Assembly (NCBI GenBank): GCA_028818385.1
Contig: JAPPNY010000108.1
Coordinates: 1 to 50,368, forward strand
Reading direction: 5' to 3'
Length of the DNA: 50,368 nt
Source of the DNA: Spirochaetaceae bacterium
GTDB taxonomy: Bacteria > Spirochaetota > Spirochaetia > SZUA-6 > Bin103
Part shown: positions 1 through 50,368 of the stretch, one piece after another
Position numbering within the stretch: position 1 is the first letter of the stretch
How the letters are laid out: every line of letters starts with the position of its first letter
Notes under the pieces: model-generated
Told to the model about the DNA's origin: nothing
Databases searched by the model: none
The model's input: only the letters and a program-made list of their open reading frames with translations
Program-made: the position numbers and the translations under genes

Positions 1-333
1 TCAAAACCATCAATTCACGCCTGTTCAACAACTTGTGAGTTTACGGACAGGAACCTGCTCGACCGCGAGCCCGAACGGCTGCATGAGCGCATCGACCTGG
101 GCCACTTCAACGACGAGTCCGGCACCCTGCTGCACGTGGCGGTCAACGAGGGCCTGGAGGAGATGGTGGCGTTGCTGCTCGCACGCGGCGCCGACGTGGA
201 GGCTCGCGACGACAGGGGCAGGACGGCTTTCTGCTGCGCACTCGAGCCGAGCCACGCCGTACGGTCCGCAGCCATCATCGACCTCTTGCGGCGACACGGA
301 GCCCGGATCGACTCCGATGCAGTCGCCGATTGA
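1..333 (+). CDS. Ankyrin-repeat protein, C-terminal part
   Basis: The reading frame is open from the first base of the window to a TGA at 331-333, so the true start probably lies outside. The visible part has two ankyrin-like units: one reading GTLLHVAVNEGLEEMVALLL followed by ARGADVEARDDRGRTAF, and a degenerate last one ending in IIDLLRRHGARIDSDAV. Ankyrin repeats are protein-binding scaffolds with no catalytic role of their own. If translation began inside the window, a GTG at 136 would give only 65 residues and would cut the first repeat, so I favour a longer gene entering from the left. It ends 42 bases from the convergent ricin-B-like gene. The partner cannot be inferred. Confidence 0.6.
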   Translation, partial: SKPSIHACSTTCEFTDRNLLDREPERLHERIDLGHFNDESGTLLHVAVNEGLEEMVALLLARGADVEARDDRGRTAFCCALEPSHAVRSAAIIDLLRRHGARIDSDAVAD

Positions 334-375
334 CTGGCGGGCGCGCCCGGGCACCGGCCGTCGTGACGCTGAGCG

Positions 376-984
376 TTACTGTTGCGCCTCCGGCCGCATG
401 CCGGGGAAGGTCCACCGAGTCAGGCTGGGGTCGGCCTCCGCGCATGGCGTGAGGAGCAGACCACGGCGCAGATGGCTCGGGCCTCCGGTCGGCTGGCCCT
501 CGCCGGGCTCGGCGGCCAGGCAGTACGCCGTGTCGGCCGCGCTTTCCTCTGCGGCGTCCAGCCGAAGCTGACCGCCGTCCGTGAGCATGAACCGTTGCAT
601 CGGTTCGTCCGCACATGCCTTGAGGTAGAGTTCCGCCCCGTCCGCGTCGACGCATCGGTCGTAGGCCGGCATGTACAGGTGCCCGGCCGACGGATGGCCC
701 ATGGTGAACAGTTCGTCGTCCGCTCCGGGCTTGCAGGTGTGGGCGGTCAGCGCGCCTTCCAGATTGAGGCTCGCCCGGAAGCCCGGCACGTCCACGCAGT
801 AGAATTCCGGCTCGTCCAGCGGGTCGACCAATTGAATCAGCGTCGGGGATGGTGGCGGTCCCGGCTCCCCCGCGCTGTCTTGCGTGGTCTGGGCACTGCC
901 AAGCGCGGCCGCAAGCAACAGCATCGTGACAGACGCTTGAGCGCGAGTACTCCGGATGACGGCTCGGATGATGTCCTTCACCAT
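376..984 (-). CDS. Secreted ricin-B-lectin-like (beta-trefoil) protein
   Basis: This is a 202-residue protein when started at the ATG at 984. A longer frame reaches 1044, but its first 20 residues run into the divergent promoter, while the 984 start gives a conventional signal peptide with basic residues, then TMLLLAAALGSAQ and a cleavage site near residue 32. The mature part carries spaced Cys and Gln/Phe motifs of a QxW-type trefoil: FYCVDVPG, YDRCVDADGAELYLKAC, MQRFMLTDGGQLRL, AYCLA and LTRWTFPG. Ricin-B folds usually bind sugars. No enzymatic domain is attached. It may be a periplasmic or secreted carbohydrate-binding protein. Family assignment is by motif pattern and moderately sure. Confidence 0.6.
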   Translation of the reverse strand: MVKDIIRAVIRSTRAQASVTMLLLAAALGSAQTTQDSAGEPGPPPSPTLIQLVDPLDEPEFYCVDVPGFRASLNLEGALTAHTCKPGADDELFTMGHPSAGHLYMPAYDRCVDADGAELYLKACADEPMQRFMLTDGGQLRLDAAEESAADTAYCLAAEPGEGQPTGGPSHLRRGLLLTPCAEADPSLTRWTFPGMRPEAQQ

Positions 985-1012
985 GGTCGGACGGTACAAC
1001 GGCGTCGACTGT

Positions 1013-1034
1013 TGTGTCAATTCAGCTTGACACA
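1013..1034. promoter_or_regulatory. Palindromic operator over the HTH-gene -35 box
   Basis: Two perfect 8-base arms, TGTGTCAA at 1013-1020 and TTGACACA at 1027-1034, are separated by six bases. The right arm contains the TTGACA -35 hexamer of the downstream HTH/AbiEii operon, so a bound dimer would block RNA polymerase. The obvious candidate ligand is the HTH protein encoded at 1065. Confidence 0.7.
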
Positions 1035-1056
1035 TGATACTCATACCTGCTATCGT
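1027..1056 (+). promoter_or_regulatory. Promoter of the HTH/AbiEii operon
   Basis: TTGACA (1027-1032), 18-base spacer, TATCGT (1051-1056) preceded by TGC, which is an extended -10. The start codon at 1065 is nine bases after the -10, so the transcript would be essentially leaderless. No Shine-Dalgarno is seen. Confidence 0.65.
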
Positions 1057-1064
1057 TTAGAAAC

Positions 1065-1544
1065 ATGCATCTCACTGTTCTCAAAGCGGTTATGGCCAAG
1101 CGGGGCAAGAGCCAGGCGGACATCGCAAGAGCTGCCGGGGTCAGCCGCCAGGCGGTGTCGCTGTGGTTCGCGTCCGAGCGCAACTTTCAGAATGTCCGCG
1201 TTGCCACGCTGCTGAAGCTGAGCGACTCGCTTGAAATCGATCCCGCCGAGCTCCTGGAGCCGCTTCCCGGCATGGACGATCCCGTGGCCGTGCGCCGGCT
1301 CGCCACCGAGTTCTGCTGGGACCGGGCCTACCCGGACATCTATCGGTTTCTGACCGCGTTGGCGGATGCCGAGCCGCGTGCGACGGCACGGTTCATCGAG
1401 AGTCGAGGGATCTATGCAGCGGCGGCAGTGCTCGGCCAACGGATATGGGATGACTACGCCGGCCTGAGGTCGCTCCTGCCACCGGTCAGGCGTACGGAGC
1501 TCGATACGGTATGGCGGATTCACCGAGATTTGACCCGGAATTAG
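1065..1544 (+). CDS. HTH (XRE/Cro-type) antitoxin-like regulator
   Basis: 159 residues. The N-terminus has a helix-turn-helix, with SQADIARAAGVSRQAVSLWF at about residues 15-34, of the lambda-repressor/Cro type. The remaining 100 residues are helical and unrecognised, probably dimerisation or toxin binding. It starts at ATG 1065 directly after an extended -10 and ends inside the next gene, overlapping it by 34 bases in another frame, which implies translational coupling. The partner is an AbiEii-type nucleotidyltransferase, so this is probably the antitoxin and autorepressor of a TA pair. Classical AbiEi antitoxins have a winged-helix N-terminal domain and a long C-terminal domain. This one is a shorter XRE-type variant. 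Confidence 0.75.
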   Translation: MHLTVLKAVMAKRGKSQADIARAAGVSRQAVSLWFASERNFQNVRVATLLKLSDSLEIDPAELLEPLPGMDDPVAVRRLATEFCWDRAYPDIYRFLTALADAEPRATARFIESRGIYAAAAVLGQRIWDDYAGLRSLLPPVRRTELDTVWRIHRDLTRN

Positions 1545-2260
1545 CTGACCGCGTTCTGCCGCATCCGCTCCTGGACGCACTGCGTCACGTCTTCGCGCAG
1601 GGGATCGGCGACTGCATGCTGGTAGGCGGGACTGCGCTCGCCGGGTTCTATGCAGGTCATCGGCGCTCCGACGACCTGGACCTGTTCGCCGGCACGGCGA
1701 CCGCGTTCCGGCAAGCCGTGCTGGCCGTGCGCAGCCTGGTCGCGCTGGGAACCGAGATGCAGGAGCGGAGTCACAGCAACCAGTACTACCGGGCTGTCTG
1801 CTCCAATCGGGAGTTGGACTTCACCGTCGACGTCGTCCTCGACCCACATGCCCTCGACATCGGCGGGACCAACCTGGCGGGCGACGTGATGGTGGCCGAC
1901 CTGCCGACGCTGCTCTCGATGAAGGCCGCGACCCTGGTATCGAGGTGCAGTGAGAAAGACCTCTATGACCTGCTGTGGCTGTTCGGCGCGTTTCCCGACC
2001 GGCACTTCGCCGATCTCATCGAGCTCGGTCGTGAATTCGACGGCAGCGTCAACGGAGAGACGCTGCTCTACAGCATCGGCAGCGCCGACCTGGAGCAGGA
2101 GGCATGTGGGTTCGCGAGCGATTTCGGCACGTCGGCGGCTGCGGTGCTCACCAGCATCAGGGATCTCCAGCGAGAGCTTCTGGTCGCACTCGACCGGCAC
2201 CTGACGACGCGCACGAAGGACAGGCTCGGCGACGTCGTGCGGCGGATGCGCAGGCTGTGA
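1511..2260 (+). CDS. AbiEii/AbiGii-family nucleotidyltransferase toxin
   Basis: 249 residues. It has the nucleotidyltransferase core of AbiEii toxins: LVGGTALAGFYAGHRRSDDL followed by DLF, where GG (residues 39-40) binds the nucleotide phosphates and D55 and D57 of SDDLDLF are the metal ligands. Further on, SMKAATLVSRCSEKDLYDLL is the conserved Lys/Arg/KDxxDL segment. Members such as AbiEii and MenT toxins add nucleotides to RNA or bind GTP and arrest growth, often in phage defence. The catalytic residues look intact. It overlaps the HTH gene by 34 bases and ends 39 bases before an unrelated oxidoreductase gene. Activity and target are inferred from family only. Confidence 0.8.
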   Translation: MADSPRFDPELADRVLPHPLLDALRHVFAQGIGDCMLVGGTALAGFYAGHRRSDDLDLFAGTATAFRQAVLAVRSLVALGTEMQERSHSNQYYRAVCSNRELDFTVDVVLDPHALDIGGTNLAGDVMVADLPTLLSMKAATLVSRCSEKDLYDLLWLFGAFPDRHFADLIELGREFDGSVNGETLLYSIGSADLEQEACGFASDFGTSAAAVLTSIRDLQRELLVALDRHLTTRTKDRLGDVVRRMRRL

Positions 2261-2299
2261 CTCGTCCGGGGGCCGCCTCGGTGTAGACTGTGTGCCGTC

Positions 2300-3235
2300 A
2301 TGGCTCACGACCTTCGCATCGGCATCATCGGGCTGGACTCCAGCCACACGATCGAGTTCACGCGGCGCTTCCAGGCTCCCGACTGTCCCCCGGAGCAGCG
2401 CGTCGCCGGCGTCACGGTGACCCGATGCATGCGCTTCGAGACCCCCTTTCAGGACCGCGCGGGCCTGGACGGCCGGCAGCGGGAGTTGGAGGGCTGGGGC
2501 GTGGAGGTCACCGAGGACTTCGACACCGCGGTCGCCGGCGCCGACGCGGTGCTGATCGAGATCAACGACCCGGGTCTCCACCTGCAGTACGTGCGGCGCT
2601 GCGCCGGCCTCGGCGTGCCGCTGTTTCTCGACAAGCCGCTCGCTCAGGACCTCGCCGCCGGACTGGAGATCGCCCGTCTCGCGGCCGAGCACGACCTTCG
2701 CATCTGTTCCGCCTCGTCCCTGCGGTTCGCGGCCGGGCTCCAGGACGCGTGCGCCGCTCTGCCGGCGCCGCGCCACGTGACCACCTTCGGACCCATCAAC
2801 CGCGCGGCCGCCGGCAGCTCGATCGTCTGGTACGGCGTGCACGCGGTGGAGATGCTGGTCCGCGCCATCGGCCGCGGGGCGATCACGGTCGCGACCCACC
2901 GCTGGGGCGAGGACGCGATCCTGGTCGTCGACTATGCGGACGGCCGCACCGGCGTGGTGGAGCTGTTCGTCGGCAGCGGTTACGGCGGCGTGCTGCGCGG
3001 CGGCAAGGACGTCGTGCCGTACACCGTGGACCAGGCCGGGATTTACACGGCCATGCTCAGCGAGCTGGTGCCGTTCCTGGCCGGGGGCGCCTCGCCGGTG
3101 CCGCTGGAGGACGCGGTGGAGGTGATCGCCATCCTGGACGCCGCGGAGCGCTCCTCGCAGGCCGGAGGAGCGGCCTCGATGCCGGTCCGGCCCACGCCGG
3201 AGAGCCCGGCCGCGCAGGGAGCCCCGGCCTCGTAA
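2300..3235 (+). CDS. Gfo/Idh/MocA-family oxidoreductase
   Basis: 311 residues, slightly short for the family (330-390). An N-terminal Rossmann fold shows GIIGLDSSHT at residues 7-16, replacing the usual GxGxxG, then ADAVLIEINDPGLHLQYV and FLDKPLAQD, the counterpart of the EKP motif whose Lys is catalytic. The C-terminal part has SSIVWYGVHAVEML, matching the conserved HxxD/H region with the Asp replaced by Glu. Such enzymes oxidise or reduce sugar or cyclitol hydroxyls with NAD(P). A -10-like TAGACT at 2284-2289 lies ten bases before the ATG. The last 25 residues are Ala/Pro-rich and probably disordered. The altered glycine motif makes cofactor use uncertain. Confidence 0.75.
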   Translation: MAHDLRIGIIGLDSSHTIEFTRRFQAPDCPPEQRVAGVTVTRCMRFETPFQDRAGLDGRQRELEGWGVEVTEDFDTAVAGADAVLIEINDPGLHLQYVRRCAGLGVPLFLDKPLAQDLAAGLEIARLAAEHDLRICSASSLRFAAGLQDACAALPAPRHVTTFGPINRAAAGSSIVWYGVHAVEMLVRAIGRGAITVATHRWGEDAILVVDYADGRTGVVELFVGSGYGGVLRGGKDVVPYTVDQAGIYTAMLSELVPFLAGGASPVPLEDAVEVIAILDAAERSSQAGGAASMPVRPTPESPAAQGAPAS

Positions 3236-3240
3236 GGGCG

Positions 3241-3253
3241 GGAGGGCGTCATC
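3241..3253 (+). promoter_or_regulatory. Ribosome binding site with no canonical start nearby
   Basis: GGAGGG at 3241-3246 is a strong Shine-Dalgarno. The nearest in-frame canonical start, GTG 3266, is 19 bases away, while the in-frame ATC at 3251 is only four bases away and would add IDYPR to the protein. This raises the possibility of an unusual ATC start. Confidence 0.4.
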
Positions 3254-3265
3254 GACTACCCACGC

Positions 3266-4534
3266 GTGTTCCGCGTTCGCCAGCGGTTCGACGCGCCGCG
3301 GGTCGATGACGTCGCCGGCGCGGTCGAGCGTCAGCTCGCGGAGCTGTCGCTGGACGAGGTCATCCGGCCGGGGCAGAGCGTGGCGGTCGCCGCCGGCAGC
3401 CGCGGTATCTCCGACATCGCCACGATCCTGCGCACGGTCGTGACCGTGCTTCGCCGGCTCGGCGCGCGGCCGTACCTGGTGCCCGCCATGGGCAGCCACG
3501 GCGGCGGCACCGCCGACGGCCAGCGGGCGATCCTCGAGTCCTACGGCATCACCGAGCGGTTCTGCGGCTGTCCCATACGCGCCTCCATGGTCACCGTCGT
3601 CATCGGCCAATCGGAGGAGGGCATCCCCATCCACCTCGACCAGCACGCGTACGCCGCCGACCACGTGGTGGTGTGCAACCGCATCAAGACGCACACGCAG
3701 TTCTCGGGCCGGGTGGAGAGCGGGCTGTCGAAGATGCTCCTGATCGGGCTGGGCAAGCACGCCGGCGCCCGCGTCTACCACCGCGCGATCCAGGACTTCA
3801 GCTTCGACCGGATCCTGCGCAGCGTCACCGGCGTCGTCACCGCCCACTGCTCGGTCATCGGCGTCGGCATCGTCGAGAATGCCTACGGCCGCACCACCCG
3901 CGTGGCGGCCGCCCTGGGGCCGCGACTCGCGGACTTGGACGAGGAGCTGCTGGTGCAGTCGAAGCGGTGGGCGGCGCGGCTGCCGTTCGACCGGGCTGAC
4001 GTGCTGCTGATCGACGAGATCGGCAAGAACATCTCCGGCACCGGGTTCGACGTGAGCGTCGCCGGCCGCAAGTACCTCGACCACGAGCCGGCGCCGGACG
4101 AGTACCCGAAGGTGCGGATCGTCGCGCTGCGCGACCTGGCCGACCTGAGCGGCGGCAACGCCGAGGGCATGGGCCTGGCCGAGTTCTGCCGCACGCGGCT
4201 GCTCGACAAGGCGGACCTCCGCATCACCCGCATCAACGCCCTGACCAGCGGCCACTACACCGGCGCGATGCTGCCCATCGACTTCGAGACGGACGCCGAG
4301 CTGCTGCAGGTGGTGCTGACCGAGATCGGTCTCACCGAGCCGCCCGACGCCAGGATGATCTGGATCCACGACACCCTGGACCTGGGCGAGGTCGAGTGCG
4401 CCGCCGCCTACTGGGACGAGGCGCGCTCCCGCGACGACCTGGACGTGCTCACCGACCCGCGGCCCCTCCCCTTCGACGCCGACGGCAACCTGCCGGATGA
4501 CCTCGCGTCGCTGTCTCCCGCCGCCCACGGCTGA
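3266..4534 (+). CDS. LarA-like (DUF2088) nickel-pincer racemase-family protein
   Basis: 422 residues from GTG 3266; an ATC at 3251 may be the real start because a good Shine-Dalgarno sits just before it. The N-terminal half has GSRGISDIATILRTVV and the loop VPAMGSHGGGTADGQ, which corresponds to the GxHRxxT region of lactate racemase LarA. It is followed by NRIKTHTQFSGRVESGLSKM, with Lys and His residues placed as in the LarA active site. LarA enzymes isomerise 2-hydroxy acids with a nickel pincer nucleotide made by LarB, LarC and LarE, none of which is in this window. The substrate here is probably a sugar acid, because every neighbour is sugar-related. That is inference. Confidence 0.75.
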   Translation: MFRVRQRFDAPRVDDVAGAVERQLAELSLDEVIRPGQSVAVAAGSRGISDIATILRTVVTVLRRLGARPYLVPAMGSHGGGTADGQRAILESYGITERFCGCPIRASMVTVVIGQSEEGIPIHLDQHAYAADHVVVCNRIKTHTQFSGRVESGLSKMLLIGLGKHAGARVYHRAIQDFSFDRILRSVTGVVTAHCSVIGVGIVENAYGRTTRVAAALGPRLADLDEELLVQSKRWAARLPFDRADVLLIDEIGKNISGTGFDVSVAGRKYLDHEPAPDEYPKVRIVALRDLADLSGGNAEGMGLAEFCRTRLLDKADLRITRINALTSGHYTGAMLPIDFETDAELLQVVLTEIGLTEPPDARMIWIHDTLDLGEVECAAAYWDEARSRDDLDVLTDPRPLPFDADGNLPDDLASLSPAAHG

Positions 4535-4570
4535 ACGTCGGCCGTGCGGCCAGGTGCCGGTCTGCGGCGC

Positions 4571-5920
4571 TCAGCGACGCTCCAGGCCGCGCAGCACCGC
4601 GTCGAGAATCCGTTCGGCCGTGCCGGGCTCGAAGTGGGCCGAGCCGGTCTGCGCCTCGTAGCCGCCGGCGGCGAGATCGTGCCGGAACGGCAGGTAGCCC
4701 TCGTAGCCGTTCGCGTAGGAGATGACCAGAGCGTCCGGGAAGCGATCGGCCACGCGCAAGCCGAGCTCCGCCAGCACCTCGAAGGGCAGGGCCACCAGCG
4801 GCAGATCGCCGATCCGCACCTGCTGGATGCGGACGGCGAACGCGCGTTCCGGCCATCGGCGGGCCGCGTAGGCCAGGTGCAGCGCTTCCAGGTACTCGTC
4901 ACGCGCCGCCCCGTCCTGTCCCGAGGAGTCAGCCCGGAGCCGGTCCGCGGCGGAATGCAGCCGGGCAGCGGGATCGCCGGTCAGGTCGTGGCGCACCCGT
5001 GCACGAAGCTCGTCCCAGGTCACGTCCACCCGCTCGGCGGCGACGGGGCGAAACGCCCGGTCGCCCAGCAGCACCGCGTGCGCCAGGGTCTCGCCGATCC
5101 AGCGCCTTGATTCGCCTAGGCGGCGCATCGGCACGACGTCGCCGGCCGCCGCCTGCGCGAAGAACACCGGGCAGCCGTACTCATCGCCCAGCGCGCCTCT
5201 CAGGTAGTGAACGAAGTCCGACGACACGAGCAGCGACGTGCTGTCGCCGTGCCGGTCACCGGTGACCGTGTGGCAGCCGAAGTGGACGAGCACGGCGCCC
5301 ACGTCGCCGGAGCCGGCGGCGCGGAACCGCAGCGCCGTGAGGCGGTCGTCGGTGGGCGACAGCTCCGGAGCGGGGTCGGTGCCGTCCGGGTAGCGAAAGG
5401 TGGTGGCCACCGAGCCGTCGGGCTGGCGCATGCGCCGGTTGTAGTGGACCTGGGGCACGCGGGTGCGCAGCACCTCGACCGTACCCGGCGCCAGGCGGCT
5501 CACCGCTTCTTCGCAAGCCTCGACCACCTTGGTGGTCATCTCGTCCCCGTAGGCGGCGTCCGCGTCGTTGATGCCGTTCCATCCCACGTCCGGGCGATAG
5601 ATCCGCTGCAGTCCTGCCGCCGGCGCGTAGTGGGTATGCGAGCAGGCAAGCATGATGCGCTCCACCGGGACGCCGGTCCGCTCTGCGATGCGGCCGGCAA
5701 GCGCCCGCGCCGCCGCGTCCTGCACGCCGACCAGGTCCAGGGTTACGATCAGCGCCGGCTCACAGCCGTCGGCCTGCCCGGCACCGGCCTGAACGGCGAT
5801 GCAGCCGGCCAGTATCGGCTCGCTCACACCGGTCGACGGCCCGTCGCGGTTGACGTAGCCTCCCATCCACACCGGCCGATCCGGCGTGATGTCCCTCGTT
5901 GCGCACCCGAACTTCAGCAT
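4571..5920 (-). CDS. Neutral/alkaline ceramidase-like hydrolase (N-terminal domain only)
   Basis: 449 residues. It begins with FGCATRDITPDRPVWMGGY, the signature opening of the neutral ceramidase N-terminal domain, and contains ACSHTHYAPAAG (the metal-binding HTH-xPAG segment) and VLVHFGCHTVTG with further candidate zinc ligands. True neutral ceramidases are about 650-750 residues, secreted, and have a C-terminal Ig-like domain; this protein has neither a signal peptide nor that domain. Many short bacterial relatives sit in sugar clusters and probably hydrolyse another amide or ester. A -10-like TACCAT lies six bases upstream of the ATG. Actual substrate unknown. Confidence 0.7.
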   Translation of the reverse strand: MLKFGCATRDITPDRPVWMGGYVNRDGPSTGVSEPILAGCIAVQAGAGQADGCEPALIVTLDLVGVQDAAARALAGRIAERTGVPVERIMLACSHTHYAPAAGLQRIYRPDVGWNGINDADAAYGDEMTTKVVEACEEAVSRLAPGTVEVLRTRVPQVHYNRRMRQPDGSVATTFRYPDGTDPAPELSPTDDRLTALRFRAAGSGDVGAVLVHFGCHTVTGDRHGDSTSLLVSSDFVHYLRGALGDEYGCPVFFAQAAAGDVVPMRRLGESRRWIGETLAHAVLLGDRAFRPVAAERVDVTWDELRARVRHDLTGDPAARLHSAADRLRADSSGQDGAARDEYLEALHLAYAARRWPERAFAVRIQQVRIGDLPLVALPFEVLAELGLRVADRFPDALVISYANGYEGYLPFRHDLAAGGYEAQTGSAHFEPGTAERILDAVLRGLERR

Positions 5921-6006
5921 GTGCCCATGGTAACAGGCGGGCGCCAGCGCCGTACGAGACAGTGCGCCGGGTCGACCCGCGGAGGTGGACCGTACGATGA
6001 TGCCTC
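5921..6006. promoter_or_regulatory. Divergent promoter region
   Basis: This 86-base gap separates divergent genes. On the minus strand TACCAT (5927-5932) lies six bases before the ATG at 5920; on the plus strand TACGAT (5993-5998) lies eight bases before the ATG at 6007. Neither gene has a convincing Shine-Dalgarno and no good -35 is seen, so these are -10 calls only. Confidence 0.4.
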
Positions 6007-7332
6007 ATGCGTAACGGCGATCTGCTGTCCACCGCCGGCAGCCAGTCGGCGACCAACGAGGGCGGCAACAAGATCGTCACCGTGGGCCGCCGCACGCACG
6101 TGACGTGGCAGGACGTCACCCCGGAGGGCTACTTCAACCGCGTGCGCACGCTGGACCTCGACAGCGGGGAGTGGTCTCCCACCTGCACCCTGGGCAGCGC
6201 CTACGACGACCACGCCCGCGCGGTGCTGGTGGCCGACGCCGACGGGTTTCTGCACGCGGTACTGAGCGGTCACAACACGGCCTGCACCTACCGGCGTTCA
6301 CGCGCCGCCAACGACGCGTCGGCGTGGACCGATCCAGTGGAGATCGCCGACGGCACCTACCCCTGCCTGGTCTGCGGGCCCAACGGGAACCTCTACCTCG
6401 GCATGCGCCACGGCGCTCAGAACGGCCTGGAGCTGTATCGCCGGCCGCCCGACGGACCGTGGCACCACGTCGGCAAGGTCATCGACCGGCTGGCCGAGTA
6501 CCCCGGATACGCCTGCTTCGCCTGCGGACTCCGCTTCGACGGCGACGGCGTCCTGCACCTGGTGTGCGACATCTACGAAGGCACCCACGAGCAGCGCGGC
6601 ATCCACCAGGCGATCGTCTACCTGCAGTCCCCGGACGGAGGACGGAACTGGCGCACCTGCCGCGGCGAGCCGGCGCCGATTCCGGCCCGCCCGTGCGGCA
6701 TGGACGTGCTCTGTCAGAGCACCGGCCTGCGGCACGAGTCGATGCCTCCGCCGGTCCTGACCGCGCAGGGCAGCATCGCGCTGGACCCGGAGGGCACGCC
6801 CCACGTTCTCTACCTCTACCACCTGAACCGCGCCGGCGAGATGATCCTGGCATCGCCGGACGAGTCGGGCATCTGGCGCCAGCGATCGATCGACGCTTCG
6901 CTCCGGTCGGCCTACCCCGGGCACCGCGCCATGTTCTGCCGCGGCACCTTCACGATCGACGCGGACGGCGTCTTTCGCGCGCTCGTCACGCTGGTGCCCG
7001 CCGATCACTCCGGGTGGGACGGTCACCTGCCGACCCGGCCGGGACTGCGCGGGATTGCCGGCGGCAGGGTGCCGGCCGCCGACCCGGACGCCGACAACCC
7101 GGTCGTTTGGCTGATCTCGCGCGATTGCGGCGCCACGTTCACGGTCCGGGAAGCCTTTCCGGCCGTGACGGAGGCGCGATCGCCCAAGTACGAGCTTCCG
7201 GTGTCGGGCGTTCCCTGGCCGGGAGGCCGCGGGATCCTCTACTTCGACCGCACCTCACGCCCGGTGCCGGGCAATCGGGAGGATCTCGGCTTCCAGAACC
7301 GCGTCTACTTCTGCCGGGGAACGGCCTGGTAG
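6007..7332 (+). CDS. BNR-repeat beta-propeller protein (BNR_4-like)
   Basis: 441 residues with no signal peptide. The sequence alternates short beta-strand blocks typical of five- or six-bladed propellers: NKIVTVGRRTHVTWQDV, SAYDDHARAVLVADADGFLH, YPCLVCGPNGNLYLGM, FDGDGVLHLVCDIY and LDPEGTPHVLYLYHL. Two degenerate Asp-boxes are visible, SPDGGRNW and SRDCGATF. Relatives of the BNR_4 group include sugar lyases and hydrolases, but most are uncharacterised. It precedes the MDR dehydrogenase gene by 39 bases, which contain that gene's own promoter. Probably a cytoplasmic glycoside-active enzyme. Catalytic residues cannot be assigned. Confidence 0.65.
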   Translation: MRNGDLLSTAGSQSATNEGGNKIVTVGRRTHVTWQDVTPEGYFNRVRTLDLDSGEWSPTCTLGSAYDDHARAVLVADADGFLHAVLSGHNTACTYRRSRAANDASAWTDPVEIADGTYPCLVCGPNGNLYLGMRHGAQNGLELYRRPPDGPWHHVGKVIDRLAEYPGYACFACGLRFDGDGVLHLVCDIYEGTHEQRGIHQAIVYLQSPDGGRNWRTCRGEPAPIPARPCGMDVLCQSTGLRHESMPPPVLTAQGSIALDPEGTPHVLYLYHLNRAGEMILASPDESGIWRQRSIDASLRSAYPGHRAMFCRGTFTIDADGVFRALVTLVPADHSGWDGHLPTRPGLRGIAGGRVPAADPDADNPVVWLISRDCGATFTVREAFPAVTEARSPKYELPVSGVPWPGGRGILYFDRTSRPVPGNREDLGFQNRVYFCRGTAW

Positions 7333-7336
7333 CTGG

Positions 7337-7365
7337 TTGACGCCGGGTCGGCCGGGTCCTACCGT
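7337..7365 (+). promoter_or_regulatory. Leaderless promoter of the MDR gene
   Basis: TTGACG (7337-7342), 17-base spacer, TACCGT (7360-7365), then six bases to the ATG at 7372. Standard initiation seven bases past the -10 would fall on the A of the start codon. Confidence 0.7.
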
Positions 7366-7371
7366 CGCCGA

Positions 7372-8418
7372 ATGCCGCTCGAGCTGATCGCCGACCGCCC
7401 CGGGCACGCCGTCCTGCGCGAATACGAGGACCCGCCGCTCGCGGCCGGCGAGGTGCGGATCGCGACGCAGTTCAGCGCGGTGAAGCACGGCACGGAGTTC
7501 CGCGACTTCCGGTTCGACTCCGCCGACGCCACCGACCGCTGGGACCCGGATCTCCGGCTGCACCGGCGCGGAGAGCCGGCGGTGCCCCGCTTCCCCAAGA
7601 AGCTCGGCGAGGGATTCGTCGGCATCGTCACGGAGGTCGGCGAGGCGGTCCGGACCGTGCAGGCGGGCGACCGGGTCTACGCGCACGGCAACGTGGCCGA
7701 CACGCACGTCATCGCGGTGGAGCACTTCTCCCTGCGGACCGTCCCGGCAGAGGTTCCCAACCAGAACCTGGTCTACGACGAGGCGGCGATGTACGCCCTG
7801 GGCGGCATCCGCGACGGGCAGGTGCGGCTCGGGGAGCGGGTGGCGGTCTTCGGGCTCGGCGCCATCGGCCAGATGGCGGTGCAGATGGCGAAGCTGTCCG
7901 GAGCGCGGTGGGTGGCGGCCAGCGACCCGATCGAGCGGCGCCGCGCCGCAGCAGCCCGCCACGGCGCCGACGTCGTGTTCGACCCCGCGGAGGTCGACGT
8001 CGGCCTTGCGATCAAGCAGATGACCGACAGCCTGGGGGTCGACGTGTCGATCGAGACCTCCAGCTCGCATGCCGCCCTGTACGACGCCCTCCGCTCGACG
8101 CGCTTTCAGGGCCGCGTCGCCTCGACCGCCTACTACACCGGACCGGCGCAGGGCCTGCTGCTGTCAGGCGAGTGGCACCGCAATCAGCTCACGCTCATCT
8201 CCAGCCGGGCCGCGGCTCCGCCGCCGCGCGAGTTCAGTTGGGACGAGCGGATCAAGCCCGAGGTGGTGGCGCTGCTGGAGGAAGGCAAGCTGCAGGCCGG
8301 GGACCTGGTCGATCCGATCGTGCCGATGGCGCGCGCCGCGGAGGCCTACCTGGAGCTGAACCGGCACCCCGAGCGCTCGATCAAGCTGGGAATCGACCAC
8401 ACCCTGGGCGGCGCATGA
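7372..8418 (+). CDS. Medium-chain (zinc-type) alcohol dehydrogenase-like oxidoreductase
   Basis: 348 residues. It has a GroES-like N-terminal domain (LGEGFVGIVTEVGEAVRTVQAG) and a Rossmann domain with VFGLGAIGQMAVQMAKLSGA, the NAD(P)-binding glycine motif. The usual catalytic Cys near residue 40 is replaced in SAVKHGTEF and the four structural-zinc cysteines are missing. It therefore belongs to the zinc-independent or divergent MDR group found next to Gfo/Idh genes in sugar clusters. The stop overlaps the next start as ATGA, so it is cotranslated with the hydrolase at 8415. A role in oxidising a sugar or polyol hydroxyl is likely but unproven. Confidence 0.75.
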   Translation: MPLELIADRPGHAVLREYEDPPLAAGEVRIATQFSAVKHGTEFRDFRFDSADATDRWDPDLRLHRRGEPAVPRFPKKLGEGFVGIVTEVGEAVRTVQAGDRVYAHGNVADTHVIAVEHFSLRTVPAEVPNQNLVYDEAAMYALGGIRDGQVRLGERVAVFGLGAIGQMAVQMAKLSGARWVAASDPIERRRAAAARHGADVVFDPAEVDVGLAIKQMTDSLGVDVSIETSSSHAALYDALRSTRFQGRVASTAYYTGPAQGLLLSGEWHRNQLTLISSRAAAPPPREFSWDERIKPEVVALLEEGKLQAGDLVDPIVPMARAAEAYLELNRHPERSIKLGIDHTLGGA

Positions 8419-9497
8419 GGCGGGTCACCCACAGCCGCCAGCCGCTCATAGAGCCGCGGCATCCGCTGGGGCCGCACGAGCTGCCAAGCACGCTCCGCTA
8501 CCTGAACGACCGCTACTTCGACTTCGAGCGCGCGCTGCCCTACCCGCAGACGGAAGATCCCGCGGCGTGGCGCTCCTGGCGCGGCCGCCTGCGCCGCGCG
8601 CTGCGCCGCACGCTCGCCCTGCCGCGGCTCGGCCCGGTGCCATGCCCGCAGCCGGTGGTCCTGGAGACCGTCGAACTTGACGGCTACCGGCGCCACAAGC
8701 TGGCGTACGAGACCCTGCCGGGCAACTGGGCGCGCGCCTACCTGTTGGTGCCCGATGGTGACGATGAACCGACTGCCCCGCGGCCAGCGGTCCTGTGTCC
8801 GCATGGGCACGTCAACGGCCAGAGCCGAGCGGTAGCAGATCCGGAACAGGCGGCCGTCGCAAACGTCGGTGTCCCCTACGCACACGAGTTCGCCATTCGC
8901 GGCCTGGTCGCCCTGGCGCCCGAGCACGCCGGCATGGGGGAGCGCGGCGGCGGACCCGAGCACGACGCCAGGAAGAGCCCCGGGCCCTGTCAGGCGCTGT
9001 GGTTCCGGCTCAACCACGTGGGCTTGGACCTGACCGGCTTGCGCGTGTTCGATCTGATGGCAGCGCTCAACCTGCTGGCGGCGCGTCCCGACGTCGACTC
9101 CCGGCGCATCGGCTGCGCCGGCCTGTCCGGGGGCTGCTGGCTGTCGCAGGTGCTCACCGCGCTGGACGGGCGCGTGCGGGCGGTGGTGCTCTCCGGCTTC
9201 TTCACCACCTTCGTGCAGACCGTCTGGCACAGCCACTGCATCTGCCACCACCCCTTCGGCATCGGCCGCCTGTGTGACATGCCGGACCTTTCGGCCCTGA
9301 TCGCGCCGCGGCCTCAGTTCGTCGAGTCGGGCGAGTCGGACACGAGCTATCCGTATCAGCCCGCGTTCGACATGGTCGCGGACGCGTACGCGCTGCTCGG
9401 CGCGCGCGACCGCCTGGGGATCCATCGGTACGCCGGAGGGCACCTGTTCCACGGCGGAGAGTCGATACCGTGGATGGTGCGGCAACTGGATGGCTGA
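8415..9497 (+). CDS. Alpha/beta-hydrolase (acetylxylan-esterase/dienelactone-hydrolase-like)
   Basis: 360 residues, started at the ATG that overlaps the dehydrogenase stop. The frame is open further upstream but only as antisense-free shadow. Core features are PAVLCPHGHVNGQ (oxyanion HG motif), CAGLSGGCWLSQ with nucleophile Ser238 in a GxSxG elbow, an acid in ESGESDTSY and the catalytic His in YAGGHLFHG. The N-terminal 100 residues form a helical cap. This arrangement is that of large multi-domain esterases such as acetylxylan or glucuronoyl esterase-like proteins. No signal peptide, so it acts on imported oligosaccharides or small esters. A second hydrolase follows 13 bases later. Confidence 0.75.
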   Translation: MRRVTHSRQPLIEPRHPLGPHELPSTLRYLNDRYFDFERALPYPQTEDPAAWRSWRGRLRRALRRTLALPRLGPVPCPQPVVLETVELDGYRRHKLAYETLPGNWARAYLLVPDGDDEPTAPRPAVLCPHGHVNGQSRAVADPEQAAVANVGVPYAHEFAIRGLVALAPEHAGMGERGGGPEHDARKSPGPCQALWFRLNHVGLDLTGLRVFDLMAALNLLAARPDVDSRRIGCAGLSGGCWLSQVLTALDGRVRAVVLSGFFTTFVQTVWHSHCICHHPFGIGRLCDMPDLSALIAPRPQFVESGESDTSYPYQPAFDMVADAYALLGARDRLGIHRYAGGHLFHGGESIPWMVRQLDG

Positions 9498-9510
9498 GGG
9501 CTGACAGCGG

Positions 9511-10746
9511 ATGAGCGAAGGTCGTACGAGCGCGACGCCGCGAACGATGATCGGCGCCTACGGGACGTGGGCGGCGGGCCTGATGGGCCCCGGTCCCCCC
9601 ACGCACTCGTTCCGATCCGACCGGTGGACGAATGTCGACGAGTGGCAGCCGGCGGCCCGCGCACGCCTTCTGGAGCGGATCGCGCAGCCCGACTGCGGCA
9701 GCCCTCCGCACGCGAGAGTCAGCCGGCAATTCACCTACGACGGGCTGCACGTCGAGGAGCTGGAGTGGCAGCTTCCGTACGGGCCTCCCACCCGCGCGCT
9801 GTTCCTGAAGCCCGCGGGCGCGCACGGCCCCCTGCCGGCCGTGCTTGCCCTGCACGACCACGGCGGCAACCACTACTTCGGCCTGCGCAAGATCACCCGC
9901 ACCTCCGACCGGCCCCACCCCGACATGGTCCGGCACCAGGAGCTGGCGTACGGCGGCGTGGGCTGGGCGAACGAGATCGCCAGGCGCGGCTACGCCGTGC
10001 TCGTCCACGACGCCTTCTCCTTCGCCAGCCGGCGCGTGCTCGCGGCCGACCTGCCCGGATACGCCGTGCACTCGATGATGGGCAGGGTGCGCCGCATCGC
10101 CGACGTCGATCCGTCGGAGTGGCACGGCATGGATACCGCTCCGTGGACGGTGTCAGACGAGGAGCCGGCGAACGAGATCGAGGCATACAACCGCTTCGCC
10201 GGCCCGCTCGAGAACCTGATCGCCAAGTCCCTGTTCTGCGCGGGTACGACCTGGCCCGGCGTCTTCAGCGCCGAAGACCAGCGCGCGCTGGACTACCTGT
10301 GCGCGCGGGAGGACGTCGACCCGGACCGGGTGGGCTGCGGGGGGCTGTCGGGCGGCGGGCTGCGCACGGTGTTCCTGGCCGGCCTGGACGACCGGATCCG
10401 TTGCGCGGTCTGCGTGGGGTTCATGACCACGTGGCGGGACTTCCTGCTCAACAAGTGCTTCGTGCACACCTGGATGGCCTACGTGCCGCTGCTCCCGCGC
10501 GAGCTGGACTTCCCCGACATCATGTCCCTGCGCGCGCCGCTTCCGACCATGGTGCTGAACACACGGCAGGACGAGCTGTATACCCTTCCCGAGATGCAGG
10601 CTGCCGATGAGACGCTACGCGCCGTCTACCGCAAGGCAGCGACGCCCGAGCAGTACCGTTGTTCGTACTACGACGGTCCCCACACGTTCGACCTGCCGAT
10701 GCAGGACGAGGCGTTCGCCTGGTTCGACCGCTGGCTGGAGGCCTGA
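9511..10746 (+). CDS. Alpha/beta-hydrolase, second esterase-like copy
   Basis: 411 residues. Organisation matches the preceding hydrolase: ALHDHGGNHYFG as oxyanion segment, CGGLSGGGLRTVFLAG with nucleophile Ser280, NTRQDELYT carrying the acid and DGPHTFDLPM carrying the His. Sequence outside these motifs differs clearly, so it is a distant paralogue and not a recent duplicate. It starts 13 bases after the first hydrolase and ends 11 bases from a convergent lyase-like gene. The pair may remove different acyl substituents from imported sugars. No signal peptide is visible. The ATG at 9511 is preceded by a weak purine-rich stretch only. Confidence 0.75.
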   Translation: MSEGRTSATPRTMIGAYGTWAAGLMGPGPPTHSFRSDRWTNVDEWQPAARARLLERIAQPDCGSPPHARVSRQFTYDGLHVEELEWQLPYGPPTRALFLKPAGAHGPLPAVLALHDHGGNHYFGLRKITRTSDRPHPDMVRHQELAYGGVGWANEIARRGYAVLVHDAFSFASRRVLAADLPGYAVHSMMGRVRRIADVDPSEWHGMDTAPWTVSDEEPANEIEAYNRFAGPLENLIAKSLFCAGTTWPGVFSAEDQRALDYLCAREDVDPDRVGCGGLSGGGLRTVFLAGLDDRIRCAVCVGFMTTWRDFLLNKCFVHTWMAYVPLLPRELDFPDIMSLRAPLPTMVLNTRQDELYTLPEMQAADETLRAVYRKAATPEQYRCSYYDGPHTFDLPMQDEAFAWFDRWLEA

Positions 10747-10757
10747 GGCGACCGTCG

Positions 10758-12218
10758 TCAATCCGGTACGCGCGCGGCCCACACCTCGAACCAGTCGTCC
10801 TCGCTCGAAGACTGAAACACCACCCAGCGGCTGTCCGGGGTGACGCTGGCGTTCGCCTCGAGCCGGTGGCCGAGCACCTTGGGCGAGCGCATCATCGTTC
10901 GGTACTTGCAGATCGGCGTGGTCCTGACCGTCTTGTCCGGTTCCCGCATCAGGTCGGCGTCGAGCGACTCGGGATCCAGGTGATAGCTTCGATACATCTG
11001 GTCGTAGTCCTGCCAGTACTTCTCGTCGTCCAGCACGCTTTCCTCGGGGAGCACGTACTTCCAGACGGTCTCGGCGCCGTTCGAGATCGGCGCGGGCGGC
11101 ACGGTGCCGGACAGCACGGGCAGACCGGTCAGATAGAACGCCGACCAACGCGGTTCCACTCCCTCATCCAAGCGCTGCTGCAGCAGCGCCTGGAGCTCGG
11201 GCGGAAAGCTGTTCACGTCGAAATCGTAGCCCTCGCCAACGACGAACTGCTCGTTCGGCGCGATGTGCGCATGAACGGAAAGACCGGTGTGGGGAGGGCA
11301 CGCGAACCAGCGGTTCTCTCCGGTCTCGAGATCGATGCGCGAGATGCACTGCACGTGCGGCGAGGCGAGCTGCTTCGTGTAGATCCGCTTTCCGTCGAGC
11401 GCCCAGTGGTAGTACCCCTGACCGTGCCAGCGGGCGCGGACGCCGTCGTTGCAGTGATCGAGCCACTCTCCGGTGTCGAGGTCGATGATATGCGCCCCCG
11501 ACAGGAACAGGTTCGGCAGCACCGGATGCGGGTTGCTGTGCTCGAGGTTGAAGCGCCTTCCGTCTGCAAGGACGTTCTCATGGGCGACGGAAACCTGGCC
11601 CGTTTCCAGGTCGATCCTCAGCATCTCCTGGTGACCCGGGCCTTCGTTCTTGGAATCCTGGAACTGATTCGGCGTCATGGTCTGCATCAGCTCGTAGTTT
11701 TCCTTGCGCGGGCAGTAGTAGTACCGCTCGGAGGCGTCGAAGCTCGCGAAGTACGGGTAGCGGATCGGCTCCGACGGCACGACACGGCGCCGCTCGCCGG
11801 TGTCGATGTCCACCTGGATGATCGCCCACGTATCTGGGTCCGAAGGGTCCAGCACGTTCACCCGGTGGGAGTAGCGGGCCGCCGCGAAGTGCACGCAGCA
11901 GCCGCCGTGGTGCTGGAAGTACGCGGTCAACGACTCCGGCACGGCGGGGATGGGACCGAGGTCGCGCACCTCGCCGGTGATCATGTCGCGCGCCCACAGC
12001 GACCGGGTCCCCGCGGCGATCCCGGCCCTGATCTCCTCGAACCCCATGAAGACGGCGTAGCGGCCATCGAAGGTCATCAGGTTGTTGTAGAAATAGTTGT
12101 TGCGGAAGTGCATCTTCCGGTCGGGTGACAGGCGGACCACGCGCGTGCCGGTGAGAGGGTCCTGCCAGCTCTTCTCTGCCCAGTCGAAGGTCAGCTCCGG
12201 TGCGATGGGTACGTTCAT
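10758..12218 (-). CDS. Oligogalacturonate-lyase-like seven-bladed propeller (PL22-type)
   Basis: 486 residues, no signal peptide, good Shine-Dalgarno (AGAGGAG) before the ATG. It opens with the Ogl-type sequence WQDPLTGTRVVRLSPD and MHFRNNYFYNNLMTFDG. The metal/active-site histidine segments known from oligogalacturonate lyase are recognisable: NLEHSNPHPVLPNLFLSG, GYYHWALDGKRIYTKQ and SVHAHIAPNEQFVVGEG. Ogl (PL22) is a cytoplasmic Mn-dependent enzyme that splits unsaturated digalacturonate to 5-keto-4-deoxyuronate. Substrate here may be a related uronide. It is about 100 residues longer than typical Ogl, with an insertion before the last blade. It is divergent from the DUF6807 gene at 12285. 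Confidence 0.7.
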   Translation of the reverse strand: MNVPIAPELTFDWAEKSWQDPLTGTRVVRLSPDRKMHFRNNYFYNNLMTFDGRYAVFMGFEEIRAGIAAGTRSLWARDMITGEVRDLGPIPAVPESLTAYFQHHGGCCVHFAAARYSHRVNVLDPSDPDTWAIIQVDIDTGERRRVVPSEPIRYPYFASFDASERYYYCPRKENYELMQTMTPNQFQDSKNEGPGHQEMLRIDLETGQVSVAHENVLADGRRFNLEHSNPHPVLPNLFLSGAHIIDLDTGEWLDHCNDGVRARWHGQGYYHWALDGKRIYTKQLASPHVQCISRIDLETGENRWFACPPHTGLSVHAHIAPNEQFVVGEGYDFDVNSFPPELQALLQQRLDEGVEPRWSAFYLTGLPVLSGTVPPAPISNGAETVWKYVLPEESVLDDEKYWQDYDQMYRSYHLDPESLDADLMREPDKTVRTTPICKYRTMMRSPKVLGHRLEANASVTPDSRWVVFQSSSEDDWFEVWAARVPD

Positions 12219-12284
12219 GGGGACTCCTCTCGCGTCGCGTTGTCAGGGTGACCCGACCGTGCTCCAATCTTACCGGACGGGAAG

Positions 12285-13223
12285 ATGACGGACAGGAACG
12301 GTGCACTGACGTGGATGGACGAACCGTATCGCTTCAAGGTTCTCCATGAGGGACGCCTGCTGACGGCGTACAACAAGGGAAATCCCCAGTACGGGGACTT
12401 CTTCAAGGCGTTCCCGAACATCGAGCCGGTGCACACCCTGTCGGGCCTGCCGGTTACCGCATCGGGAGCCGCCAACTTCAACCACCACAAGTCGATCTTC
12501 CTGGGGCTGGGCCGGCTGGGCGGGCACAACTTCTACCACGACTGCTATCCGCCGTTCGCGGCGTACCGTCCGTTCCCGTCCGGGGACATCGTCCAGGTCG
12601 ATGCGCACGTACGCGGCGAAACGGATGCCGTCGTCCTGGCGGCGCGTAACGAGTGGGTTCCCAAGGTGGACGTACCCGCGCCGCTGCGGCAGTTCTTCGC
12701 GCCGGCCCAAGGCACCGACGGGAGCGAACCGGAACGCGTGTGCACGGAGCGCCGCACCGTCCGCTTCGCCCTGGCACGAGGCTGCTACACCATCGACGTC
12801 GACTCGGAGTTCGAGGCCACCGACGGCGAGCTCTACTTCGGACAGGACGGGCACAGCTACCTCGGCGTACGCGTCGCCGATGCGATAGACGAGGAGGACG
12901 GCGGCCTGGTCACCGACTCCGCCGGCCGCTCGGGGTGCGACGCCATCAACGAACAGGTGGCCGACTGGGTCGACTACTCGGGCTCCCTCGGCGAGCACGC
13001 GGTGGGCATCGCGGTCATGAACCACCCGGCCAACCTGCCGACCCTGTTTCGGGCGCGCGCCTACGGGTTCTTCGGCCCCAGCCCGTTCTTCGCCGCCGAT
13101 CACCGGTTGCCGGCGGGCGAGAGGCTCCTGTTCCGCTACCGCGTCGTCGTGCACGACGGCGACGCCTCGGCCGTCGACCTGCCACGGCTGTTCGACGAGT
13201 TCCGGAGCGTCTCCCGGCTGTAA
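12285..13223 (+). CDS. DUF6807 (PmoA-like) protein
   Basis: 312 residues. The pattern FKVLHEGRLLTAYNKGNPQY, then VHTLSGLPVTASGAANFNHH, HKSIFLGLGRLGG and GIAVMNHPANLP matches the family annotated as PmoA or DUF6807, found widely in polysaccharide utilisation clusters and sometimes fused to oxidoreductases. The His-rich segment near residues 60-75 and the NHPxN motif are conserved. No signal peptide. It lies between two convergent/divergent oligogalacturonate-lyase-like genes, ending six bases from the one at 13230. TTGTCA (12240-12245) and TCCAAT (12263-12268) with a 17-base spacer form a possible promoter. Biochemical function of the family is not established. Confidence 0.65.
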   Translation: MTDRNGALTWMDEPYRFKVLHEGRLLTAYNKGNPQYGDFFKAFPNIEPVHTLSGLPVTASGAANFNHHKSIFLGLGRLGGHNFYHDCYPPFAAYRPFPSGDIVQVDAHVRGETDAVVLAARNEWVPKVDVPAPLRQFFAPAQGTDGSEPERVCTERRTVRFALARGCYTIDVDSEFEATDGELYFGQDGHSYLGVRVADAIDEEDGGLVTDSAGRSGCDAINEQVADWVDYSGSLGEHAVGIAVMNHPANLPTLFRARAYGFFGPSPFFAADHRLPAGERLLFRYRVVVHDGDASAVDLPRLFDEFRSVSRL

Positions 13224-13229
13224 GGGGCG

Positions 13230-14576
13230 CTACTGCACGCGCGCGGCCCACACCTCGTACAGCCCCTGCTCGCTCGCCGACTGGAACACCGCCCAGCGGC
13301 TGTCGCGGGTGACGTGCACGTTGGTCTCGAAGCGGCCGGCCCTCATCTTCAGCCGCGGCATGCTGCGGAAACGGCAGATCGGAGTGGTTCCGACCACGTG
13401 ATCGGGGTTCTCGGCGATCGCCTGGTGCGCCTCCGCCTCGGTCTGGAACTCCCGCACCTCCGGCCATAGCGTCCGTTCGGGCAGGTCGAACTTCCAGATG
13501 ACCTCGGTGGCGGACGCGCTGTTGTGCAGCCCGTCCCACGGGTGGGTCGAGGTGGGACTCACGTCCTGTCCCAGGCTCTCGATGAGGCCGACGTCGACGA
13601 CGCTGAAGCTGCGCCCGTCGCCGGTCATGAACGACTCGTCGGGCGCCGGTGTCATGTGGATGGAATTGCCCACGTGCGGGCGCCCGATGTAACGGGTCGC
13701 GCGCTCCCGCTCGAGGTCGTTCACGTAGATGGCGTGGCACGCGAAGGGCCAGCCGTGCGAATAGACCCTCGCGCCGTCGGCGCTCCAGTGCTCGTGGGTG
13801 CCGCGCGAGCGCAGCTTTCCCTGCAGGTCGAGCCAGCGGCCGGTGGAAAGGTCGACGATGCGCTGGCGCTGCATGTCGACCGGGCGCCGGTAGCGCTCGG
13901 TGAAGTAGTAGCCCTCCTGGCAGCACATGAAGAGTGACGGGTCCACCGGATTGGGGTTGGGATGGCCGACCCAGAACTGGTCCGTTTCGACGATCGTGTC
14001 GACGGCCCCCGTCTCCAGGTCGATCCGGTACATCAGATTGGGGCCGGGCTCCGAACCCAGGATCGCCGACCGCTCCAGAGGCGTCGTGCCGGCAGGCAGG
14101 TCGCGGTCCTTCAGCGCTTCGTAGGCGAACGTGTAGCGGTCGTCGGCCGTGCACTCGGCGAACACGACAGGCGGCAGCGGGCGGTCGGGCTCGATGCGGG
14201 TCTTCGTGCCGTCGTCCAGATCGATGCGCACGATCTCCGGGCGGTCGCCCGAGTGCTCCGCCACGTGCAGCAGATGCGACTGCGGCGAGACCGCCCAGCC
14301 GGCCAGGCCATCGCTGCCGTCGTCGAAGACCCGGTACTCGTGGACGCGCTCGGCGTGGCCGCTTTGCAGGTCGATGGCCCAGAGGCAGGACGGCCGGCGG
14401 CCCTCCGGGTCGTCGCCGCGCAGCACCAGCAGGGCGCCGTCGCGCGTGAGCGCGGTCGACCGGAAGTAGCTGATGCGCACGTGCAGCCCCTCCTCGGGCA
14501 CCAGGCGCACCACCTCGGTTCCGGTCCAGGGGTCCTGCCAGCGGCTGCCCGCCCTGTCGAAGGTCACCGGCAACAT
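13230..14576 (-). CDS. Oligogalacturonate-lyase-like propeller, second copy (PL22-type)
   Basis: 448 residues without a signal peptide. It starts with RWQDPWTGTEVVRLVPEEG and keeps the three Ogl segments closely: GHPNPNPVDPSLFMCCQEGY, GTHEHWSADGARVYSHG and SIHMTPAPDESFMTGDG. The middle and last resemble, in spacing and His placement, the metal-binding THEFW and SHLMSN regions of known Ogl enzymes, so this copy looks the most enzyme-like of the three in the window. The C-terminal GTTPICRFRSMPRLK stretch is shared with the copy at 10758. A -10-like TACCCT ends six bases before the ATG. Probable cytoplasmic uronide lyase. Confidence 0.7.
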   Translation of the reverse strand: MLPVTFDRAGSRWQDPWTGTEVVRLVPEEGLHVRISYFRSTALTRDGALLVLRGDDPEGRRPSCLWAIDLQSGHAERVHEYRVFDDGSDGLAGWAVSPQSHLLHVAEHSGDRPEIVRIDLDDGTKTRIEPDRPLPPVVFAECTADDRYTFAYEALKDRDLPAGTTPLERSAILGSEPGPNLMYRIDLETGAVDTIVETDQFWVGHPNPNPVDPSLFMCCQEGYYFTERYRRPVDMQRQRIVDLSTGRWLDLQGKLRSRGTHEHWSADGARVYSHGWPFACHAIYVNDLERERATRYIGRPHVGNSIHMTPAPDESFMTGDGRSFSVVDVGLIESLGQDVSPTSTHPWDGLHNSASATEVIWKFDLPERTLWPEVREFQTEAEAHQAIAENPDHVVGTTPICRFRSMPRLKMRAGRFETNVHVTRDSRWAVFQSASEQGLYEVWAARVQ

Positions 14577-14582
14577 GGCGAC

Positions 14583-14622
14583 AGGGTAGCAGGTTGACGG
14601 AAGGGCGGCCCGCTCCTACGGT
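14583..14622. promoter_or_regulatory. Back-to-back leaderless promoters
   Basis: Plus strand: TTGACG (14594-14599), 17-base spacer, TACGGT (14617-14622), eight bases to the ATG at 14631. Minus strand: TACCCT read from 14588 to 14583, six bases to the ATG at 14576, with no clear -35. The whole intergenic space is only 54 bases, so the two polymerases would compete for it. Confidence 0.6.
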
Positions 14623-14630
14623 CGCTTGCG

Positions 14631-15392
14631 ATGAGGAACACCGATTCGCCCGAGGAGCGCTTCGCGCAGGATGGTTTCGTCCGCATCGAGCGCTTCTGCT
14701 CGCCCGCCCAGGTGGCGGAGGTGCTGGCCGAGATCGATCGCTACATCGCCGAGGTGGTGCCGGCGATTCCAAACACGGACGCCTTCTACGAGGACAAGAG
14801 CAGGCCGGAGACCCTCAAGCAGCTCGTCCGCCTGGCCGATCACGACCCGTACTTCCATGACCTGCTGCACCGCGGCGCCATGCCGCAGATGGCGGCGTTG
14901 CTGCTCGGCGAGGAGTCTCGGCCCATCAACCAGCAGATCTTCATCAAGCCGCCCGGCGGCCTGAGCAAGGCAACTCCGCCGCACCAGGACGGGTTCTACT
15001 TCCACCTGGAGCCCTGCTCCGCACTGACTCTGTGGCTGGCGCTCGACGACGTGGACGAGGAGAACGGCTGCCTGCACTTCGTGCGCGGCTCGCACCTGCG
15101 CGGCGTGCGCGACCATCAGCGCACGCAGACCCTGGGCTTCTCGCAGGGGGTCCCGGACTTCGGCAACCGGAAGGATCTGGCTGACGAGGTGGCCTGCCCG
15201 GCCGCGGCCGGCGACCTGATCGCCCACCACGCGCTGACCATCCACCGCGCCGGCGCCAACCGGGCGGCCGACCGCCAGCGCCGCGCGGTCGGCATGATCT
15301 ACTACGGCGCAAGCGCCCGCGAGCGCACCCAGGAGCACGAGGCCTACCAGCGCGAGCTCGCCGACGACCTCCGCAAGGCCGGGAAGATCTGA
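14631..15392 (+). CDS. Phytanoyl-CoA dioxygenase (PhyH)-family Fe(II)/2-oxoglutarate oxygenase
   Basis: 253 residues. The iron-binding facial triad is visible: H118 and D120 in PPHQDGFYF and H205 in LTIHRAGAN, followed by a basic cluster (RQRRAVG) that would bind 2-oxoglutarate. NGCLHFVRGSH is the family's typical core strand. PhyH enzymes hydroxylate small molecules with O2 and 2-oxoglutarate. Bacterial members act on very varied substrates. It leads a long plus-strand operon and overlaps the next gene by one base (TGATG). Three PhyH genes in one uronate-degradation region suggests oxidative removal of a substituent, perhaps O-methyl, but this is inference. Confidence 0.8.
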   Translation: MRNTDSPEERFAQDGFVRIERFCSPAQVAEVLAEIDRYIAEVVPAIPNTDAFYEDKSRPETLKQLVRLADHDPYFHDLLHRGAMPQMAALLLGEESRPINQQIFIKPPGGLSKATPPHQDGFYFHLEPCSALTLWLALDDVDEENGCLHFVRGSHLRGVRDHQRTQTLGFSQGVPDFGNRKDLADEVACPAAAGDLIAHHALTIHRAGANRAADRQRRAVGMIYYGASARERTQEHEAYQRELADDLRKAGKI

Positions 15393-16492
15393 TGGAGGGC
15401 CGCCGCAGCGACCGGCTCGTCACCTACGTCGAGATCGCGCCGGCGACCGACGCCCATCCGCGCAACGATTCGGCGTCGATCGTGCAGCTCGACGACGGCA
15501 GCCTGTTCATGGTCTGGATCGAGATGCATGCCAGCGAGCTCGGCGGCCACGACGAGGCGCCGTCCAGCATCGCGTCCATGCGCTCGACCGACGGCGGCCT
15601 GACCTGGGGCGAGCATCGCATCGAGCAGTCGCCCGGCGGCGACATCCACAGCGTCTACAACCCCAGCCTGATCGTCCTGCCGGGTGGCGAGCTGTTGTTC
15701 TTCTACCTGCAGTACAACCAACTGGCGTGGAACGAGCCGTTGCAGGCATCCGGGTGCCTGCGCCGCTCCGCCGACGGCGGGCGCACGTGGGGCGAGGAGA
15801 CCCGCATCTGGGACCACGAAGGCTACGGCTGCGCCAACCACACCTTCACGCGGCTGGCCGACGGGCGGCTGCTGAAGTCGGTCGAGTACCTGCCGGTGTG
15901 GGGCTCCTATCCCGCGATGAGCTCGCGGTCGGGCTGTTTCGTGAGCGATGACGACGGCCGGACGTGGCGGCCGCCGGCAAGCCTCGTGCAATTGCCGCTG
16001 CGCGGGACCATGGAGAACCACATCGTCGAGACCGCGCAGGGCGGGCTGCTGATGTGCATGCGCAACCAGCTCGGCTCCGTGTTCCTGAGCCGCTCCACGG
16101 ATCGCGGCGAGACCTGGAGCCTGCCGCAGACCTCCGGGCTGTCCTGCTGCGAGTCGATGCCGAGCCTGACGCGCATCCCCACGACCGGCGACGTGCTGCT
16201 GATCTGGAACCACTCGGCGTTCGACCCCACCTACGACCACTCCGGCAAGCGCACGCCGCTGACCTGCGCGGTGTCCACCGATGGTGGAATCACCTGGGGC
16301 CCACCCAGGGATCTGGAAGACGATCCCGGCATCGAATTCACGAACGTCGCCTGCTCCTACACGCGTGAGGGGAAGGCGGTCGTCACCTACCTGACCTCGC
16401 AGATGGAGAACCCGGAGCATCCGGGCAAGCTCGGCCGGGCGGCCATGTCGCTCAAGGGCGCCATCTTCGACATCGAATGGCTCTATGCCTGA
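15392..16492 (+). CDS. Sialidase-like (BNR/Asp-box) six-bladed propeller
   Basis: 366 residues. Five Asp-boxes are seen: RSTDGGLTW, RSADGGRTW, VSDDDGRTW, RSTDRGETW and VSTDGGITW, spaced as in exo-sialidase folds. A candidate active-site arginine lies in DAHPRNDSASIVQL and an acidic residue in WIEMHASEL. The family includes exo-alpha-sialidases but also many proteins acting on other acidic sugars. No signal peptide, so it is cytoplasmic. Coupled to the dioxygenase upstream (one-base overlap) and followed 14 bases later by another dioxygenase with a clear Shine-Dalgarno. True sialidase activity is unproven and there are no Neu5Ac catabolic genes nearby. Confidence 0.7.
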   Translation: MEGRRSDRLVTYVEIAPATDAHPRNDSASIVQLDDGSLFMVWIEMHASELGGHDEAPSSIASMRSTDGGLTWGEHRIEQSPGGDIHSVYNPSLIVLPGGELLFFYLQYNQLAWNEPLQASGCLRRSADGGRTWGEETRIWDHEGYGCANHTFTRLADGRLLKSVEYLPVWGSYPAMSSRSGCFVSDDDGRTWRPPASLVQLPLRGTMENHIVETAQGGLLMCMRNQLGSVFLSRSTDRGETWSLPQTSGLSCCESMPSLTRIPTTGDVLLIWNHSAFDPTYDHSGKRTPLTCAVSTDGGITWGPPRDLEDDPGIEFTNVACSYTREGKAVVTYLTSQMENPEHPGKLGRAAMSLKGAIFDIEWLYA

Positions 16493-16506
16493 AAGGAGCT
16501 CGAACG

Positions 16507-17475
16507 ATGACTGAGACCGGGACCGAAACGACGCACCCTGCCATCAACACGGACCCCGGCAAGGGATACCGCCGCAACGGCTACGCGGTCGTCCGCCGCA
16601 TCTTCGACGCGGATCGCGTGGCGCGGCTGCTGCCGATCTGCGAGCGCGTCCTCGCCCAGTGGCGGGAGCGCCCGTTGAGCGACAACCCGCCGGTCGATTC
16701 GCTCGCCAACTACATGCGCCACCTGAACAACCCCGCCTACCACCGCGGCCGGCCCGAGGACCTGGCCGCCGTCCTGGACGCCGCGGCGGCGCCGGCCGTG
16801 CTGGACGCCGTCGACCAGGCGCTGGGCGAGCCCTCCGTGTTCACCAGCACCAGCATGTACTTCAATCCCGTCGGCGAGCCGCTCGACGGCTTCTGGCACA
16901 AGGACGGGATCGGCCCGGAAGCCGACGATCCGCGCGACCACGCCACCGGCAGCGGCCTGCAGGTGCAGGTCGCGCTGGTGGCGAGCGAGGACCTGCAGGT
17001 GGTCCCGGGCTCCCACGTGCGCGACTTCACCGACGCGGAGCGGCACATCTGCGTCGACGACGGCGGCGCCAACCGGCGCTCCAACGACATGCCGGGCGCC
17101 GTCCGCCTCGCCCTGCAACCGGGGGACGCCGTCCTGTTCAACCAGATCGTCATCCATCGCGGCCGCTACCACCGCGAACCGCCGCGGCGCACCTTCATGA
17201 TCAGCTTCCGCAAGCGGCGCGTGACCGAGGCCACGCTGGCCCGGCGCGGGCTGGACCAGTACAGCGACCAGCCGTGGTTCCTGGCCCCCGACTACCTGGA
17301 CGGCGCCGCGCCCGAGACGCGGCGCTACTTCTCGGAGCACACCGCCTTCTATGCCACGCAGTGGCGCAGCAAGCTCGCCGAGATGCTGAAGTACCAGCAT
17401 CTGATCCAGCACCTGCACGACACCGGCAGCCCCTACCCGTTCGCCCCTCGCGAAGCGGCCGACTTCGCCGATTAG
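16507..17475 (+). CDS. Phytanoyl-CoA dioxygenase (PhyH)-family oxygenase, second copy
   Basis: 322 residues from ATG 16507, chosen because AAAGGAG lies nine bases upstream; an earlier in-frame ATG at 16477 is inside the previous gene. The iron ligands are H131 and D133 in FWHKDGIGP and H217 in IVIHRGRYH, and the 2-oxoglutarate arginine is likely in PPRRTFM. QVVPGSHVRDFT is the family's core strand. It is larger than the copy at 14631 and only distantly related to it. Position immediately upstream of the ABC permease genes suggests that it acts on the imported ligand. Substrate unknown. Confidence 0.8.
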   Translation: MTETGTETTHPAINTDPGKGYRRNGYAVVRRIFDADRVARLLPICERVLAQWRERPLSDNPPVDSLANYMRHLNNPAYHRGRPEDLAAVLDAAAAPAVLDAVDQALGEPSVFTSTSMYFNPVGEPLDGFWHKDGIGPEADDPRDHATGSGLQVQVALVASEDLQVVPGSHVRDFTDAERHICVDDGGANRRSNDMPGAVRLALQPGDAVLFNQIVIHRGRYHREPPRRTFMISFRKRRVTEATLARRGLDQYSDQPWFLAPDYLDGAAPETRRYFSEHTAFYATQWRSKLAEMLKYQHLIQHLHDTGSPYPFAPREAADFAD

Positions 17476-17500
17476 CCTTCGGGCGGAGCGTCGGGAGCCG

Positions 17501-18415
17501 TTGACGGCGCTGAAGCGACGGCGACTCCGCTCGTCGCTCGAATACACGGCGCTGGCCGCGCCGGCACTCATCTACCTGCTGCTGTTTCACTACCTGCCGA
17601 TGGGCGGCGTCGTCATGGCGTTCAAGAACTACAAGTTCAACCGCGGCATCTTCGGCAGCCCGTGGGTGGGATTCAGGAACTTCGACTACCTGTTCACGTC
17701 CCAGGACTTCACGCTGCTCATGCGCAACACGATCGGCTACAGCGTCGCGTTCGTGGTCACGACCACGGTGTTCGGCGTGCTCACGGCGGTGCTCCTGTAC
17801 GAAGTCTCCAACCGATCCGCGGTCAAGTACTACCAGACGACGATGTTCCTGCCGCGCTTCCTGTCCTGGGTCATCGTCGGCTTCTTCACGTGGCTGCTGC
17901 TCAATCCCGTGATCGGCGTCTTCAACAAGCTGCTCGCCGCCGTCGGCGTGGAGCCGGTGAGCTGGTATACCGAACGCCGCTATTGGCCGTCCATCCTGAT
18001 CCTGGTGAACTTGTGGAAGTGGATCGGCGTGACCATGCTGTTCTACTACGCCGCGCTCACGGGCATCGACCGCGGCCTGTACGAAGCGGCCGACATGGAC
18101 GGCGCCGGCCGCCTGCGCAAGATGACGTCCATCTCGCTGCCCCATCTGACGCCCCTGATCACCATCCTGGTCATCCTGTCGCTCGGCAATCTCATCAAGG
18201 GCGACTTCGGCCTGTTCTGGCAGATCCCGCGACAGGTCGGCTACCTGTTTCCCGTGACCGACGTGATCGAGACCTACGTGTTTCGCGGCGTGGTCTCCGG
18301 CGACATGAACATCGCCGCCGCCGTGGGGCTGTTCCAATCGGCGGCCGGGTTCTTTCTGATCGTCGTCGCCAACCTGGTCGTCAGGCGCATCGCCCCCGAC
18401 AAGGCCCTGTTCTGA
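17501..18415 (+). CDS. Sugar ABC transporter permease (LplB/CUT1-like)
   Basis: 304 residues from a TTG start with GGGAG four bases upstream. It has about six membrane segments and the sequence LFHYLPMGGVVMAFKNYKFN near the N-terminus, which is a hallmark of LplB/YteP permeases. The cytoplasmic coupling loop that contacts the ATPase is YEAADMDGAGRLRKMTSISL. These permeases pair with an LplC/YtcP partner and a YtcQ-type binding protein to import complex oligosaccharides, commonly from pectin or glycosaminoglycans. The partner genes follow directly. The ATPase is not in the window and is probably a shared MsmX-like subunit. Confidence 0.9.
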   Translation: MTALKRRRLRSSLEYTALAAPALIYLLLFHYLPMGGVVMAFKNYKFNRGIFGSPWVGFRNFDYLFTSQDFTLLMRNTIGYSVAFVVTTTVFGVLTAVLLYEVSNRSAVKYYQTTMFLPRFLSWVIVGFFTWLLLNPVIGVFNKLLAAVGVEPVSWYTERRYWPSILILVNLWKWIGVTMLFYYAALTGIDRGLYEAADMDGAGRLRKMTSISLPHLTPLITILVILSLGNLIKGDFGLFWQIPRQVGYLFPVTDVIETYVFRGVVSGDMNIAAAVGLFQSAAGFFLIVVANLVVRRIAPDKALF

Positions 18416-18427
18416 ATCTGCATCCCC

Positions 18428-19300
18428 ATGCGCCAGCCGTTCCTGCACCTGCTGTTCATCTCGATGTCACTGCTGTTCGTCGTGCCGTTCCTGCTGATCG
18501 TCTCGGTGTCGCTTTCGGACGACCAGGACATCGCCGACTTCGGCTATCGATTGATACCGGCCCGCATCGACGTTTCCGCCTACACCTGGGTGTTCCGCGA
18601 TCTCTCCACGGTGCTGCGCGCCTACGGCGTCACCGCGTTTCAGGCCGTGGCCGGCACGGCGCTGGGCGTCCTGGCGATGGCGCTGGCCGGCTACGTCCTG
18701 TCCAGAACGGACTATGCCTGGCGCCGCATCGTCGTCTTCATCGTCTTCTTCACGATGGTGTTCTCGGGCGGCCTGGTACCGACCTACATCATCGTCACGC
18801 GCTGGTACCACTTGGGGAATACGCTCTGGGTCTACATCTTTCCCGTTCTGGTCAACGCGTTCTTCGTCATCATCATGCGCACGTTCTTCGCACAGTTGCC
18901 GGAGGAGGTGTTCGAGTCCGCGCGCATCGACGGTGCCCGCGAGATCACGATCTGCCTCAGGATCGCGCTGCCGCTGTCCACGCCCGCCCTGGCGGCCATC
19001 GCCTTCCTGTTCTTCCAGGGCAGGTGGGACGAATGGTACAACACGCTGCTCTATATCCGTGACAAGGAACTCTATACGCTGCAGTACCTGCTGCAGCGCA
19101 TCCTGCTGGAGTTCGACTACGTGCGCGAGATCGCCGCGCAGTCGCCGGAGATGGAGTTCTATCTGCAGACCGAAGAGATGCCGCTGGAGTCCATGCGCTA
19201 TGCGATGGCGATCGTGGCCGCCGGACCCATCCTGCTGATATTTCCGTTCTTCCAGCGGTATTTCGTGCGAGGTTTGACCGTCGGCTCATTGAAGGGGTAG
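18428..19300 (+). CDS. Sugar ABC transporter permease (LplC/YtcP-like)
   Basis: 290 residues, about six membrane segments, beginning 12 bases after the LplB-like gene. Diagnostic stretches are FFTMVFSGGLVPTYIIV (conserved SGGLIPTY of this subfamily), the coupling loop FESARIDGAREITICLRIAL and the C-terminal FFQRYFVRGLTVGSLKG that ends nearly all LplC-type permeases. Together with the preceding permease it forms the heterodimeric channel. The complete C-terminus is useful for comparison with the damaged homologue at 47991, which lacks exactly this end. The ATG has no strong Shine-Dalgarno, as expected for a coupled gene. Confidence 0.9.
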   Translation: MRQPFLHLLFISMSLLFVVPFLLIVSVSLSDDQDIADFGYRLIPARIDVSAYTWVFRDLSTVLRAYGVTAFQAVAGTALGVLAMALAGYVLSRTDYAWRRIVVFIVFFTMVFSGGLVPTYIIVTRWYHLGNTLWVYIFPVLVNAFFVIIMRTFFAQLPEEVFESARIDGAREITICLRIALPLSTPALAAIAFLFFQGRWDEWYNTLLYIRDKELYTLQYLLQRILLEFDYVREIAAQSPEMEFYLQTEEMPLESMRYAMAIVAAGPILLIFPFFQRYFVRGLTVGSLKG

Positions 19301-19336
19301 CATCCGAGGCATACCCGCGCCCCACAGGAGGGTTCC

Positions 19337-20854
19337 ATGAACCTGCGCAAGCTGATCGCGCTCTTCGCCACTCTCATCATGGTGTCCGGCACCGCATTCG
19401 CAGCGCCGACGGAGGAAGCGGCCCAGGCCCAGGAGGTGACGCTCAACTGGCTGGGCATCGGGCCGGGCATTCAGCGCGACGCCGAGGATGTGTGGGCGCT
19501 CTGGAACGAGGAGCTGCAGAGCTATCTGCCAGGCGTTACCGTGGAGTTCGAGCTGCATCCTCCGTACGAATACGCTGACCGGTTCAAGCTGGCGATGGCG
19601 GCCAACGAACAGATCGACGTCGCCAACCGCATGTGGATGATGAACTTCTTCCAGGAGATCGACCGCGGCGCACTGATGCCCCTGAACGATCTGCTCGACG
19701 AATACGGTCAGGGAATACTCGATGCCGTTCCCCAGTTCGCCATCGACACGGTCACGTTCGACGGCAACATCTACAACATCCCGACAAGCTGGGCCGCCGA
19801 CTGGAGGCCGGGATTCCGGTTCCACAAGGAGCTGGCAGACAAGACCGGCATGGAGGAGAAGAGCCGCCGCATCGCCGATTCCGAGCTCGGCACGCAGGAG
19901 GTCTACGATCTGCTGGAGACGTACTTGAAGCAGGCGCAGGATGACGGGGTGCTCGGCACCGGGATCAGCCCCACCCTGTTGAGCTGGGTGTGGGGCAAGG
20001 GATACGAAGGCGTCGCGCGCGGCGTCTCGATCAGGCAGGACGGCAGCGACTTCGAGCTGGTCAACATCTACGAGACCGACAGCTTCCGCACCGTGATCGA
20101 GGTGGCGGCCGACTGGTTCGCCAAGGGCTACATCAGAAAGGACTACCTCGGCACCGACATCCAGGAGCTCCGCAAGGACGACGGCAAGCCGCTGGGCGAG
20201 GGGGCGGTCGTGTGGGTGCACCTCTACGATCCCACCAAGTCCGAGGAAGAGACGGCCCGATACGGGATTCCCATCGTCGTGTACTCGGGAGCCCGGCAGG
20301 CGTTCGTCGGCCACAACCCCGGGCCGAACAACCTGGCGATCCCGACCACCGCGAAGCATCCGGAGCAGGCGATGCAGGTCATCAACCTGCTGTTCACCGA
20401 GCCGGAGGTCTACTTCCGCCTGACCTACGGGATCGAGGACACGCACTACAGGAACCGCACGGAGCACGACTTCGAGCCGATCGGCTACACCGGCATCCAG
20501 GGCTCGGAGGACAGCCCGTACGGGCTGTATCCGTGGGCGGTCGGGAACTTCCAGGACCTCATCCTGTGGCCTCCCGGGACCGACGGCAAGGCGTGGAAGG
20601 AGCGTCAGTACGCCATCACGGCCGACGCCCGCACCTCGCCGCTGGTCGGCTTTCCCAAGGACGTGTCCGGGCTGACGACCGAGATCTCCCAGATTCAGGC
20701 CGTGGAGCGGGAGATGGTGGACTCGCTCCTGTCCGGCGCACTGCCGGACTGGGAAGAAACGTACGAGACGTTCCTCGAGAAGCTGCGTGCCGCCGGAGTC
20801 GACCGCGTACGCGAGGAGCTGCAGAGCCAGGTCGACGCCTGGCGGTCTTTGTAG
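19337..20854 (+). CDS. Extracellular sugar-binding protein of the ABC system (YtcQ-like)
   Basis: 505 residues with AGGAGGG seven bases from the ATG. The signal peptide is MNLRKLIALFATLIMVSGTA with cleavage near FAA-AP. There is no lipobox cysteine, so the mature protein should be free in a periplasm. The fold is that of family-1 solute-binding proteins: an N-terminal VTLNWLGIGPG strand, a central YNIPTSWAADWRPGFRFHKE hinge region and a C-terminal SLLSGALPDWEETYETFLEK helix, as in LplA/YtcQ. It would capture an oligosaccharide and deliver it to the two permeases immediately upstream. Ligand identity cannot be read from sequence, but adjacency to a lyase and UxuA points to a uronide. Confidence 0.9.
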   Translation: MNLRKLIALFATLIMVSGTAFAAPTEEAAQAQEVTLNWLGIGPGIQRDAEDVWALWNEELQSYLPGVTVEFELHPPYEYADRFKLAMAANEQIDVANRMWMMNFFQEIDRGALMPLNDLLDEYGQGILDAVPQFAIDTVTFDGNIYNIPTSWAADWRPGFRFHKELADKTGMEEKSRRIADSELGTQEVYDLLETYLKQAQDDGVLGTGISPTLLSWVWGKGYEGVARGVSIRQDGSDFELVNIYETDSFRTVIEVAADWFAKGYIRKDYLGTDIQELRKDDGKPLGEGAVVWVHLYDPTKSEEETARYGIPIVVYSGARQAFVGHNPGPNNLAIPTTAKHPEQAMQVINLLFTEPEVYFRLTYGIEDTHYRNRTEHDFEPIGYTGIQGSEDSPYGLYPWAVGNFQDLILWPPGTDGKAWKERQYAITADARTSPLVGFPKDVSGLTTEISQIQAVEREMVDSLLSGALPDWEETYETFLEKLRAAGVDRVREELQSQVDAWRSL

Positions 20855-20887
20855 AGGTACGCGCGGTACCGATCCGACCCGCCGCGC

Positions 20888-22042
20888 ATGAAGCACGCGC
20901 CGAACGTCACTCCGTATGATCACGTGCGGAGTGAGCGGAGCGATCCTCACTCGAAGAGTGACGTTTCGGCGCTTCCCGGCAGGGCCGAGGCGTCGTTCCG
21001 CTACGACATTTCGGCCGGCACCCTGACCCGAGCGCCACAGCCGGACCATCCCTGCCTGCTGGTGACCGCCGACCTTCTCGGCGACATCGCAGAGAAGTGC
21101 CGGCGACACCCGTGGGCTGATGAGAACCTGCGCTCCATGAAGCGTTGGGCTCGACGATGGCAGCCGCCGGAGCTGGGGCGTTTCAGGATCGAGCGCAAGG
21201 GCTTCACGTGGTATGGCCTGACCCCCAGGCAGACCATCGAGGAGCTCTGGCAGGCGGCGCTGGTCTGCAGGCTGACCGGCAGCCGCGAACTCCGTGACAA
21301 GGTGCTGACCTACCTGCGTCGCATCGCCGATCCGGGCAGCGGCTATCCGACGACGCGTTGGGCCACCGACTCGACCGCGTACGTGCATGAGGGGGAGTTC
21401 TTCACCTTCTACCTCGCCGTCTACGACCTCATGTACGAAGACCTGAGCCGGGACGATCACGCTGCCATCGCCGCGACGTTGCGGTTGTACCTGCGCACCT
21501 GCGAGGCGTGGCACGACGGGGGGACCGGCAACTGGTCGGTAACGGCAAATACCGGGGCGATCCTGTCGAGCCTGGCGCTTGGGGACGTGGCGATGTTGGA
21601 CCGCTTCATCAACACCGGCAGCGGCTTCGTCGACCAGCTCTCGAAGGGTGTCATGGGGGACGGCTGGTGGCTCGAAGGGGCATCGAACTACGGCTACCTC
21701 GTCGCCCGCTATTTCGGGTACGCCGCCGAGGCCTGTCACAACGCCGGAGTGGATCTCTACCATCTCCGAGTGCCCTCCCGTCCCGGCCACTTGAGCCATG
21801 ACGACTGGGCGAACGGGTGGATGGGGATGAACTTCGACGGCTGGGGACCTCCGGGCGGCCCGGACCGGGGGCTGAAGGACCTCCACGACGGCCCGATCCC
21901 GCTGATGGATCAGCACGGCTGCGTCGTCGCCAACAGCGACTCGCACAAGCTGGCCCCGGGCGACCTGTACGAGCTGGCCTACTATCGGTACCGCGACCCG
22001 GCGTACGCGTGGATCCTGGCGCGCACCGATCGGATGGCGTGA
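20888..22042 (+). CDS. Heparinase II/III-like lyase, N-terminal half (interrupted by in-frame TGA)
   Basis: 384 residues, ending at TGA 22040-22042. Reading the same frame past the stop continues directly into a conserved lyase C-terminal half (22043-23545), so this is one gene of 885 codons with a premature stop at codon 385. The half shown is the alpha/alpha-toroid domain: HPCLLVTADLLGDIAEKCRR, GNWSVTANTGAILSSL with the candidate catalytic Asn, and WWLEGASNYGYLVARYFGYA with the Tyr. No signal peptide. The first 50 residues are unconserved and partly encoded by a long inverted repeat. Either a nonsense mutation (one base from TGG or CGA), an assembly error, or a genuinely split enzyme. Confidence 0.75.
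   Translation: MKHAPNVTPYDHVRSERSDPHSKSDVSALPGRAEASFRYDISAGTLTRAPQPDHPCLLVTADLLGDIAEKCRRHPWADENLRSMKRWARRWQPPELGRFRIERKGFTWYGLTPRQTIEELWQAALVCRLTGSRELRDKVLTYLRRIADPGSGYPTTRWATDSTAYVHEGEFFTFYLAVYDLMYEDLSRDDHAAIAATLRLYLRTCEAWHDGGTGNWSVTANTGAILSSLALGDVAMLDRFINTGSGFVDQLSKGVMGDGWWLEGASNYGYLVARYFGYAAEACHNAGVDLYHLRVPSRPGHLSHDDWANGWMGMNFDGWGPPGGPDRGLKDLHDGPIPLMDQHGCVVANSDSHKLAPGDLYELAYYRYRDPAYAWILARTDRMA
20897..20972. repeat. Long imperfect inverted repeat inside the lyase 5' end
   Basis: The left arm (20897-20912) and right arm (20956-20972) are complementary over 16 pairs with one bulged T; the inner ten pairs, AACGTCACTC with GAGTGACGTT, are perfect. Inside the loop GAGTGAG (20930-20936) can pair with CTCACTC (20946-20952). 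The element looks like a mobile palindromic repeat inserted just after the start codon of the heparinase-like gene. Confidence 0.65.
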
Positions 22043-22060
22043 CAATCCCTGGTCTGGGGC

Positions 22061-23545
22061 GTGCCGGAGCTCCCCGACGCGGCCGATCCGCGAGCGGGCT
22101 CCGCGCACGCGGACAACGTCGGGATCACCGCGCTGCGCTCCCAGGCGGCGGGCCGCGGCGCCGGCGAACAGATCCAGGCGTACGTCAAGTGGGGGATCCA
22201 CGGGGGATGGCACGGCCACTTCGACCGCACCGCGCTGCTCGCGCTGTCACGGTACGGCACGGAGTGCTTCTCGCCTCTGGCGAGCTGGTTCGGATACGAG
22301 AGTCCGCTTTACAAGGCATGGGTGCAGCCGTCGATCAGCCACAACATGGTGGTCGTGGACGGACTGCAGCAGGAGCCGGTGCCTTCCGAGCAGCTCCTGT
22401 TCCACGCGGGTCAGGCGCTGCAGGCGTGTGTCGTGGAGACACGTGCCCGCTGGGCGCAGAAGAAGCCATGGGACGTGCGGGACCCCGGCGACCTCGATCC
22501 GCACAACCTGGGGAAGATGATCGACTACGGCGAGGCGGCGCCCGTTACCCAGCGCCGCCTCGCGGCGGTCACGGACGACTACGTCGTGATCGCCGACTGC
22601 CTGCAGGCGCCGGGTGCCCACACCTACGACTGGCTCATGCATCCGGTCGGTTTTCTGGGCGCCCGTGCGGAGGCGTTACGGTCGGTCCGGCACAGCGATC
22701 GGCTGCTCGACGATCCTGCCGGCAGCTACTGCCACATCACCGATTGCGATTGGTTCGAGGCGCGCTCGCCGCTGGCGCACGAGTTTCAGGACGGATCGAC
22801 CCGGCTCACCGTGCACTCGGTATGGCCCACCAGTCTGAGCGGAGCGCTGGGCACCTTCCCGTTTCCCGCCGCAGACGTGTCCTGGCGGATCGACGGCGAC
22901 GGCCGCTACCTCGCCGATGGCGGCTTCGTGGCCAGTGCCTTCGACGACCATGCGATCGACGTCGACGTCACCGGCACGAGCGCACTGCGCCTCACCATCG
23001 CCGTCGAAATGAGGGCGGGGATCGCGCTGCGGGCTCATGCGCTCGGCGACCCGCGCTTCGTGACCGCCGACGGCGATACGGTCCATCTCGCCGACCTGCC
23101 CCTTACCATCGCGGGTAATGACGGACCGATACCGGACTCCGAGCCGACTCGACTCATTCCCGGAGCGCATGATCGGCAGCTCGATCTGACGCGGGCCGGA
23201 AGCCGCGTGGCCGTCACGGTCGACACGACATCGCTCGATGCGGCGAGGTTCGTCGCAAGCCTCGCCGTCGATGGGCAGTTCCGGGACAAGGCGGCCATGC
23301 GCAGGACACTGCTGCTGCGTCAACACGGCACTGAAGCCCGCTTCCTTACCGTACTGGAGCCGTTCCGCTACTCGGCCGCCATACGGCAGGTACGAGCGTC
23401 AGGACCCGACTGCGCCGAGGTCTCGCTCGCTGACGGACGAATGCATAGTATTGAGCTCAGCGGCCTGGAGGCCGGCACGGATCTGCGGGTGTCGCTTCGG
23501 GAACATCAAAACGGCGCGCTGGTCCGGGAGGAGACAACAGCATGA
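22061..23545 (+). CDS. Heparinase II/III-like lyase, C-terminal half (same frame as 20888)
   Basis: 494 residues from the first possible restart, GTG 22061, though the frame is continuous from 22043. It holds the beta-sandwich domain of heparinase II/III-type lyases with the likely catalytic His in GGWHGHFDRTALLALSRYG and the conserved ISHNMVVVDG strand. The C-terminal region consists of beta strands and ends in REHQNGALVREETTA. The stop overlaps the UxuA start as ATGA. If the upstream TGA is real, this half would depend on internal reinitiation and would lack the toroid domain, which supplies other active-site residues. Codon use and conservation show no sign of long-term decay. Confidence 0.75.
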   Translation: MPELPDAADPRAGSAHADNVGITALRSQAAGRGAGEQIQAYVKWGIHGGWHGHFDRTALLALSRYGTECFSPLASWFGYESPLYKAWVQPSISHNMVVVDGLQQEPVPSEQLLFHAGQALQACVVETRARWAQKKPWDVRDPGDLDPHNLGKMIDYGEAAPVTQRRLAAVTDDYVVIADCLQAPGAHTYDWLMHPVGFLGARAEALRSVRHSDRLLDDPAGSYCHITDCDWFEARSPLAHEFQDGSTRLTVHSVWPTSLSGALGTFPFPAADVSWRIDGDGRYLADGGFVASAFDDHAIDVDVTGTSALRLTIAVEMRAGIALRAHALGDPRFVTADGDTVHLADLPLTIAGNDGPIPDSEPTRLIPGAHDRQLDLTRAGSRVAVTVDTTSLDAARFVASLAVDGQFRDKAAMRRTLLLRQHGTEARFLTVLEPFRYSAAIRQVRASGPDCAEVSLADGRMHSIELSGLEAGTDLRVSLREHQNGALVREETTA

Positions 23546-24552
23546 GCGAACCGATCCCGCCGGGAATGAAGATCGCGGCGCAGATGAGCGCCGAGCCCAC
23601 CAAGTCCGACTTCCGCTTCGTACGGCAGATGGGCATCGAGTACGCCGTGGCGTGGACCGGACCCGAGCACGCCGGCTACGACTACTACGCGAGCCGGCGC
23701 GAGCTGTTCGAGAAGCACGGGCTCACGATCTACGGCTTCGGCAACTCCGGCGTACACAACCAGGACGCCATCGTTCTGAACCTGGCCGACCGCGACGCCA
23801 AGATCGCCGAGTACCAGCGCCACCTGCGGGCGCTCGGCAAGGCCGGCATCCCCTACACCACCTACGCCCACATGGCCAACGGCATCTGGACCAGCGGCCG
23901 TGAGGAGACCCGCGGCGGCGCGTCGGCGCGTGCCCTGAACATGGAGGACGACCCGTGGGGCAGGTGGCAGGACCGGCGCTACCACCTGCCGCTTTCGCAC
24001 GGGCGCGAGTACTCGGAACAGGAGATCTGGGACAACTTCCGCCACTTCATCCGCGAGGTGGCGCCGGTCGCCGAGGACGCGGGCGTCCTGATCGGCATTC
24101 ATCCCGACGATCCGCCGCTGCCGATGCTGGCGGGCGTGCCGCGCTGCATCTTCTCGAGCTTCGACGGCTACCAGCGCGCCATGGAGATCGCCGACAGCCC
24201 CAACGTCGGCATCTGCTTCTGCGTGGGCTGCTGGCTGGAGGGCGGCGACCTGATGGGCAAGGGGGCGATCGAGTCCATCCGCCACTTCGGCGCGCAGGGC
24301 AAGATCCACAAGGTCCACTTCCGCAACGTGAACGCCCCGCTTCCGCACTTCGTGGAGACCTTCGTGGACGACGGCTACGCCGACATGTACCAGGTGATGA
24401 AGGAATTGCAGGCGGTGGGCTTCCGCGGGGTGCTGATCCCGGACCACATCCCGATCATGAGTGAGGACGGCCGCGCGGAGACCGCCTACACGATCGGGTA
24501 CATGAAGGCCCTGCTCGCGCGCGCCGAGGCGGAAGTCCCCTCCACGCCCTGA
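23542..24552 (+). CDS. uxuA: Mannonate dehydratase (UxuA-like)
   Basis: 336 residues, overlapping the lyase stop by four bases. It shows the UxuA metal-binding and substrate segments: VLIGIHPDDPPLPMLAGVPR, IADSPNVGICFCVGCWLEGG, KVHFRNVNAPLPHFVETFVD and FRGVLIPDHIP, with the His, Cys and Asp ligands present. UxuA removes water from D-mannonate to give 2-keto-3-deoxygluconate, the step after fructuronate reduction in glucuronate catabolism. It is somewhat divergent from enterobacterial UxuA and of the shorter type, so a related acid-sugar dehydratase activity is possible. Its position after the lyase ties this operon to uronic acid breakdown. Confidence 0.8.
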   Translation: MSEPIPPGMKIAAQMSAEPTKSDFRFVRQMGIEYAVAWTGPEHAGYDYYASRRELFEKHGLTIYGFGNSGVHNQDAIVLNLADRDAKIAEYQRHLRALGKAGIPYTTYAHMANGIWTSGREETRGGASARALNMEDDPWGRWQDRRYHLPLSHGREYSEQEIWDNFRHFIREVAPVAEDAGVLIGIHPDDPPLPMLAGVPRCIFSSFDGYQRAMEIADSPNVGICFCVGCWLEGGDLMGKGAIESIRHFGAQGKIHKVHFRNVNAPLPHFVETFVDDGYADMYQVMKELQAVGFRGVLIPDHIPIMSEDGRAETAYTIGYMKALLARAEAEVPSTP

Positions 24553-24601
24553 GGCGTGCGGGCTCCCGGGCGTCCCGCGTTCACGCCTTGCGGATACGCT
24601 A

Positions 24602-24637
24602 AAGAGAGGGACTCTCTTCTCCGATATACCAAGTATA
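24602..24637 (+). promoter_or_regulatory. Promoter/operator region of the PIN module
   Basis: A 7-bp perfect inverted repeat (AAGAGAG at 24602-24608, CTCTCTT at 24612-24618) is followed by TATAC (24625-24629) and GTATA (24633-24637), a second short palindrome. TATACC (24625-24630) could be a -10 lying eight bases before the ATG at 24639. No good -35 is seen. Confidence 0.45.
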
Positions 24638-24638
24638 C

Positions 24639-25130
24639 ATGGCAAGAGAGAGAATACGTGTTGCAGACGAGGTGTGGGTGGCCACGGCACTCCTGCACAA
24701 GCAGCATCCGGACCGGGATGACTTCACCGTCGCCGAGATCAGCCGGCGCGCGGCCGCAGAGGCAAACGGCGCGGGGCCGCTGCGCCCGGGCTTCGTGGTG
24801 CATGCGTCCCAGCACTGCGTCGCCAGCAAGGCGCCCAATCCCGGACGCTACCGGATGCTGATCGAGACCGAACGCGGACGCCGCCGTCTGTTCCGGCCGG
24901 GCGACCCCTACCACCCCGACCGCCGGGGCGGGAAGACCGTCCCGCGCACGGAAGAGCTTCCCTGGGGATACCGCGGCCTGGTCGAATGGTATAACTCCGA
25001 CTACGTGGGGACCGCCATCATCCCGATTCCGGTCGACCCGATTCTGTCGCTGGTCGACATCGGCAAGTCGCTCCGCTCGACCGAAGCGGCCGACACGCTG
25101 GTGCGGCGTCTCCGGGAGTCGAGCCGATGA
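24639..25130 (+). CDS. Probable antitoxin partner of PIN toxin (unrecognised family)
   Basis: 163 residues. Not one of the standard ribbon-helix-helix, AbrB or Phd antitoxins. The N-terminus reads VADEVWVATALLHKQHPDRD then DFTVAEISRRA, which looks like a winged-helix unit, followed by PGFVVHASQHCVASKAPNPG and a basic segment RRRLFRPGDPYHPDRRGGK. I recall this layout in proteins labelled DUF7669 but cannot check it. It overlaps the PIN gene start by four bases (ATGA), the usual antitoxin-toxin arrangement, and it sits behind two short palindromes. The unusually long size and DNA-binding-like start suggest an autoregulating antitoxin of a less common type. Confidence 0.6.
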   Translation: MARERIRVADEVWVATALLHKQHPDRDDFTVAEISRRAAAEANGAGPLRPGFVVHASQHCVASKAPNPGRYRMLIETERGRRRLFRPGDPYHPDRRGGKTVPRTEELPWGYRGLVEWYNSDYVGTAIIPIPVDPILSLVDIGKSLRSTEAADTLVRRLRESSR

Positions 25131-25549
25131 GCCGGATCTTCTGGGACACGAACCTGTTCCTGTACCTGCTGCAGGGCTTCGGCGAGCCGTCCCGGCGGGC
25201 TGCGGACCTTCGCCGGCGCATCCTGGAGCGGGGCGACGAGCTGCTCACCTCCGCGCTCACGCTCGGCGAGGTGCTCGTCCACCCCGTCGAGCACAAGAAC
25301 GAGACCGTCCTGGCCGAGATCGAGCGCGCGATTCCGGCCGGCGCCGTCGTGCTGCCGTTCGACGCGCGCGCGGCCCGGCGTTTCGCCGAGATCCGCGCCG
25401 CCTGGCAGATCTCCGCCTCGGACGCGGTGCAGCTCGCCTGCGCATCGGTGGCCAACTGCGACCTGTTCATCACCAACGACGACCGGCTGAAGCATACGCA
25501 CGTCGAGGGGATACACTTCATCCAGTCGCTGCAGCGTACGGTGCTGTGA
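25127..25549 (+). CDS. PIN-domain ribonuclease toxin (VapC-like)
   Basis: 140 residues. The four acidic PIN residues can be placed: D7 in FWDTNLFLYL, E48 in LTLGEVLVHP, D99 in SASDAVQLACA and D118 or D119 in FITNDDRL. PIN toxins cleave tRNA or rRNA when freed from their antitoxin. The gene overlaps its presumed antitoxin by four bases at the start and also overlaps the following sialidase-like gene by four bases (GTGA) at the end. That second overlap places the toxin inside a catabolic transcription unit. Intact and probably functional on motif evidence. Confidence 0.85.
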   Translation: MSRIFWDTNLFLYLLQGFGEPSRRAADLRRRILERGDELLTSALTLGEVLVHPVEHKNETVLAEIERAIPAGAVVLPFDARAARRFAEIRAAWQISASDAVQLACASVANCDLFITNDDRLKHTHVEGIHFIQSLQRTVL

Positions 25550-27165
25550 TCCTCCATCTCGACGGTTCCCGCACATGGTCCTGCGCCGGCGGCGAGTGGC
25601 GGGCCGGCGACGACGGCCGCATGGCGCCGGTCGACGCCTTCGACGCCAACACCGAGCGCGGCATGCAGGGGTGCCGGTTCGCGTTCGCGACCGACACGTC
25701 GTACCGGGACTTCCGCGCCACCTTCCAGGCATGCCACGACGTGGCGCACAGCGACATCGGCCTGATCTTCCGCGCCCGCAACCGCTGCGACTTCACCCTC
25801 CTGCACTTCCCCTGCTGCGGCCAGGGGTACCGCGCACAGCATTTCTGGACGGCGCTGTCGCGCATGGACGCGAGCGGCTGCCTGCGCGTCGACCAGCTCG
25901 CCATGGTCAACCGGGTCGCCTCGAGCACCCGGATCTGGCACGACGTGGAGGTTGAGGTACGCGGCGGCGAGCTCCGCGCCCGGATCGACGGCCGCGGCGT
26001 CTTCGAGCACCGCGGTCTGCCCGACGGGGCGGGCTGCGTGGGGCTGTTCGTCTTCGGCCGCGCACGTGTCCGCGATGTCCGCATCGACGGCGAGCCGGCA
26101 CCGGGCGCCGGCTGGGACGACTCGGTCGAGCAGCCGGCCAACTGGTTCTACCCGGTCGAAGACGCCGCACACGGCGTCTGGCAGAAGCCGCAGACCCTGC
26201 TGCGAGCCGGTGACGGCGAGCTGGCCTTGACCTACAACGCCAGCCGGCCGGGACCCGCGGGCACCACGAACCACCTGATGACCCGCTCCGCCGACGACGG
26301 CAGGACCTGGAGCGCACCGGAGGTCACCGGCACCGTGGACGACGATCCGTGGACGGTCCGCGGCACGCTGCACCGGTTCCCCGACGGCCGGGTACGCCAG
26401 CTCTCCATGAACCAAGACGGCGCGTTCGCGCTGGCCGACGTGTCCGACGACATCCGAACCATCGGTTCGACACGGCCCCTCGATCTGGGACCCGTGCCCG
26501 ACGGCATGGCCGGCCTGCACATGGGTCCCCAGGTGTTCGCAAACCTCGCCGATGGCACCGTCGTCATGTTCCTGTACGGCGGCCACCAGTCCGGGCCCGG
26601 ACACGATCTCATCCACACCTGGGGCGCCTGCCACTGCCGCGCCTACACCTGCCGCTCCACCGACAACGGCGCCACATGGTCACCCCTGGTCAACATCGAC
26701 CACGCGGTCAACGGCAAGGGGGAGCCGGTCCCCGGGTCTCTCGACCTCACCGAGGTGTGCGGCGCCGAGACGGCCGGCGGGACGATGGTCGCGTTGATCC
26801 GGCCGGTCTACTCGCCCTGGATGTGGGAGACGTGGTCCGATGACGGCGGCCTCACCTGGACCCCGTGCATGCGCGGCCCGTTTCCCGGCTACGCGACGCC
26901 CAACATGCTCCGGACCAGTTCCGGGGTCCTGCTGGTCGCCCACCGGCTGCCGATGATGACCGTGCACGCCAGCTTCGACGCCGGCGCAAGCTGGCAGGGG
27001 ACGATCATCGACAGCTCGATCTGGGTCATGGGATCGATGCTCGAGGTGCGGCCCGACCTGGTGCTGTACGTGTACTACGACAGCTTCGAGTCCCGGATGC
27101 GCGCCCAGTACCTGAGCGTCGCGGACGGCACGCTGACGCCGGTGCGGCGCGACCAGATCGACTGA
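25546..27165 (+). CDS. LamG-like plus sialidase-like two-domain protein, copy 1
   Basis: 539 residues from a GTG start overlapping the PIN stop. The first 190 residues are a concanavalin-like (LamG or DUF1080-type) jelly roll: RDFRATFQACHDVAHSDIGL, IWHDVEVEVRGGELRARIDG and GCVGLFVFGRARVRDVRIDG. The rest is a propeller with Asp-boxes RSADDGRTW, RSTDNGATW, WSDDGGLTW and SFDAGASW. No signal peptide. A sugar-binding jelly roll fused to a sialidase-type propeller suggests an enzyme acting on a polymeric or oligomeric substrate. It is a paralogue of the next gene, which has the same two-domain order. No Shine-Dalgarno, so translation may depend on the PIN gene. Confidence 0.7.
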   Translation: MILHLDGSRTWSCAGGEWRAGDDGRMAPVDAFDANTERGMQGCRFAFATDTSYRDFRATFQACHDVAHSDIGLIFRARNRCDFTLLHFPCCGQGYRAQHFWTALSRMDASGCLRVDQLAMVNRVASSTRIWHDVEVEVRGGELRARIDGRGVFEHRGLPDGAGCVGLFVFGRARVRDVRIDGEPAPGAGWDDSVEQPANWFYPVEDAAHGVWQKPQTLLRAGDGELALTYNASRPGPAGTTNHLMTRSADDGRTWSAPEVTGTVDDDPWTVRGTLHRFPDGRVRQLSMNQDGAFALADVSDDIRTIGSTRPLDLGPVPDGMAGLHMGPQVFANLADGTVVMFLYGGHQSGPGHDLIHTWGACHCRAYTCRSTDNGATWSPLVNIDHAVNGKGEPVPGSLDLTEVCGAETAGGTMVALIRPVYSPWMWETWSDDGGLTWTPCMRGPFPGYATPNMLRTSSGVLLVAHRLPMMTVHASFDAGASWQGTIIDSSIWVMGSMLEVRPDLVLYVYYDSFESRMRAQYLSVADGTLTPVRRDQID

Positions 27166-27196
27166 CCGCCGCCTCCCGCAAGGAAAGGAGCAGCAG

Positions 27197-28807
27197 ATGG
27201 ACGCAGACACGGGGACGCGGCTCCGCATTGCGGACGGGTCGGGCTGGACGTTTCTGGGCGGCAGGTGGACGGAGGACCCGGACGGCGCGCTGTGTCCGCC
27301 CGACGACACCGCCGTCGAGCACCTGGCGGTGCGCGACGACGCCGTGTACGGCGACTTCGAGGCGACCTTTCGCTTCCGCCTGCGCGCCAGCAATCCGGTC
27401 CGGTTCCTGTTCCGAGTCCAGGACAGCCGCCGTTTCTACGCCTTCGACATCCCGTTCGGCGGCCAGCAGTTCCGTTCGCGGGCGTGCTGGGCGGGCATGG
27501 TGGTCGCCGACGGCACACCGCTGCAGCGCTATCTCGGCTTCGGCATGGTGCCCGGCCTGTGCGCGGTGCAGGCCGGATGGTACGACGTGCGCGTGCGTGC
27601 CGCCGGCAGCCGCCTGCAGGCGTGGATCAACGACATTCCGGCTGCCGACGTGGAGGACGACACCTACCGCGCCGGCCGGATCGGTCTCGGCTCCATCCAG
27701 ACCCCCTACCCCCAGGCTGCCCGGTTCGACGCGTTCCACGTCCAGGGCACGCCGCATCAGCCCGTGCCCTGGGACGGGCTGGCGCCGGCCGCCCCGCACT
27801 GGATCACCCCGTGCCGGGAGGTCGACCCCGACACCTACCAAAGCTACGCGACACTGCTGAAGAGCGGTCCCGGACACGCGACGCTCTACCTGACCTTCGG
27901 CAACCCCAACTTCGGGGAGACGCGACGGGCGGTCCTCATCCGTACCGAGGACGGCGGCAGGACGTGGGGAGCTCCCGAGCCTGCACCGCGGGACGGCAGA
28001 CTGGCCGGCGCGTTCGTCCGCCGTGACGGGACCTGGGTGAGCGTGCGGGTCGACCAGGATGACGCGAGCGCACCGCTGCGCTCCTACGAGTCCTCGGACG
28101 AGGGTCGGACATGGCAGGGGCCGACGGTGACGGCGATCGCCGGCGGCTGGCCTGCCGAGTGGCAGGCTGGAGGACCGTGGCCGCCGGTGCGGTTGCGCGA
28201 CGGATCCCTGGTCATGCCGATGATGGTGAGCCCTCGGGACGAGCCGATCCTGCCGACGCAGTGCCAGTACGTGGCGGCCATGGCTCTGCGCAGCGCGGAC
28301 GACGGCCGCACCTGGTCGGCGCCGGTGCTCTGCGACGCGGATGCGCGCCAGCAGCACCTGCCGCCCGCGATGCTCCGTTACGCCGCGCGTTACTACGAGG
28401 TAGCCATGGACGAGGCCGCCCCCGGCGTACTGGTCGGGATCGGCCGGCCGGACCGTGACCCCTACATGTGGCAGCTTCGCAGCCAGGATGGCGGGCGCAC
28501 GTGGCAGCCGGCCACGATCGGCCACTTCCCCGGCTTCTGCCCGTCGCTGACCGCGACGCGGTCGGGAGCGCTGGTGGCCACCACGCGCTATCCCCACTTC
28601 GCCGCGCACCTCAGCCGTGACGGCGGACGCACCTGGTCGCCGCCGGTCATCGTCGACTACGCGATCTGGGCGAACCAGCACGCGGTCGAGATTGAGCCGG
28701 ACGTGGTGCTGGTGACCTACATGGGCGACATCATGGAGCACGGAAAGGCCGACAGCCGGATCGCACGCCTGCGCGTCACCGCCGACGGGCTCACGCTGGA
28801 CAACTGA
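27197..28807 (+). CDS. LamG-like plus sialidase-like two-domain protein, copy 2
   Basis: 536 residues with AAAGGAG eight bases before the ATG. Domain order is as in the preceding gene: a jelly roll in residues 1-190 (GDFEATFRFRLRASNPVRFL, WYDVRVRAAGSRLQAWINDI) and a propeller with Asp-boxes RTEDGGRTW, ESSDEGRTW, RSADDGRTW, RSQDGGRTW and LSRDGGRTW, which are better preserved than in copy 1. Both copies share a C-terminal block ending in VVLVTYMGD or DLVLYVYYD. No signal peptide. The two are clearly paralogues from an old tandem duplication. A strong hairpin follows the stop and ends the operon. Confidence 0.7.
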   Translation: MDADTGTRLRIADGSGWTFLGGRWTEDPDGALCPPDDTAVEHLAVRDDAVYGDFEATFRFRLRASNPVRFLFRVQDSRRFYAFDIPFGGQQFRSRACWAGMVVADGTPLQRYLGFGMVPGLCAVQAGWYDVRVRAAGSRLQAWINDIPAADVEDDTYRAGRIGLGSIQTPYPQAARFDAFHVQGTPHQPVPWDGLAPAAPHWITPCREVDPDTYQSYATLLKSGPGHATLYLTFGNPNFGETRRAVLIRTEDGGRTWGAPEPAPRDGRLAGAFVRRDGTWVSVRVDQDDASAPLRSYESSDEGRTWQGPTVTAIAGGWPAEWQAGGPWPPVRLRDGSLVMPMMVSPRDEPILPTQCQYVAAMALRSADDGRTWSAPVLCDADARQQHLPPAMLRYAARYYEVAMDEAAPGVLVGIGRPDRDPYMWQLRSQDGGRTWQPATIGHFPGFCPSLTATRSGALVATTRYPHFAAHLSRDGGRTWSPPVIVDYAIWANQHAVEIEPDVVLVTYMGDIMEHGKADSRIARLRVTADGLTLDN

Positions 28808-28842
28808 TCGGTTGCCAGGTCCCCATCGGGCCCGGACAAACG

Positions 28843-28880
28843 AAGGGCCGCCTGCTGCCGGAAGACAGCGGGCGGCCCTT
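28843..28880. terminator. Strong GC-rich hairpin between convergent genes
   Basis: Stem of ten perfect pairs, AAGGGCCGCC (28843-28852) with GGCGGCCCTT (28871-28880), extended by five inner pairs including one G-T, and an eight-base loop. It lies between genes converging at 28807 and 28942 and would work in both directions. No T-run follows on either side. Confidence 0.7.
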
Positions 28881-28941
28881 GCGGTTGCGTTCGAACGCCG
28901 GACCGGCGGCGCGGGGCCGCCGGCTCGGCTCCCGGAGCTCC

Positions 28942-30588
28942 CTAACTGGAAGCGGTCTTGTACAACTCGATCAGCTCCTCGGCTCCGAGGTTCCTGATCT
29001 CATCCTGGAACGCCGCGAACTCGCTCAGCGGGCGCTTGCCGGTGATGAACAGGATCGACTGCTCCTGGGCGTACGTGTCCAGGGCGGTCTTCAACTGCGC
29101 CTCGCGGTCGGCTTGTTCAGCCGTGAAGTTCGTGATCGGCTCCGGCCGCTGCGGGGTCGAACCGTCCGCCACGTACTGGCGCGCCTCGACCTCGAACTGC
29201 GTGTAGTCCGGGTCGCTCTCGATCGTCATGTTCGCTTGCATGCGCGGGTTGTCGATGCCGACGATCGGGACGTTGGCCAAGCTTGTGCGCACGCCGAACT
29301 TCTGCAGGAACCACTCATGGTCGGCCAGCGTGCCTTCGGGATTGTACGGGGTCTTGATCTCCGGCGTGAGCCACCGGTACTTGCCGTCGACGATGTCCCA
29401 GTATTCGCCGGGCGGGCCGAAGAAGATGCTGTAGCTGTTCTCTTCAACGGTCATGAAGTCCATGAATGCCATGATCTCCGGGATGTGCTCGGACTGCGAC
29501 GAGATGAGCTTGACGTAGCGGTAGTTGCCGTAGGGCATGGTATTGCGGGAGCGCGCCCGCGGGCCGCCTTCCACCAGACTGGGGATGCGCAGGGCGCTGA
29601 ACGTCCACTCCTTGCCGGGTCCGTAATCGGGGAGGTCGAACTGCGTGACCGGGCTGAACCAGTTGCCCGACGCCGACCACCACCAAGTGAAGAACGATTC
29701 GTGGTTGGCCAGCGACTGGCTCCACTGGTCGTAGCTCATGGTGAAGGTGTCCGGGTGCAGCAGTCCCTCCGCCCACAGGCGCGAGAAGTACTCCATGAAG
29801 TACTCGTACTCGGCATCCAGCGGGCCGTACTGCCACTCACGGTTGGTATGGTTGAAGTAGATGCTCTCGTCGGTGTTGAAATTCGCCCCGGCCATGAACA
29901 GCAGCACCGAGCGGTCGCCGGTCTGCCAGGCGTTGACCGGATAGGAGTCCGGGAACTCCGCCTTCAACATCTTGAACGCCTCGTAGAGATCCTCCCACGT
30001 GTCTCGCGGCAGGTCCATTTTTTCCCACAGGTCTTCGCGGTAGGCCAGCGTCAGAGAGAACGGAATCGGATCGGCGTTGTAGCTGGCGAAGCCGTACTTC
30101 TTGCCGTCCTTGGTGACCATGTTTGCGAGCGGCTCCACCTCTTCCATCAGCTTCATATAGCCCGGGAGCAGGTGCGCGTAATCCAGGATGTTGACGAAGA
30201 GCCCCTTGTCGCCGAACGCGTCAAGATCCGCTTTCGTGAGCGTCGAGGCGCCAGGATTGAATATGTCCGGCAGGTCGCCGGTGGCCAGCATGACCTGATA
30301 CTTGGCGTCGATCTCACCGGGAGGTATCTGGATGTCGTTGATCTCGATATTGGTCTGTTCCTCCAGCCAGATGAACCCGGGATGGCCGTCATCGGCGAAG
30401 GCGTAGTGGCCGATCGTGGTGTGCTCCGCAATCGTGTAGTCGACGGTTATCTTCTCGGCAAGTGGCAGCGTGACCTGGTCCGGGATGGCACCGGCACCGC
30501 TGCCGTCCTCCTGGCCGGCAGCCCAGGCGCCTGACGCGGCCAGCAGCAAAACGCCGAGCGCAGCAAACGTGCGCGCGAATGTCTTCAT
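28942..30588 (-). CDS. Extracellular sugar-binding protein, second ABC system (YtcQ-like)
   Basis: 548 residues with AGGAGG nine bases before the ATG. The signal peptide is MKTFARTFAALGVLLLAASG with cleavage at AWA-AG, and there is no lipobox cysteine. The mature N-terminus AAGQEDGSG is low-complexity, a style common in spirochaete binding proteins. Typical YtcQ-family segments include YQVMLATGDLPDIFNPG, LAYREDLWEKMDLPRDTWED and a long C-terminal helix region with SILFITGKRPLSEFAAFQDE. It is transcribed divergently from its permeases at 30714 and 31678. Lengths and segments indicate a complete gene. Ligand is probably an oligosaccharide released for the lyase at 32624. Confidence 0.9.
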   Translation of the reverse strand: MKTFARTFAALGVLLLAASGAWAAGQEDGSGAGAIPDQVTLPLAEKITVDYTIAEHTTIGHYAFADDGHPGFIWLEEQTNIEINDIQIPPGEIDAKYQVMLATGDLPDIFNPGASTLTKADLDAFGDKGLFVNILDYAHLLPGYMKLMEEVEPLANMVTKDGKKYGFASYNADPIPFSLTLAYREDLWEKMDLPRDTWEDLYEAFKMLKAEFPDSYPVNAWQTGDRSVLLFMAGANFNTDESIYFNHTNREWQYGPLDAEYEYFMEYFSRLWAEGLLHPDTFTMSYDQWSQSLANHESFFTWWWSASGNWFSPVTQFDLPDYGPGKEWTFSALRIPSLVEGGPRARSRNTMPYGNYRYVKLISSQSEHIPEIMAFMDFMTVEENSYSIFFGPPGEYWDIVDGKYRWLTPEIKTPYNPEGTLADHEWFLQKFGVRTSLANVPIVGIDNPRMQANMTIESDPDYTQFEVEARQYVADGSTPQRPEPITNFTAEQADREAQLKTALDTYAQEQSILFITGKRPLSEFAAFQDEIRNLGAEELIELYKTASS

Positions 30589-30627
30589 CGTGATCGTCCT
30601 CCTGTGGGAAGCGCCGGCGCGCTCCCG

Positions 30628-30675
30628 TTGACTGAAGTGTCCTGCCAGTGTACCACACCGGCATGGGAGTGTCGC
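30628..30675. promoter_or_regulatory. Overlapping divergent promoters of the second ABC system
   Basis: Plus strand: TTGACT (30628-30633), 17-base spacer, TACCAC (30651-30656). Minus strand: GCGACA (30675-30670), 17-base spacer, TACACT (30652-30647) preceded by TGG as an extended -10. The two -10 boxes overlap by two bases, so divergent initiation would be mutually exclusive. Both give leaders of about 50 bases. Confidence 0.5.
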
Positions 30676-30713
30676 GGTGACGGAGGCCCTTCACGTCGGC
30701 AAGGGGACGCTCC

Positions 30714-31664
30714 TTGTCCACTGACACTCCCGTAGCGACGGGTACAGCGGGCCGCGGCCGGCTGGCGCAGATCCTGCACGACCTGCCGCGCCAGAAGAGC
30801 CTGTACCTGATGACCGCCATCGGCCTGGGAATGGTGGTGCTGTTCCAGTACCTGCCGATCTACGGCATGCAGGTCGCCTTCAAGCGGTTCAGCCCGGTGC
30901 ACGGCATCTGGGGAAGCCCCTGGATCGGCCTGGACAACTTCGAGGCGTTCCTGACCGGTCCGTACGCCGTGCGCCTGATCAGGAACACCATGTGGCTGGG
31001 GTTCCTGTCGATCGTCTGGGGGTTCTGGCCGCCGATCGTGCTGGCGCTCCTGCTCAACGAGCTGCGCCTGACCAGCTACAAGCGGGTGGTGCAGACCATC
31101 AGCTACCTCCCGCACTTCATCGCCCTGGTGGTCATCATCGGCATGATGAAGGAGTTCTTCTCCTACGACGGCCTCGTCAATCGGGTCGTGGGAAACCTGG
31201 GCGGCGAGCAGACCAACTTCTTCATGGAGCCGGGCTGGTTCCGGCCCCTATACATCGGATCGGCGGTCTGGCAGGGCATCGGCTTCGGATCGATCATCTA
31301 CCTGGCGATGCTGGCCGGCATCAATCCGGAGCTCTACGAGAACGCCACCTGCGAAGGCGCCAACCGCTGGCAACTCGCCTGGCACATCACGCTGCCGGCG
31401 CTGCTGCCGACCATCATGATCCTGCTGATATTCAACACTACCGGTATCGTCAACGTCGGCTTCGAAAAAGCATTCCTGATGCAGAACCCCGGAATCTATG
31501 AGACCGCGGACGTCATTCAGACCTACGTCTACCGCGTGGGCCTGGCCGGCGGTCAGATCGGCTACGGCATCGCCGTGGGAGTGCTCAACTCCGCGGTTTC
31601 GTTCATCTTCATGGTCGCGGTGAACTACGTCAGCCGCAGGACCACGACCTACAGCCTCTGGTAG
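30714..31664 (+). CDS. Sugar ABC transporter permease (LplB/CUT1-like), second system
   Basis: 316 residues from a TTG start with AAGGGGA upstream. After a 25-residue hydrophilic leader it has LFQYLPIYGMQVAFKRFSPV, the LplB-type first periplasmic segment, about six membrane spans and a coupling loop YENATCEGANRWQLAWHITL in which the usual EAA is altered to ENA. It pairs with the permease at 31678, 13 bases downstream. The altered loop residue is tolerated in this family. The divergent binding protein gene completes the system. Function: inner-membrane channel for oligosaccharide import. Confidence 0.9.
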   Translation: MSTDTPVATGTAGRGRLAQILHDLPRQKSLYLMTAIGLGMVVLFQYLPIYGMQVAFKRFSPVHGIWGSPWIGLDNFEAFLTGPYAVRLIRNTMWLGFLSIVWGFWPPIVLALLLNELRLTSYKRVVQTISYLPHFIALVVIIGMMKEFFSYDGLVNRVVGNLGGEQTNFFMEPGWFRPLYIGSAVWQGIGFGSIIYLAMLAGINPELYENATCEGANRWQLAWHITLPALLPTIMILLIFNTTGIVNVGFEKAFLMQNPGIYETADVIQTYVYRVGLAGGQIGYGIAVGVLNSAVSFIFMVAVNYVSRRTTTYSLW

Positions 31665-31677
31665 GCCGGGACGGAAG

Positions 31678-32565
31678 ATGACGGGAAAAGCCAACTGGTT
31701 CGACGTGCTGAACGTGATCCTGCTGTTCGCGTTCACGCTGTTGATGCTGTTTCCCTTCTACCACGTGCTATCGCTCTCCACCAGCAGCGGTCCCGGGTTG
31801 GCGACCGGACATGCCGGCTACATCCCCGTCGGCTTCAACCTCGACGCCTACCGCATGGTAGTGGAGCATCACGAACTGCTCCTCTCCTACTACAACTCGG
31901 TTCGGTATGCCGTGGTAGGCACCGTGATCTACCTGCTGGCTACCTCGCTGGTCGCCTACCCGCTCGCCATGCGCGGCTTCTGGCTGAACGTGCCGTGCAC
32001 CCTGGTGTACGTGCTCACAATGTTCGTCTCGGGCGGTCTGATCCCCACCTACCTGCTGTACCGGGCGCTCGGGCTGCTGGACACGATGTGGGTCATGGTG
32101 CTTCCCGGGGCGGTGACCGTGTTCGGCGTCATCGTGTTCCGGACCCAGTTTCGGAGCGTCAGCAGCGAGCTGCGCGAAGCCGCCTACATGGACGGGGCCG
32201 GCGACTTCCGCGTCCTGTTCCGGGTCATCCTGCCCCTCTCCAAGCCGATCCTGGCCACGTTCGCGCTGTTCCGCATCGTGGAAATCTGGAATGACTTCTT
32301 CACGCCGTTCATCTACATGAACGACGACCGGCTGCAGCCGCTGACCGTGCTGATGCGCCGCCTGCTGATCACGCTGGAGATCACGGACGTGAGCCGCGAC
32401 CGCAGCCTGCAGGACCTGCTGCTGGAGGTGGAGCGCGACCCGGTGCCGATCCAGGCGTTCCGCGCCGCGTCGATCATCGTCATGGTGCTGCCGATCATGT
32501 GCATCTACCCCTTCATCCAGCGCTACTTCGTCAAGGGCATCATGATCGGCTCCCTCAAGCAGTAA
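31678..32565 (+). CDS. Sugar ABC transporter permease (LplC/YtcP-like), second system
   Basis: 295 residues, about six spans. LplC-type features are LTMFVSGGLIPTYLLYRALG, the coupling loop REAAYMDGAGDFRVLFRVIL and the C-terminus FIQRYFVKGIMIGSLKQ. It starts 13 bases after its partner. A separate promoter for the lyase gene follows within the 58-base gap after its stop, so the lyase may be transcribed both by read-through and on its own. Complete and intact. Confidence 0.9.
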   Translation: MTGKANWFDVLNVILLFAFTLLMLFPFYHVLSLSTSSGPGLATGHAGYIPVGFNLDAYRMVVEHHELLLSYYNSVRYAVVGTVIYLLATSLVAYPLAMRGFWLNVPCTLVYVLTMFVSGGLIPTYLLYRALGLLDTMWVMVLPGAVTVFGVIVFRTQFRSVSSELREAAYMDGAGDFRVLFRVILPLSKPILATFALFRIVEIWNDFFTPFIYMNDDRLQPLTVLMRRLLITLEITDVSRDRSLQDLLLEVERDPVPIQAFRAASIIVMVLPIMCIYPFIQRYFVKGIMIGSLKQ

Positions 32566-32588
32566 CACCGCCGGCACTCTTGGCGCGC

Positions 32589-32617
32589 TTCACACCTCCG
32601 GCCGATCGGCGCATGAT
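32589..32617 (+). promoter_or_regulatory. Leaderless promoter of the second lyase
   Basis: TTCACA (32589-32594), 17-base spacer, CATGAT (32612-32617), then six bases to the ATG at 32624. Initiation seven bases past the -10 would coincide with the start codon. No Shine-Dalgarno is present. Confidence 0.55.
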
Positions 32618-32623
32618 CGCCCG

Positions 32624-34603
32624 ATGAACGCCACGCACCCGTCGATCTTCCTGGGTGCCGAGCCCGGACCCAGCCGGCGCTCCCTGGGGCAGCTTCGCGA
32701 CACGATTGCCAGTCCCTACGGCGCGCGCCTCTGGGAGACGGTTTGGCAGGGCGCCGAGGACTCCGTCGGGACGGACCCGCTGCTCCCGGGCACGGCGCTC
32801 CGGGGCCGGCCCGCCGAGCAGATCCGGCACGCCAACGCGGACAACACGATCTGCCAGGCGGTGGTGCGGCGGTTGCTGCGCGACTCCCTGGTCTACCTGA
32901 TCACCGGCGAGGAGCGCTTTCGACAGGATGCGCTCACCCAGATGGAGGCGCTGTTCGACCGGAAACGCTGGCCGCAGTGGCTGGATTTCGCGCACGAGAT
33001 GTTCCAGGCCGACCTGCGCACCGGCCAGCTCGGCGCCGCCGTGGCGCTGACCTACGACTGGCTCTACGAGCACCTGAGCGCGGCCGAGCGGACGATGATC
33101 GTCGAAGGGCTCGACCGCTGCGCCATCCGCCCCTATCTGGCCACCGTCCCGACCGATCCGCACTGGCTGACCCGGCCCAGCAACTGGATGACCGTCGTCG
33201 TGGGCGGGCTGGGCATCGTCGGCATGGTGCTCGGCTCGGACCACGACCGATCCGACCTCCTGGTCGAGATCGGGCAGCCGCGCATGGAGCACTACCTGAC
33301 CGTCCTGGGTCCGAACGGCGAGTTCAACGAATCGGTGGGGTACTCAGGCTCCCTGCAGTACCCGGTCAGGTACTTCGCGGCGCGCCACTCGGCGACCGGC
33401 GGACAGGAGGACCGGCTGGCGGCCCACCCCTTTCCGCAGTTCTGCCGCTGGCTGATGCACGTCACCGTGCCGCCGGGCCACACCATCCCCTTCGGGGACT
33501 CCCACGCGCAGGGGCCGCTCCTGATCGGCTACTTCGGGCCGATCGCGTCGGCGGCCCGCGACGGGCTGCTGCAGTGGTTCATGGAGACGTACGGGCTCGT
33601 GCACGATCCCGCGACCGACCTGACCCAGGTCGACGTGGTGGACCTCCTGTGGTACGACCCCACCCTGGCCGCCACACCGCCCGGCGGCGATGCATCCGAC
33701 GCACATGACCTTCCGCTCGGCGCCGCCTTTCCCGGCTGGGGAGGCCTGGTCGCCAGCCGCTCGAGCTGGACCGATCCGGACGCCGTGGTCGTGCACGGCA
33801 AGGCCGGCCGCGAGCCCATCCACGAACACCAGGACGACGGGCAACTCGTCATCCACGCCGGAGAAGCGCCGCTGATCATCGATCTGGGCTCCCCCTCGTC
33901 CTACCCCGCCGACTTCTTCGGCGAGTTCCGCGCGCGCTACTACAACGCCAGCGTAAGAGGCCACAACCTGCTGCAGATCGGCGGCCGGGAGATGCGGTTC
34001 GAGAAGCCGCTCGAAGGCACGTTCCTTCACTCGACCTTCGACGGGCACGGCGCCGCGTGGTCGATCGACCTCACCGGCGCCTACCGCGACGTGGTACGGG
34101 TGCGCCGGCACGTGATCCACCTGCTCCCGGACCTGGTCGCGGTGCTGGACGAGTGCGAGCTGACACGCGCGGAGCCGGTGACGCTGCGGTGGCACACCGC
34201 CGACCGCGCCCCGATCGACGCCGCCGGCAGCTTCCGCGTGCAGGCCGCCGGTCCGCGCGGCCCGGTGCGCCTGCTCGGCCAGATCTGCGCGCTCTCAGGC
34301 TGCACGGCCACGTTTCGGCGCGACGAGCATCAGTACCAGGCGCCCTACGACCGCACCCGGCTGGACGAGCCGCTGGAGCAGCGCCGGGAGAGCTTCGTGG
34401 CGGCCGAGACGAACGCCAGCCGCTGCCGGCTGCTGACCCTGTTCATGGTCGTCCGCCCCGGCAGCGCCCTGCCGGCGTGGCCGCCTGCGCACGACGGCGA
34501 CACCTGGCGGATGCCGGATGCCGGCGCCACGGTCACCGTGTCCGCGACGGACCTGACCGCCTCGACGGCCGGCGGCAGCGTGCGCGTGCCGCTCGCGACG
34601 TGA
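32624..34603 (+). CDS. Heparinase II/III-family polysaccharide lyase, second gene
   Basis: 659 residues, cytoplasmic by absence of a signal peptide. The toroid domain has YDWLYEHLSAAERTMIVEGL, SNWMTVVVGGLGIVGM (candidate Asn) and GEFNESVGYSGSLQYPVRYF (candidate Tyr). The beta-sandwich domain begins near residue 365 and has PIHEHQDDGQLVIHAG with the candidate catalytic His, DLGSPSSY and VRGHNLLQIGG. Lyases of this superfamily beta-eliminate uronic-acid polysaccharides such as heparosan, hyaluronan or alginate. It overlaps the dioxygenase gene downstream by one base (TGATG). All key residues are present, in contrast to the interrupted gene at 20888. Confidence 0.85.
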   Translation: MNATHPSIFLGAEPGPSRRSLGQLRDTIASPYGARLWETVWQGAEDSVGTDPLLPGTALRGRPAEQIRHANADNTICQAVVRRLLRDSLVYLITGEERFRQDALTQMEALFDRKRWPQWLDFAHEMFQADLRTGQLGAAVALTYDWLYEHLSAAERTMIVEGLDRCAIRPYLATVPTDPHWLTRPSNWMTVVVGGLGIVGMVLGSDHDRSDLLVEIGQPRMEHYLTVLGPNGEFNESVGYSGSLQYPVRYFAARHSATGGQEDRLAAHPFPQFCRWLMHVTVPPGHTIPFGDSHAQGPLLIGYFGPIASAARDGLLQWFMETYGLVHDPATDLTQVDVVDLLWYDPTLAATPPGGDASDAHDLPLGAAFPGWGGLVASRSSWTDPDAVVVHGKAGREPIHEHQDDGQLVIHAGEAPLIIDLGSPSSYPADFFGEFRARYYNASVRGHNLLQIGGREMRFEKPLEGTFLHSTFDGHGAAWSIDLTGAYRDVVRVRRHVIHLLPDLVAVLDECELTRAEPVTLRWHTADRAPIDAAGSFRVQAAGPRGPVRLLGQICALSGCTATFRRDEHQYQAPYDRTRLDEPLEQRRESFVAAETNASRCRLLTLFMVVRPGSALPAWPPAHDGDTWRMPDAGATVTVSATDLTASTAGGSVRVPLAT

Positions 34604-35370
34604 TGGAGCCCGCCATGACGATGGAGCGCTGCTTGTCGGAGCTGGAGGCCGACCCCGGCCTGCTCGACGAGCGCCGGCGCGAGGAGCTCGCCGGCAAGGG
34701 CTTCGCTCTCTTCACGGGCGTCATCGACGCCACGTGGCTGGAGCTGCTCCGCACCAGGTTCGAGGAGATCACGGCCGCGGAAGGCGAGCGTGCCGGCCTG
34801 GAGGTGCATCAGGAAGCGGGCACCCGGCGGCTGGCCGACCTGGTGAACAAGGGCCGGGCGTTCGACCGCGTCTGGTCGCATCCCGTGGTGCTGGCGGCGG
34901 TGCGCCACGTGATCGGCGCGCCGTTTCGGCTCTCCTCCCTCAACGCCCGCGACGCTCTGCCGGGCGAGGGAAGGCAGGCGCTGCACCAGGACTCGGACTG
35001 CCGCGCCCTCCCGCTGACCGGCTGCAACTCGATCTGGATGCTCGACGACTTCACGGCCGACAACGGCTGCACACGTCTGGTCCCCGGCTCTCATCGCCTG
35101 GGCCGGCCGCAGGACCTGCTGGACGACCCCACCGCACCGCACGCGAAGCAGGAGCTGGTGGAGGCGCCGGCCGGCAGCGTGGCCGTGTTCAACTCGCTCA
35201 CCTGGCACGGCGGGACGCTCAACCGCACGCGCGACACCCATCGGCGCGCCATGCACTGCTTCTTCGACGTGCGCGAGCGGCCGCAGCAGACCGACCAGCG
35301 CGCCTATCTGCGGCCGGAAACGGCCGCGCGCCTGACCCCAGCGATGCGGTACCTGCTCGACATCGACTGA
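34603..35370 (+). CDS. Phytanoyl-CoA dioxygenase (PhyH)-family oxygenase, third copy
   Basis: 255 residues from ATG 34603, which overlaps the lyase stop; ATGs at 34615 and 34621 are alternatives. Iron ligands are H128 and D130 in LHQDSDCRALP and H202 in LTWHGGTLN; the following THRRAMHCFF supplies the 2-oxoglutarate arginine. NGCTRLVPGSHRLG is the family's core strand. It is translationally coupled to a heparinase-like lyase, which is the clearest link between this oxygenase family and polysaccharide breakdown in the window. It ends eight bases from a convergent lyase gene. Substrate unknown. Confidence 0.8.
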   Translation: MEPAMTMERCLSELEADPGLLDERRREELAGKGFALFTGVIDATWLELLRTRFEEITAAEGERAGLEVHQEAGTRRLADLVNKGRAFDRVWSHPVVLAAVRHVIGAPFRLSSLNARDALPGEGRQALHQDSDCRALPLTGCNSIWMLDDFTADNGCTRLVPGSHRLGRPQDLLDDPTAPHAKQELVEAPAGSVAVFNSLTWHGGTLNRTRDTHRRAMHCFFDVRERPQQTDQRAYLRPETAARLTPAMRYLLDID

Positions 35371-35377
35371 ACCGGCG

Positions 35378-37369
35378 CTACGCCGAGCCGAGCGGCACGC
35401 GCCAACCGGCGCCATCCGCGCCGGAGACCGTGAGTGTCTCCTCGTCGACCGCCACACGGATCCTGTCCGGTCCCGCGCCGATCGACCATCCCCCGTCCTC
35501 TTCCGTCCAGCGGACCGGCGCGGCCGGGCGGCCGGCCATCACGGAGAACAGCGTCAGAAACACCACCCGGTCGGTGTGCAGCGACGCCTCGACGTAGGGG
35601 TGGCCGTCCTCGAATTTCGCGCCGTAGCAGTCGCGGTCGTACGGCGGGTGGTACCGGTGGCGCGCCGCGGCCACGGCCGCCTCGCCTGCCAGGCTCATCA
35701 CGCGGCAGACCGCCGTCGCCTCCCGTCCGGCCACTGCAAAACTCCCGTCCGCTTCCGGGGTGCACGGGTGGGCGGTGTGCCAGCGGAGAGACACGTCATG
35801 CGGATCGCCCAGCACCGCCTCGTCCAGCACCGCCACGGTGCCGGGCAGCAGGTGCACGAGCGTGCGCACGACGCTGACGGCTCCCTCGTAGATGCCGGTC
35901 AGGTCGAACCGGCTCCAGGCGCCGCGGGCCGGATCGCAGTCGGCCGCGGTCATCTCCGGCACCGGATCGCCCAGCTCCCGCGTGGTGGCGCCGTCGAGCA
36001 TCAGCACATTGTGGCCGGCGGTCCCCTTGCCGTAGTACTTCCCGCGCTCGCCCCAGGAGGCATAGCCGCCGCTGGAGCCCAGGTCGACGATCAGGTGCTC
36101 GCTCCCGGAGGCGATGCAGACCTGACCGGCGTCGTAGTCCATGTGATAGGAGGAGGTCTCGCCGCGCGCCCGCATCGCCTCCCAGCCGTGGGCGGCCTTG
36201 GCGGACACCAGGCAGGCCGAGCCCGCGGGGTCCCAGTCGGAGCGGCTGATCACGCTCTTGCCGTAGGCGTCCCAGGTCATCGCCAGCGGCCACCGCCCGG
36301 CCGGCTCCCGTACCTCGCCGGAGACCGCCAGGGTCAGCAGCTCCAGCGCCAGGTTCGGGTAGCCGTTGACCGGCTGCAGGCGGCGGTAGAACCAGCGCAG
36401 CACCGGATCGTCGCAGAGCTCCGCGATCATCCCGATCTGCACGGCGTTGGGCCGCGCCTCCCGACCGCAGTCGCCGAACGGCACGATGTCCCGCGGCAGC
36501 ACCACGTGGCAGGCGTACCAGCGGCCGAAGCGCCCCAGTCGCTCGCGGAGCTCCGGCTCCAGGACCGCCTCGCCGCCGGCCGCACTCCGGCCGCGGTGGT
36601 AGCGGAGCGCCTCGAAGAAGCGGATGGCGGTGAGCACCGAGGACGCGTAGAACGGCGACTCGTTGAACTCCCCGTCCGGGCCGAGCGTCTGCAGGTAGGT
36701 GCGCTGGTAGGCGGTCGCGGCCTCGACCAGCTCGTCGGCATCGTCGATCTCTTCGGCGAGCGCCATGCCGGCGGCGCCCATGCCGCCGACGATGTCCCCG
36801 GTCCAGTTGTTGTAGTTGCCCCAGTGCGTGTCGCGCGTGCGGCTGTCCCGGACACGCTGCAGCGCCCGCTCCCCGATCCCGGCCAGCAGCCAGGCGCGCT
36901 GGTCGGGCCGGAGCGCCGGGTAGAGCCAGTCGTAGGCGATCGACAGGTGCCCGAGGTGCGATCCGATGCGGTGGTCGGCGATCACCCCGCGCTCGGCGTT
37001 CACCGGATGCCGCCACTCCGGCCACGGCTCCGGGTCGAACATCCATTCGAGTTGCCGCAGCGCGTCGTCGCGATACTCGGGGCGCTCGGCGATCAGCCAG
37101 GCCAGCGCAGCGTCCGTCACCCGCTGCAGCGCCGCCTCCGAGAGCACGTAGTCGTTCTCGTGGCGCTCGATCACCCCGGCGGATCGTCCCGGCATGGGCG
37201 TGCTCGGATCGTACGGGGGCAGCGCCGCCCGGCGCTCGACCTCGCCCTGAAGCGTCTGCCAGAGCTCGCGCCCCGGCCCCTCGGCCACGCCGCGTCGCAA
37301 CTCCTCCAGCGACAGCAGTCCCGGATACGAGCGGGCCGTCACGTGCAGCCGCGGGTGCTCGGGGCTCAT
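35378..37369 (-). CDS. Heparinase II/III-family lyase, tandem copy A
   Basis: 663 residues from ATG 37369 with GGTGG upstream; a GTG at 37378 is a less likely start because the sister gene also begins MSPEHPRLHV. Toroid motifs: IAYDWLYPALRPDQRAWLLA, GNYNNWTGDIVGGMG and GEFNESPFYASSVLTAIRFF. Sandwich motifs: SSYHMDYDAGQVCIASGSEH, DLGSSGGY and GTAGHNVLMLDG. The candidate Asn, Tyr and His residues are present. No signal peptide. It is nearly identical along its whole length to the gene immediately upstream (37389-39380), 19 bases away. The toroid carries an extra Gly-Ala segment around GRSAAGGEAV compared with copy B. Confidence 0.85.
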   Translation of the reverse strand: MSPEHPRLHVTARSYPGLLSLEELRRGVAEGPGRELWQTLQGEVERRAALPPYDPSTPMPGRSAGVIERHENDYVLSEAALQRVTDAALAWLIAERPEYRDDALRQLEWMFDPEPWPEWRHPVNAERGVIADHRIGSHLGHLSIAYDWLYPALRPDQRAWLLAGIGERALQRVRDSRTRDTHWGNYNNWTGDIVGGMGAAGMALAEEIDDADELVEAATAYQRTYLQTLGPDGEFNESPFYASSVLTAIRFFEALRYHRGRSAAGGEAVLEPELRERLGRFGRWYACHVVLPRDIVPFGDCGREARPNAVQIGMIAELCDDPVLRWFYRRLQPVNGYPNLALELLTLAVSGEVREPAGRWPLAMTWDAYGKSVISRSDWDPAGSACLVSAKAAHGWEAMRARGETSSYHMDYDAGQVCIASGSEHLIVDLGSSGGYASWGERGKYYGKGTAGHNVLMLDGATTRELGDPVPEMTAADCDPARGAWSRFDLTGIYEGAVSVVRTLVHLLPGTVAVLDEAVLGDPHDVSLRWHTAHPCTPEADGSFAVAGREATAVCRVMSLAGEAAVAAARHRYHPPYDRDCYGAKFEDGHPYVEASLHTDRVVFLTLFSVMAGRPAAPVRWTEEDGGWSIGAGPDRIRVAVDEETLTVSGADGAGWRVPLGSA

Positions 37370-37388
37370 CCGTTCCACCGTGTCCGGA

Positions 37389-39380
37389 TCAGGACGCGCG
37401 GGCGGTTCGCGGTACGCGCCAGCGGGCGCCGGCGCCGCCGGTGACGTCGAGCGTCTCCTGGCCGATTACCACGCTGACCCGGTCCGGTCCCGCGCCGATC
37501 GCCCACCCTTCGGCTTCCTGCCGCCAACGGAGCGCGTCTCCCGGACGGCCGGCGACCACGGAGAACAGCGTCAGCAGCATCACGCGGTCGGCATGCAGGG
37601 ACGCCTCGACGTAGGGGTGGCCGTCCTGGAACTTCGTGCCATAGTAGTCGCGGTCGTACGGTGCGTGGTACCGGTGGCGCGCCGCGGCGTAGGCGGCCTC
37701 GCCTGCCAGGCTCACCATCCGGCCGGTCGCACTCGCCTTCCGGCCGTTGACGACGAAGCTCCCGTCCGCTTCCGGCTCGCACGGGTGGGCTGTGTGCCAG
37801 CGGAGCGATACGTCGCGTTCTTCGTCCAGGACCGCTTCGTCCAACACGACCACCGTGCCGGGCAACAGGTGCACGAGCGTACGGGCGACGCTGACGGCTC
37901 CCTCGTAGATGCCGGTCAGGTCGAACCGGCACCAGGCGCCGCGCGCCGGATCGCAGTCGGCCGCGGTCATCTCCGGCACCGGATCGCCCAGCTCCCGCGT
38001 CGTGGCGCCGTCGAGCATCAGCACGTTGTGGCCGGCGGTCCCCTTGCCGTAGTACCGCCCGCGCTCGCCCCAGGAGTAGCCTCCGCTGGAGCCCAGGTCG
38101 ACGATCAGGTGCTCGCTCCCGGAAGCGATGCAGACCTGGCCCGCGTCGTAGTCCATGTGATACGAGGAGGTGTCCCCGCGCGCCCGCATCGGCTCCCAGC
38201 CGTGCGCGGCCTTGGCCGACACCAGGCAGGCGGACCCGCCGGGGTCCCAGTCGGAACGGCTGATCACGCTCTTGCCGTAGGCGTCCCAGGCCATCGCCAG
38301 CGGCCACCGCCCGGCCGGCTCCTGCACCTCTCCTGAGCGGGCCACGGTCAGCAGCTCCAGCGCCAGGTTCGGGTAGCCGTTGACCGGCTGCAGGCGGCGA
38401 TAGAACCAGCGCAGCACCGGGTCGTCGCACAGCTCGGCGATCACCCCGATCTGCACCGCGTTCGGCCGCGCGTCGGGATTGCCGTCCCCGAACGGCACGA
38501 CCCCGCGCGGCAGTATCACGTGGTAGGCGTACCAGCGGCCGAACCGGCCGACCCGTTCGCGCAGCTCCGCATCAAGGCCCGCTTCGCCGTCGGCGCGCCG
38601 CCCCCGGTGATAGCGCAGCGCCTCGAAGAAGCGGATCGCGGTGAGCACCGACGCGGCGTATCCCGGCGACTCGTTGAACTCGCCGTCCGGTCCGAGGGTG
38701 TTCAGGTAGGTGCGCTGGTAGGCGATGGCGGCCTCGATCAGCTCGCCGGCCTCGTCGATCTCGCCTTCCATGGCAAGGCCGGCGGTGCCCATGCCGGCAG
38801 CGATCACGCCGGTCCAGTTGTTGTAGTTGCCCCAGTGCGCATCGCGCGTGCGGCTGTCCAGCACCGGCTGCAGCGCCCGCTCGCGGATGCCGGCGAGCAG
38901 CCAGGCGCGCTGATCGGGCCGCAGCGCCGGATGGAGCCAGTCGTAGGCGATCGAAAGCTGGCGCAGGTGCGAGCCGATGCGGTGGTCGGCGACCACGCCG
39001 CGCTCGGCGTTCACGGGGTGGCGCCACTCCGGCCAGGGCTCCGGGTCGAACATCCATTCGAGCTGCCGCAGCGCGTCGTCGCGGTACTCGGAGCGCTCGG
39101 CGATCAGCCAGGCCAGCGCCGCGTCGGTCACCCGCTGGAGCGCGGCTTCGGACAGCGGGTAGTCGTTCTCATGCCGCTCGACCGCCCCGGCCTGCCGTCC
39201 CGGCAGGGGTGTGCCCGGATCGTACGGCGGCAGCGCGGCCCGGCGTTCGACCTCGCCCTGCAGCGTGCGCCAGAGCTCGCGCCCCGGCCCCTCGGTCACG
39301 CCGCGTCGCAGCTCCTCCAGCGACAGCAGTCCGGGATACGAGCCGGCCGTCACGTGCAGCCGCGGGTGCTCGGGGCTCAT
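37389..39380 (-). CDS. Heparinase II/III-family lyase, tandem copy B
   Basis: 663 residues from ATG 39380, chosen because the sister gene starts at the same MSPEHPRLHV; an ATG at 39395 is the alternative. Motifs match copy A: GNYNNWTGVIAAGMG, GEFNESPGYAASVLTAIRFF, SSYHMDYDAGQVCIASGSEH and GTAGHNVLMLDG. Differences cluster in the toroid domain and in a few loops of the sandwich domain, for example SFVVNGRKASA against SFAVAGREATA, which could tune substrate use. No signal peptide. It lies 19 bases downstream of the sialidase-like gene at 39400 and probably shares its transcript. Confidence 0.85.
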   Translation of the reverse strand: MSPEHPRLHVTAGSYPGLLSLEELRRGVTEGPGRELWRTLQGEVERRAALPPYDPGTPLPGRQAGAVERHENDYPLSEAALQRVTDAALAWLIAERSEYRDDALRQLEWMFDPEPWPEWRHPVNAERGVVADHRIGSHLRQLSIAYDWLHPALRPDQRAWLLAGIRERALQPVLDSRTRDAHWGNYNNWTGVIAAGMGTAGLAMEGEIDEAGELIEAAIAYQRTYLNTLGPDGEFNESPGYAASVLTAIRFFEALRYHRGRRADGEAGLDAELRERVGRFGRWYAYHVILPRGVVPFGDGNPDARPNAVQIGVIAELCDDPVLRWFYRRLQPVNGYPNLALELLTVARSGEVQEPAGRWPLAMAWDAYGKSVISRSDWDPGGSACLVSAKAAHGWEPMRARGDTSSYHMDYDAGQVCIASGSEHLIVDLGSSGGYSWGERGRYYGKGTAGHNVLMLDGATTRELGDPVPEMTAADCDPARGAWCRFDLTGIYEGAVSVARTLVHLLPGTVVVLDEAVLDEERDVSLRWHTAHPCEPEADGSFVVNGRKASATGRMVSLAGEAAYAAARHRYHAPYDRDYYGTKFQDGHPYVEASLHADRVMLLTLFSVVAGRPGDALRWRQEAEGWAIGAGPDRVSVVIGQETLDVTGGAGARWRVPRTARAS

Positions 39381-39399
39381 CGATTCGCCACCCATCGGC

Positions 39400-40635
39400 T
39401 CAGGCGACCGCGATCCGGTACATCGTGTTGTCGGCCGTGAAGGAATGTTCGCGCGCAAAGTAGCGCGGCAGGTAGAGCAGGATGTCGCCCGAGCCCCGCT
39501 CCTCGCGCGCGTAGAAGTTGGACAGCGTGAGCCGTTCCAGCTCGCCCGGCTGGCGGTCGTCGATGGTCGTGACCGTGTCGCGCACGACCAGGGCGGTGTC
39601 GCGCTCTACCTCGGCGATCACGATCGGGTAGCGGGGGCTGTTGCCGCGCGGGTTGCCCTGGCACAGGTTGCCGAGCCAGAACAGCCGGCCGTCCGAGTGG
39701 TCGAGAAGCTGCGAACAGGCGCTGGGCGAATGGAGCGGCGCGCCCGTGGTATCCGCCCACGGCCGCACGTTGCCGAACGTCCAGCCGCAGTCCTCAGAGA
39801 TGGCGTACCAGCGGTATCCCGGCAGCTCCGGCCGCACGTCGTTGGAGCCGCGCATCACCATCAGCACGCGGCCGGGCGCGAGCTCGGCGATGCTCGCCTC
39901 CAGGAACCCGCGCGTGGATCGCTCCGGGTCGCCGATCACGCGCTCGGACAGTCGCCAACTCAGGCGAGGGCCGCCGTCCGCCCAGCGCCCGTGCAGCACC
40001 GCCGAGTCGTGGAAGGTGAAGCCGCCTCCCTTGTTGAGGAAGGTGCCGTCCGGACCCACCGGGCAGATCTGGCACGGCACCAGGATGTCGCCGGCATCGC
40101 GTCCGCCGCGCAGCGTGAGTGGCAGACACGTCAAGTCGCCGAGCATCACCCCGTTCCGGCCACGCCATACGCCGGGCAACGGGTGGTCCGGGTCGAACGG
40201 CACGCCGTCCCCGTCGCTGCCGGCGTGCACCACCGGTTCGTCGACCAGGTCGGTACGCCCGCCGTCCTCCGACACCGCGTAGTGCAGCGCCCACTGCCGC
40301 ATCCCTTCCAGCGGCTCGTCGGTGGGCAGCACCCCCTCCACGCGCACGGTGACGTACCGGTCGGTGGAGGGGTCGACGTGGCCCGCGCGCGGATACCGCC
40401 GCCACATGCCGCCGGCGCGCTGCTCGCCGGTCGCCACCTCGGTCACCGGTCCCCAGGTGGCGCCGCCGTCAGCGGAGCGCCGAAACAGGGCGATGTCCGC
40501 GGTATCGGACCGGGAGTGGTGGCTGTGCACGCTCACCAGCTCGTGGCCCGCGGCGCGCGTGTAGTAGGCGCCGCCGGCCACCCCGACGCCGGGTCCGGGG
40601 GACGGAACGAACACTTCTTTCGAGACGACCCTCAT
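39400..40635 (-). CDS. Sialidase-like (BNR) propeller protein
   Basis: 411 residues from ATG 40635; a longer frame to 40737 would cross the divergent TA promoter and adds a sequence with no family resemblance. Asp-boxes are few: RSADGGATW is clear, VSEDGGRTD and ISEDCGWTF are degenerate. HELVSVHSHHSRSDTADIAL and GGMWRRYPRAGHVDPSTDRY near the N-terminus hold candidate active-site His and Arg residues. No signal peptide. It heads a minus-strand unit with the two tandem lyases. TACAGT seven bases before the ATG is a possible -10 for a leaderless mRNA. Glycoside specificity unknown. Confidence 0.65.
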   Translation of the reverse strand: MRVVSKEVFVPSPGPGVGVAGGAYYTRAAGHELVSVHSHHSRSDTADIALFRRSADGGATWGPVTEVATGEQRAGGMWRRYPRAGHVDPSTDRYVTVRVEGVLPTDEPLEGMRQWALHYAVSEDGGRTDLVDEPVVHAGSDGDGVPFDPDHPLPGVWRGRNGVMLGDLTCLPLTLRGGRDAGDILVPCQICPVGPDGTFLNKGGGFTFHDSAVLHGRWADGGPRLSWRLSERVIGDPERSTRGFLEASIAELAPGRVLMVMRGSNDVRPELPGYRWYAISEDCGWTFGNVRPWADTTGAPLHSPSACSQLLDHSDGRLFWLGNLCQGNPRGNSPRYPIVIAEVERDTALVVRDTVTTIDDRQPGELERLTLSNFYAREERGSGDILLYLPRYFAREHSFTADNTMYRIAVA

Positions 40636-40734
40636 GAGGTTGACTGTACGCGACAGACCCTCGCACCGCCAGGGATCGCCCATCCGGGCCGTGCGCCCAA
40701 AGACGTGCCCGTCCGTCGTTTGACATGCGAGACA

Positions 40735-40757
40735 CATGTGAACATGCTATTCACATG
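40735..40757. promoter_or_regulatory. Palindromic operator of the FitA/VapC-like module
   Basis: Perfect 8-base arms CATGTGAA (40735-40742) and TTCACATG (40750-40757) with a seven-base spacer. TATTCA (40748-40753), preceded by TGC as an extended -10, overlaps the right arm, and a TTGACA lies at 40720-40725, though 22 bases away. The antitoxin at 40764 is the likely binder. Confidence 0.7.
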
Positions 40758-40763
40758 CACAAG

Positions 40764-40985
40764 ATGATTCAGATCCGCAACGTGCCGGAGTCGCTGCATC
40801 GCAAGCTCAAGGCGCGCGCGGCGATGGCCGGCATGTCACTCTCCGCTTACCTGCTCGAACAGATCACGGCTCAGGCGGCGGTGCCGACACCACAGGAAAT
40901 GACGGCTCGGCTCGAGCGGCTGGAGCCGGTGACGCCGAGAGAGGGCGTCGTCGAGGCACTGCATCGGACGCGCGACGAACGGTGA
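40764..40985 (+). CDS. FitA-type ribbon-helix-helix antitoxin
   Basis: 73 residues from ATG 40764; ATG 40755 and an upstream frame to 40725 run through the operator and are less likely. The sequence MIQIRNVPESLHRKLKARAA then MAGMSLSAYLLEQI is the RHH DNA-binding module of the FitA/VapB family, followed by a Pro/Glu-rich tail (TPREGVVEALHRTRDER) that would occupy the PIN active site. The short distance from the extended -10 makes a near-leaderless mRNA likely. It overlaps the toxin gene by four bases (GTGA). Expected role: neutralise VapC and repress the operon through the palindrome just upstream. Confidence 0.85.
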   Translation: MIQIRNVPESLHRKLKARAAMAGMSLSAYLLEQITAQAAVPTPQEMTARLERLEPVTPREGVVEALHRTRDER

Positions 40986-41374
40986 TCGTCGTCGATGCCT
41001 CGGTTGTCGTGGAGATGCTCCTGCACACCGAGGCGGGGATTCGGATCACCCCGCAGATCCACACCACCAGTGCGACCGTGCACAGCCCCCATCTGCTCGA
41101 TGCCGAGGTCGCGCACGTGGTCCGCAGGTATGCACTGGCCGGGGAAATCGACGCGGAACGTGGCGCGGAGATGGTGGACGTCTTGCGCGACCTCGTCATC
41201 TATCGGCACGATCACCGGCCTTTGCTGGGCCGGGCTTGGGAATTGCGCCACAACGTCGGCGCGTATGATGCGCTCTACGTGGCGTTGGCCGAGGCGCTGG
41301 ATGCGCCGCTGCTGACTGCCGACGGCCGCCTTGCCGCCGCGCCCGGGCATCGCGCCGAAGTGAGGACCATTTGA
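40982..41374 (+). CDS. vapC: VapC-type PIN ribonuclease toxin
   Basis: 130 residues from GTG 40982. PIN acidic residues: D5 in VVDASVVVEML, E42 in HLLDAEVAHV, D96 in YDALYVALAEAL and D114 in LTADGRLAAA. The order and spacing match VapC/FitB toxins, Mg-dependent RNases that cut tRNA or rRNA. The gene overlaps its antitoxin by four bases and ends 18 bases from a convergent SDR gene. No truncation is visible. Confidence 0.88.
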   Translation: MIVVDASVVVEMLLHTEAGIRITPQIHTTSATVHSPHLLDAEVAHVVRRYALAGEIDAERGAEMVDVLRDLVIYRHDHRPLLGRAWELRHNVGAYDALYVALAEALDAPLLTADGRLAAAPGHRAEVRTI

Positions 41375-41392
41375 CACGCCGAGAGAGGCGGC

Positions 41393-42175
41393 TCAGACGT
41401 GCGGGTTGATCACCAAGCCGCCGTCAATCAGCAACGATTGTCCCGTGATCATGCGGGCGTCGAGTGAGGCCAGGAAGGCGATGGCCTTGGCCACCTCGAA
41501 CGGCTCGACGACGCCGCCGAGCGGTGTGATCGCCTTGATCTTGGCCTCGTCCAGCACGCCCCTGGCCACCGCGTCATCCAGGATCGCGGTGCGCACCCAG
41601 GTTGGCGCGACGGCGTTGACGCGGATGCCGTGCGCGGCCCACTCGACGGCAAGCGAGCGCGTGAGCGCCTCGATGCCGCTCTTGGCCGCGCAATAGGAGG
41701 CGCGCAGCGGGAACCCCAGGTGGGCGCCGACCGAGGACATGTTGACGATCGCCGCGGTATCGGAATCGCGCAGCGCCGGGAACGCGGCCCGGCAGCACCG
41801 GAACGTGCCCGACATGTGGACGTCCAGCATGCGGGTCCAGGACGCGTCGGTCATCTCCGCCGCGGGCGCCCGGTCGGTGATGCCGGCGCAGTTGACCAGC
41901 ACGTCCAGTCCGCCCAGCTCGTCGACCGCCGCCGCGATGGCAGCGTCCACCGCCGCGCTGTCGCGCACGTCGGCGGTCGCCGGGATCACCTGCTGCGAAC
42001 TGTCGGCCATCGTGGCCCGCAACTCCTCCGCCGTCTTCCGTGCCGCGTCCGCGTCGCGGTCCACGATCGCCACGGCCATGCCTCGACACAGGAACTCCCG
42101 GCAGGTCGCCAGGCCGATGCCGGCCGCCCCGCCGGTGACCGCCGCCGCGCGACGTCTTCTGCTGTCGATCGCCAT
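41393..42175 (-). CDS. Short-chain dehydrogenase/reductase (SDR)
   Basis: 260 residues from ATG 42175. The frame is open further upstream but conservation starts at VTGGAAGIG. Classical SDR features are TGGAAGIG near residue 14 (NAD(P) binding), DVRD, NCAGI, the catalytic Ser in NMSSVGAHLG, the Tyr-x3-Lys in ASYCAAKSG and the C-terminal GQSLLIDGGL. An Asp after the second strand (VDRDAD) suggests preference for NAD. The substrate is likely a sugar or sugar acid given the neighbourhood, for example a keto-deoxy acid or aldonate, but the family is too broad to say. It lies isolated between two TA modules. Confidence 0.85.
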   Translation of the reverse strand: MAIDSRRRRAAAVTGGAAGIGLATCREFLCRGMAVAIVDRDADAARKTAEELRATMADSSQQVIPATADVRDSAAVDAAIAAAVDELGGLDVLVNCAGITDRAPAAEMTDASWTRMLDVHMSGTFRCCRAAFPALRDSDTAAIVNMSSVGAHLGFPLRASYCAAKSGIEALTRSLAVEWAAHGIRVNAVAPTWVRTAILDDAVARGVLDEAKIKAITPLGGVVEPFEVAKAIAFLASLDARMITGQSLLIDGGLVINPHV

Positions 42176-42247
42176 GCCGGATACTCGCCTGCACGGTACC
42201 CTCGACGCCACCGTCTCTGATACCCATGATCCGTTGACCGTACCTAC

Positions 42248-42276
42248 TTGTAGAACTATAGGTGGCCACGTATACT
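42248..42276 (+). promoter_or_regulatory. Leaderless promoter with near-perfect 18-bp operator
   Basis: TTGTAG (42248-42253), 17-base spacer, TATACT (42271-42276), six bases to the ATG at 42283. Within it, 42257-42274 is a palindrome, TATA-G-GTGGCCAC-G-TATA, with only one mismatched pair, covering most of the -10. Confidence 0.7.
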
Positions 42277-42282
42277 TACTCC

Positions 42283-42504
42283 ATGGCTCAGGTGACGGTG
42301 TACCTGCCCCAGGACGTGCTGGACGCGGCGCGCAAGCGGGCAAAGGAGCAGAACAGCAGCCTCTCGGCATGGCTCGCCCGCCTGGTTCGCCGGGAAAGCG
42401 TGACGGAATGGCCCAGGAGCCTGATGGACCTGTTGCATCACGGCAGCGCAGACCTGATCGAGCCCGAAGATCCGCCCCCTGAGGATGTCGAGACGTTGCG
42501 GTGA
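42283..42504 (+). CDS. Ribbon-helix-helix antitoxin (VapB-like)
   Basis: 73 residues from ATG 42283; an earlier GTG at 42262 is inside the operator. MAQVTVYLPQDVLDAARKRA and KEQNSSLSAWLARLVRRE form a ribbon-helix-helix DNA-binding domain, the first strand giving base contacts. The C-terminal half is acidic (IEPEDPPPEDVETLR), suitable for blocking a PIN active site. It overlaps the toxin gene by four bases (GTGA). No Shine-Dalgarno; the -10 six bases upstream implies a leaderless mRNA. Autorepression through the 18-bp palindrome is expected. Confidence 0.8.
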   Translation: MAQVTVYLPQDVLDAARKRAKEQNSSLSAWLARLVRRESVTEWPRSLMDLLHHGSADLIEPEDPPPEDVETLR

Positions 42505-42896
42505 CCTGGCTGCTCGACACCAGCGTCTGCATACCGCTGATCAATCGTTCCGATACCAACCTTGCCGCGCGGCTGCTCGGCCACACGCCGGGATCGATCT
42601 GCCTCTGCAGTGTCGTCAAGGCGGAGCTCCACTTCGGGGCACAGAACTCGCGCCGAATCGCCGAGAACCTGCGCCGCCTGGAGACGTTCTTCGGGGCGTT
42701 TCCGTCGCTGCCGTTCGATGACGACGCGGCGAAGCACTACGGGACCATCAGAGCCCAGCTTCGCCGGGAAGGCCGTCCGATAGGAGCGAACGACCTGATG
42801 ATCGCCGCGATCGCGCTTGCCGGTTCCCTCATGCTTGCTACGCGCGACGTGGAAGAATTCGAGCGAGTTCCGGGGTTGAAGGTCGAGGGGTGGTAG
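42501..42896 (+). CDS. vapC: VapC-type PIN ribonuclease toxin
   Basis: 131 residues from GTG 42501. PIN residues: D6 in LLDTSVCIPLI, E42 in VVKAELHFGA, D98 in GANDLMIAAIAL and D116 in ATRDVEEFERV. LLDTSVCI and KAELHFGA are typical of the VapC subgroup that cleaves initiator or other tRNAs. It is paired with the ribbon-helix-helix gene and ends 18 bases from a convergent propeller gene. It is unrelated in detail to the PIN proteins at 25127 and 40982, so the three modules were acquired separately and not by local duplication. Confidence 0.88.
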   Translation: MTWLLDTSVCIPLINRSDTNLAARLLGHTPGSICLCSVVKAELHFGAQNSRRIAENLRRLETFFGAFPSLPFDDDAAKHYGTIRAQLRREGRPIGANDLMIAAIALAGSLMLATRDVEEFERVPGLKVEGW

Positions 42897-42914
42897 CTGA
42901 TTGACAACAGTGTT

Positions 42915-44405
42915 TCAGCACGAAAACGAGAACAACCTGGCACGATCGATGTCGAATCGAATCGACATGACTCGACCCGGCGTCCCTTCCAGGTACGCGG
43001 CGCCAATCACATCGTCCGGAAGCTGAGATTTCCCTCCCCAGCTCATCGTGTGGTCGAGGCTGTCGCCGCTGACCGGATCGCTATCGCCCATCGTGAAGCC
43101 TGGAACGGGTTTGTCTGCAACATCCAGAAGCTCGGCACGAATCGAACCGCCAGTGGCGTCGGCGTTGATACGCAGCTGACGATCGGCCCAACTGATCGGG
43201 TGGGTTTTCAACACCCCATGGATGTGGACCGGTTCGATCGCTGCCCAGCGATCGCGTTTGAGTGTGGCCAATCCGATCCCGCGCTGCGTCTCGCCGCGAC
43301 CCGCTTGATACAGAATGTAGATGTCGTCGCCGACCTGGATCGGGTTTGCCGGTGTGATGAGCAGTTCGTCCCAGGTGCCCGGTTCGCCGACGGTCAACAT
43401 GGACTGGCGACCGGCCGGCCGACTCCAGGTGCGTGCATCCCGGCTGAAAGCCAGTTGGCAGTGGATGTGCCGAAAGTCCCTCGATTCGCGGCGATTGTAC
43501 TCGGGAAACAGAGTGCGCACCAGCGCGACGTATCCGCCCGAAACCTTGATCGATGCGCAACGGTCAAACTCGGTGCCGGGCGCATCCTCGTCGTCGGGCA
43601 CCAGCGCCATCTGCGGGTACGGGATCTTCTCAAGATCGCGTGCGATGCTGATGCCCATGGTTCGGAATTTCGGGCCAATGCGCGGACGCCACCACAGTAT
43701 CCACGCGTTCAGGTCTTCGTCGAACCCGTGAACGGTAGGCCCGTCCATGCACAGCGCGTGGCTCATGATGGGTCGCGGCCGGCGGGTCCAGGTAAAGCCG
43801 TCTGGCGAGTCGCAGAGGTAAAAGCCGCGCCCGTTGGGATCGTCCTTCGGATCCGGGCCGCCCGGCCACGTGATGGCTTTTTCGCCCGGTTCGCGGGGGT
43901 GGCGTTCCGAACTCAAGGACAGGTAGCGGCGGTTGGGATCGCCGTCCCCCGGATTCTTGAACACGTTGGCGTTCGGGCCGTCACCGCCGGCCGGAGGAAA
44001 GTCCACCAGGTTGTTGCGGGTGCTTCCCTGCCACCGTACGACACCCAGCTCCGGCTTTTCCCAGGTCAGCGCGTCTGCCGAAACCGCGTAGGCGCGGCGA
44101 TAGTTCCACGCCAGGTGCGGGTATTCGTCGTAGAAGCTGGGGTCGTGACAATGGTACCACAGCTTGAATACCTTTTCATCGCGGTCGTAAAGCAACCCGT
44201 TGTGCATCCACACGCCCTCTCCTTCCCAAGGCTTCCGGGCCTGGACGACAGGCTCTGGATGCTTCTGCGGCTCGCACAGCGCCCGCTGCACGCCCTCCAT
44301 CCTGCGAATGTGCAGGTCGTCGATCAGAAGGTAGGTCACCGGCGGATAGAATCCGGTCTCCACATGCCGTTCCTGCCAGTCGCTCGTGCATGTTGCATCG
44401 GACAT
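42915..44405 (-). CDS. Five-bladed-propeller glycosidase-like protein (GH32/43/130-like fold)
   Basis: 496 residues from ATG 44405, with GGAGG eight bases upstream; a longer frame to 44498 lacks a ribosome site. It contains strand-rich motifs as in GH32/GH43 and related propellers: GVWMHNGLLYDRDEKVFKLW, YAVSADALTWEKPELG, YLCDSPDGFTWTRRP and WDELLITPANPIQVGDDIYI followed by LYQAG. The last block and the C-terminal jelly-roll-like RAELLDVADKPVPGFTMGDS followed by DPVSG resemble proteins of mixed annotation in sugar clusters. No signal peptide. Catalytic acids cannot be placed with confidence. It probably acts on an imported oligosaccharide. Confidence 0.6.
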   Translation of the reverse strand: MSDATCTSDWQERHVETGFYPPVTYLLIDDLHIRRMEGVQRALCEPQKHPEPVVQARKPWEGEGVWMHNGLLYDRDEKVFKLWYHCHDPSFYDEYPHLAWNYRRAYAVSADALTWEKPELGVVRWQGSTRNNLVDFPPAGGDGPNANVFKNPGDGDPNRRYLSLSSERHPREPGEKAITWPGGPDPKDDPNGRGFYLCDSPDGFTWTRRPRPIMSHALCMDGPTVHGFDEDLNAWILWWRPRIGPKFRTMGISIARDLEKIPYPQMALVPDDEDAPGTEFDRCASIKVSGGYVALVRTLFPEYNRRESRDFRHIHCQLAFSRDARTWSRPAGRQSMLTVGEPGTWDELLITPANPIQVGDDIYILYQAGRGETQRGIGLATLKRDRWAAIEPVHIHGVLKTHPISWADRQLRINADATGGSIRAELLDVADKPVPGFTMGDSDPVSGDSLDHTMSWGGKSQLPDDVIGAAYLEGTPGRVMSIRFDIDRARLFSFSC

Positions 44406-44520
44406 TTCCGTTGCCTCCGTGTTCAGGGGAATGCGACAGCGCCACGAATCCAGGACGAACGAATTCGGAGTGTGTTGCTGGGCTGCGTGCAGCGTCAACC
44501 CGCCGGCGGCCTCACGCGAA

Positions 44521-44856
44521 CTACTCCTTGAGCGCCAGGTAGACCGTGAGCTTCACGCGCGGCGCGTCGCCGCGCACGTCGCAGCGCAGCCGCAGCCAGC
44601 CGCCGAAGTGGCGGACCTCCAACTGGTGGAGCCCGATACCGGGGACCGCCAGCGCCACCCCCTCCTTGTCGCACCAGCCGAGGCCGTCCGGGGACACCTG
44701 CGCCTGCACCCGGAACGTGGTGCCGGCATCCAGCTCCGCGACCCGCAGGAACCAGGTCGCCTCGCTCGCCCAGCCACATTCCATGGGCTCGGTGTCGAAC
44801 GCCTTACCGTAGGTCTCGTTCTTCTCCAGGACGGCGGCATGAAAACGGCGCAGCAT
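44521..44856 (-). CDS. Small unrecognised protein
   Basis: 111 residues. I do not recognise the family with certainty. It is rich in predicted beta-strands (TWFLRVAELDAGTTFRVQAQ, HQLEVRHFGGWLRLRCDV) and ends in LTVYLALKE. It starts one base after the stop of the 303-residue gene upstream and so is almost certainly cotranslated with it. No signal peptide, membrane segment or metal-binding motif. Size and strand content would fit a small jelly-roll or accessory subunit. Being downstream of an oligogalacturonate-lyase-like gene, it is likely linked to sugar metabolism. Confidence 0.6.
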   Translation of the reverse strand: MLRRFHAAVLEKNETYGKAFDTEPMECGWASEATWFLRVAELDAGTTFRVQAQVSPDGLGWCDKEGVALAVPGIGLHQLEVRHFGGWLRLRCDVRGDAPRVKLTVYLALKE

Positions 44857-44857
44857 C

Positions 44858-45769
44858 TCACCAGTCCACGCTGACCAGGACCGAGTCCAGGAACAGGAAG
44901 TTGCGCACCGGCAGGTGCGTGCGCACGTCGATGCAGAAGTTCAGCAGGCGGTCGCAGCCGTAGTACTCGTGGTCGTACACGGGCACGGGCAGATCGCGCA
45001 GGTCCATCGTCCGGTCGTTCACGCGCAGCTCCACGTTGCGGCGCGCGTCGGTGTCGAACGTCCAGCACAGGTAATTCCAGTTGATCTTGGTCGGCACCTC
45101 GTTGTGGCAGAGGGAGAACGCTCCGCCGGGCACCTCCTCCCAGTCGTCGGGATGCACGGTGTGGTAGTCGGTCGGCGTCGGCATGCCGGCGAGCTGCATC
45201 TTGGTGGTCACCTGCAGCGAGGTCTTGTACATCCACTTCCGGACGAAGTTGCCCTCGAAGTCGGTGTTGACGTAGCGCAGCGCGCAGTGGTGGCGCTTGC
45301 CGTCCGGGCCGTCGTTGACGTCGTTGCTGAAGCAGAAGTCGCCGAACATCGCCTCCACCGGGTGGTAGTTGCCGTCCCACTGCTTCGGGCCGGTGAGCGA
45401 CGGGTCGAACACCGTCTCCGCCTTGTAGGTGAACCACGTCTCCAGCCGCACCAGCCCGCGCCGCACGTAGCTGACGCGCTTGATGAGCTGGTTCATGTGG
45501 TTGACGCGAGGCCGGGTGGCCAGCTTCAGCGAGTAGACTCCGTCGAAGCTTCCGTGCGTGCCGATGTCGAAGAAGGTGCAGGTGGAGAGCTGCGCCGGCC
45601 GCAGGTCGCGCACCAGCGGGCGGATGTTGTCGAGGTTGTTGTCGTGGTTGCCGACCAGCTCGCACCAGCCGTTGATGCCCTCGTCGAAGTCGTCGAAGAA
45701 CAGCACCCGCGGAAGCGGATCGAACTTGGCCAGCCGCACGTCGCCCGCGGCGGTGCGCGCGGCGCTCAC
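44858..45769 (-). CDS. Uncharacterised jelly-roll-like protein
   Basis: 303 residues from a GTG that overlaps the upstream stop (GTGA). The sequence PRVLFFDDFDEGINGWCELV at the N-terminus and strands such as RGLVRLETWFTYKAETVFDP, ARRNVELRVNDRTMDL and NFLFLDSVLVSV suggest a LamG-like jelly roll; the DDFDEGINGW opening is typical of such domains. I associate it loosely with a family of unknown function (possibly DUF6772), unverified. No signal peptide. It lies between an oligogalacturonate-lyase-like propeller and a small unknown gene with almost no spacing, so the three probably work together. Confidence 0.6.
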   Translation of the reverse strand: MSAARTAAGDVRLAKFDPLPRVLFFDDFDEGINGWCELVGNHDNNLDNIRPLVRDLRPAQLSTCTFFDIGTHGSFDGVYSLKLATRPRVNHMNQLIKRVSYVRRGLVRLETWFTYKAETVFDPSLTGPKQWDGNYHPVEAMFGDFCFSNDVNDGPDGKRHHCALRYVNTDFEGNFVRKWMYKTSLQVTTKMQLAGMPTPTDYHTVHPDDWEEVPGGAFSLCHNEVPTKINWNYLCWTFDTDARRNVELRVNDRTMDLRDLPVPVYDHEYYGCDRLLNFCIDVRTHLPVRNFLFLDSVLVSVDW

Positions 45770-47121
45770 GTCAACCAGCGCGGCCAGACCGCCTCCGCCA
45801 GGAAGAGCTGAGACTGGCGGGGGCCGCCGGCGCCCCAGGCCGTCCAGCGGTCGTCGGGCGAGAACACCGGGTGCGGATGGATGCAGCGCCACACCGTGTC
45901 GTGGCGCGCCAGCGGCCGCATCTCGATGAACGGACCGCGCTTGCGGAAGATGCCGATCCAGCGGTGCGACTGCGGCCAGCGGTAGCCTTCCGGCCCGATC
46001 GCCTCGGGATCGCGGCGCGCCGACGAGAGGGGGCCCTCGGCGGCCTCCCCTTCCCCTTCGTCCACGAAGCGCTCCAGGTCGCCGCGGCCCTCGAACCACA
46101 GCGGGCCGGGGTCGGCGGCGTCGCCCACCCAGAGGTCGGCCTTGGAGTTGCACTTGAAGTGGATGGGCTCGCGGCCGGGGAAGACCCAGCGGCGATCCAC
46201 GCGGCCTACCAGGTCGACGTCGATCATCTCCGCGCGGCGCACGGGGCTCACCGGGACACCGTCGCGGTCGTGCTGGGTGTAGGTGAACAACTGTGACTCG
46301 ACGTGGTTGTTCGGCGCCGGGTAGTAGTGGTTGACCATCTCGAACGGCTGCTGCGCGAAGATCGGCAGCGGATCCTGCAATGGCACCAGCCGCTCCAGGT
46401 CGACTCGCATGAACCACATGGTCTTCAGCCCGGTCGGCTGCGTGCGCGTGTAGCTGCCGAAGAACAGGTAGGACGGATCGCCCCGGCAGATGAACAGGTG
46501 GCTGTCGGCCGCGGCGCGATTCTCCGCGCTCGGGCCGTGGTAGACGACCGCCTGCCGCCCCTCCTGCAGGTCGCACAGCACCACCAGCGTCTCGCTGCCG
46601 TGCCGGTAACGGTTCTCGTTCCGCGACGGCCACGTCGACGCGCCCTCCGGCCGGCAGCCCAGCACCAGGTAGCGTCCGCAGCTCGACAGGTCGGGACCGC
46701 CCAGGGCGCCGCACCCCGGCGGCGACTCGGCGACGACCTCCTCGCGCAGGGTCTCGATGTCCAGGCAGCAGACGCGCTTCCCGCGGCTGTAGTAGATGCG
46801 CCCGCGCACCGGGTCGCAGGTCAGGCCGCCCGAGCCCGCTCCCCCTCCGGGCCGATGCTCGATGCCGGCCAGCACCGGCGGATCCTCGGAGTCGGTGAGC
46901 TGCACGATCCTGCCGGAGCCGGTCTCCACCGCGTAGATCTGCCCCTTGCCCGTCCGGTTGGAGGAAAACACGTACCGCTCCGAACCGCCGACGAACCCCT
47001 CCTGGTTGTAGTAGGGATGCACGTTGTGGCACGGCGCGTCGGTGAGCTGCACCACCTTCACGCCGGTCGCCGCTTCGCGGTACTCCCGTTTCTCCGACCG
47101 AAGAACGTCACCCTGTGCCAT
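45766..47121 (-). CDS. Oligogalacturonate-lyase-like propeller, divergent third copy
   Basis: 451 residues, with GAGGGG upstream and TATGAT (47145-47140) as a possible -10. It opens like Ogl with REAATGVKVVQLTDAPCHNV and HPYYNQEGFVGGSERYVFSS, and has propeller blades such as IYAVETGSGRIVQLTDSED and IYYSRGKRVCCLDIETLREE. The histidine segments corresponding to the Ogl metal site are weaker than in the copies at 10758 and 13230: FEMVNHYYPAPNNHVESQLF and EPIHFKCNSKADLWVGD. It may be a non-identical uronide lyase or a binding protein. No signal peptide. It is the first gene of a three-gene unit. Confidence 0.65.
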   Translation of the reverse strand: MAQGDVLRSEKREYREAATGVKVVQLTDAPCHNVHPYYNQEGFVGGSERYVFSSNRTGKGQIYAVETGSGRIVQLTDSEDPPVLAGIEHRPGGGAGSGGLTCDPVRGRIYYSRGKRVCCLDIETLREEVVAESPPGCGALGGPDLSSCGRYLVLGCRPEGASTWPSRNENRYRHGSETLVVLCDLQEGRQAVVYHGPSAENRAAADSHLFICRGDPSYLFFGSYTRTQPTGLKTMWFMRVDLERLVPLQDPLPIFAQQPFEMVNHYYPAPNNHVESQLFTYTQHDRDGVPVSPVRRAEMIDVDLVGRVDRRWVFPGREPIHFKCNSKADLWVGDAADPGPLWFEGRGDLERFVDEGEGEAAEGPLSSARRDPEAIGPEGYRWPQSHRWIGIFRKRGPFIEMRPLARHDTVWRCIHPHPVFSPDDRWTAWGAGGPRQSQLFLAEAVWPRWLT

Positions 47122-47190
47122 TCTCAGAACCCCTCGCTCATCATACCGTGGACGCGGCCCCGGCGCGGCGCACCGACTCGCCCGTCGGAT

Positions 47191-47220
47191 TTGGGTATCG
47201 GCTGCCGGCGTGCGTATGCT
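47191..47220 (+). promoter_or_regulatory. Promoter of the small zinc-ribbon gene
   Basis: TTGGGT (47191-47196), 18-base spacer, TATGCT (47215-47220). The ATG is at 47241 and GGAGG (47227-47231) lies nine bases before it, so this is a conventional short-leader promoter. Confidence 0.5.
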
Positions 47221-47240
47221 GGTGGTGGAGGTAGTGAACG

Positions 47241-47453
47241 ATGCTGACTGACCAGGCGAACGTCACCCGAAGGCCGGCGCGGTGCCCGCACTGCGGACGC
47301 GCCCTGACGACCCCGCGCGGGGTCCAGGCCAACTACGGCCCCGATCGCATCTGCAGCGCCTGTGCCCTGGTGCCGGCGACGACCTCTGCCGCGCCCAGCC
47401 ACTCCGTACGAGCGCACGTCGAAGGGATGACCGAGCTGCAGAAAGCGGGCTGA
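47241..47453 (+). CDS. Small zinc-ribbon-like protein
   Basis: 70 residues. Two Cys pairs, CPHCG at about residue 15 and CSAC at about residue 38, separated by 19 residues, form a rubredoxin-type or ribbon zinc site. The remainder is unstructured (VPATTSAAPSHSVRAHVEGM). It has its own promoter, a good Shine-Dalgarno and a hairpin after the stop, which makes it credible despite its size. Function unknown. It could be a small regulatory or RNA-binding protein. It converges on the damaged binding-protein gene. Confidence 0.55.
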   Translation: MLTDQANVTRRPARCPHCGRALTTPRGVQANYGPDRICSACALVPATTSAAPSHSVRAHVEGMTELQKAG

Positions 47454-47470
47454 GCGCCTGCGCAAGGGCG

Positions 47471-47492
47471 GGAGGGGAGAAGCCTCCCCTCC
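47471..47492. terminator. GC-rich hairpin after the zinc-ribbon gene
   Basis: Perfect nine-pair stem GGAGGGGAG (47471-47479) with CTCCCCTCC (47484-47492) and a four-base AAGC loop, between genes converging at 47453 and 47509. No T-run follows, as with the hairpin at 28843. Confidence 0.65.
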
Positions 47493-47508
47493 GCGCCGAT
47501 AACGTCGA

Positions 47509-48318
47509 CTACCCGCCGACGACCGCCTCCCACTGGGCGCGAGCCTCATCGGCCTTGTGCGCCCATTCGGCAAGGAGCTGGTCGCCGCCCCGCTCCTTGT
47601 ACTCCTGCACGAACGCATCCCATTCGGTGGCTACGTCCTTGTTGCCGAGCAGGAAATCGACAAACCACTTGGTCCTGACGTCGATGAGCGCACTCTGGAT
47701 CTGAGCCGCCTCGTCGGACAGCGAGATGAAGTCCATCCACTGCGGCAGGGCTTCCCAGCCTTCGCTCACGAAGTTCTCCCAGACCTCGACCGCGTTTCCC
47801 TGTGCCGCATAGTAGTCCCGCGATCGCTCCCAGCGCACGTCGATGTAGTTGAGATGCGCCTCATAGTAGCTGCCGTACGTCTCATACGGCACGATGCCGG
47901 CGTTGTAGTTGGTGGTGTTGTAGAACGGTTCGTACATCACCCGCATCGGATCGACGTCGTCGACCGTCTTGCCCATGTAGAAGTAGCCCTTCATCGTATC
48001 GAACAGCTTGCCCAGGTCGAAGTCGCTGCGATCGTCCATGGTGTAATGGACACCCTTGACGCCGTACCACCGCATGTACTGGAACTCTTCGGTAAGCGTG
48101 TAGTGCAGCACGTCGAGCGCCCGTTCGGGATGCTCGCTGTAGACCGGTATGAAGTTGCCGCGGCGCACGAAGAACGGGACCTCGTGGGTCGTCGAATTGC
48201 CAGCGGGACCGCGCAGCGGATGCAGCATCTGCGGCATGTGCTGCTCCATGATCGCTTCCGGATGCGCCTGCTTGAACCTGTCCCAGAAGTAGAGGTACTG
48301 AGATGGACTGGGGCCCTT
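47509..48318 (-). pseudogene. Sugar-binding protein remnant (C-terminal part only)
   Basis: About 270 residues of a YtcQ-like binding protein, from SPSQYLYFWDRFKQAHPEAI to the natural C-terminus WAHKADEARAQWEAVVGG. Conserved family segments are VKGVHYTMDD, YEPFYNTTNYNAGIVPYE and LPQWMDFISLSDEAAQIQSA. The signal peptide and first lobe are missing: upstream of about 48318 the frame runs antisense-like into permease sequence and bears no resemblance to a binding protein. The missing part and the permease's missing end are explained by a single deletion. Without its N-terminal lobe it cannot bind ligand or be exported. Confidence 0.8.
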
Positions 48319-49166
48319 GACGGATACAGTATCATCACCGGCACCATCGCGAGCACGATCGTCGTCATGACCAACTGCTTGGGCGGGAGAAAGACACCTA
48401 TATCCTCGACGAATCGCTGTCCGCTCGCCGTCGACATCACGTAGTACGAGTACTCCAGCACGCGGCGCAACAGGTATACGAACGGCATCAGCGAGGTGTC
48501 CTTCACGAAAATGAGAAAACTGTAGTAGTCGTTCCAGTGCCACACCGCTTCGAACAGGAAAATCGCCGCGAACATGGCCTTCGATATGGGGAAGACGATG
48601 GTGAAGAAGGTCCTGAACTCACTCGAGCCGTCGATCAGGGCCGCATCCTCCAGCTCCGTCGGCACGGTGTACGAGAAATAGTTGCGCATGATGATGAAGT
48701 GCCCGGTATTGACGATCCACGGCAACACCATCACCCAGAACGTGTCGATGAGCCGCAACTGGATCATCAGGATGTAGGTCGGGATCAGTCCGCCTGAGAA
48801 GAACAGGGTGAACACCATCAGCACGTTCAGCGTCCTGGTCCCCATCACGTATCGCTTCGACACGCCGTACGCGAACATCGCGGTGACCAGCACGCTCACC
48901 GTCGAGCCCACGAAGGTCTTCAGGAACGAGACCGACATGGTCTGAATGAAGATGTCCCGCCCGCCGACGATGATCGAGTAGTAGTACAGGAAGGACGGGC
49001 TGCGCGGCGGCGCGAACACGAACTCCTTCATGATGTACTCCTCGTAAGGAGTGATCGACACCACGAAGACGTACCACATGGGATAGAAGCATATGAACGC
49101 AAAGAAGCCCGCGAAGAGGACGAACGACACGTCCAGCAGATTGAAACCGAGCGCTCTCTTCAGCAT
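47991..49166 (-). pseudogene. LplC-like permease, truncated and fused out of frame to the binding protein
   Basis: The first 280 residues are a normal LplC-type permease (FFSGGLIPTYILMIQLRLID, coupling loop EDAALIDGSSEFRTFFTIVF). At VPVMILYPS, about 48319, homology stops: the expected ending of about 18 residues (such as FxQRYFVKGxTxGSLKG) is absent and translation continues in a shifted frame through binding-protein DNA to a TGA at 47991, adding a nonsense tail of about 110 residues. The tail reads RAPVHLSTSTSGTGSSRRIR, which is the binding-protein coding sequence in the wrong frame. Membrane insertion could still occur but transport is unlikely without a binding protein. Starts nine bases from the LplB-like gene's end. 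Confidence 0.8.
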
Positions 49167-49174
49167 GTCTCAAC

Positions 49175-50155
49175 TCAGAAGATGCCCATGACGTTCATCC
49201 TTGAAATGAGCTTGTTGGTGACGATCACCGCGATCAGGCCGAGCACGTTGAACACCAATCCCAGAGCCGTTGCCATCTCGAACTTCCCTTGCAGGAGGCC
49301 CGACCGATACAGGTAGGTGGACAGGACGTCGCCGGTATCCCAGACCGCCGGATTGTACAGATTGAACACCTGGTCGAAGTTCGAAGCGAACAGATTGGCC
49401 ACGTTGAGGATGAGCAGCACCGCGATCGTCGGACTGATGCGTGGCAGATAGATGTACCACATGAGGTGTCCGCGGTGTGCTCCGTCGCAGATGGCGCTCT
49501 CCATGAGCGAGGGATTCACGCTCGACAGAGCGGCCAGGTAGATGATGGTGGCGAAGCCGGCCGTCTTGATGATGCCGGAGACCACCAGGATGAACCGAAA
49601 GTACTCGGATACGGCCAACCAGTGCTGGGGCGCGACGCCGAACAGCCCCACGAACGCGTTGAACGCGCCGGTCGGTTCCGGATCCAGCATCTTGGCGACG
49701 ATGGCCGCGAACACCACCCACGATACGAAGTGCGGGATGTATACGAGGGTCTGCACGGCGCGCTTGTACCATCCTGCCTGCAGTTCGTTCAGTATCAGCG
49801 CAAGCAGGATGACGAACGGAAAGCCGACGGCGATATTGTAGACGTTGATGAGAACGGTATTGGCGATGACCTTGTAGAAATACTCCTGCTGAAACAGCAC
49901 GGCGAAGTTGTCCAGGCCGACCCATGGACTGGCCAGGATGCCGATCCGCATGTTCAGATCCTTGAACGCGACCAGCATGCCGTACATGGGCACGTAGCGG
50001 AACACGACCATGAATACGATGCCCGGCAGCATCAGCATATAAATGAACCAGTGACGGCGGACGTGCTTGACGACGTATTCGCGACGTCCGGCGATCCGTT
50101 GCCGCGTATCGGCGACGATCATCGGCGCGTGGAGCCGTGCGTCATCGGTGCGCAC
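49175..50155 (-). CDS. Sugar ABC transporter permease (LplB/CUT1-like), third system
   Basis: 326 residues from GTG 50155; ATG 50122 (MIVADTRQ) is an alternative and neither has a good Shine-Dalgarno. After a 30-residue leader it shows FRYVPMYGMLVAFKDLNMRI, about six spans and the coupling loop MESAICDGAHRGHLMWYIYL. It is intact, but its partner permease and binding protein downstream are damaged, so the third system is probably inactive unless it borrows the others' subunits. It heads the minus-strand operon. Confidence 0.9.
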   Translation of the reverse strand: MRTDDARLHAPMIVADTRQRIAGRREYVVKHVRRHWFIYMLMLPGIVFMVVFRYVPMYGMLVAFKDLNMRIGILASPWVGLDNFAVLFQQEYFYKVIANTVLINVYNIAVGFPFVILLALILNELQAGWYKRAVQTLVYIPHFVSWVVFAAIVAKMLDPEPTGAFNAFVGLFGVAPQHWLAVSEYFRFILVVSGIIKTAGFATIIYLAALSSVNPSLMESAICDGAHRGHLMWYIYLPRISPTIAVLLILNVANLFASNFDQVFNLYNPAVWDTGDVLSTYLYRSGLLQGKFEMATALGLVFNVLGLIAVIVTNKLISRMNVMGIF

Positions 50156-50368
50156 GCGGACCGACGTCGTTCGTCCCTGTGGCGGACGGGCCCGGAAGGA
50201 AACGTGCGGGGCAAGCCAGCGTAAGCACCTCCTCGACCGACGCGCGACGGATCGGATACGTTCTCCCGAGCCTGCCCCTACTCCACAGCCCTGTCAAGCT
50301 CTCCTGTCGAGCCGGCAGGACGATCCCACGCTCGGGTCCGTTGGTCGGGGCGGAACCCTCGATCAGCG
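50156..50368 (-). promoter_or_regulatory. Upstream region of the third ABC operon
   Basis: On the minus strand a perfect TTGACA is present in AGCTTGACAGG near 50295, but the hexamer 17 bases downstream (CAGGCT) is a poor -10. A strong AGGAGGTG lies near 50230 without a canonical start in the permease frame just after it. No other gene is seen to the window end. Confidence 0.3.

Follow-up and report, generated by a model that had tools for sequence, protein, structure and literature searches.

Promoter signals pointing to leaderless initiation at a minority of operon heads in an uncultured high-GC spirochaete family

The question raised by this locus is whether operon-head genes of a spirochaete are transcribed as leaderless mRNAs, with the promoter -10 hexamer only a few bases before the start codon. 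A first-pass annotation of the window (the whole stretch of DNA analysed, 50,368 nucleotides) had listed twelve such starts and considered them a general habit of the organism. Sequence data from the window and its relatives give good support to leaderless initiation as a predicted minority habit alongside Shine-Dalgarno (SD) initiation in an uncultured high-GC spirochaete family. It is not the rule for operon heads, the majority of which are not demonstrated to be of this type. The mechanism is already known from Actinobacteria and Deinococcus-Thermus and has been mapped in Leptospira; the lineage is new.

Gene starts were taken from our own codon model rather than from curated annotation, head genes were called without use of the motif, and TANNNT counts leave out in-frame TAA and TAG stops, which could inflate positions -18, -15 and -12. 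The window is syntenic with a MAG labelled uncultured Spirochaetia, at 77-95% protein identity. GC content and promoter style had hinted at an actinobacterial source, a reading rejected because the best relative is this syntenic spirochaete MAG. Wider tests were made on sampled stretches of the nearest relatives' genomes (G001-G004), rather than on the window's own genome.

Candidate promoters in the window

All five -35/-10 pairs attributed to the window are present, with the hexamers and spacers claimed for them. The promoter of 1065 (1027-1064, forward strand) consists of TTGACA (1027-1032), 18 bases and TATCGT (1051-1056), 8 bases from the ATG, and its -35 lies inside the inverted repeat TGTGTCAA (1013-1020)/TTGACACA (1027-1034). 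The gene (1065-1544, forward) encodes an HTH protein, a leaderless candidate and the probable antitoxin of an AbiEii pair; start 1065 is favoured over 1092, the codon model's choice, because the Pfam HTH_26/HTH_3 domain begins at residue 6. The ADH gene 7372 is preceded by TTGACG (7337-7342), 17 bases and TACCGT (7360-7365), and the RHH-like gene 42283 by TTGTAG (42248-42253), 17 bases and TATACT (42271-42276), each -10 ending 6 bases before the ATG (7337-7371 and 42248-42282, both forward). No orthologue of genes 1065, 7372 and 42283 was found in the syntenic region. At the PhyH gene 14631 (14594-14630, forward), TTGACG (14594-14599), 17 bases and TACGGT (14617-14622), 8 bases from the ATG, are found, and both -10 and -35 are conserved in G001. 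This gene is divergent from 13230-14576 (Pectate_lyase22-like) across a common 54-bp spacer; TACCCT (14583-14588, reverse strand) lies 6 bases before the ATG of the latter and is TACGCT in G001, where the match covers part of the gene only. The fifth pair, TTCACA (32589-32594), 17 bases and CATGAT (32612-32617), 6 bases before the heparinase-like gene 32624 (32589-32617, forward), was rejected as a promoter: CATGAT is not a TA-type -10, and the G001 orthologue has no counterpart.

At the seven secondary sites too, 6-10 bases separate the hexamer from the start. TAGACT (2284-2289, forward) precedes the ATG of the Gfo/Idh/MocA gene 2300-3235 by 10 bases and is conserved in G001, the distance being 7 bases in the orthologue, and TACCAT (5927-5932, reverse), 6 bases before the ceramidase-like gene 4571-5920, is conserved there too. 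TACAGT (40643-40648, reverse), 7 bases before the BNR gene 39400-40635, is TACGGT in G001 within diverged flanks. TATACC (24625-24630, forward), 8 bases before 24639, the first gene of a PIN pair, is TATACT in G001, and palindromes lie at 24602-24618 and 24629-24642. The remaining two are doubtful as leaderless sites. TACGAT (5993-5998, forward), 8 bases before 6007 (BNR_4), is ambiguous because GGAGGTGG begins farther upstream, at -26, and the gene could be leadered. TATTCA (40748-40753), before the RHH antitoxin gene 40764 (40735-40763, forward), is a weak candidate, overlapped by the repeat CATGTGAA/TTCACATG (40735-40757) and with an in-frame ATG 9 bases upstream of the start.

Footprinting against the orthologous region showed that, of the seven listed sites having an orthologue, all but 32624 keep a -10 near the start. 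The TA..T columns were identical in 17/18 cases compared with 119/198 for flanking columns (P 0.0014), although conservation at 14576 and 14631 is not independent, because one spacer is common to both.

Enrichment at operon heads and the place of the Shine-Dalgarno

Eight of the twelve listed sites are exact TANNNT with the first T at -15 to -12; 2300 has TANNNT at -16, and 24639, 40764 and 32624 depart from the pattern in their letters. At these positions TANNNT occurs in 7/21 window heads, compared with a mean of 1.0 and a maximum of 3 in nine control windows (Poisson P 2.5e-4), and in 1/23 internal genes. As a set, the sites proposed as promoters thus exceed chance, with 32624 lost and 6007 and 40764 in doubt. 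Of 990 other window ATGs, defined as those outside the first ten candidate starts of any called gene, six carry TANNNT, none of the six with a -35 within 2 mismatches.

The peak of TANNNT before SD-less starts that had been predicted beyond the window was found in the sampled stretches of relatives. Heads with TANNNT at -15 to -12 number 49/297 in G001 (control mean 20.0), 21/113 in G003 (6.9), 19/126 in G004 (7.0) and, as the weakest family excess, 13/95 in G002 (6.2, P 0.015). The signal is concentrated at operon heads, the corresponding counts for internal genes being 11/233, 2/55, 1/73 and 0/71, with a small internal excess in G001 (control 2.7) and in a Thermus plasmid (6/48 vs 0.6). Positive controls were the heads of the Thermus plasmid (13/56, control 4.3) and of a Nocardioides plasmid (6/55, 1.6), and negative controls those of Shinella and Sinorhizobium plasmids (2/92, 4.6) and E. 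coli (2/23, 5.3). Family heads above background amount to about 10% (95% interval 8-13%), similar to the Thermus and Nocardioides plasmids and unlike the Rhizobiaceae plasmids and E. coli; this figure is probably a lower bound, since exact TANNNT alone was counted. The habit is thus one of a minority of heads.

In random-seed motif discovery on 469 heads (window and four relatives), TAtnnT at -12/-13 carried the most information of any motif among the runs shown, mostly in positions 1, 2 and 6; the two best three-motif runs also gave gAGGAg at -12. On 652 heads TAtanT at -13/-12 recurs, and the best three-motif run holds the TA motif and no clear SD motif; for internal genes, in sets of 336 and 455, the best runs gave no TA box. 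In the first unguided three-letter scan of G001, made with rough starts, TANNNT ranked 5th and 8th, after SD-like and other patterns. Of the 109 TANNNT family heads, 25 have a TTG at a spacer of 17 or 18 bases, whereas spacers of 12-16 total 2 (range compared 12-18). Moreover, 76/109 TANNNT heads start with ATG compared with 248/543 other heads (P 5e-6) and 172.5/370 for control-window TANNNT.

The 16S rRNA anti-SD is intact. Eleven of the twelve listed starts pair with it weakly (dG above -4 kcal/mol), in keeping with their reported lack of an SD, but 2300 reaches -5.4. The SD ascribed to internal genes exists at or below -5 in 15/23, leaving eight that do not conform, and that ascribed to binding-protein genes was borne out in two solute-binding protein genes (-10.3 and -10.8); a contrasting example is gene 28942-30588, with a strong, conserved SD (AGGAGGA; 30588-30607, reverse). 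Values at or below -5 were found at 0/7 TANNNT heads in the window and 11/49 in G001, vs 9/14 and 173/248 other heads, which were given their best candidate start; the absence at TANNNT heads is partly automatic, because the -10 there occupies the SD site. The pattern TTGAC..TANNNT..ATG has 163 matches in G002, and among the 100 listed SD-like letters stand in 1/26 at spacers of 5-8 vs 18/44 at 17-30. Fewer SD-like letters can also fit into a short spacer.

Proposed mechanism and competing explanations

It is likely that, in a minority of transcription units, 6-9 bases lie between the start codon and the TANNNT -10 of an ordinary housekeeping-sigma promoter, which gives rise to a leaderless or near-leaderless mRNA. 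RNA polymerase would begin the message at, or a few bases from, the A of the ATG. Ribosomes would then initiate, without SD pairing, at an AUG on or close to the 5' end; an SD or coupling would serve downstream genes and some others, binding-protein genes among them. Transcription may instead start 2-10 bases before the start codon, giving very short leaders with SD-independent initiation, which we consider unlikely. Spacers of 8-10 bases at 1065, 6007, 14631, 24639, 2300 and 40764 would suit such leaders, a leader of a few bases being indistinguishable from none at those sites; in addition, TACCGT is conserved at -23 from 42175, implying a leader of about 10 bases, and 21/109 family heads have 9 bases. 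Nevertheless, the mode is 6-7 bases (73/109, both counts being from heads selected for spacers of 6-9), and the listed G002 matches, with 13 at spacer 6, 9 at spacer 7 and 3 at spacers 0-5, fit a start at the A of the ATG.

True starts could lie downstream, behind an SD, so that the hexamers would be normal promoters of leadered genes. The codon model did choose 1092, 24672, 40614, 40755 and 42262 instead, but at 2300, 5920, 14631, 24639 and 40635 the alignment with the orthologous protein includes residue 1, which together with the HTH domain at 1065 makes this very unlikely. The hexamers could also be unstructured or S1-binding A+T-rich stretches that aid ribosomes at SD-less starts; an A/T-rich bias at -20 to -10 is reported for SD-less genes of some bacterial phyla, where it may be due to leaderless mRNA or to S1 (PMC5397173). 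The information in positions 1, 2 and 6, the TTG at 17-18 bases and the general lack of the box at internal genes render this extremely unlikely. Chance matches picked by eye probably account for 32624 and may account for 6007 and 40764; for the set, the probability of chance is negligible in view of motif discovery, head counts, TTG spacing, the footprint and the 990-ATG control.

Leaderless expression in other lineages

Leaderless genes of Actinobacteria and Deinococcus-Thermus, as described in parts of several reports (Zheng 2011, PMC3160421; Cortes 2013, PMC3898074; Zhong 2025, PMC12340547), resemble those proposed here in having TANNNT some 12 bases upstream of the start, alongside SD motifs, and the same pipeline gave a similar excess for the Thermus and Nocardioides plasmid stretches. 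The spirochaetes are another phylum, and the transcription starts proposed here are predicted from sequence. The -35 TTG at 17-18 is visible here, whereas for M. tuberculosis those parts give no conserved -35 motif. In M. tuberculosis toxin-antitoxin operons are enriched among leaderless genes; no clear special link of this kind was seen in the 22 family PIN loci compared here, 5/22 having TANNNT at -17 to -11 vs 2-4 in equal control windows. These loci came from a sample of 30 of 126 PIN matches, 5 incomplete and 3 without a partner ORF being left out, and several of the partner ORFs are probably not antitoxins. With no leader available, antitoxins and other regulators of leaderless units would be confined to the core promoter.

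Within the spirochaetes, dRNA-seq assigned 5' UTRs under 10 bases to about 440 mRNAs of Leptospira interrogans, a spirochaete of a different lineage, and the available part of that report describes sigma-54 elements and no other promoter motif, whereas a -10 and -35 are visible here (PMC5243855). A part of the Zheng 2011 survey predicts a leaderless signal in 6/18 spirochaete genomes, with a mean of 3.9% of genes (PMC3160421) vs the head excess of about 10% here, the denominators differing (all genes vs heads). The known range of leaderless initiation, usually associated with Actinobacteria, Deinococcus-Thermus and archaea, would be extended to this uncultured family of high-GC spirochaetes, and the age and frequency of leaderless mRNAs in Spirochaetota become testable phylum-wide. 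In such genomes start codons are better located when a -10 model complements the SD model.

Tentatively, and at somewhat less than even probability, leaderless expression may be ancient and widespread throughout the Spirochaetota, at levels resembling those of Actinobacteria or Thermus in several unrelated lineages whose GC spans 26% to 68%; it would have escaped notice because the majority of the phylum is uncultured and annotation relies on SD-centred start models. Significant TANNNT excess at starts was absent in G053 (13/83, control mean 12.0), G167 (24/97, 18.2), G007 (14/87, 18.1), G185 (35/139, controls 37-45) and G200 (12/89, controls 4-18), and G191 had 0 TA[CT]NNT at -15 to -12 in 23 heads; samples of 7-12 heads from G142, G151, G016 and G014 are too thin to judge, and a further stretch, L118, had no readable bases (GC 0) and was left out of this sampling. 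A spacing test, by contrast, favours leaderless starts in 166/198 spirochaete genomes. In each of the five genomes without a significant excess, spacers of 5-8 had more matches than spacers of 17-20, and in G185 the leaderless spacing is shown by the -35 box instead.

Near-start -10 hexamers in the window and its family

The first-pass annotation had proposed leaderless transcription, as a general habit of the organism, for twelve genes with a -10-like hexamer ending 6-10 bases before the ATG. That observation stands as a whole, and the sequence supports the leaderless reading well, but as a minority habit of this lineage. All the hexamers lie at the places and spacings described when the sequence is checked. 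Anti-Shine-Dalgarno pairing is weak at 11 of the 12 starts, 2300 being the exception to the claimed lack of a Shine-Dalgarno (SD), and strong, as claimed, in both solute-binding protein genes tested. The mechanism is already known and the lineage is new. Among the matches listed, no title or abstract opening pointed to work on leaderless genes in uncultured spirochaetes, in a search with most subscription papers and all preprints outside its scope.

Heads (first genes of transcription units) were called by a codon model blind to the motif, and TANNNT was counted with its first T at -15 to -12 from a plausible start. In the window it precedes 7/21 heads, where nine control windows average 1.0, and 1/23 internal genes. 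Of the window's 990 ATGs that do not rank among the first ten candidate starts of any called gene, six also follow a TANNNT, and none of those six has a -35 within two mismatches.

The enrichment extends to 740 kb of the nearest relative (G001, a metagenome-assembled genome labelled uncultured Spirochaetia bacterium) and 209-228 kb each of three further family members (G002, G003 and G004). In that order, TANNNT was found at 49/297, 13/95, 21/113 and 19/126 heads (control means 20.0, 6.2, 6.9 and 7.0) and at 11/233, 0/71, 2/55 and 1/73 internal genes, the G001 internal value exceeding its control of 2.7. Pooled over the four genomes and the window, the excess is 10.4% of 652 heads (95% interval 7.6-13.2%). 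The same pipeline gave 15.5% for a Thermus plasmid stretch (with TANNNT at 6/48 internal genes too) and 8.1% for a Nocardioides plasmid stretch, both from leaderless lineages, and -2.8% for Shinella and Sinorhizobium plasmids and -14.5% for E. coli, as comparison lineages. Leaderless genes have been put at ~40% in Deinococcus-Thermus and ~20% in Actinobacteria (Zheng 2011, PMC3160421). Because these shares top the plasmid values, we infer that the exact-TANNNT count probably underestimates the true leaderless share two to three times, with denominators that differ and plasmids that may differ from chromosomes.

Promoter architecture and conservation

EM motif searches without a prior were started from 12 random seeds for a pool of 469 heads and from six for 652. 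Of the motifs in the runs shown for the 469 heads, TAtnnT at -12/-13 carried the most information, and the two best three-motif runs also had gAGGAg at -12; the best run on 652 heads gave TAtanT at -13/-12 but no clear SD. At internal genes the search recovered neither the TA motif nor a clear SD, although these genes pair well with the anti-SD (dG at or below -5 kcal/mol in 162/233 of G001). SD initiation is available, since the anti-SD sequence is kept in the G001 16S rRNA.

Across spacers of 12-18 bases, TTG lies 17 or 18 bases upstream of the near-start -10 in 25/109 heads, with two in total at 12-16. TANNNT boxes farther upstream of heads have the same TTG spacing, so that the two classes look like one promoter type. 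Starts are ATG at 76/109 near-start heads versus 248/543 other heads (P 5e-6), and at 172.5/370 control-window TANNNT; this excess fits the ATG requirement of leaderless translation (PMC3898074).

Genome-wide, the pattern TTGAC, 17-19 bases, TANNNT, 0-30 bases, ATG occurs 100, 163, 224 and 33 times in G001 to G004, and its reversed form 9, 21, 26 and 13 times. In G002, where the first 100 of 163 matches were taken, the -10-to-ATG spacer peaks at 6 (13 matches) and 7 (nine), and spacers 0-5 total three. This lower edge is what leaderless starts predict, because a closer -10 would start the message inside the start codon. In the same matches SD-like letters occur in 1/26 at spacers 5-8 versus 18/44 at 17-30, a scarcity partly due to less room.

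The orthologous region of G001 was aligned at 20 start positions, which belong to 19 window genes and include seven of those proposed as leaderless. The -10 is kept at six of the seven (window/G001): 2300 (TAGACT/TAGACT), 5920 (TACCAT/TACCAT), 14576 (TACCCT/TACGCT; the gene matches in part only), 14631 (TACGGT/TACGGT, with TTGACG), 24639 (TATACC/TATACT) and 40635 (TACAGT/TACGGT). Its three defining columns are identical in 17/18 cases versus 119/198 flanking columns; 14576 and 14631 share one spacer and are thus not independent. The proposed hexamer at 32624 has no counterpart in the aligned region, and 1065, 6007, 7372, 40764 and 42283 have no orthologue above 60% in the syntenic region.

By eye, the metabolic promoters at 7337-7371 and 14594-14630 have TTGACG..CGGCC.G.TCCTAC.GTCGC in common, and are perhaps one regulon. 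The SDR gene at 42175 (minus) has a conserved TACCGT at -23 without a strong SD (dG -4.5), suggesting a leader of ~10 bases.

Distribution across Spirochaetota

A bolder claim is that the trait is common across the phylum. Over 198 genomes, 11,128 matches fall at spacers 5-8 and 7,717 at 17-20, and the reversed pattern has 4,545 at 5-8. The short spacer is ahead in 166 genomes, the long in 29 and three tie; individually, 34 reach P <0.001 toward the short spacer and none reaches 0.05 toward the long. By contrast, there was no significant excess of TANNNT at gene starts in sampled stretches of five other spirochaetes (G053, G167, G007, G185 and G200), and the trait therefore either shows up patchily or weakly across much of the phylum or is missed by exact TANNNT. 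In G185 (26% GC), TTGA peaks at -37 to -34 (30 gene-position hits over 139 heads) and elsewhere numbers mostly 0-3 per position (six at -41, five at -40). It sits where the -35 of a leaderless promoter should be, pointing to a leaderless-type signal in a second lineage of spirochaetes; the hits come from stretches L112, L113 and L201-L210. Leaderless genes have been predicted in 6/18 spirochaetes (mean 3.9%; Zheng 2011, PMC3160421), and a Leptospira interrogans transcription start map gives ~440 mRNAs with leaders below 10 bases (PMC5243855).

Gene content and toxin-antitoxin operons

The window (67.9% GC) carries solute-binding proteins, permeases, heparinase-like, BNR, PhyH and other catabolic genes, together with one AbiEii-type and three PIN-domain pairs; ARAGORN found no tRNA in it, and Rfam no match at gathering level. 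Its Gfo/Idh-type protein at 2300 is 80% identical to that of G001, the runner-up segments among 31 loci being 60% (partial) and 57%. Among matches above 60%, a syntenic G001 block holds orthologues that cover most of the length of 18 window genes at 77-95% identity; a nineteenth is matched in part (69%). Four genomes of this family were found (sampled GC 66.8-68.2%). 16S rRNA matches, many partial, were present in 94/149 sampled phylum genomes; full-length matches from outside the family reach 85% identity at most.

The 14576 gene matches G001 over only ~74 residues in its N-terminal part (C2, near 1217600-1217900), adjoining the ceramidase-like gene, and genes between 5920 and 14576 have no orthologues above 60% in that region; a deletion or insertion may have joined the two gene ends. 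The opposite-strand RHH/PIN pair at 40764-41374 lies between SDR and BNR genes whose G001 matches are only ~50 bases apart; the pair was apparently either inserted in the lineage of the window or lost from G001.

In M. tuberculosis, toxin-antitoxin modules hold more than their share of leaderless mRNAs (PMC3898074). Each of the window's four toxin-antitoxin-like operons has a leaderless candidate, with exact TANNNT at 1065 and 42283 and an inexact one at 24639 and 40764. No special link is claimed, because only 5 of 22 PIN loci of the family have a TANNNT candidate, versus 2-4 in control windows. Inverted repeats lie over or beside all four core promoters, at 1013-1034 (8-bp arms at 1013/1027), 24602-24618 (7-bp arms at 24602/24612), 40735-40757 (8-bp arms at 40735/40750) and 42245-42277 (imperfect), as expected of operators where the message has no leader. 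PIN-domain matches number 42 in G002 and 69 in G003 versus eight in G001 and seven in G004 (in assemblies whose completeness may differ), apparently an expansion within one family.
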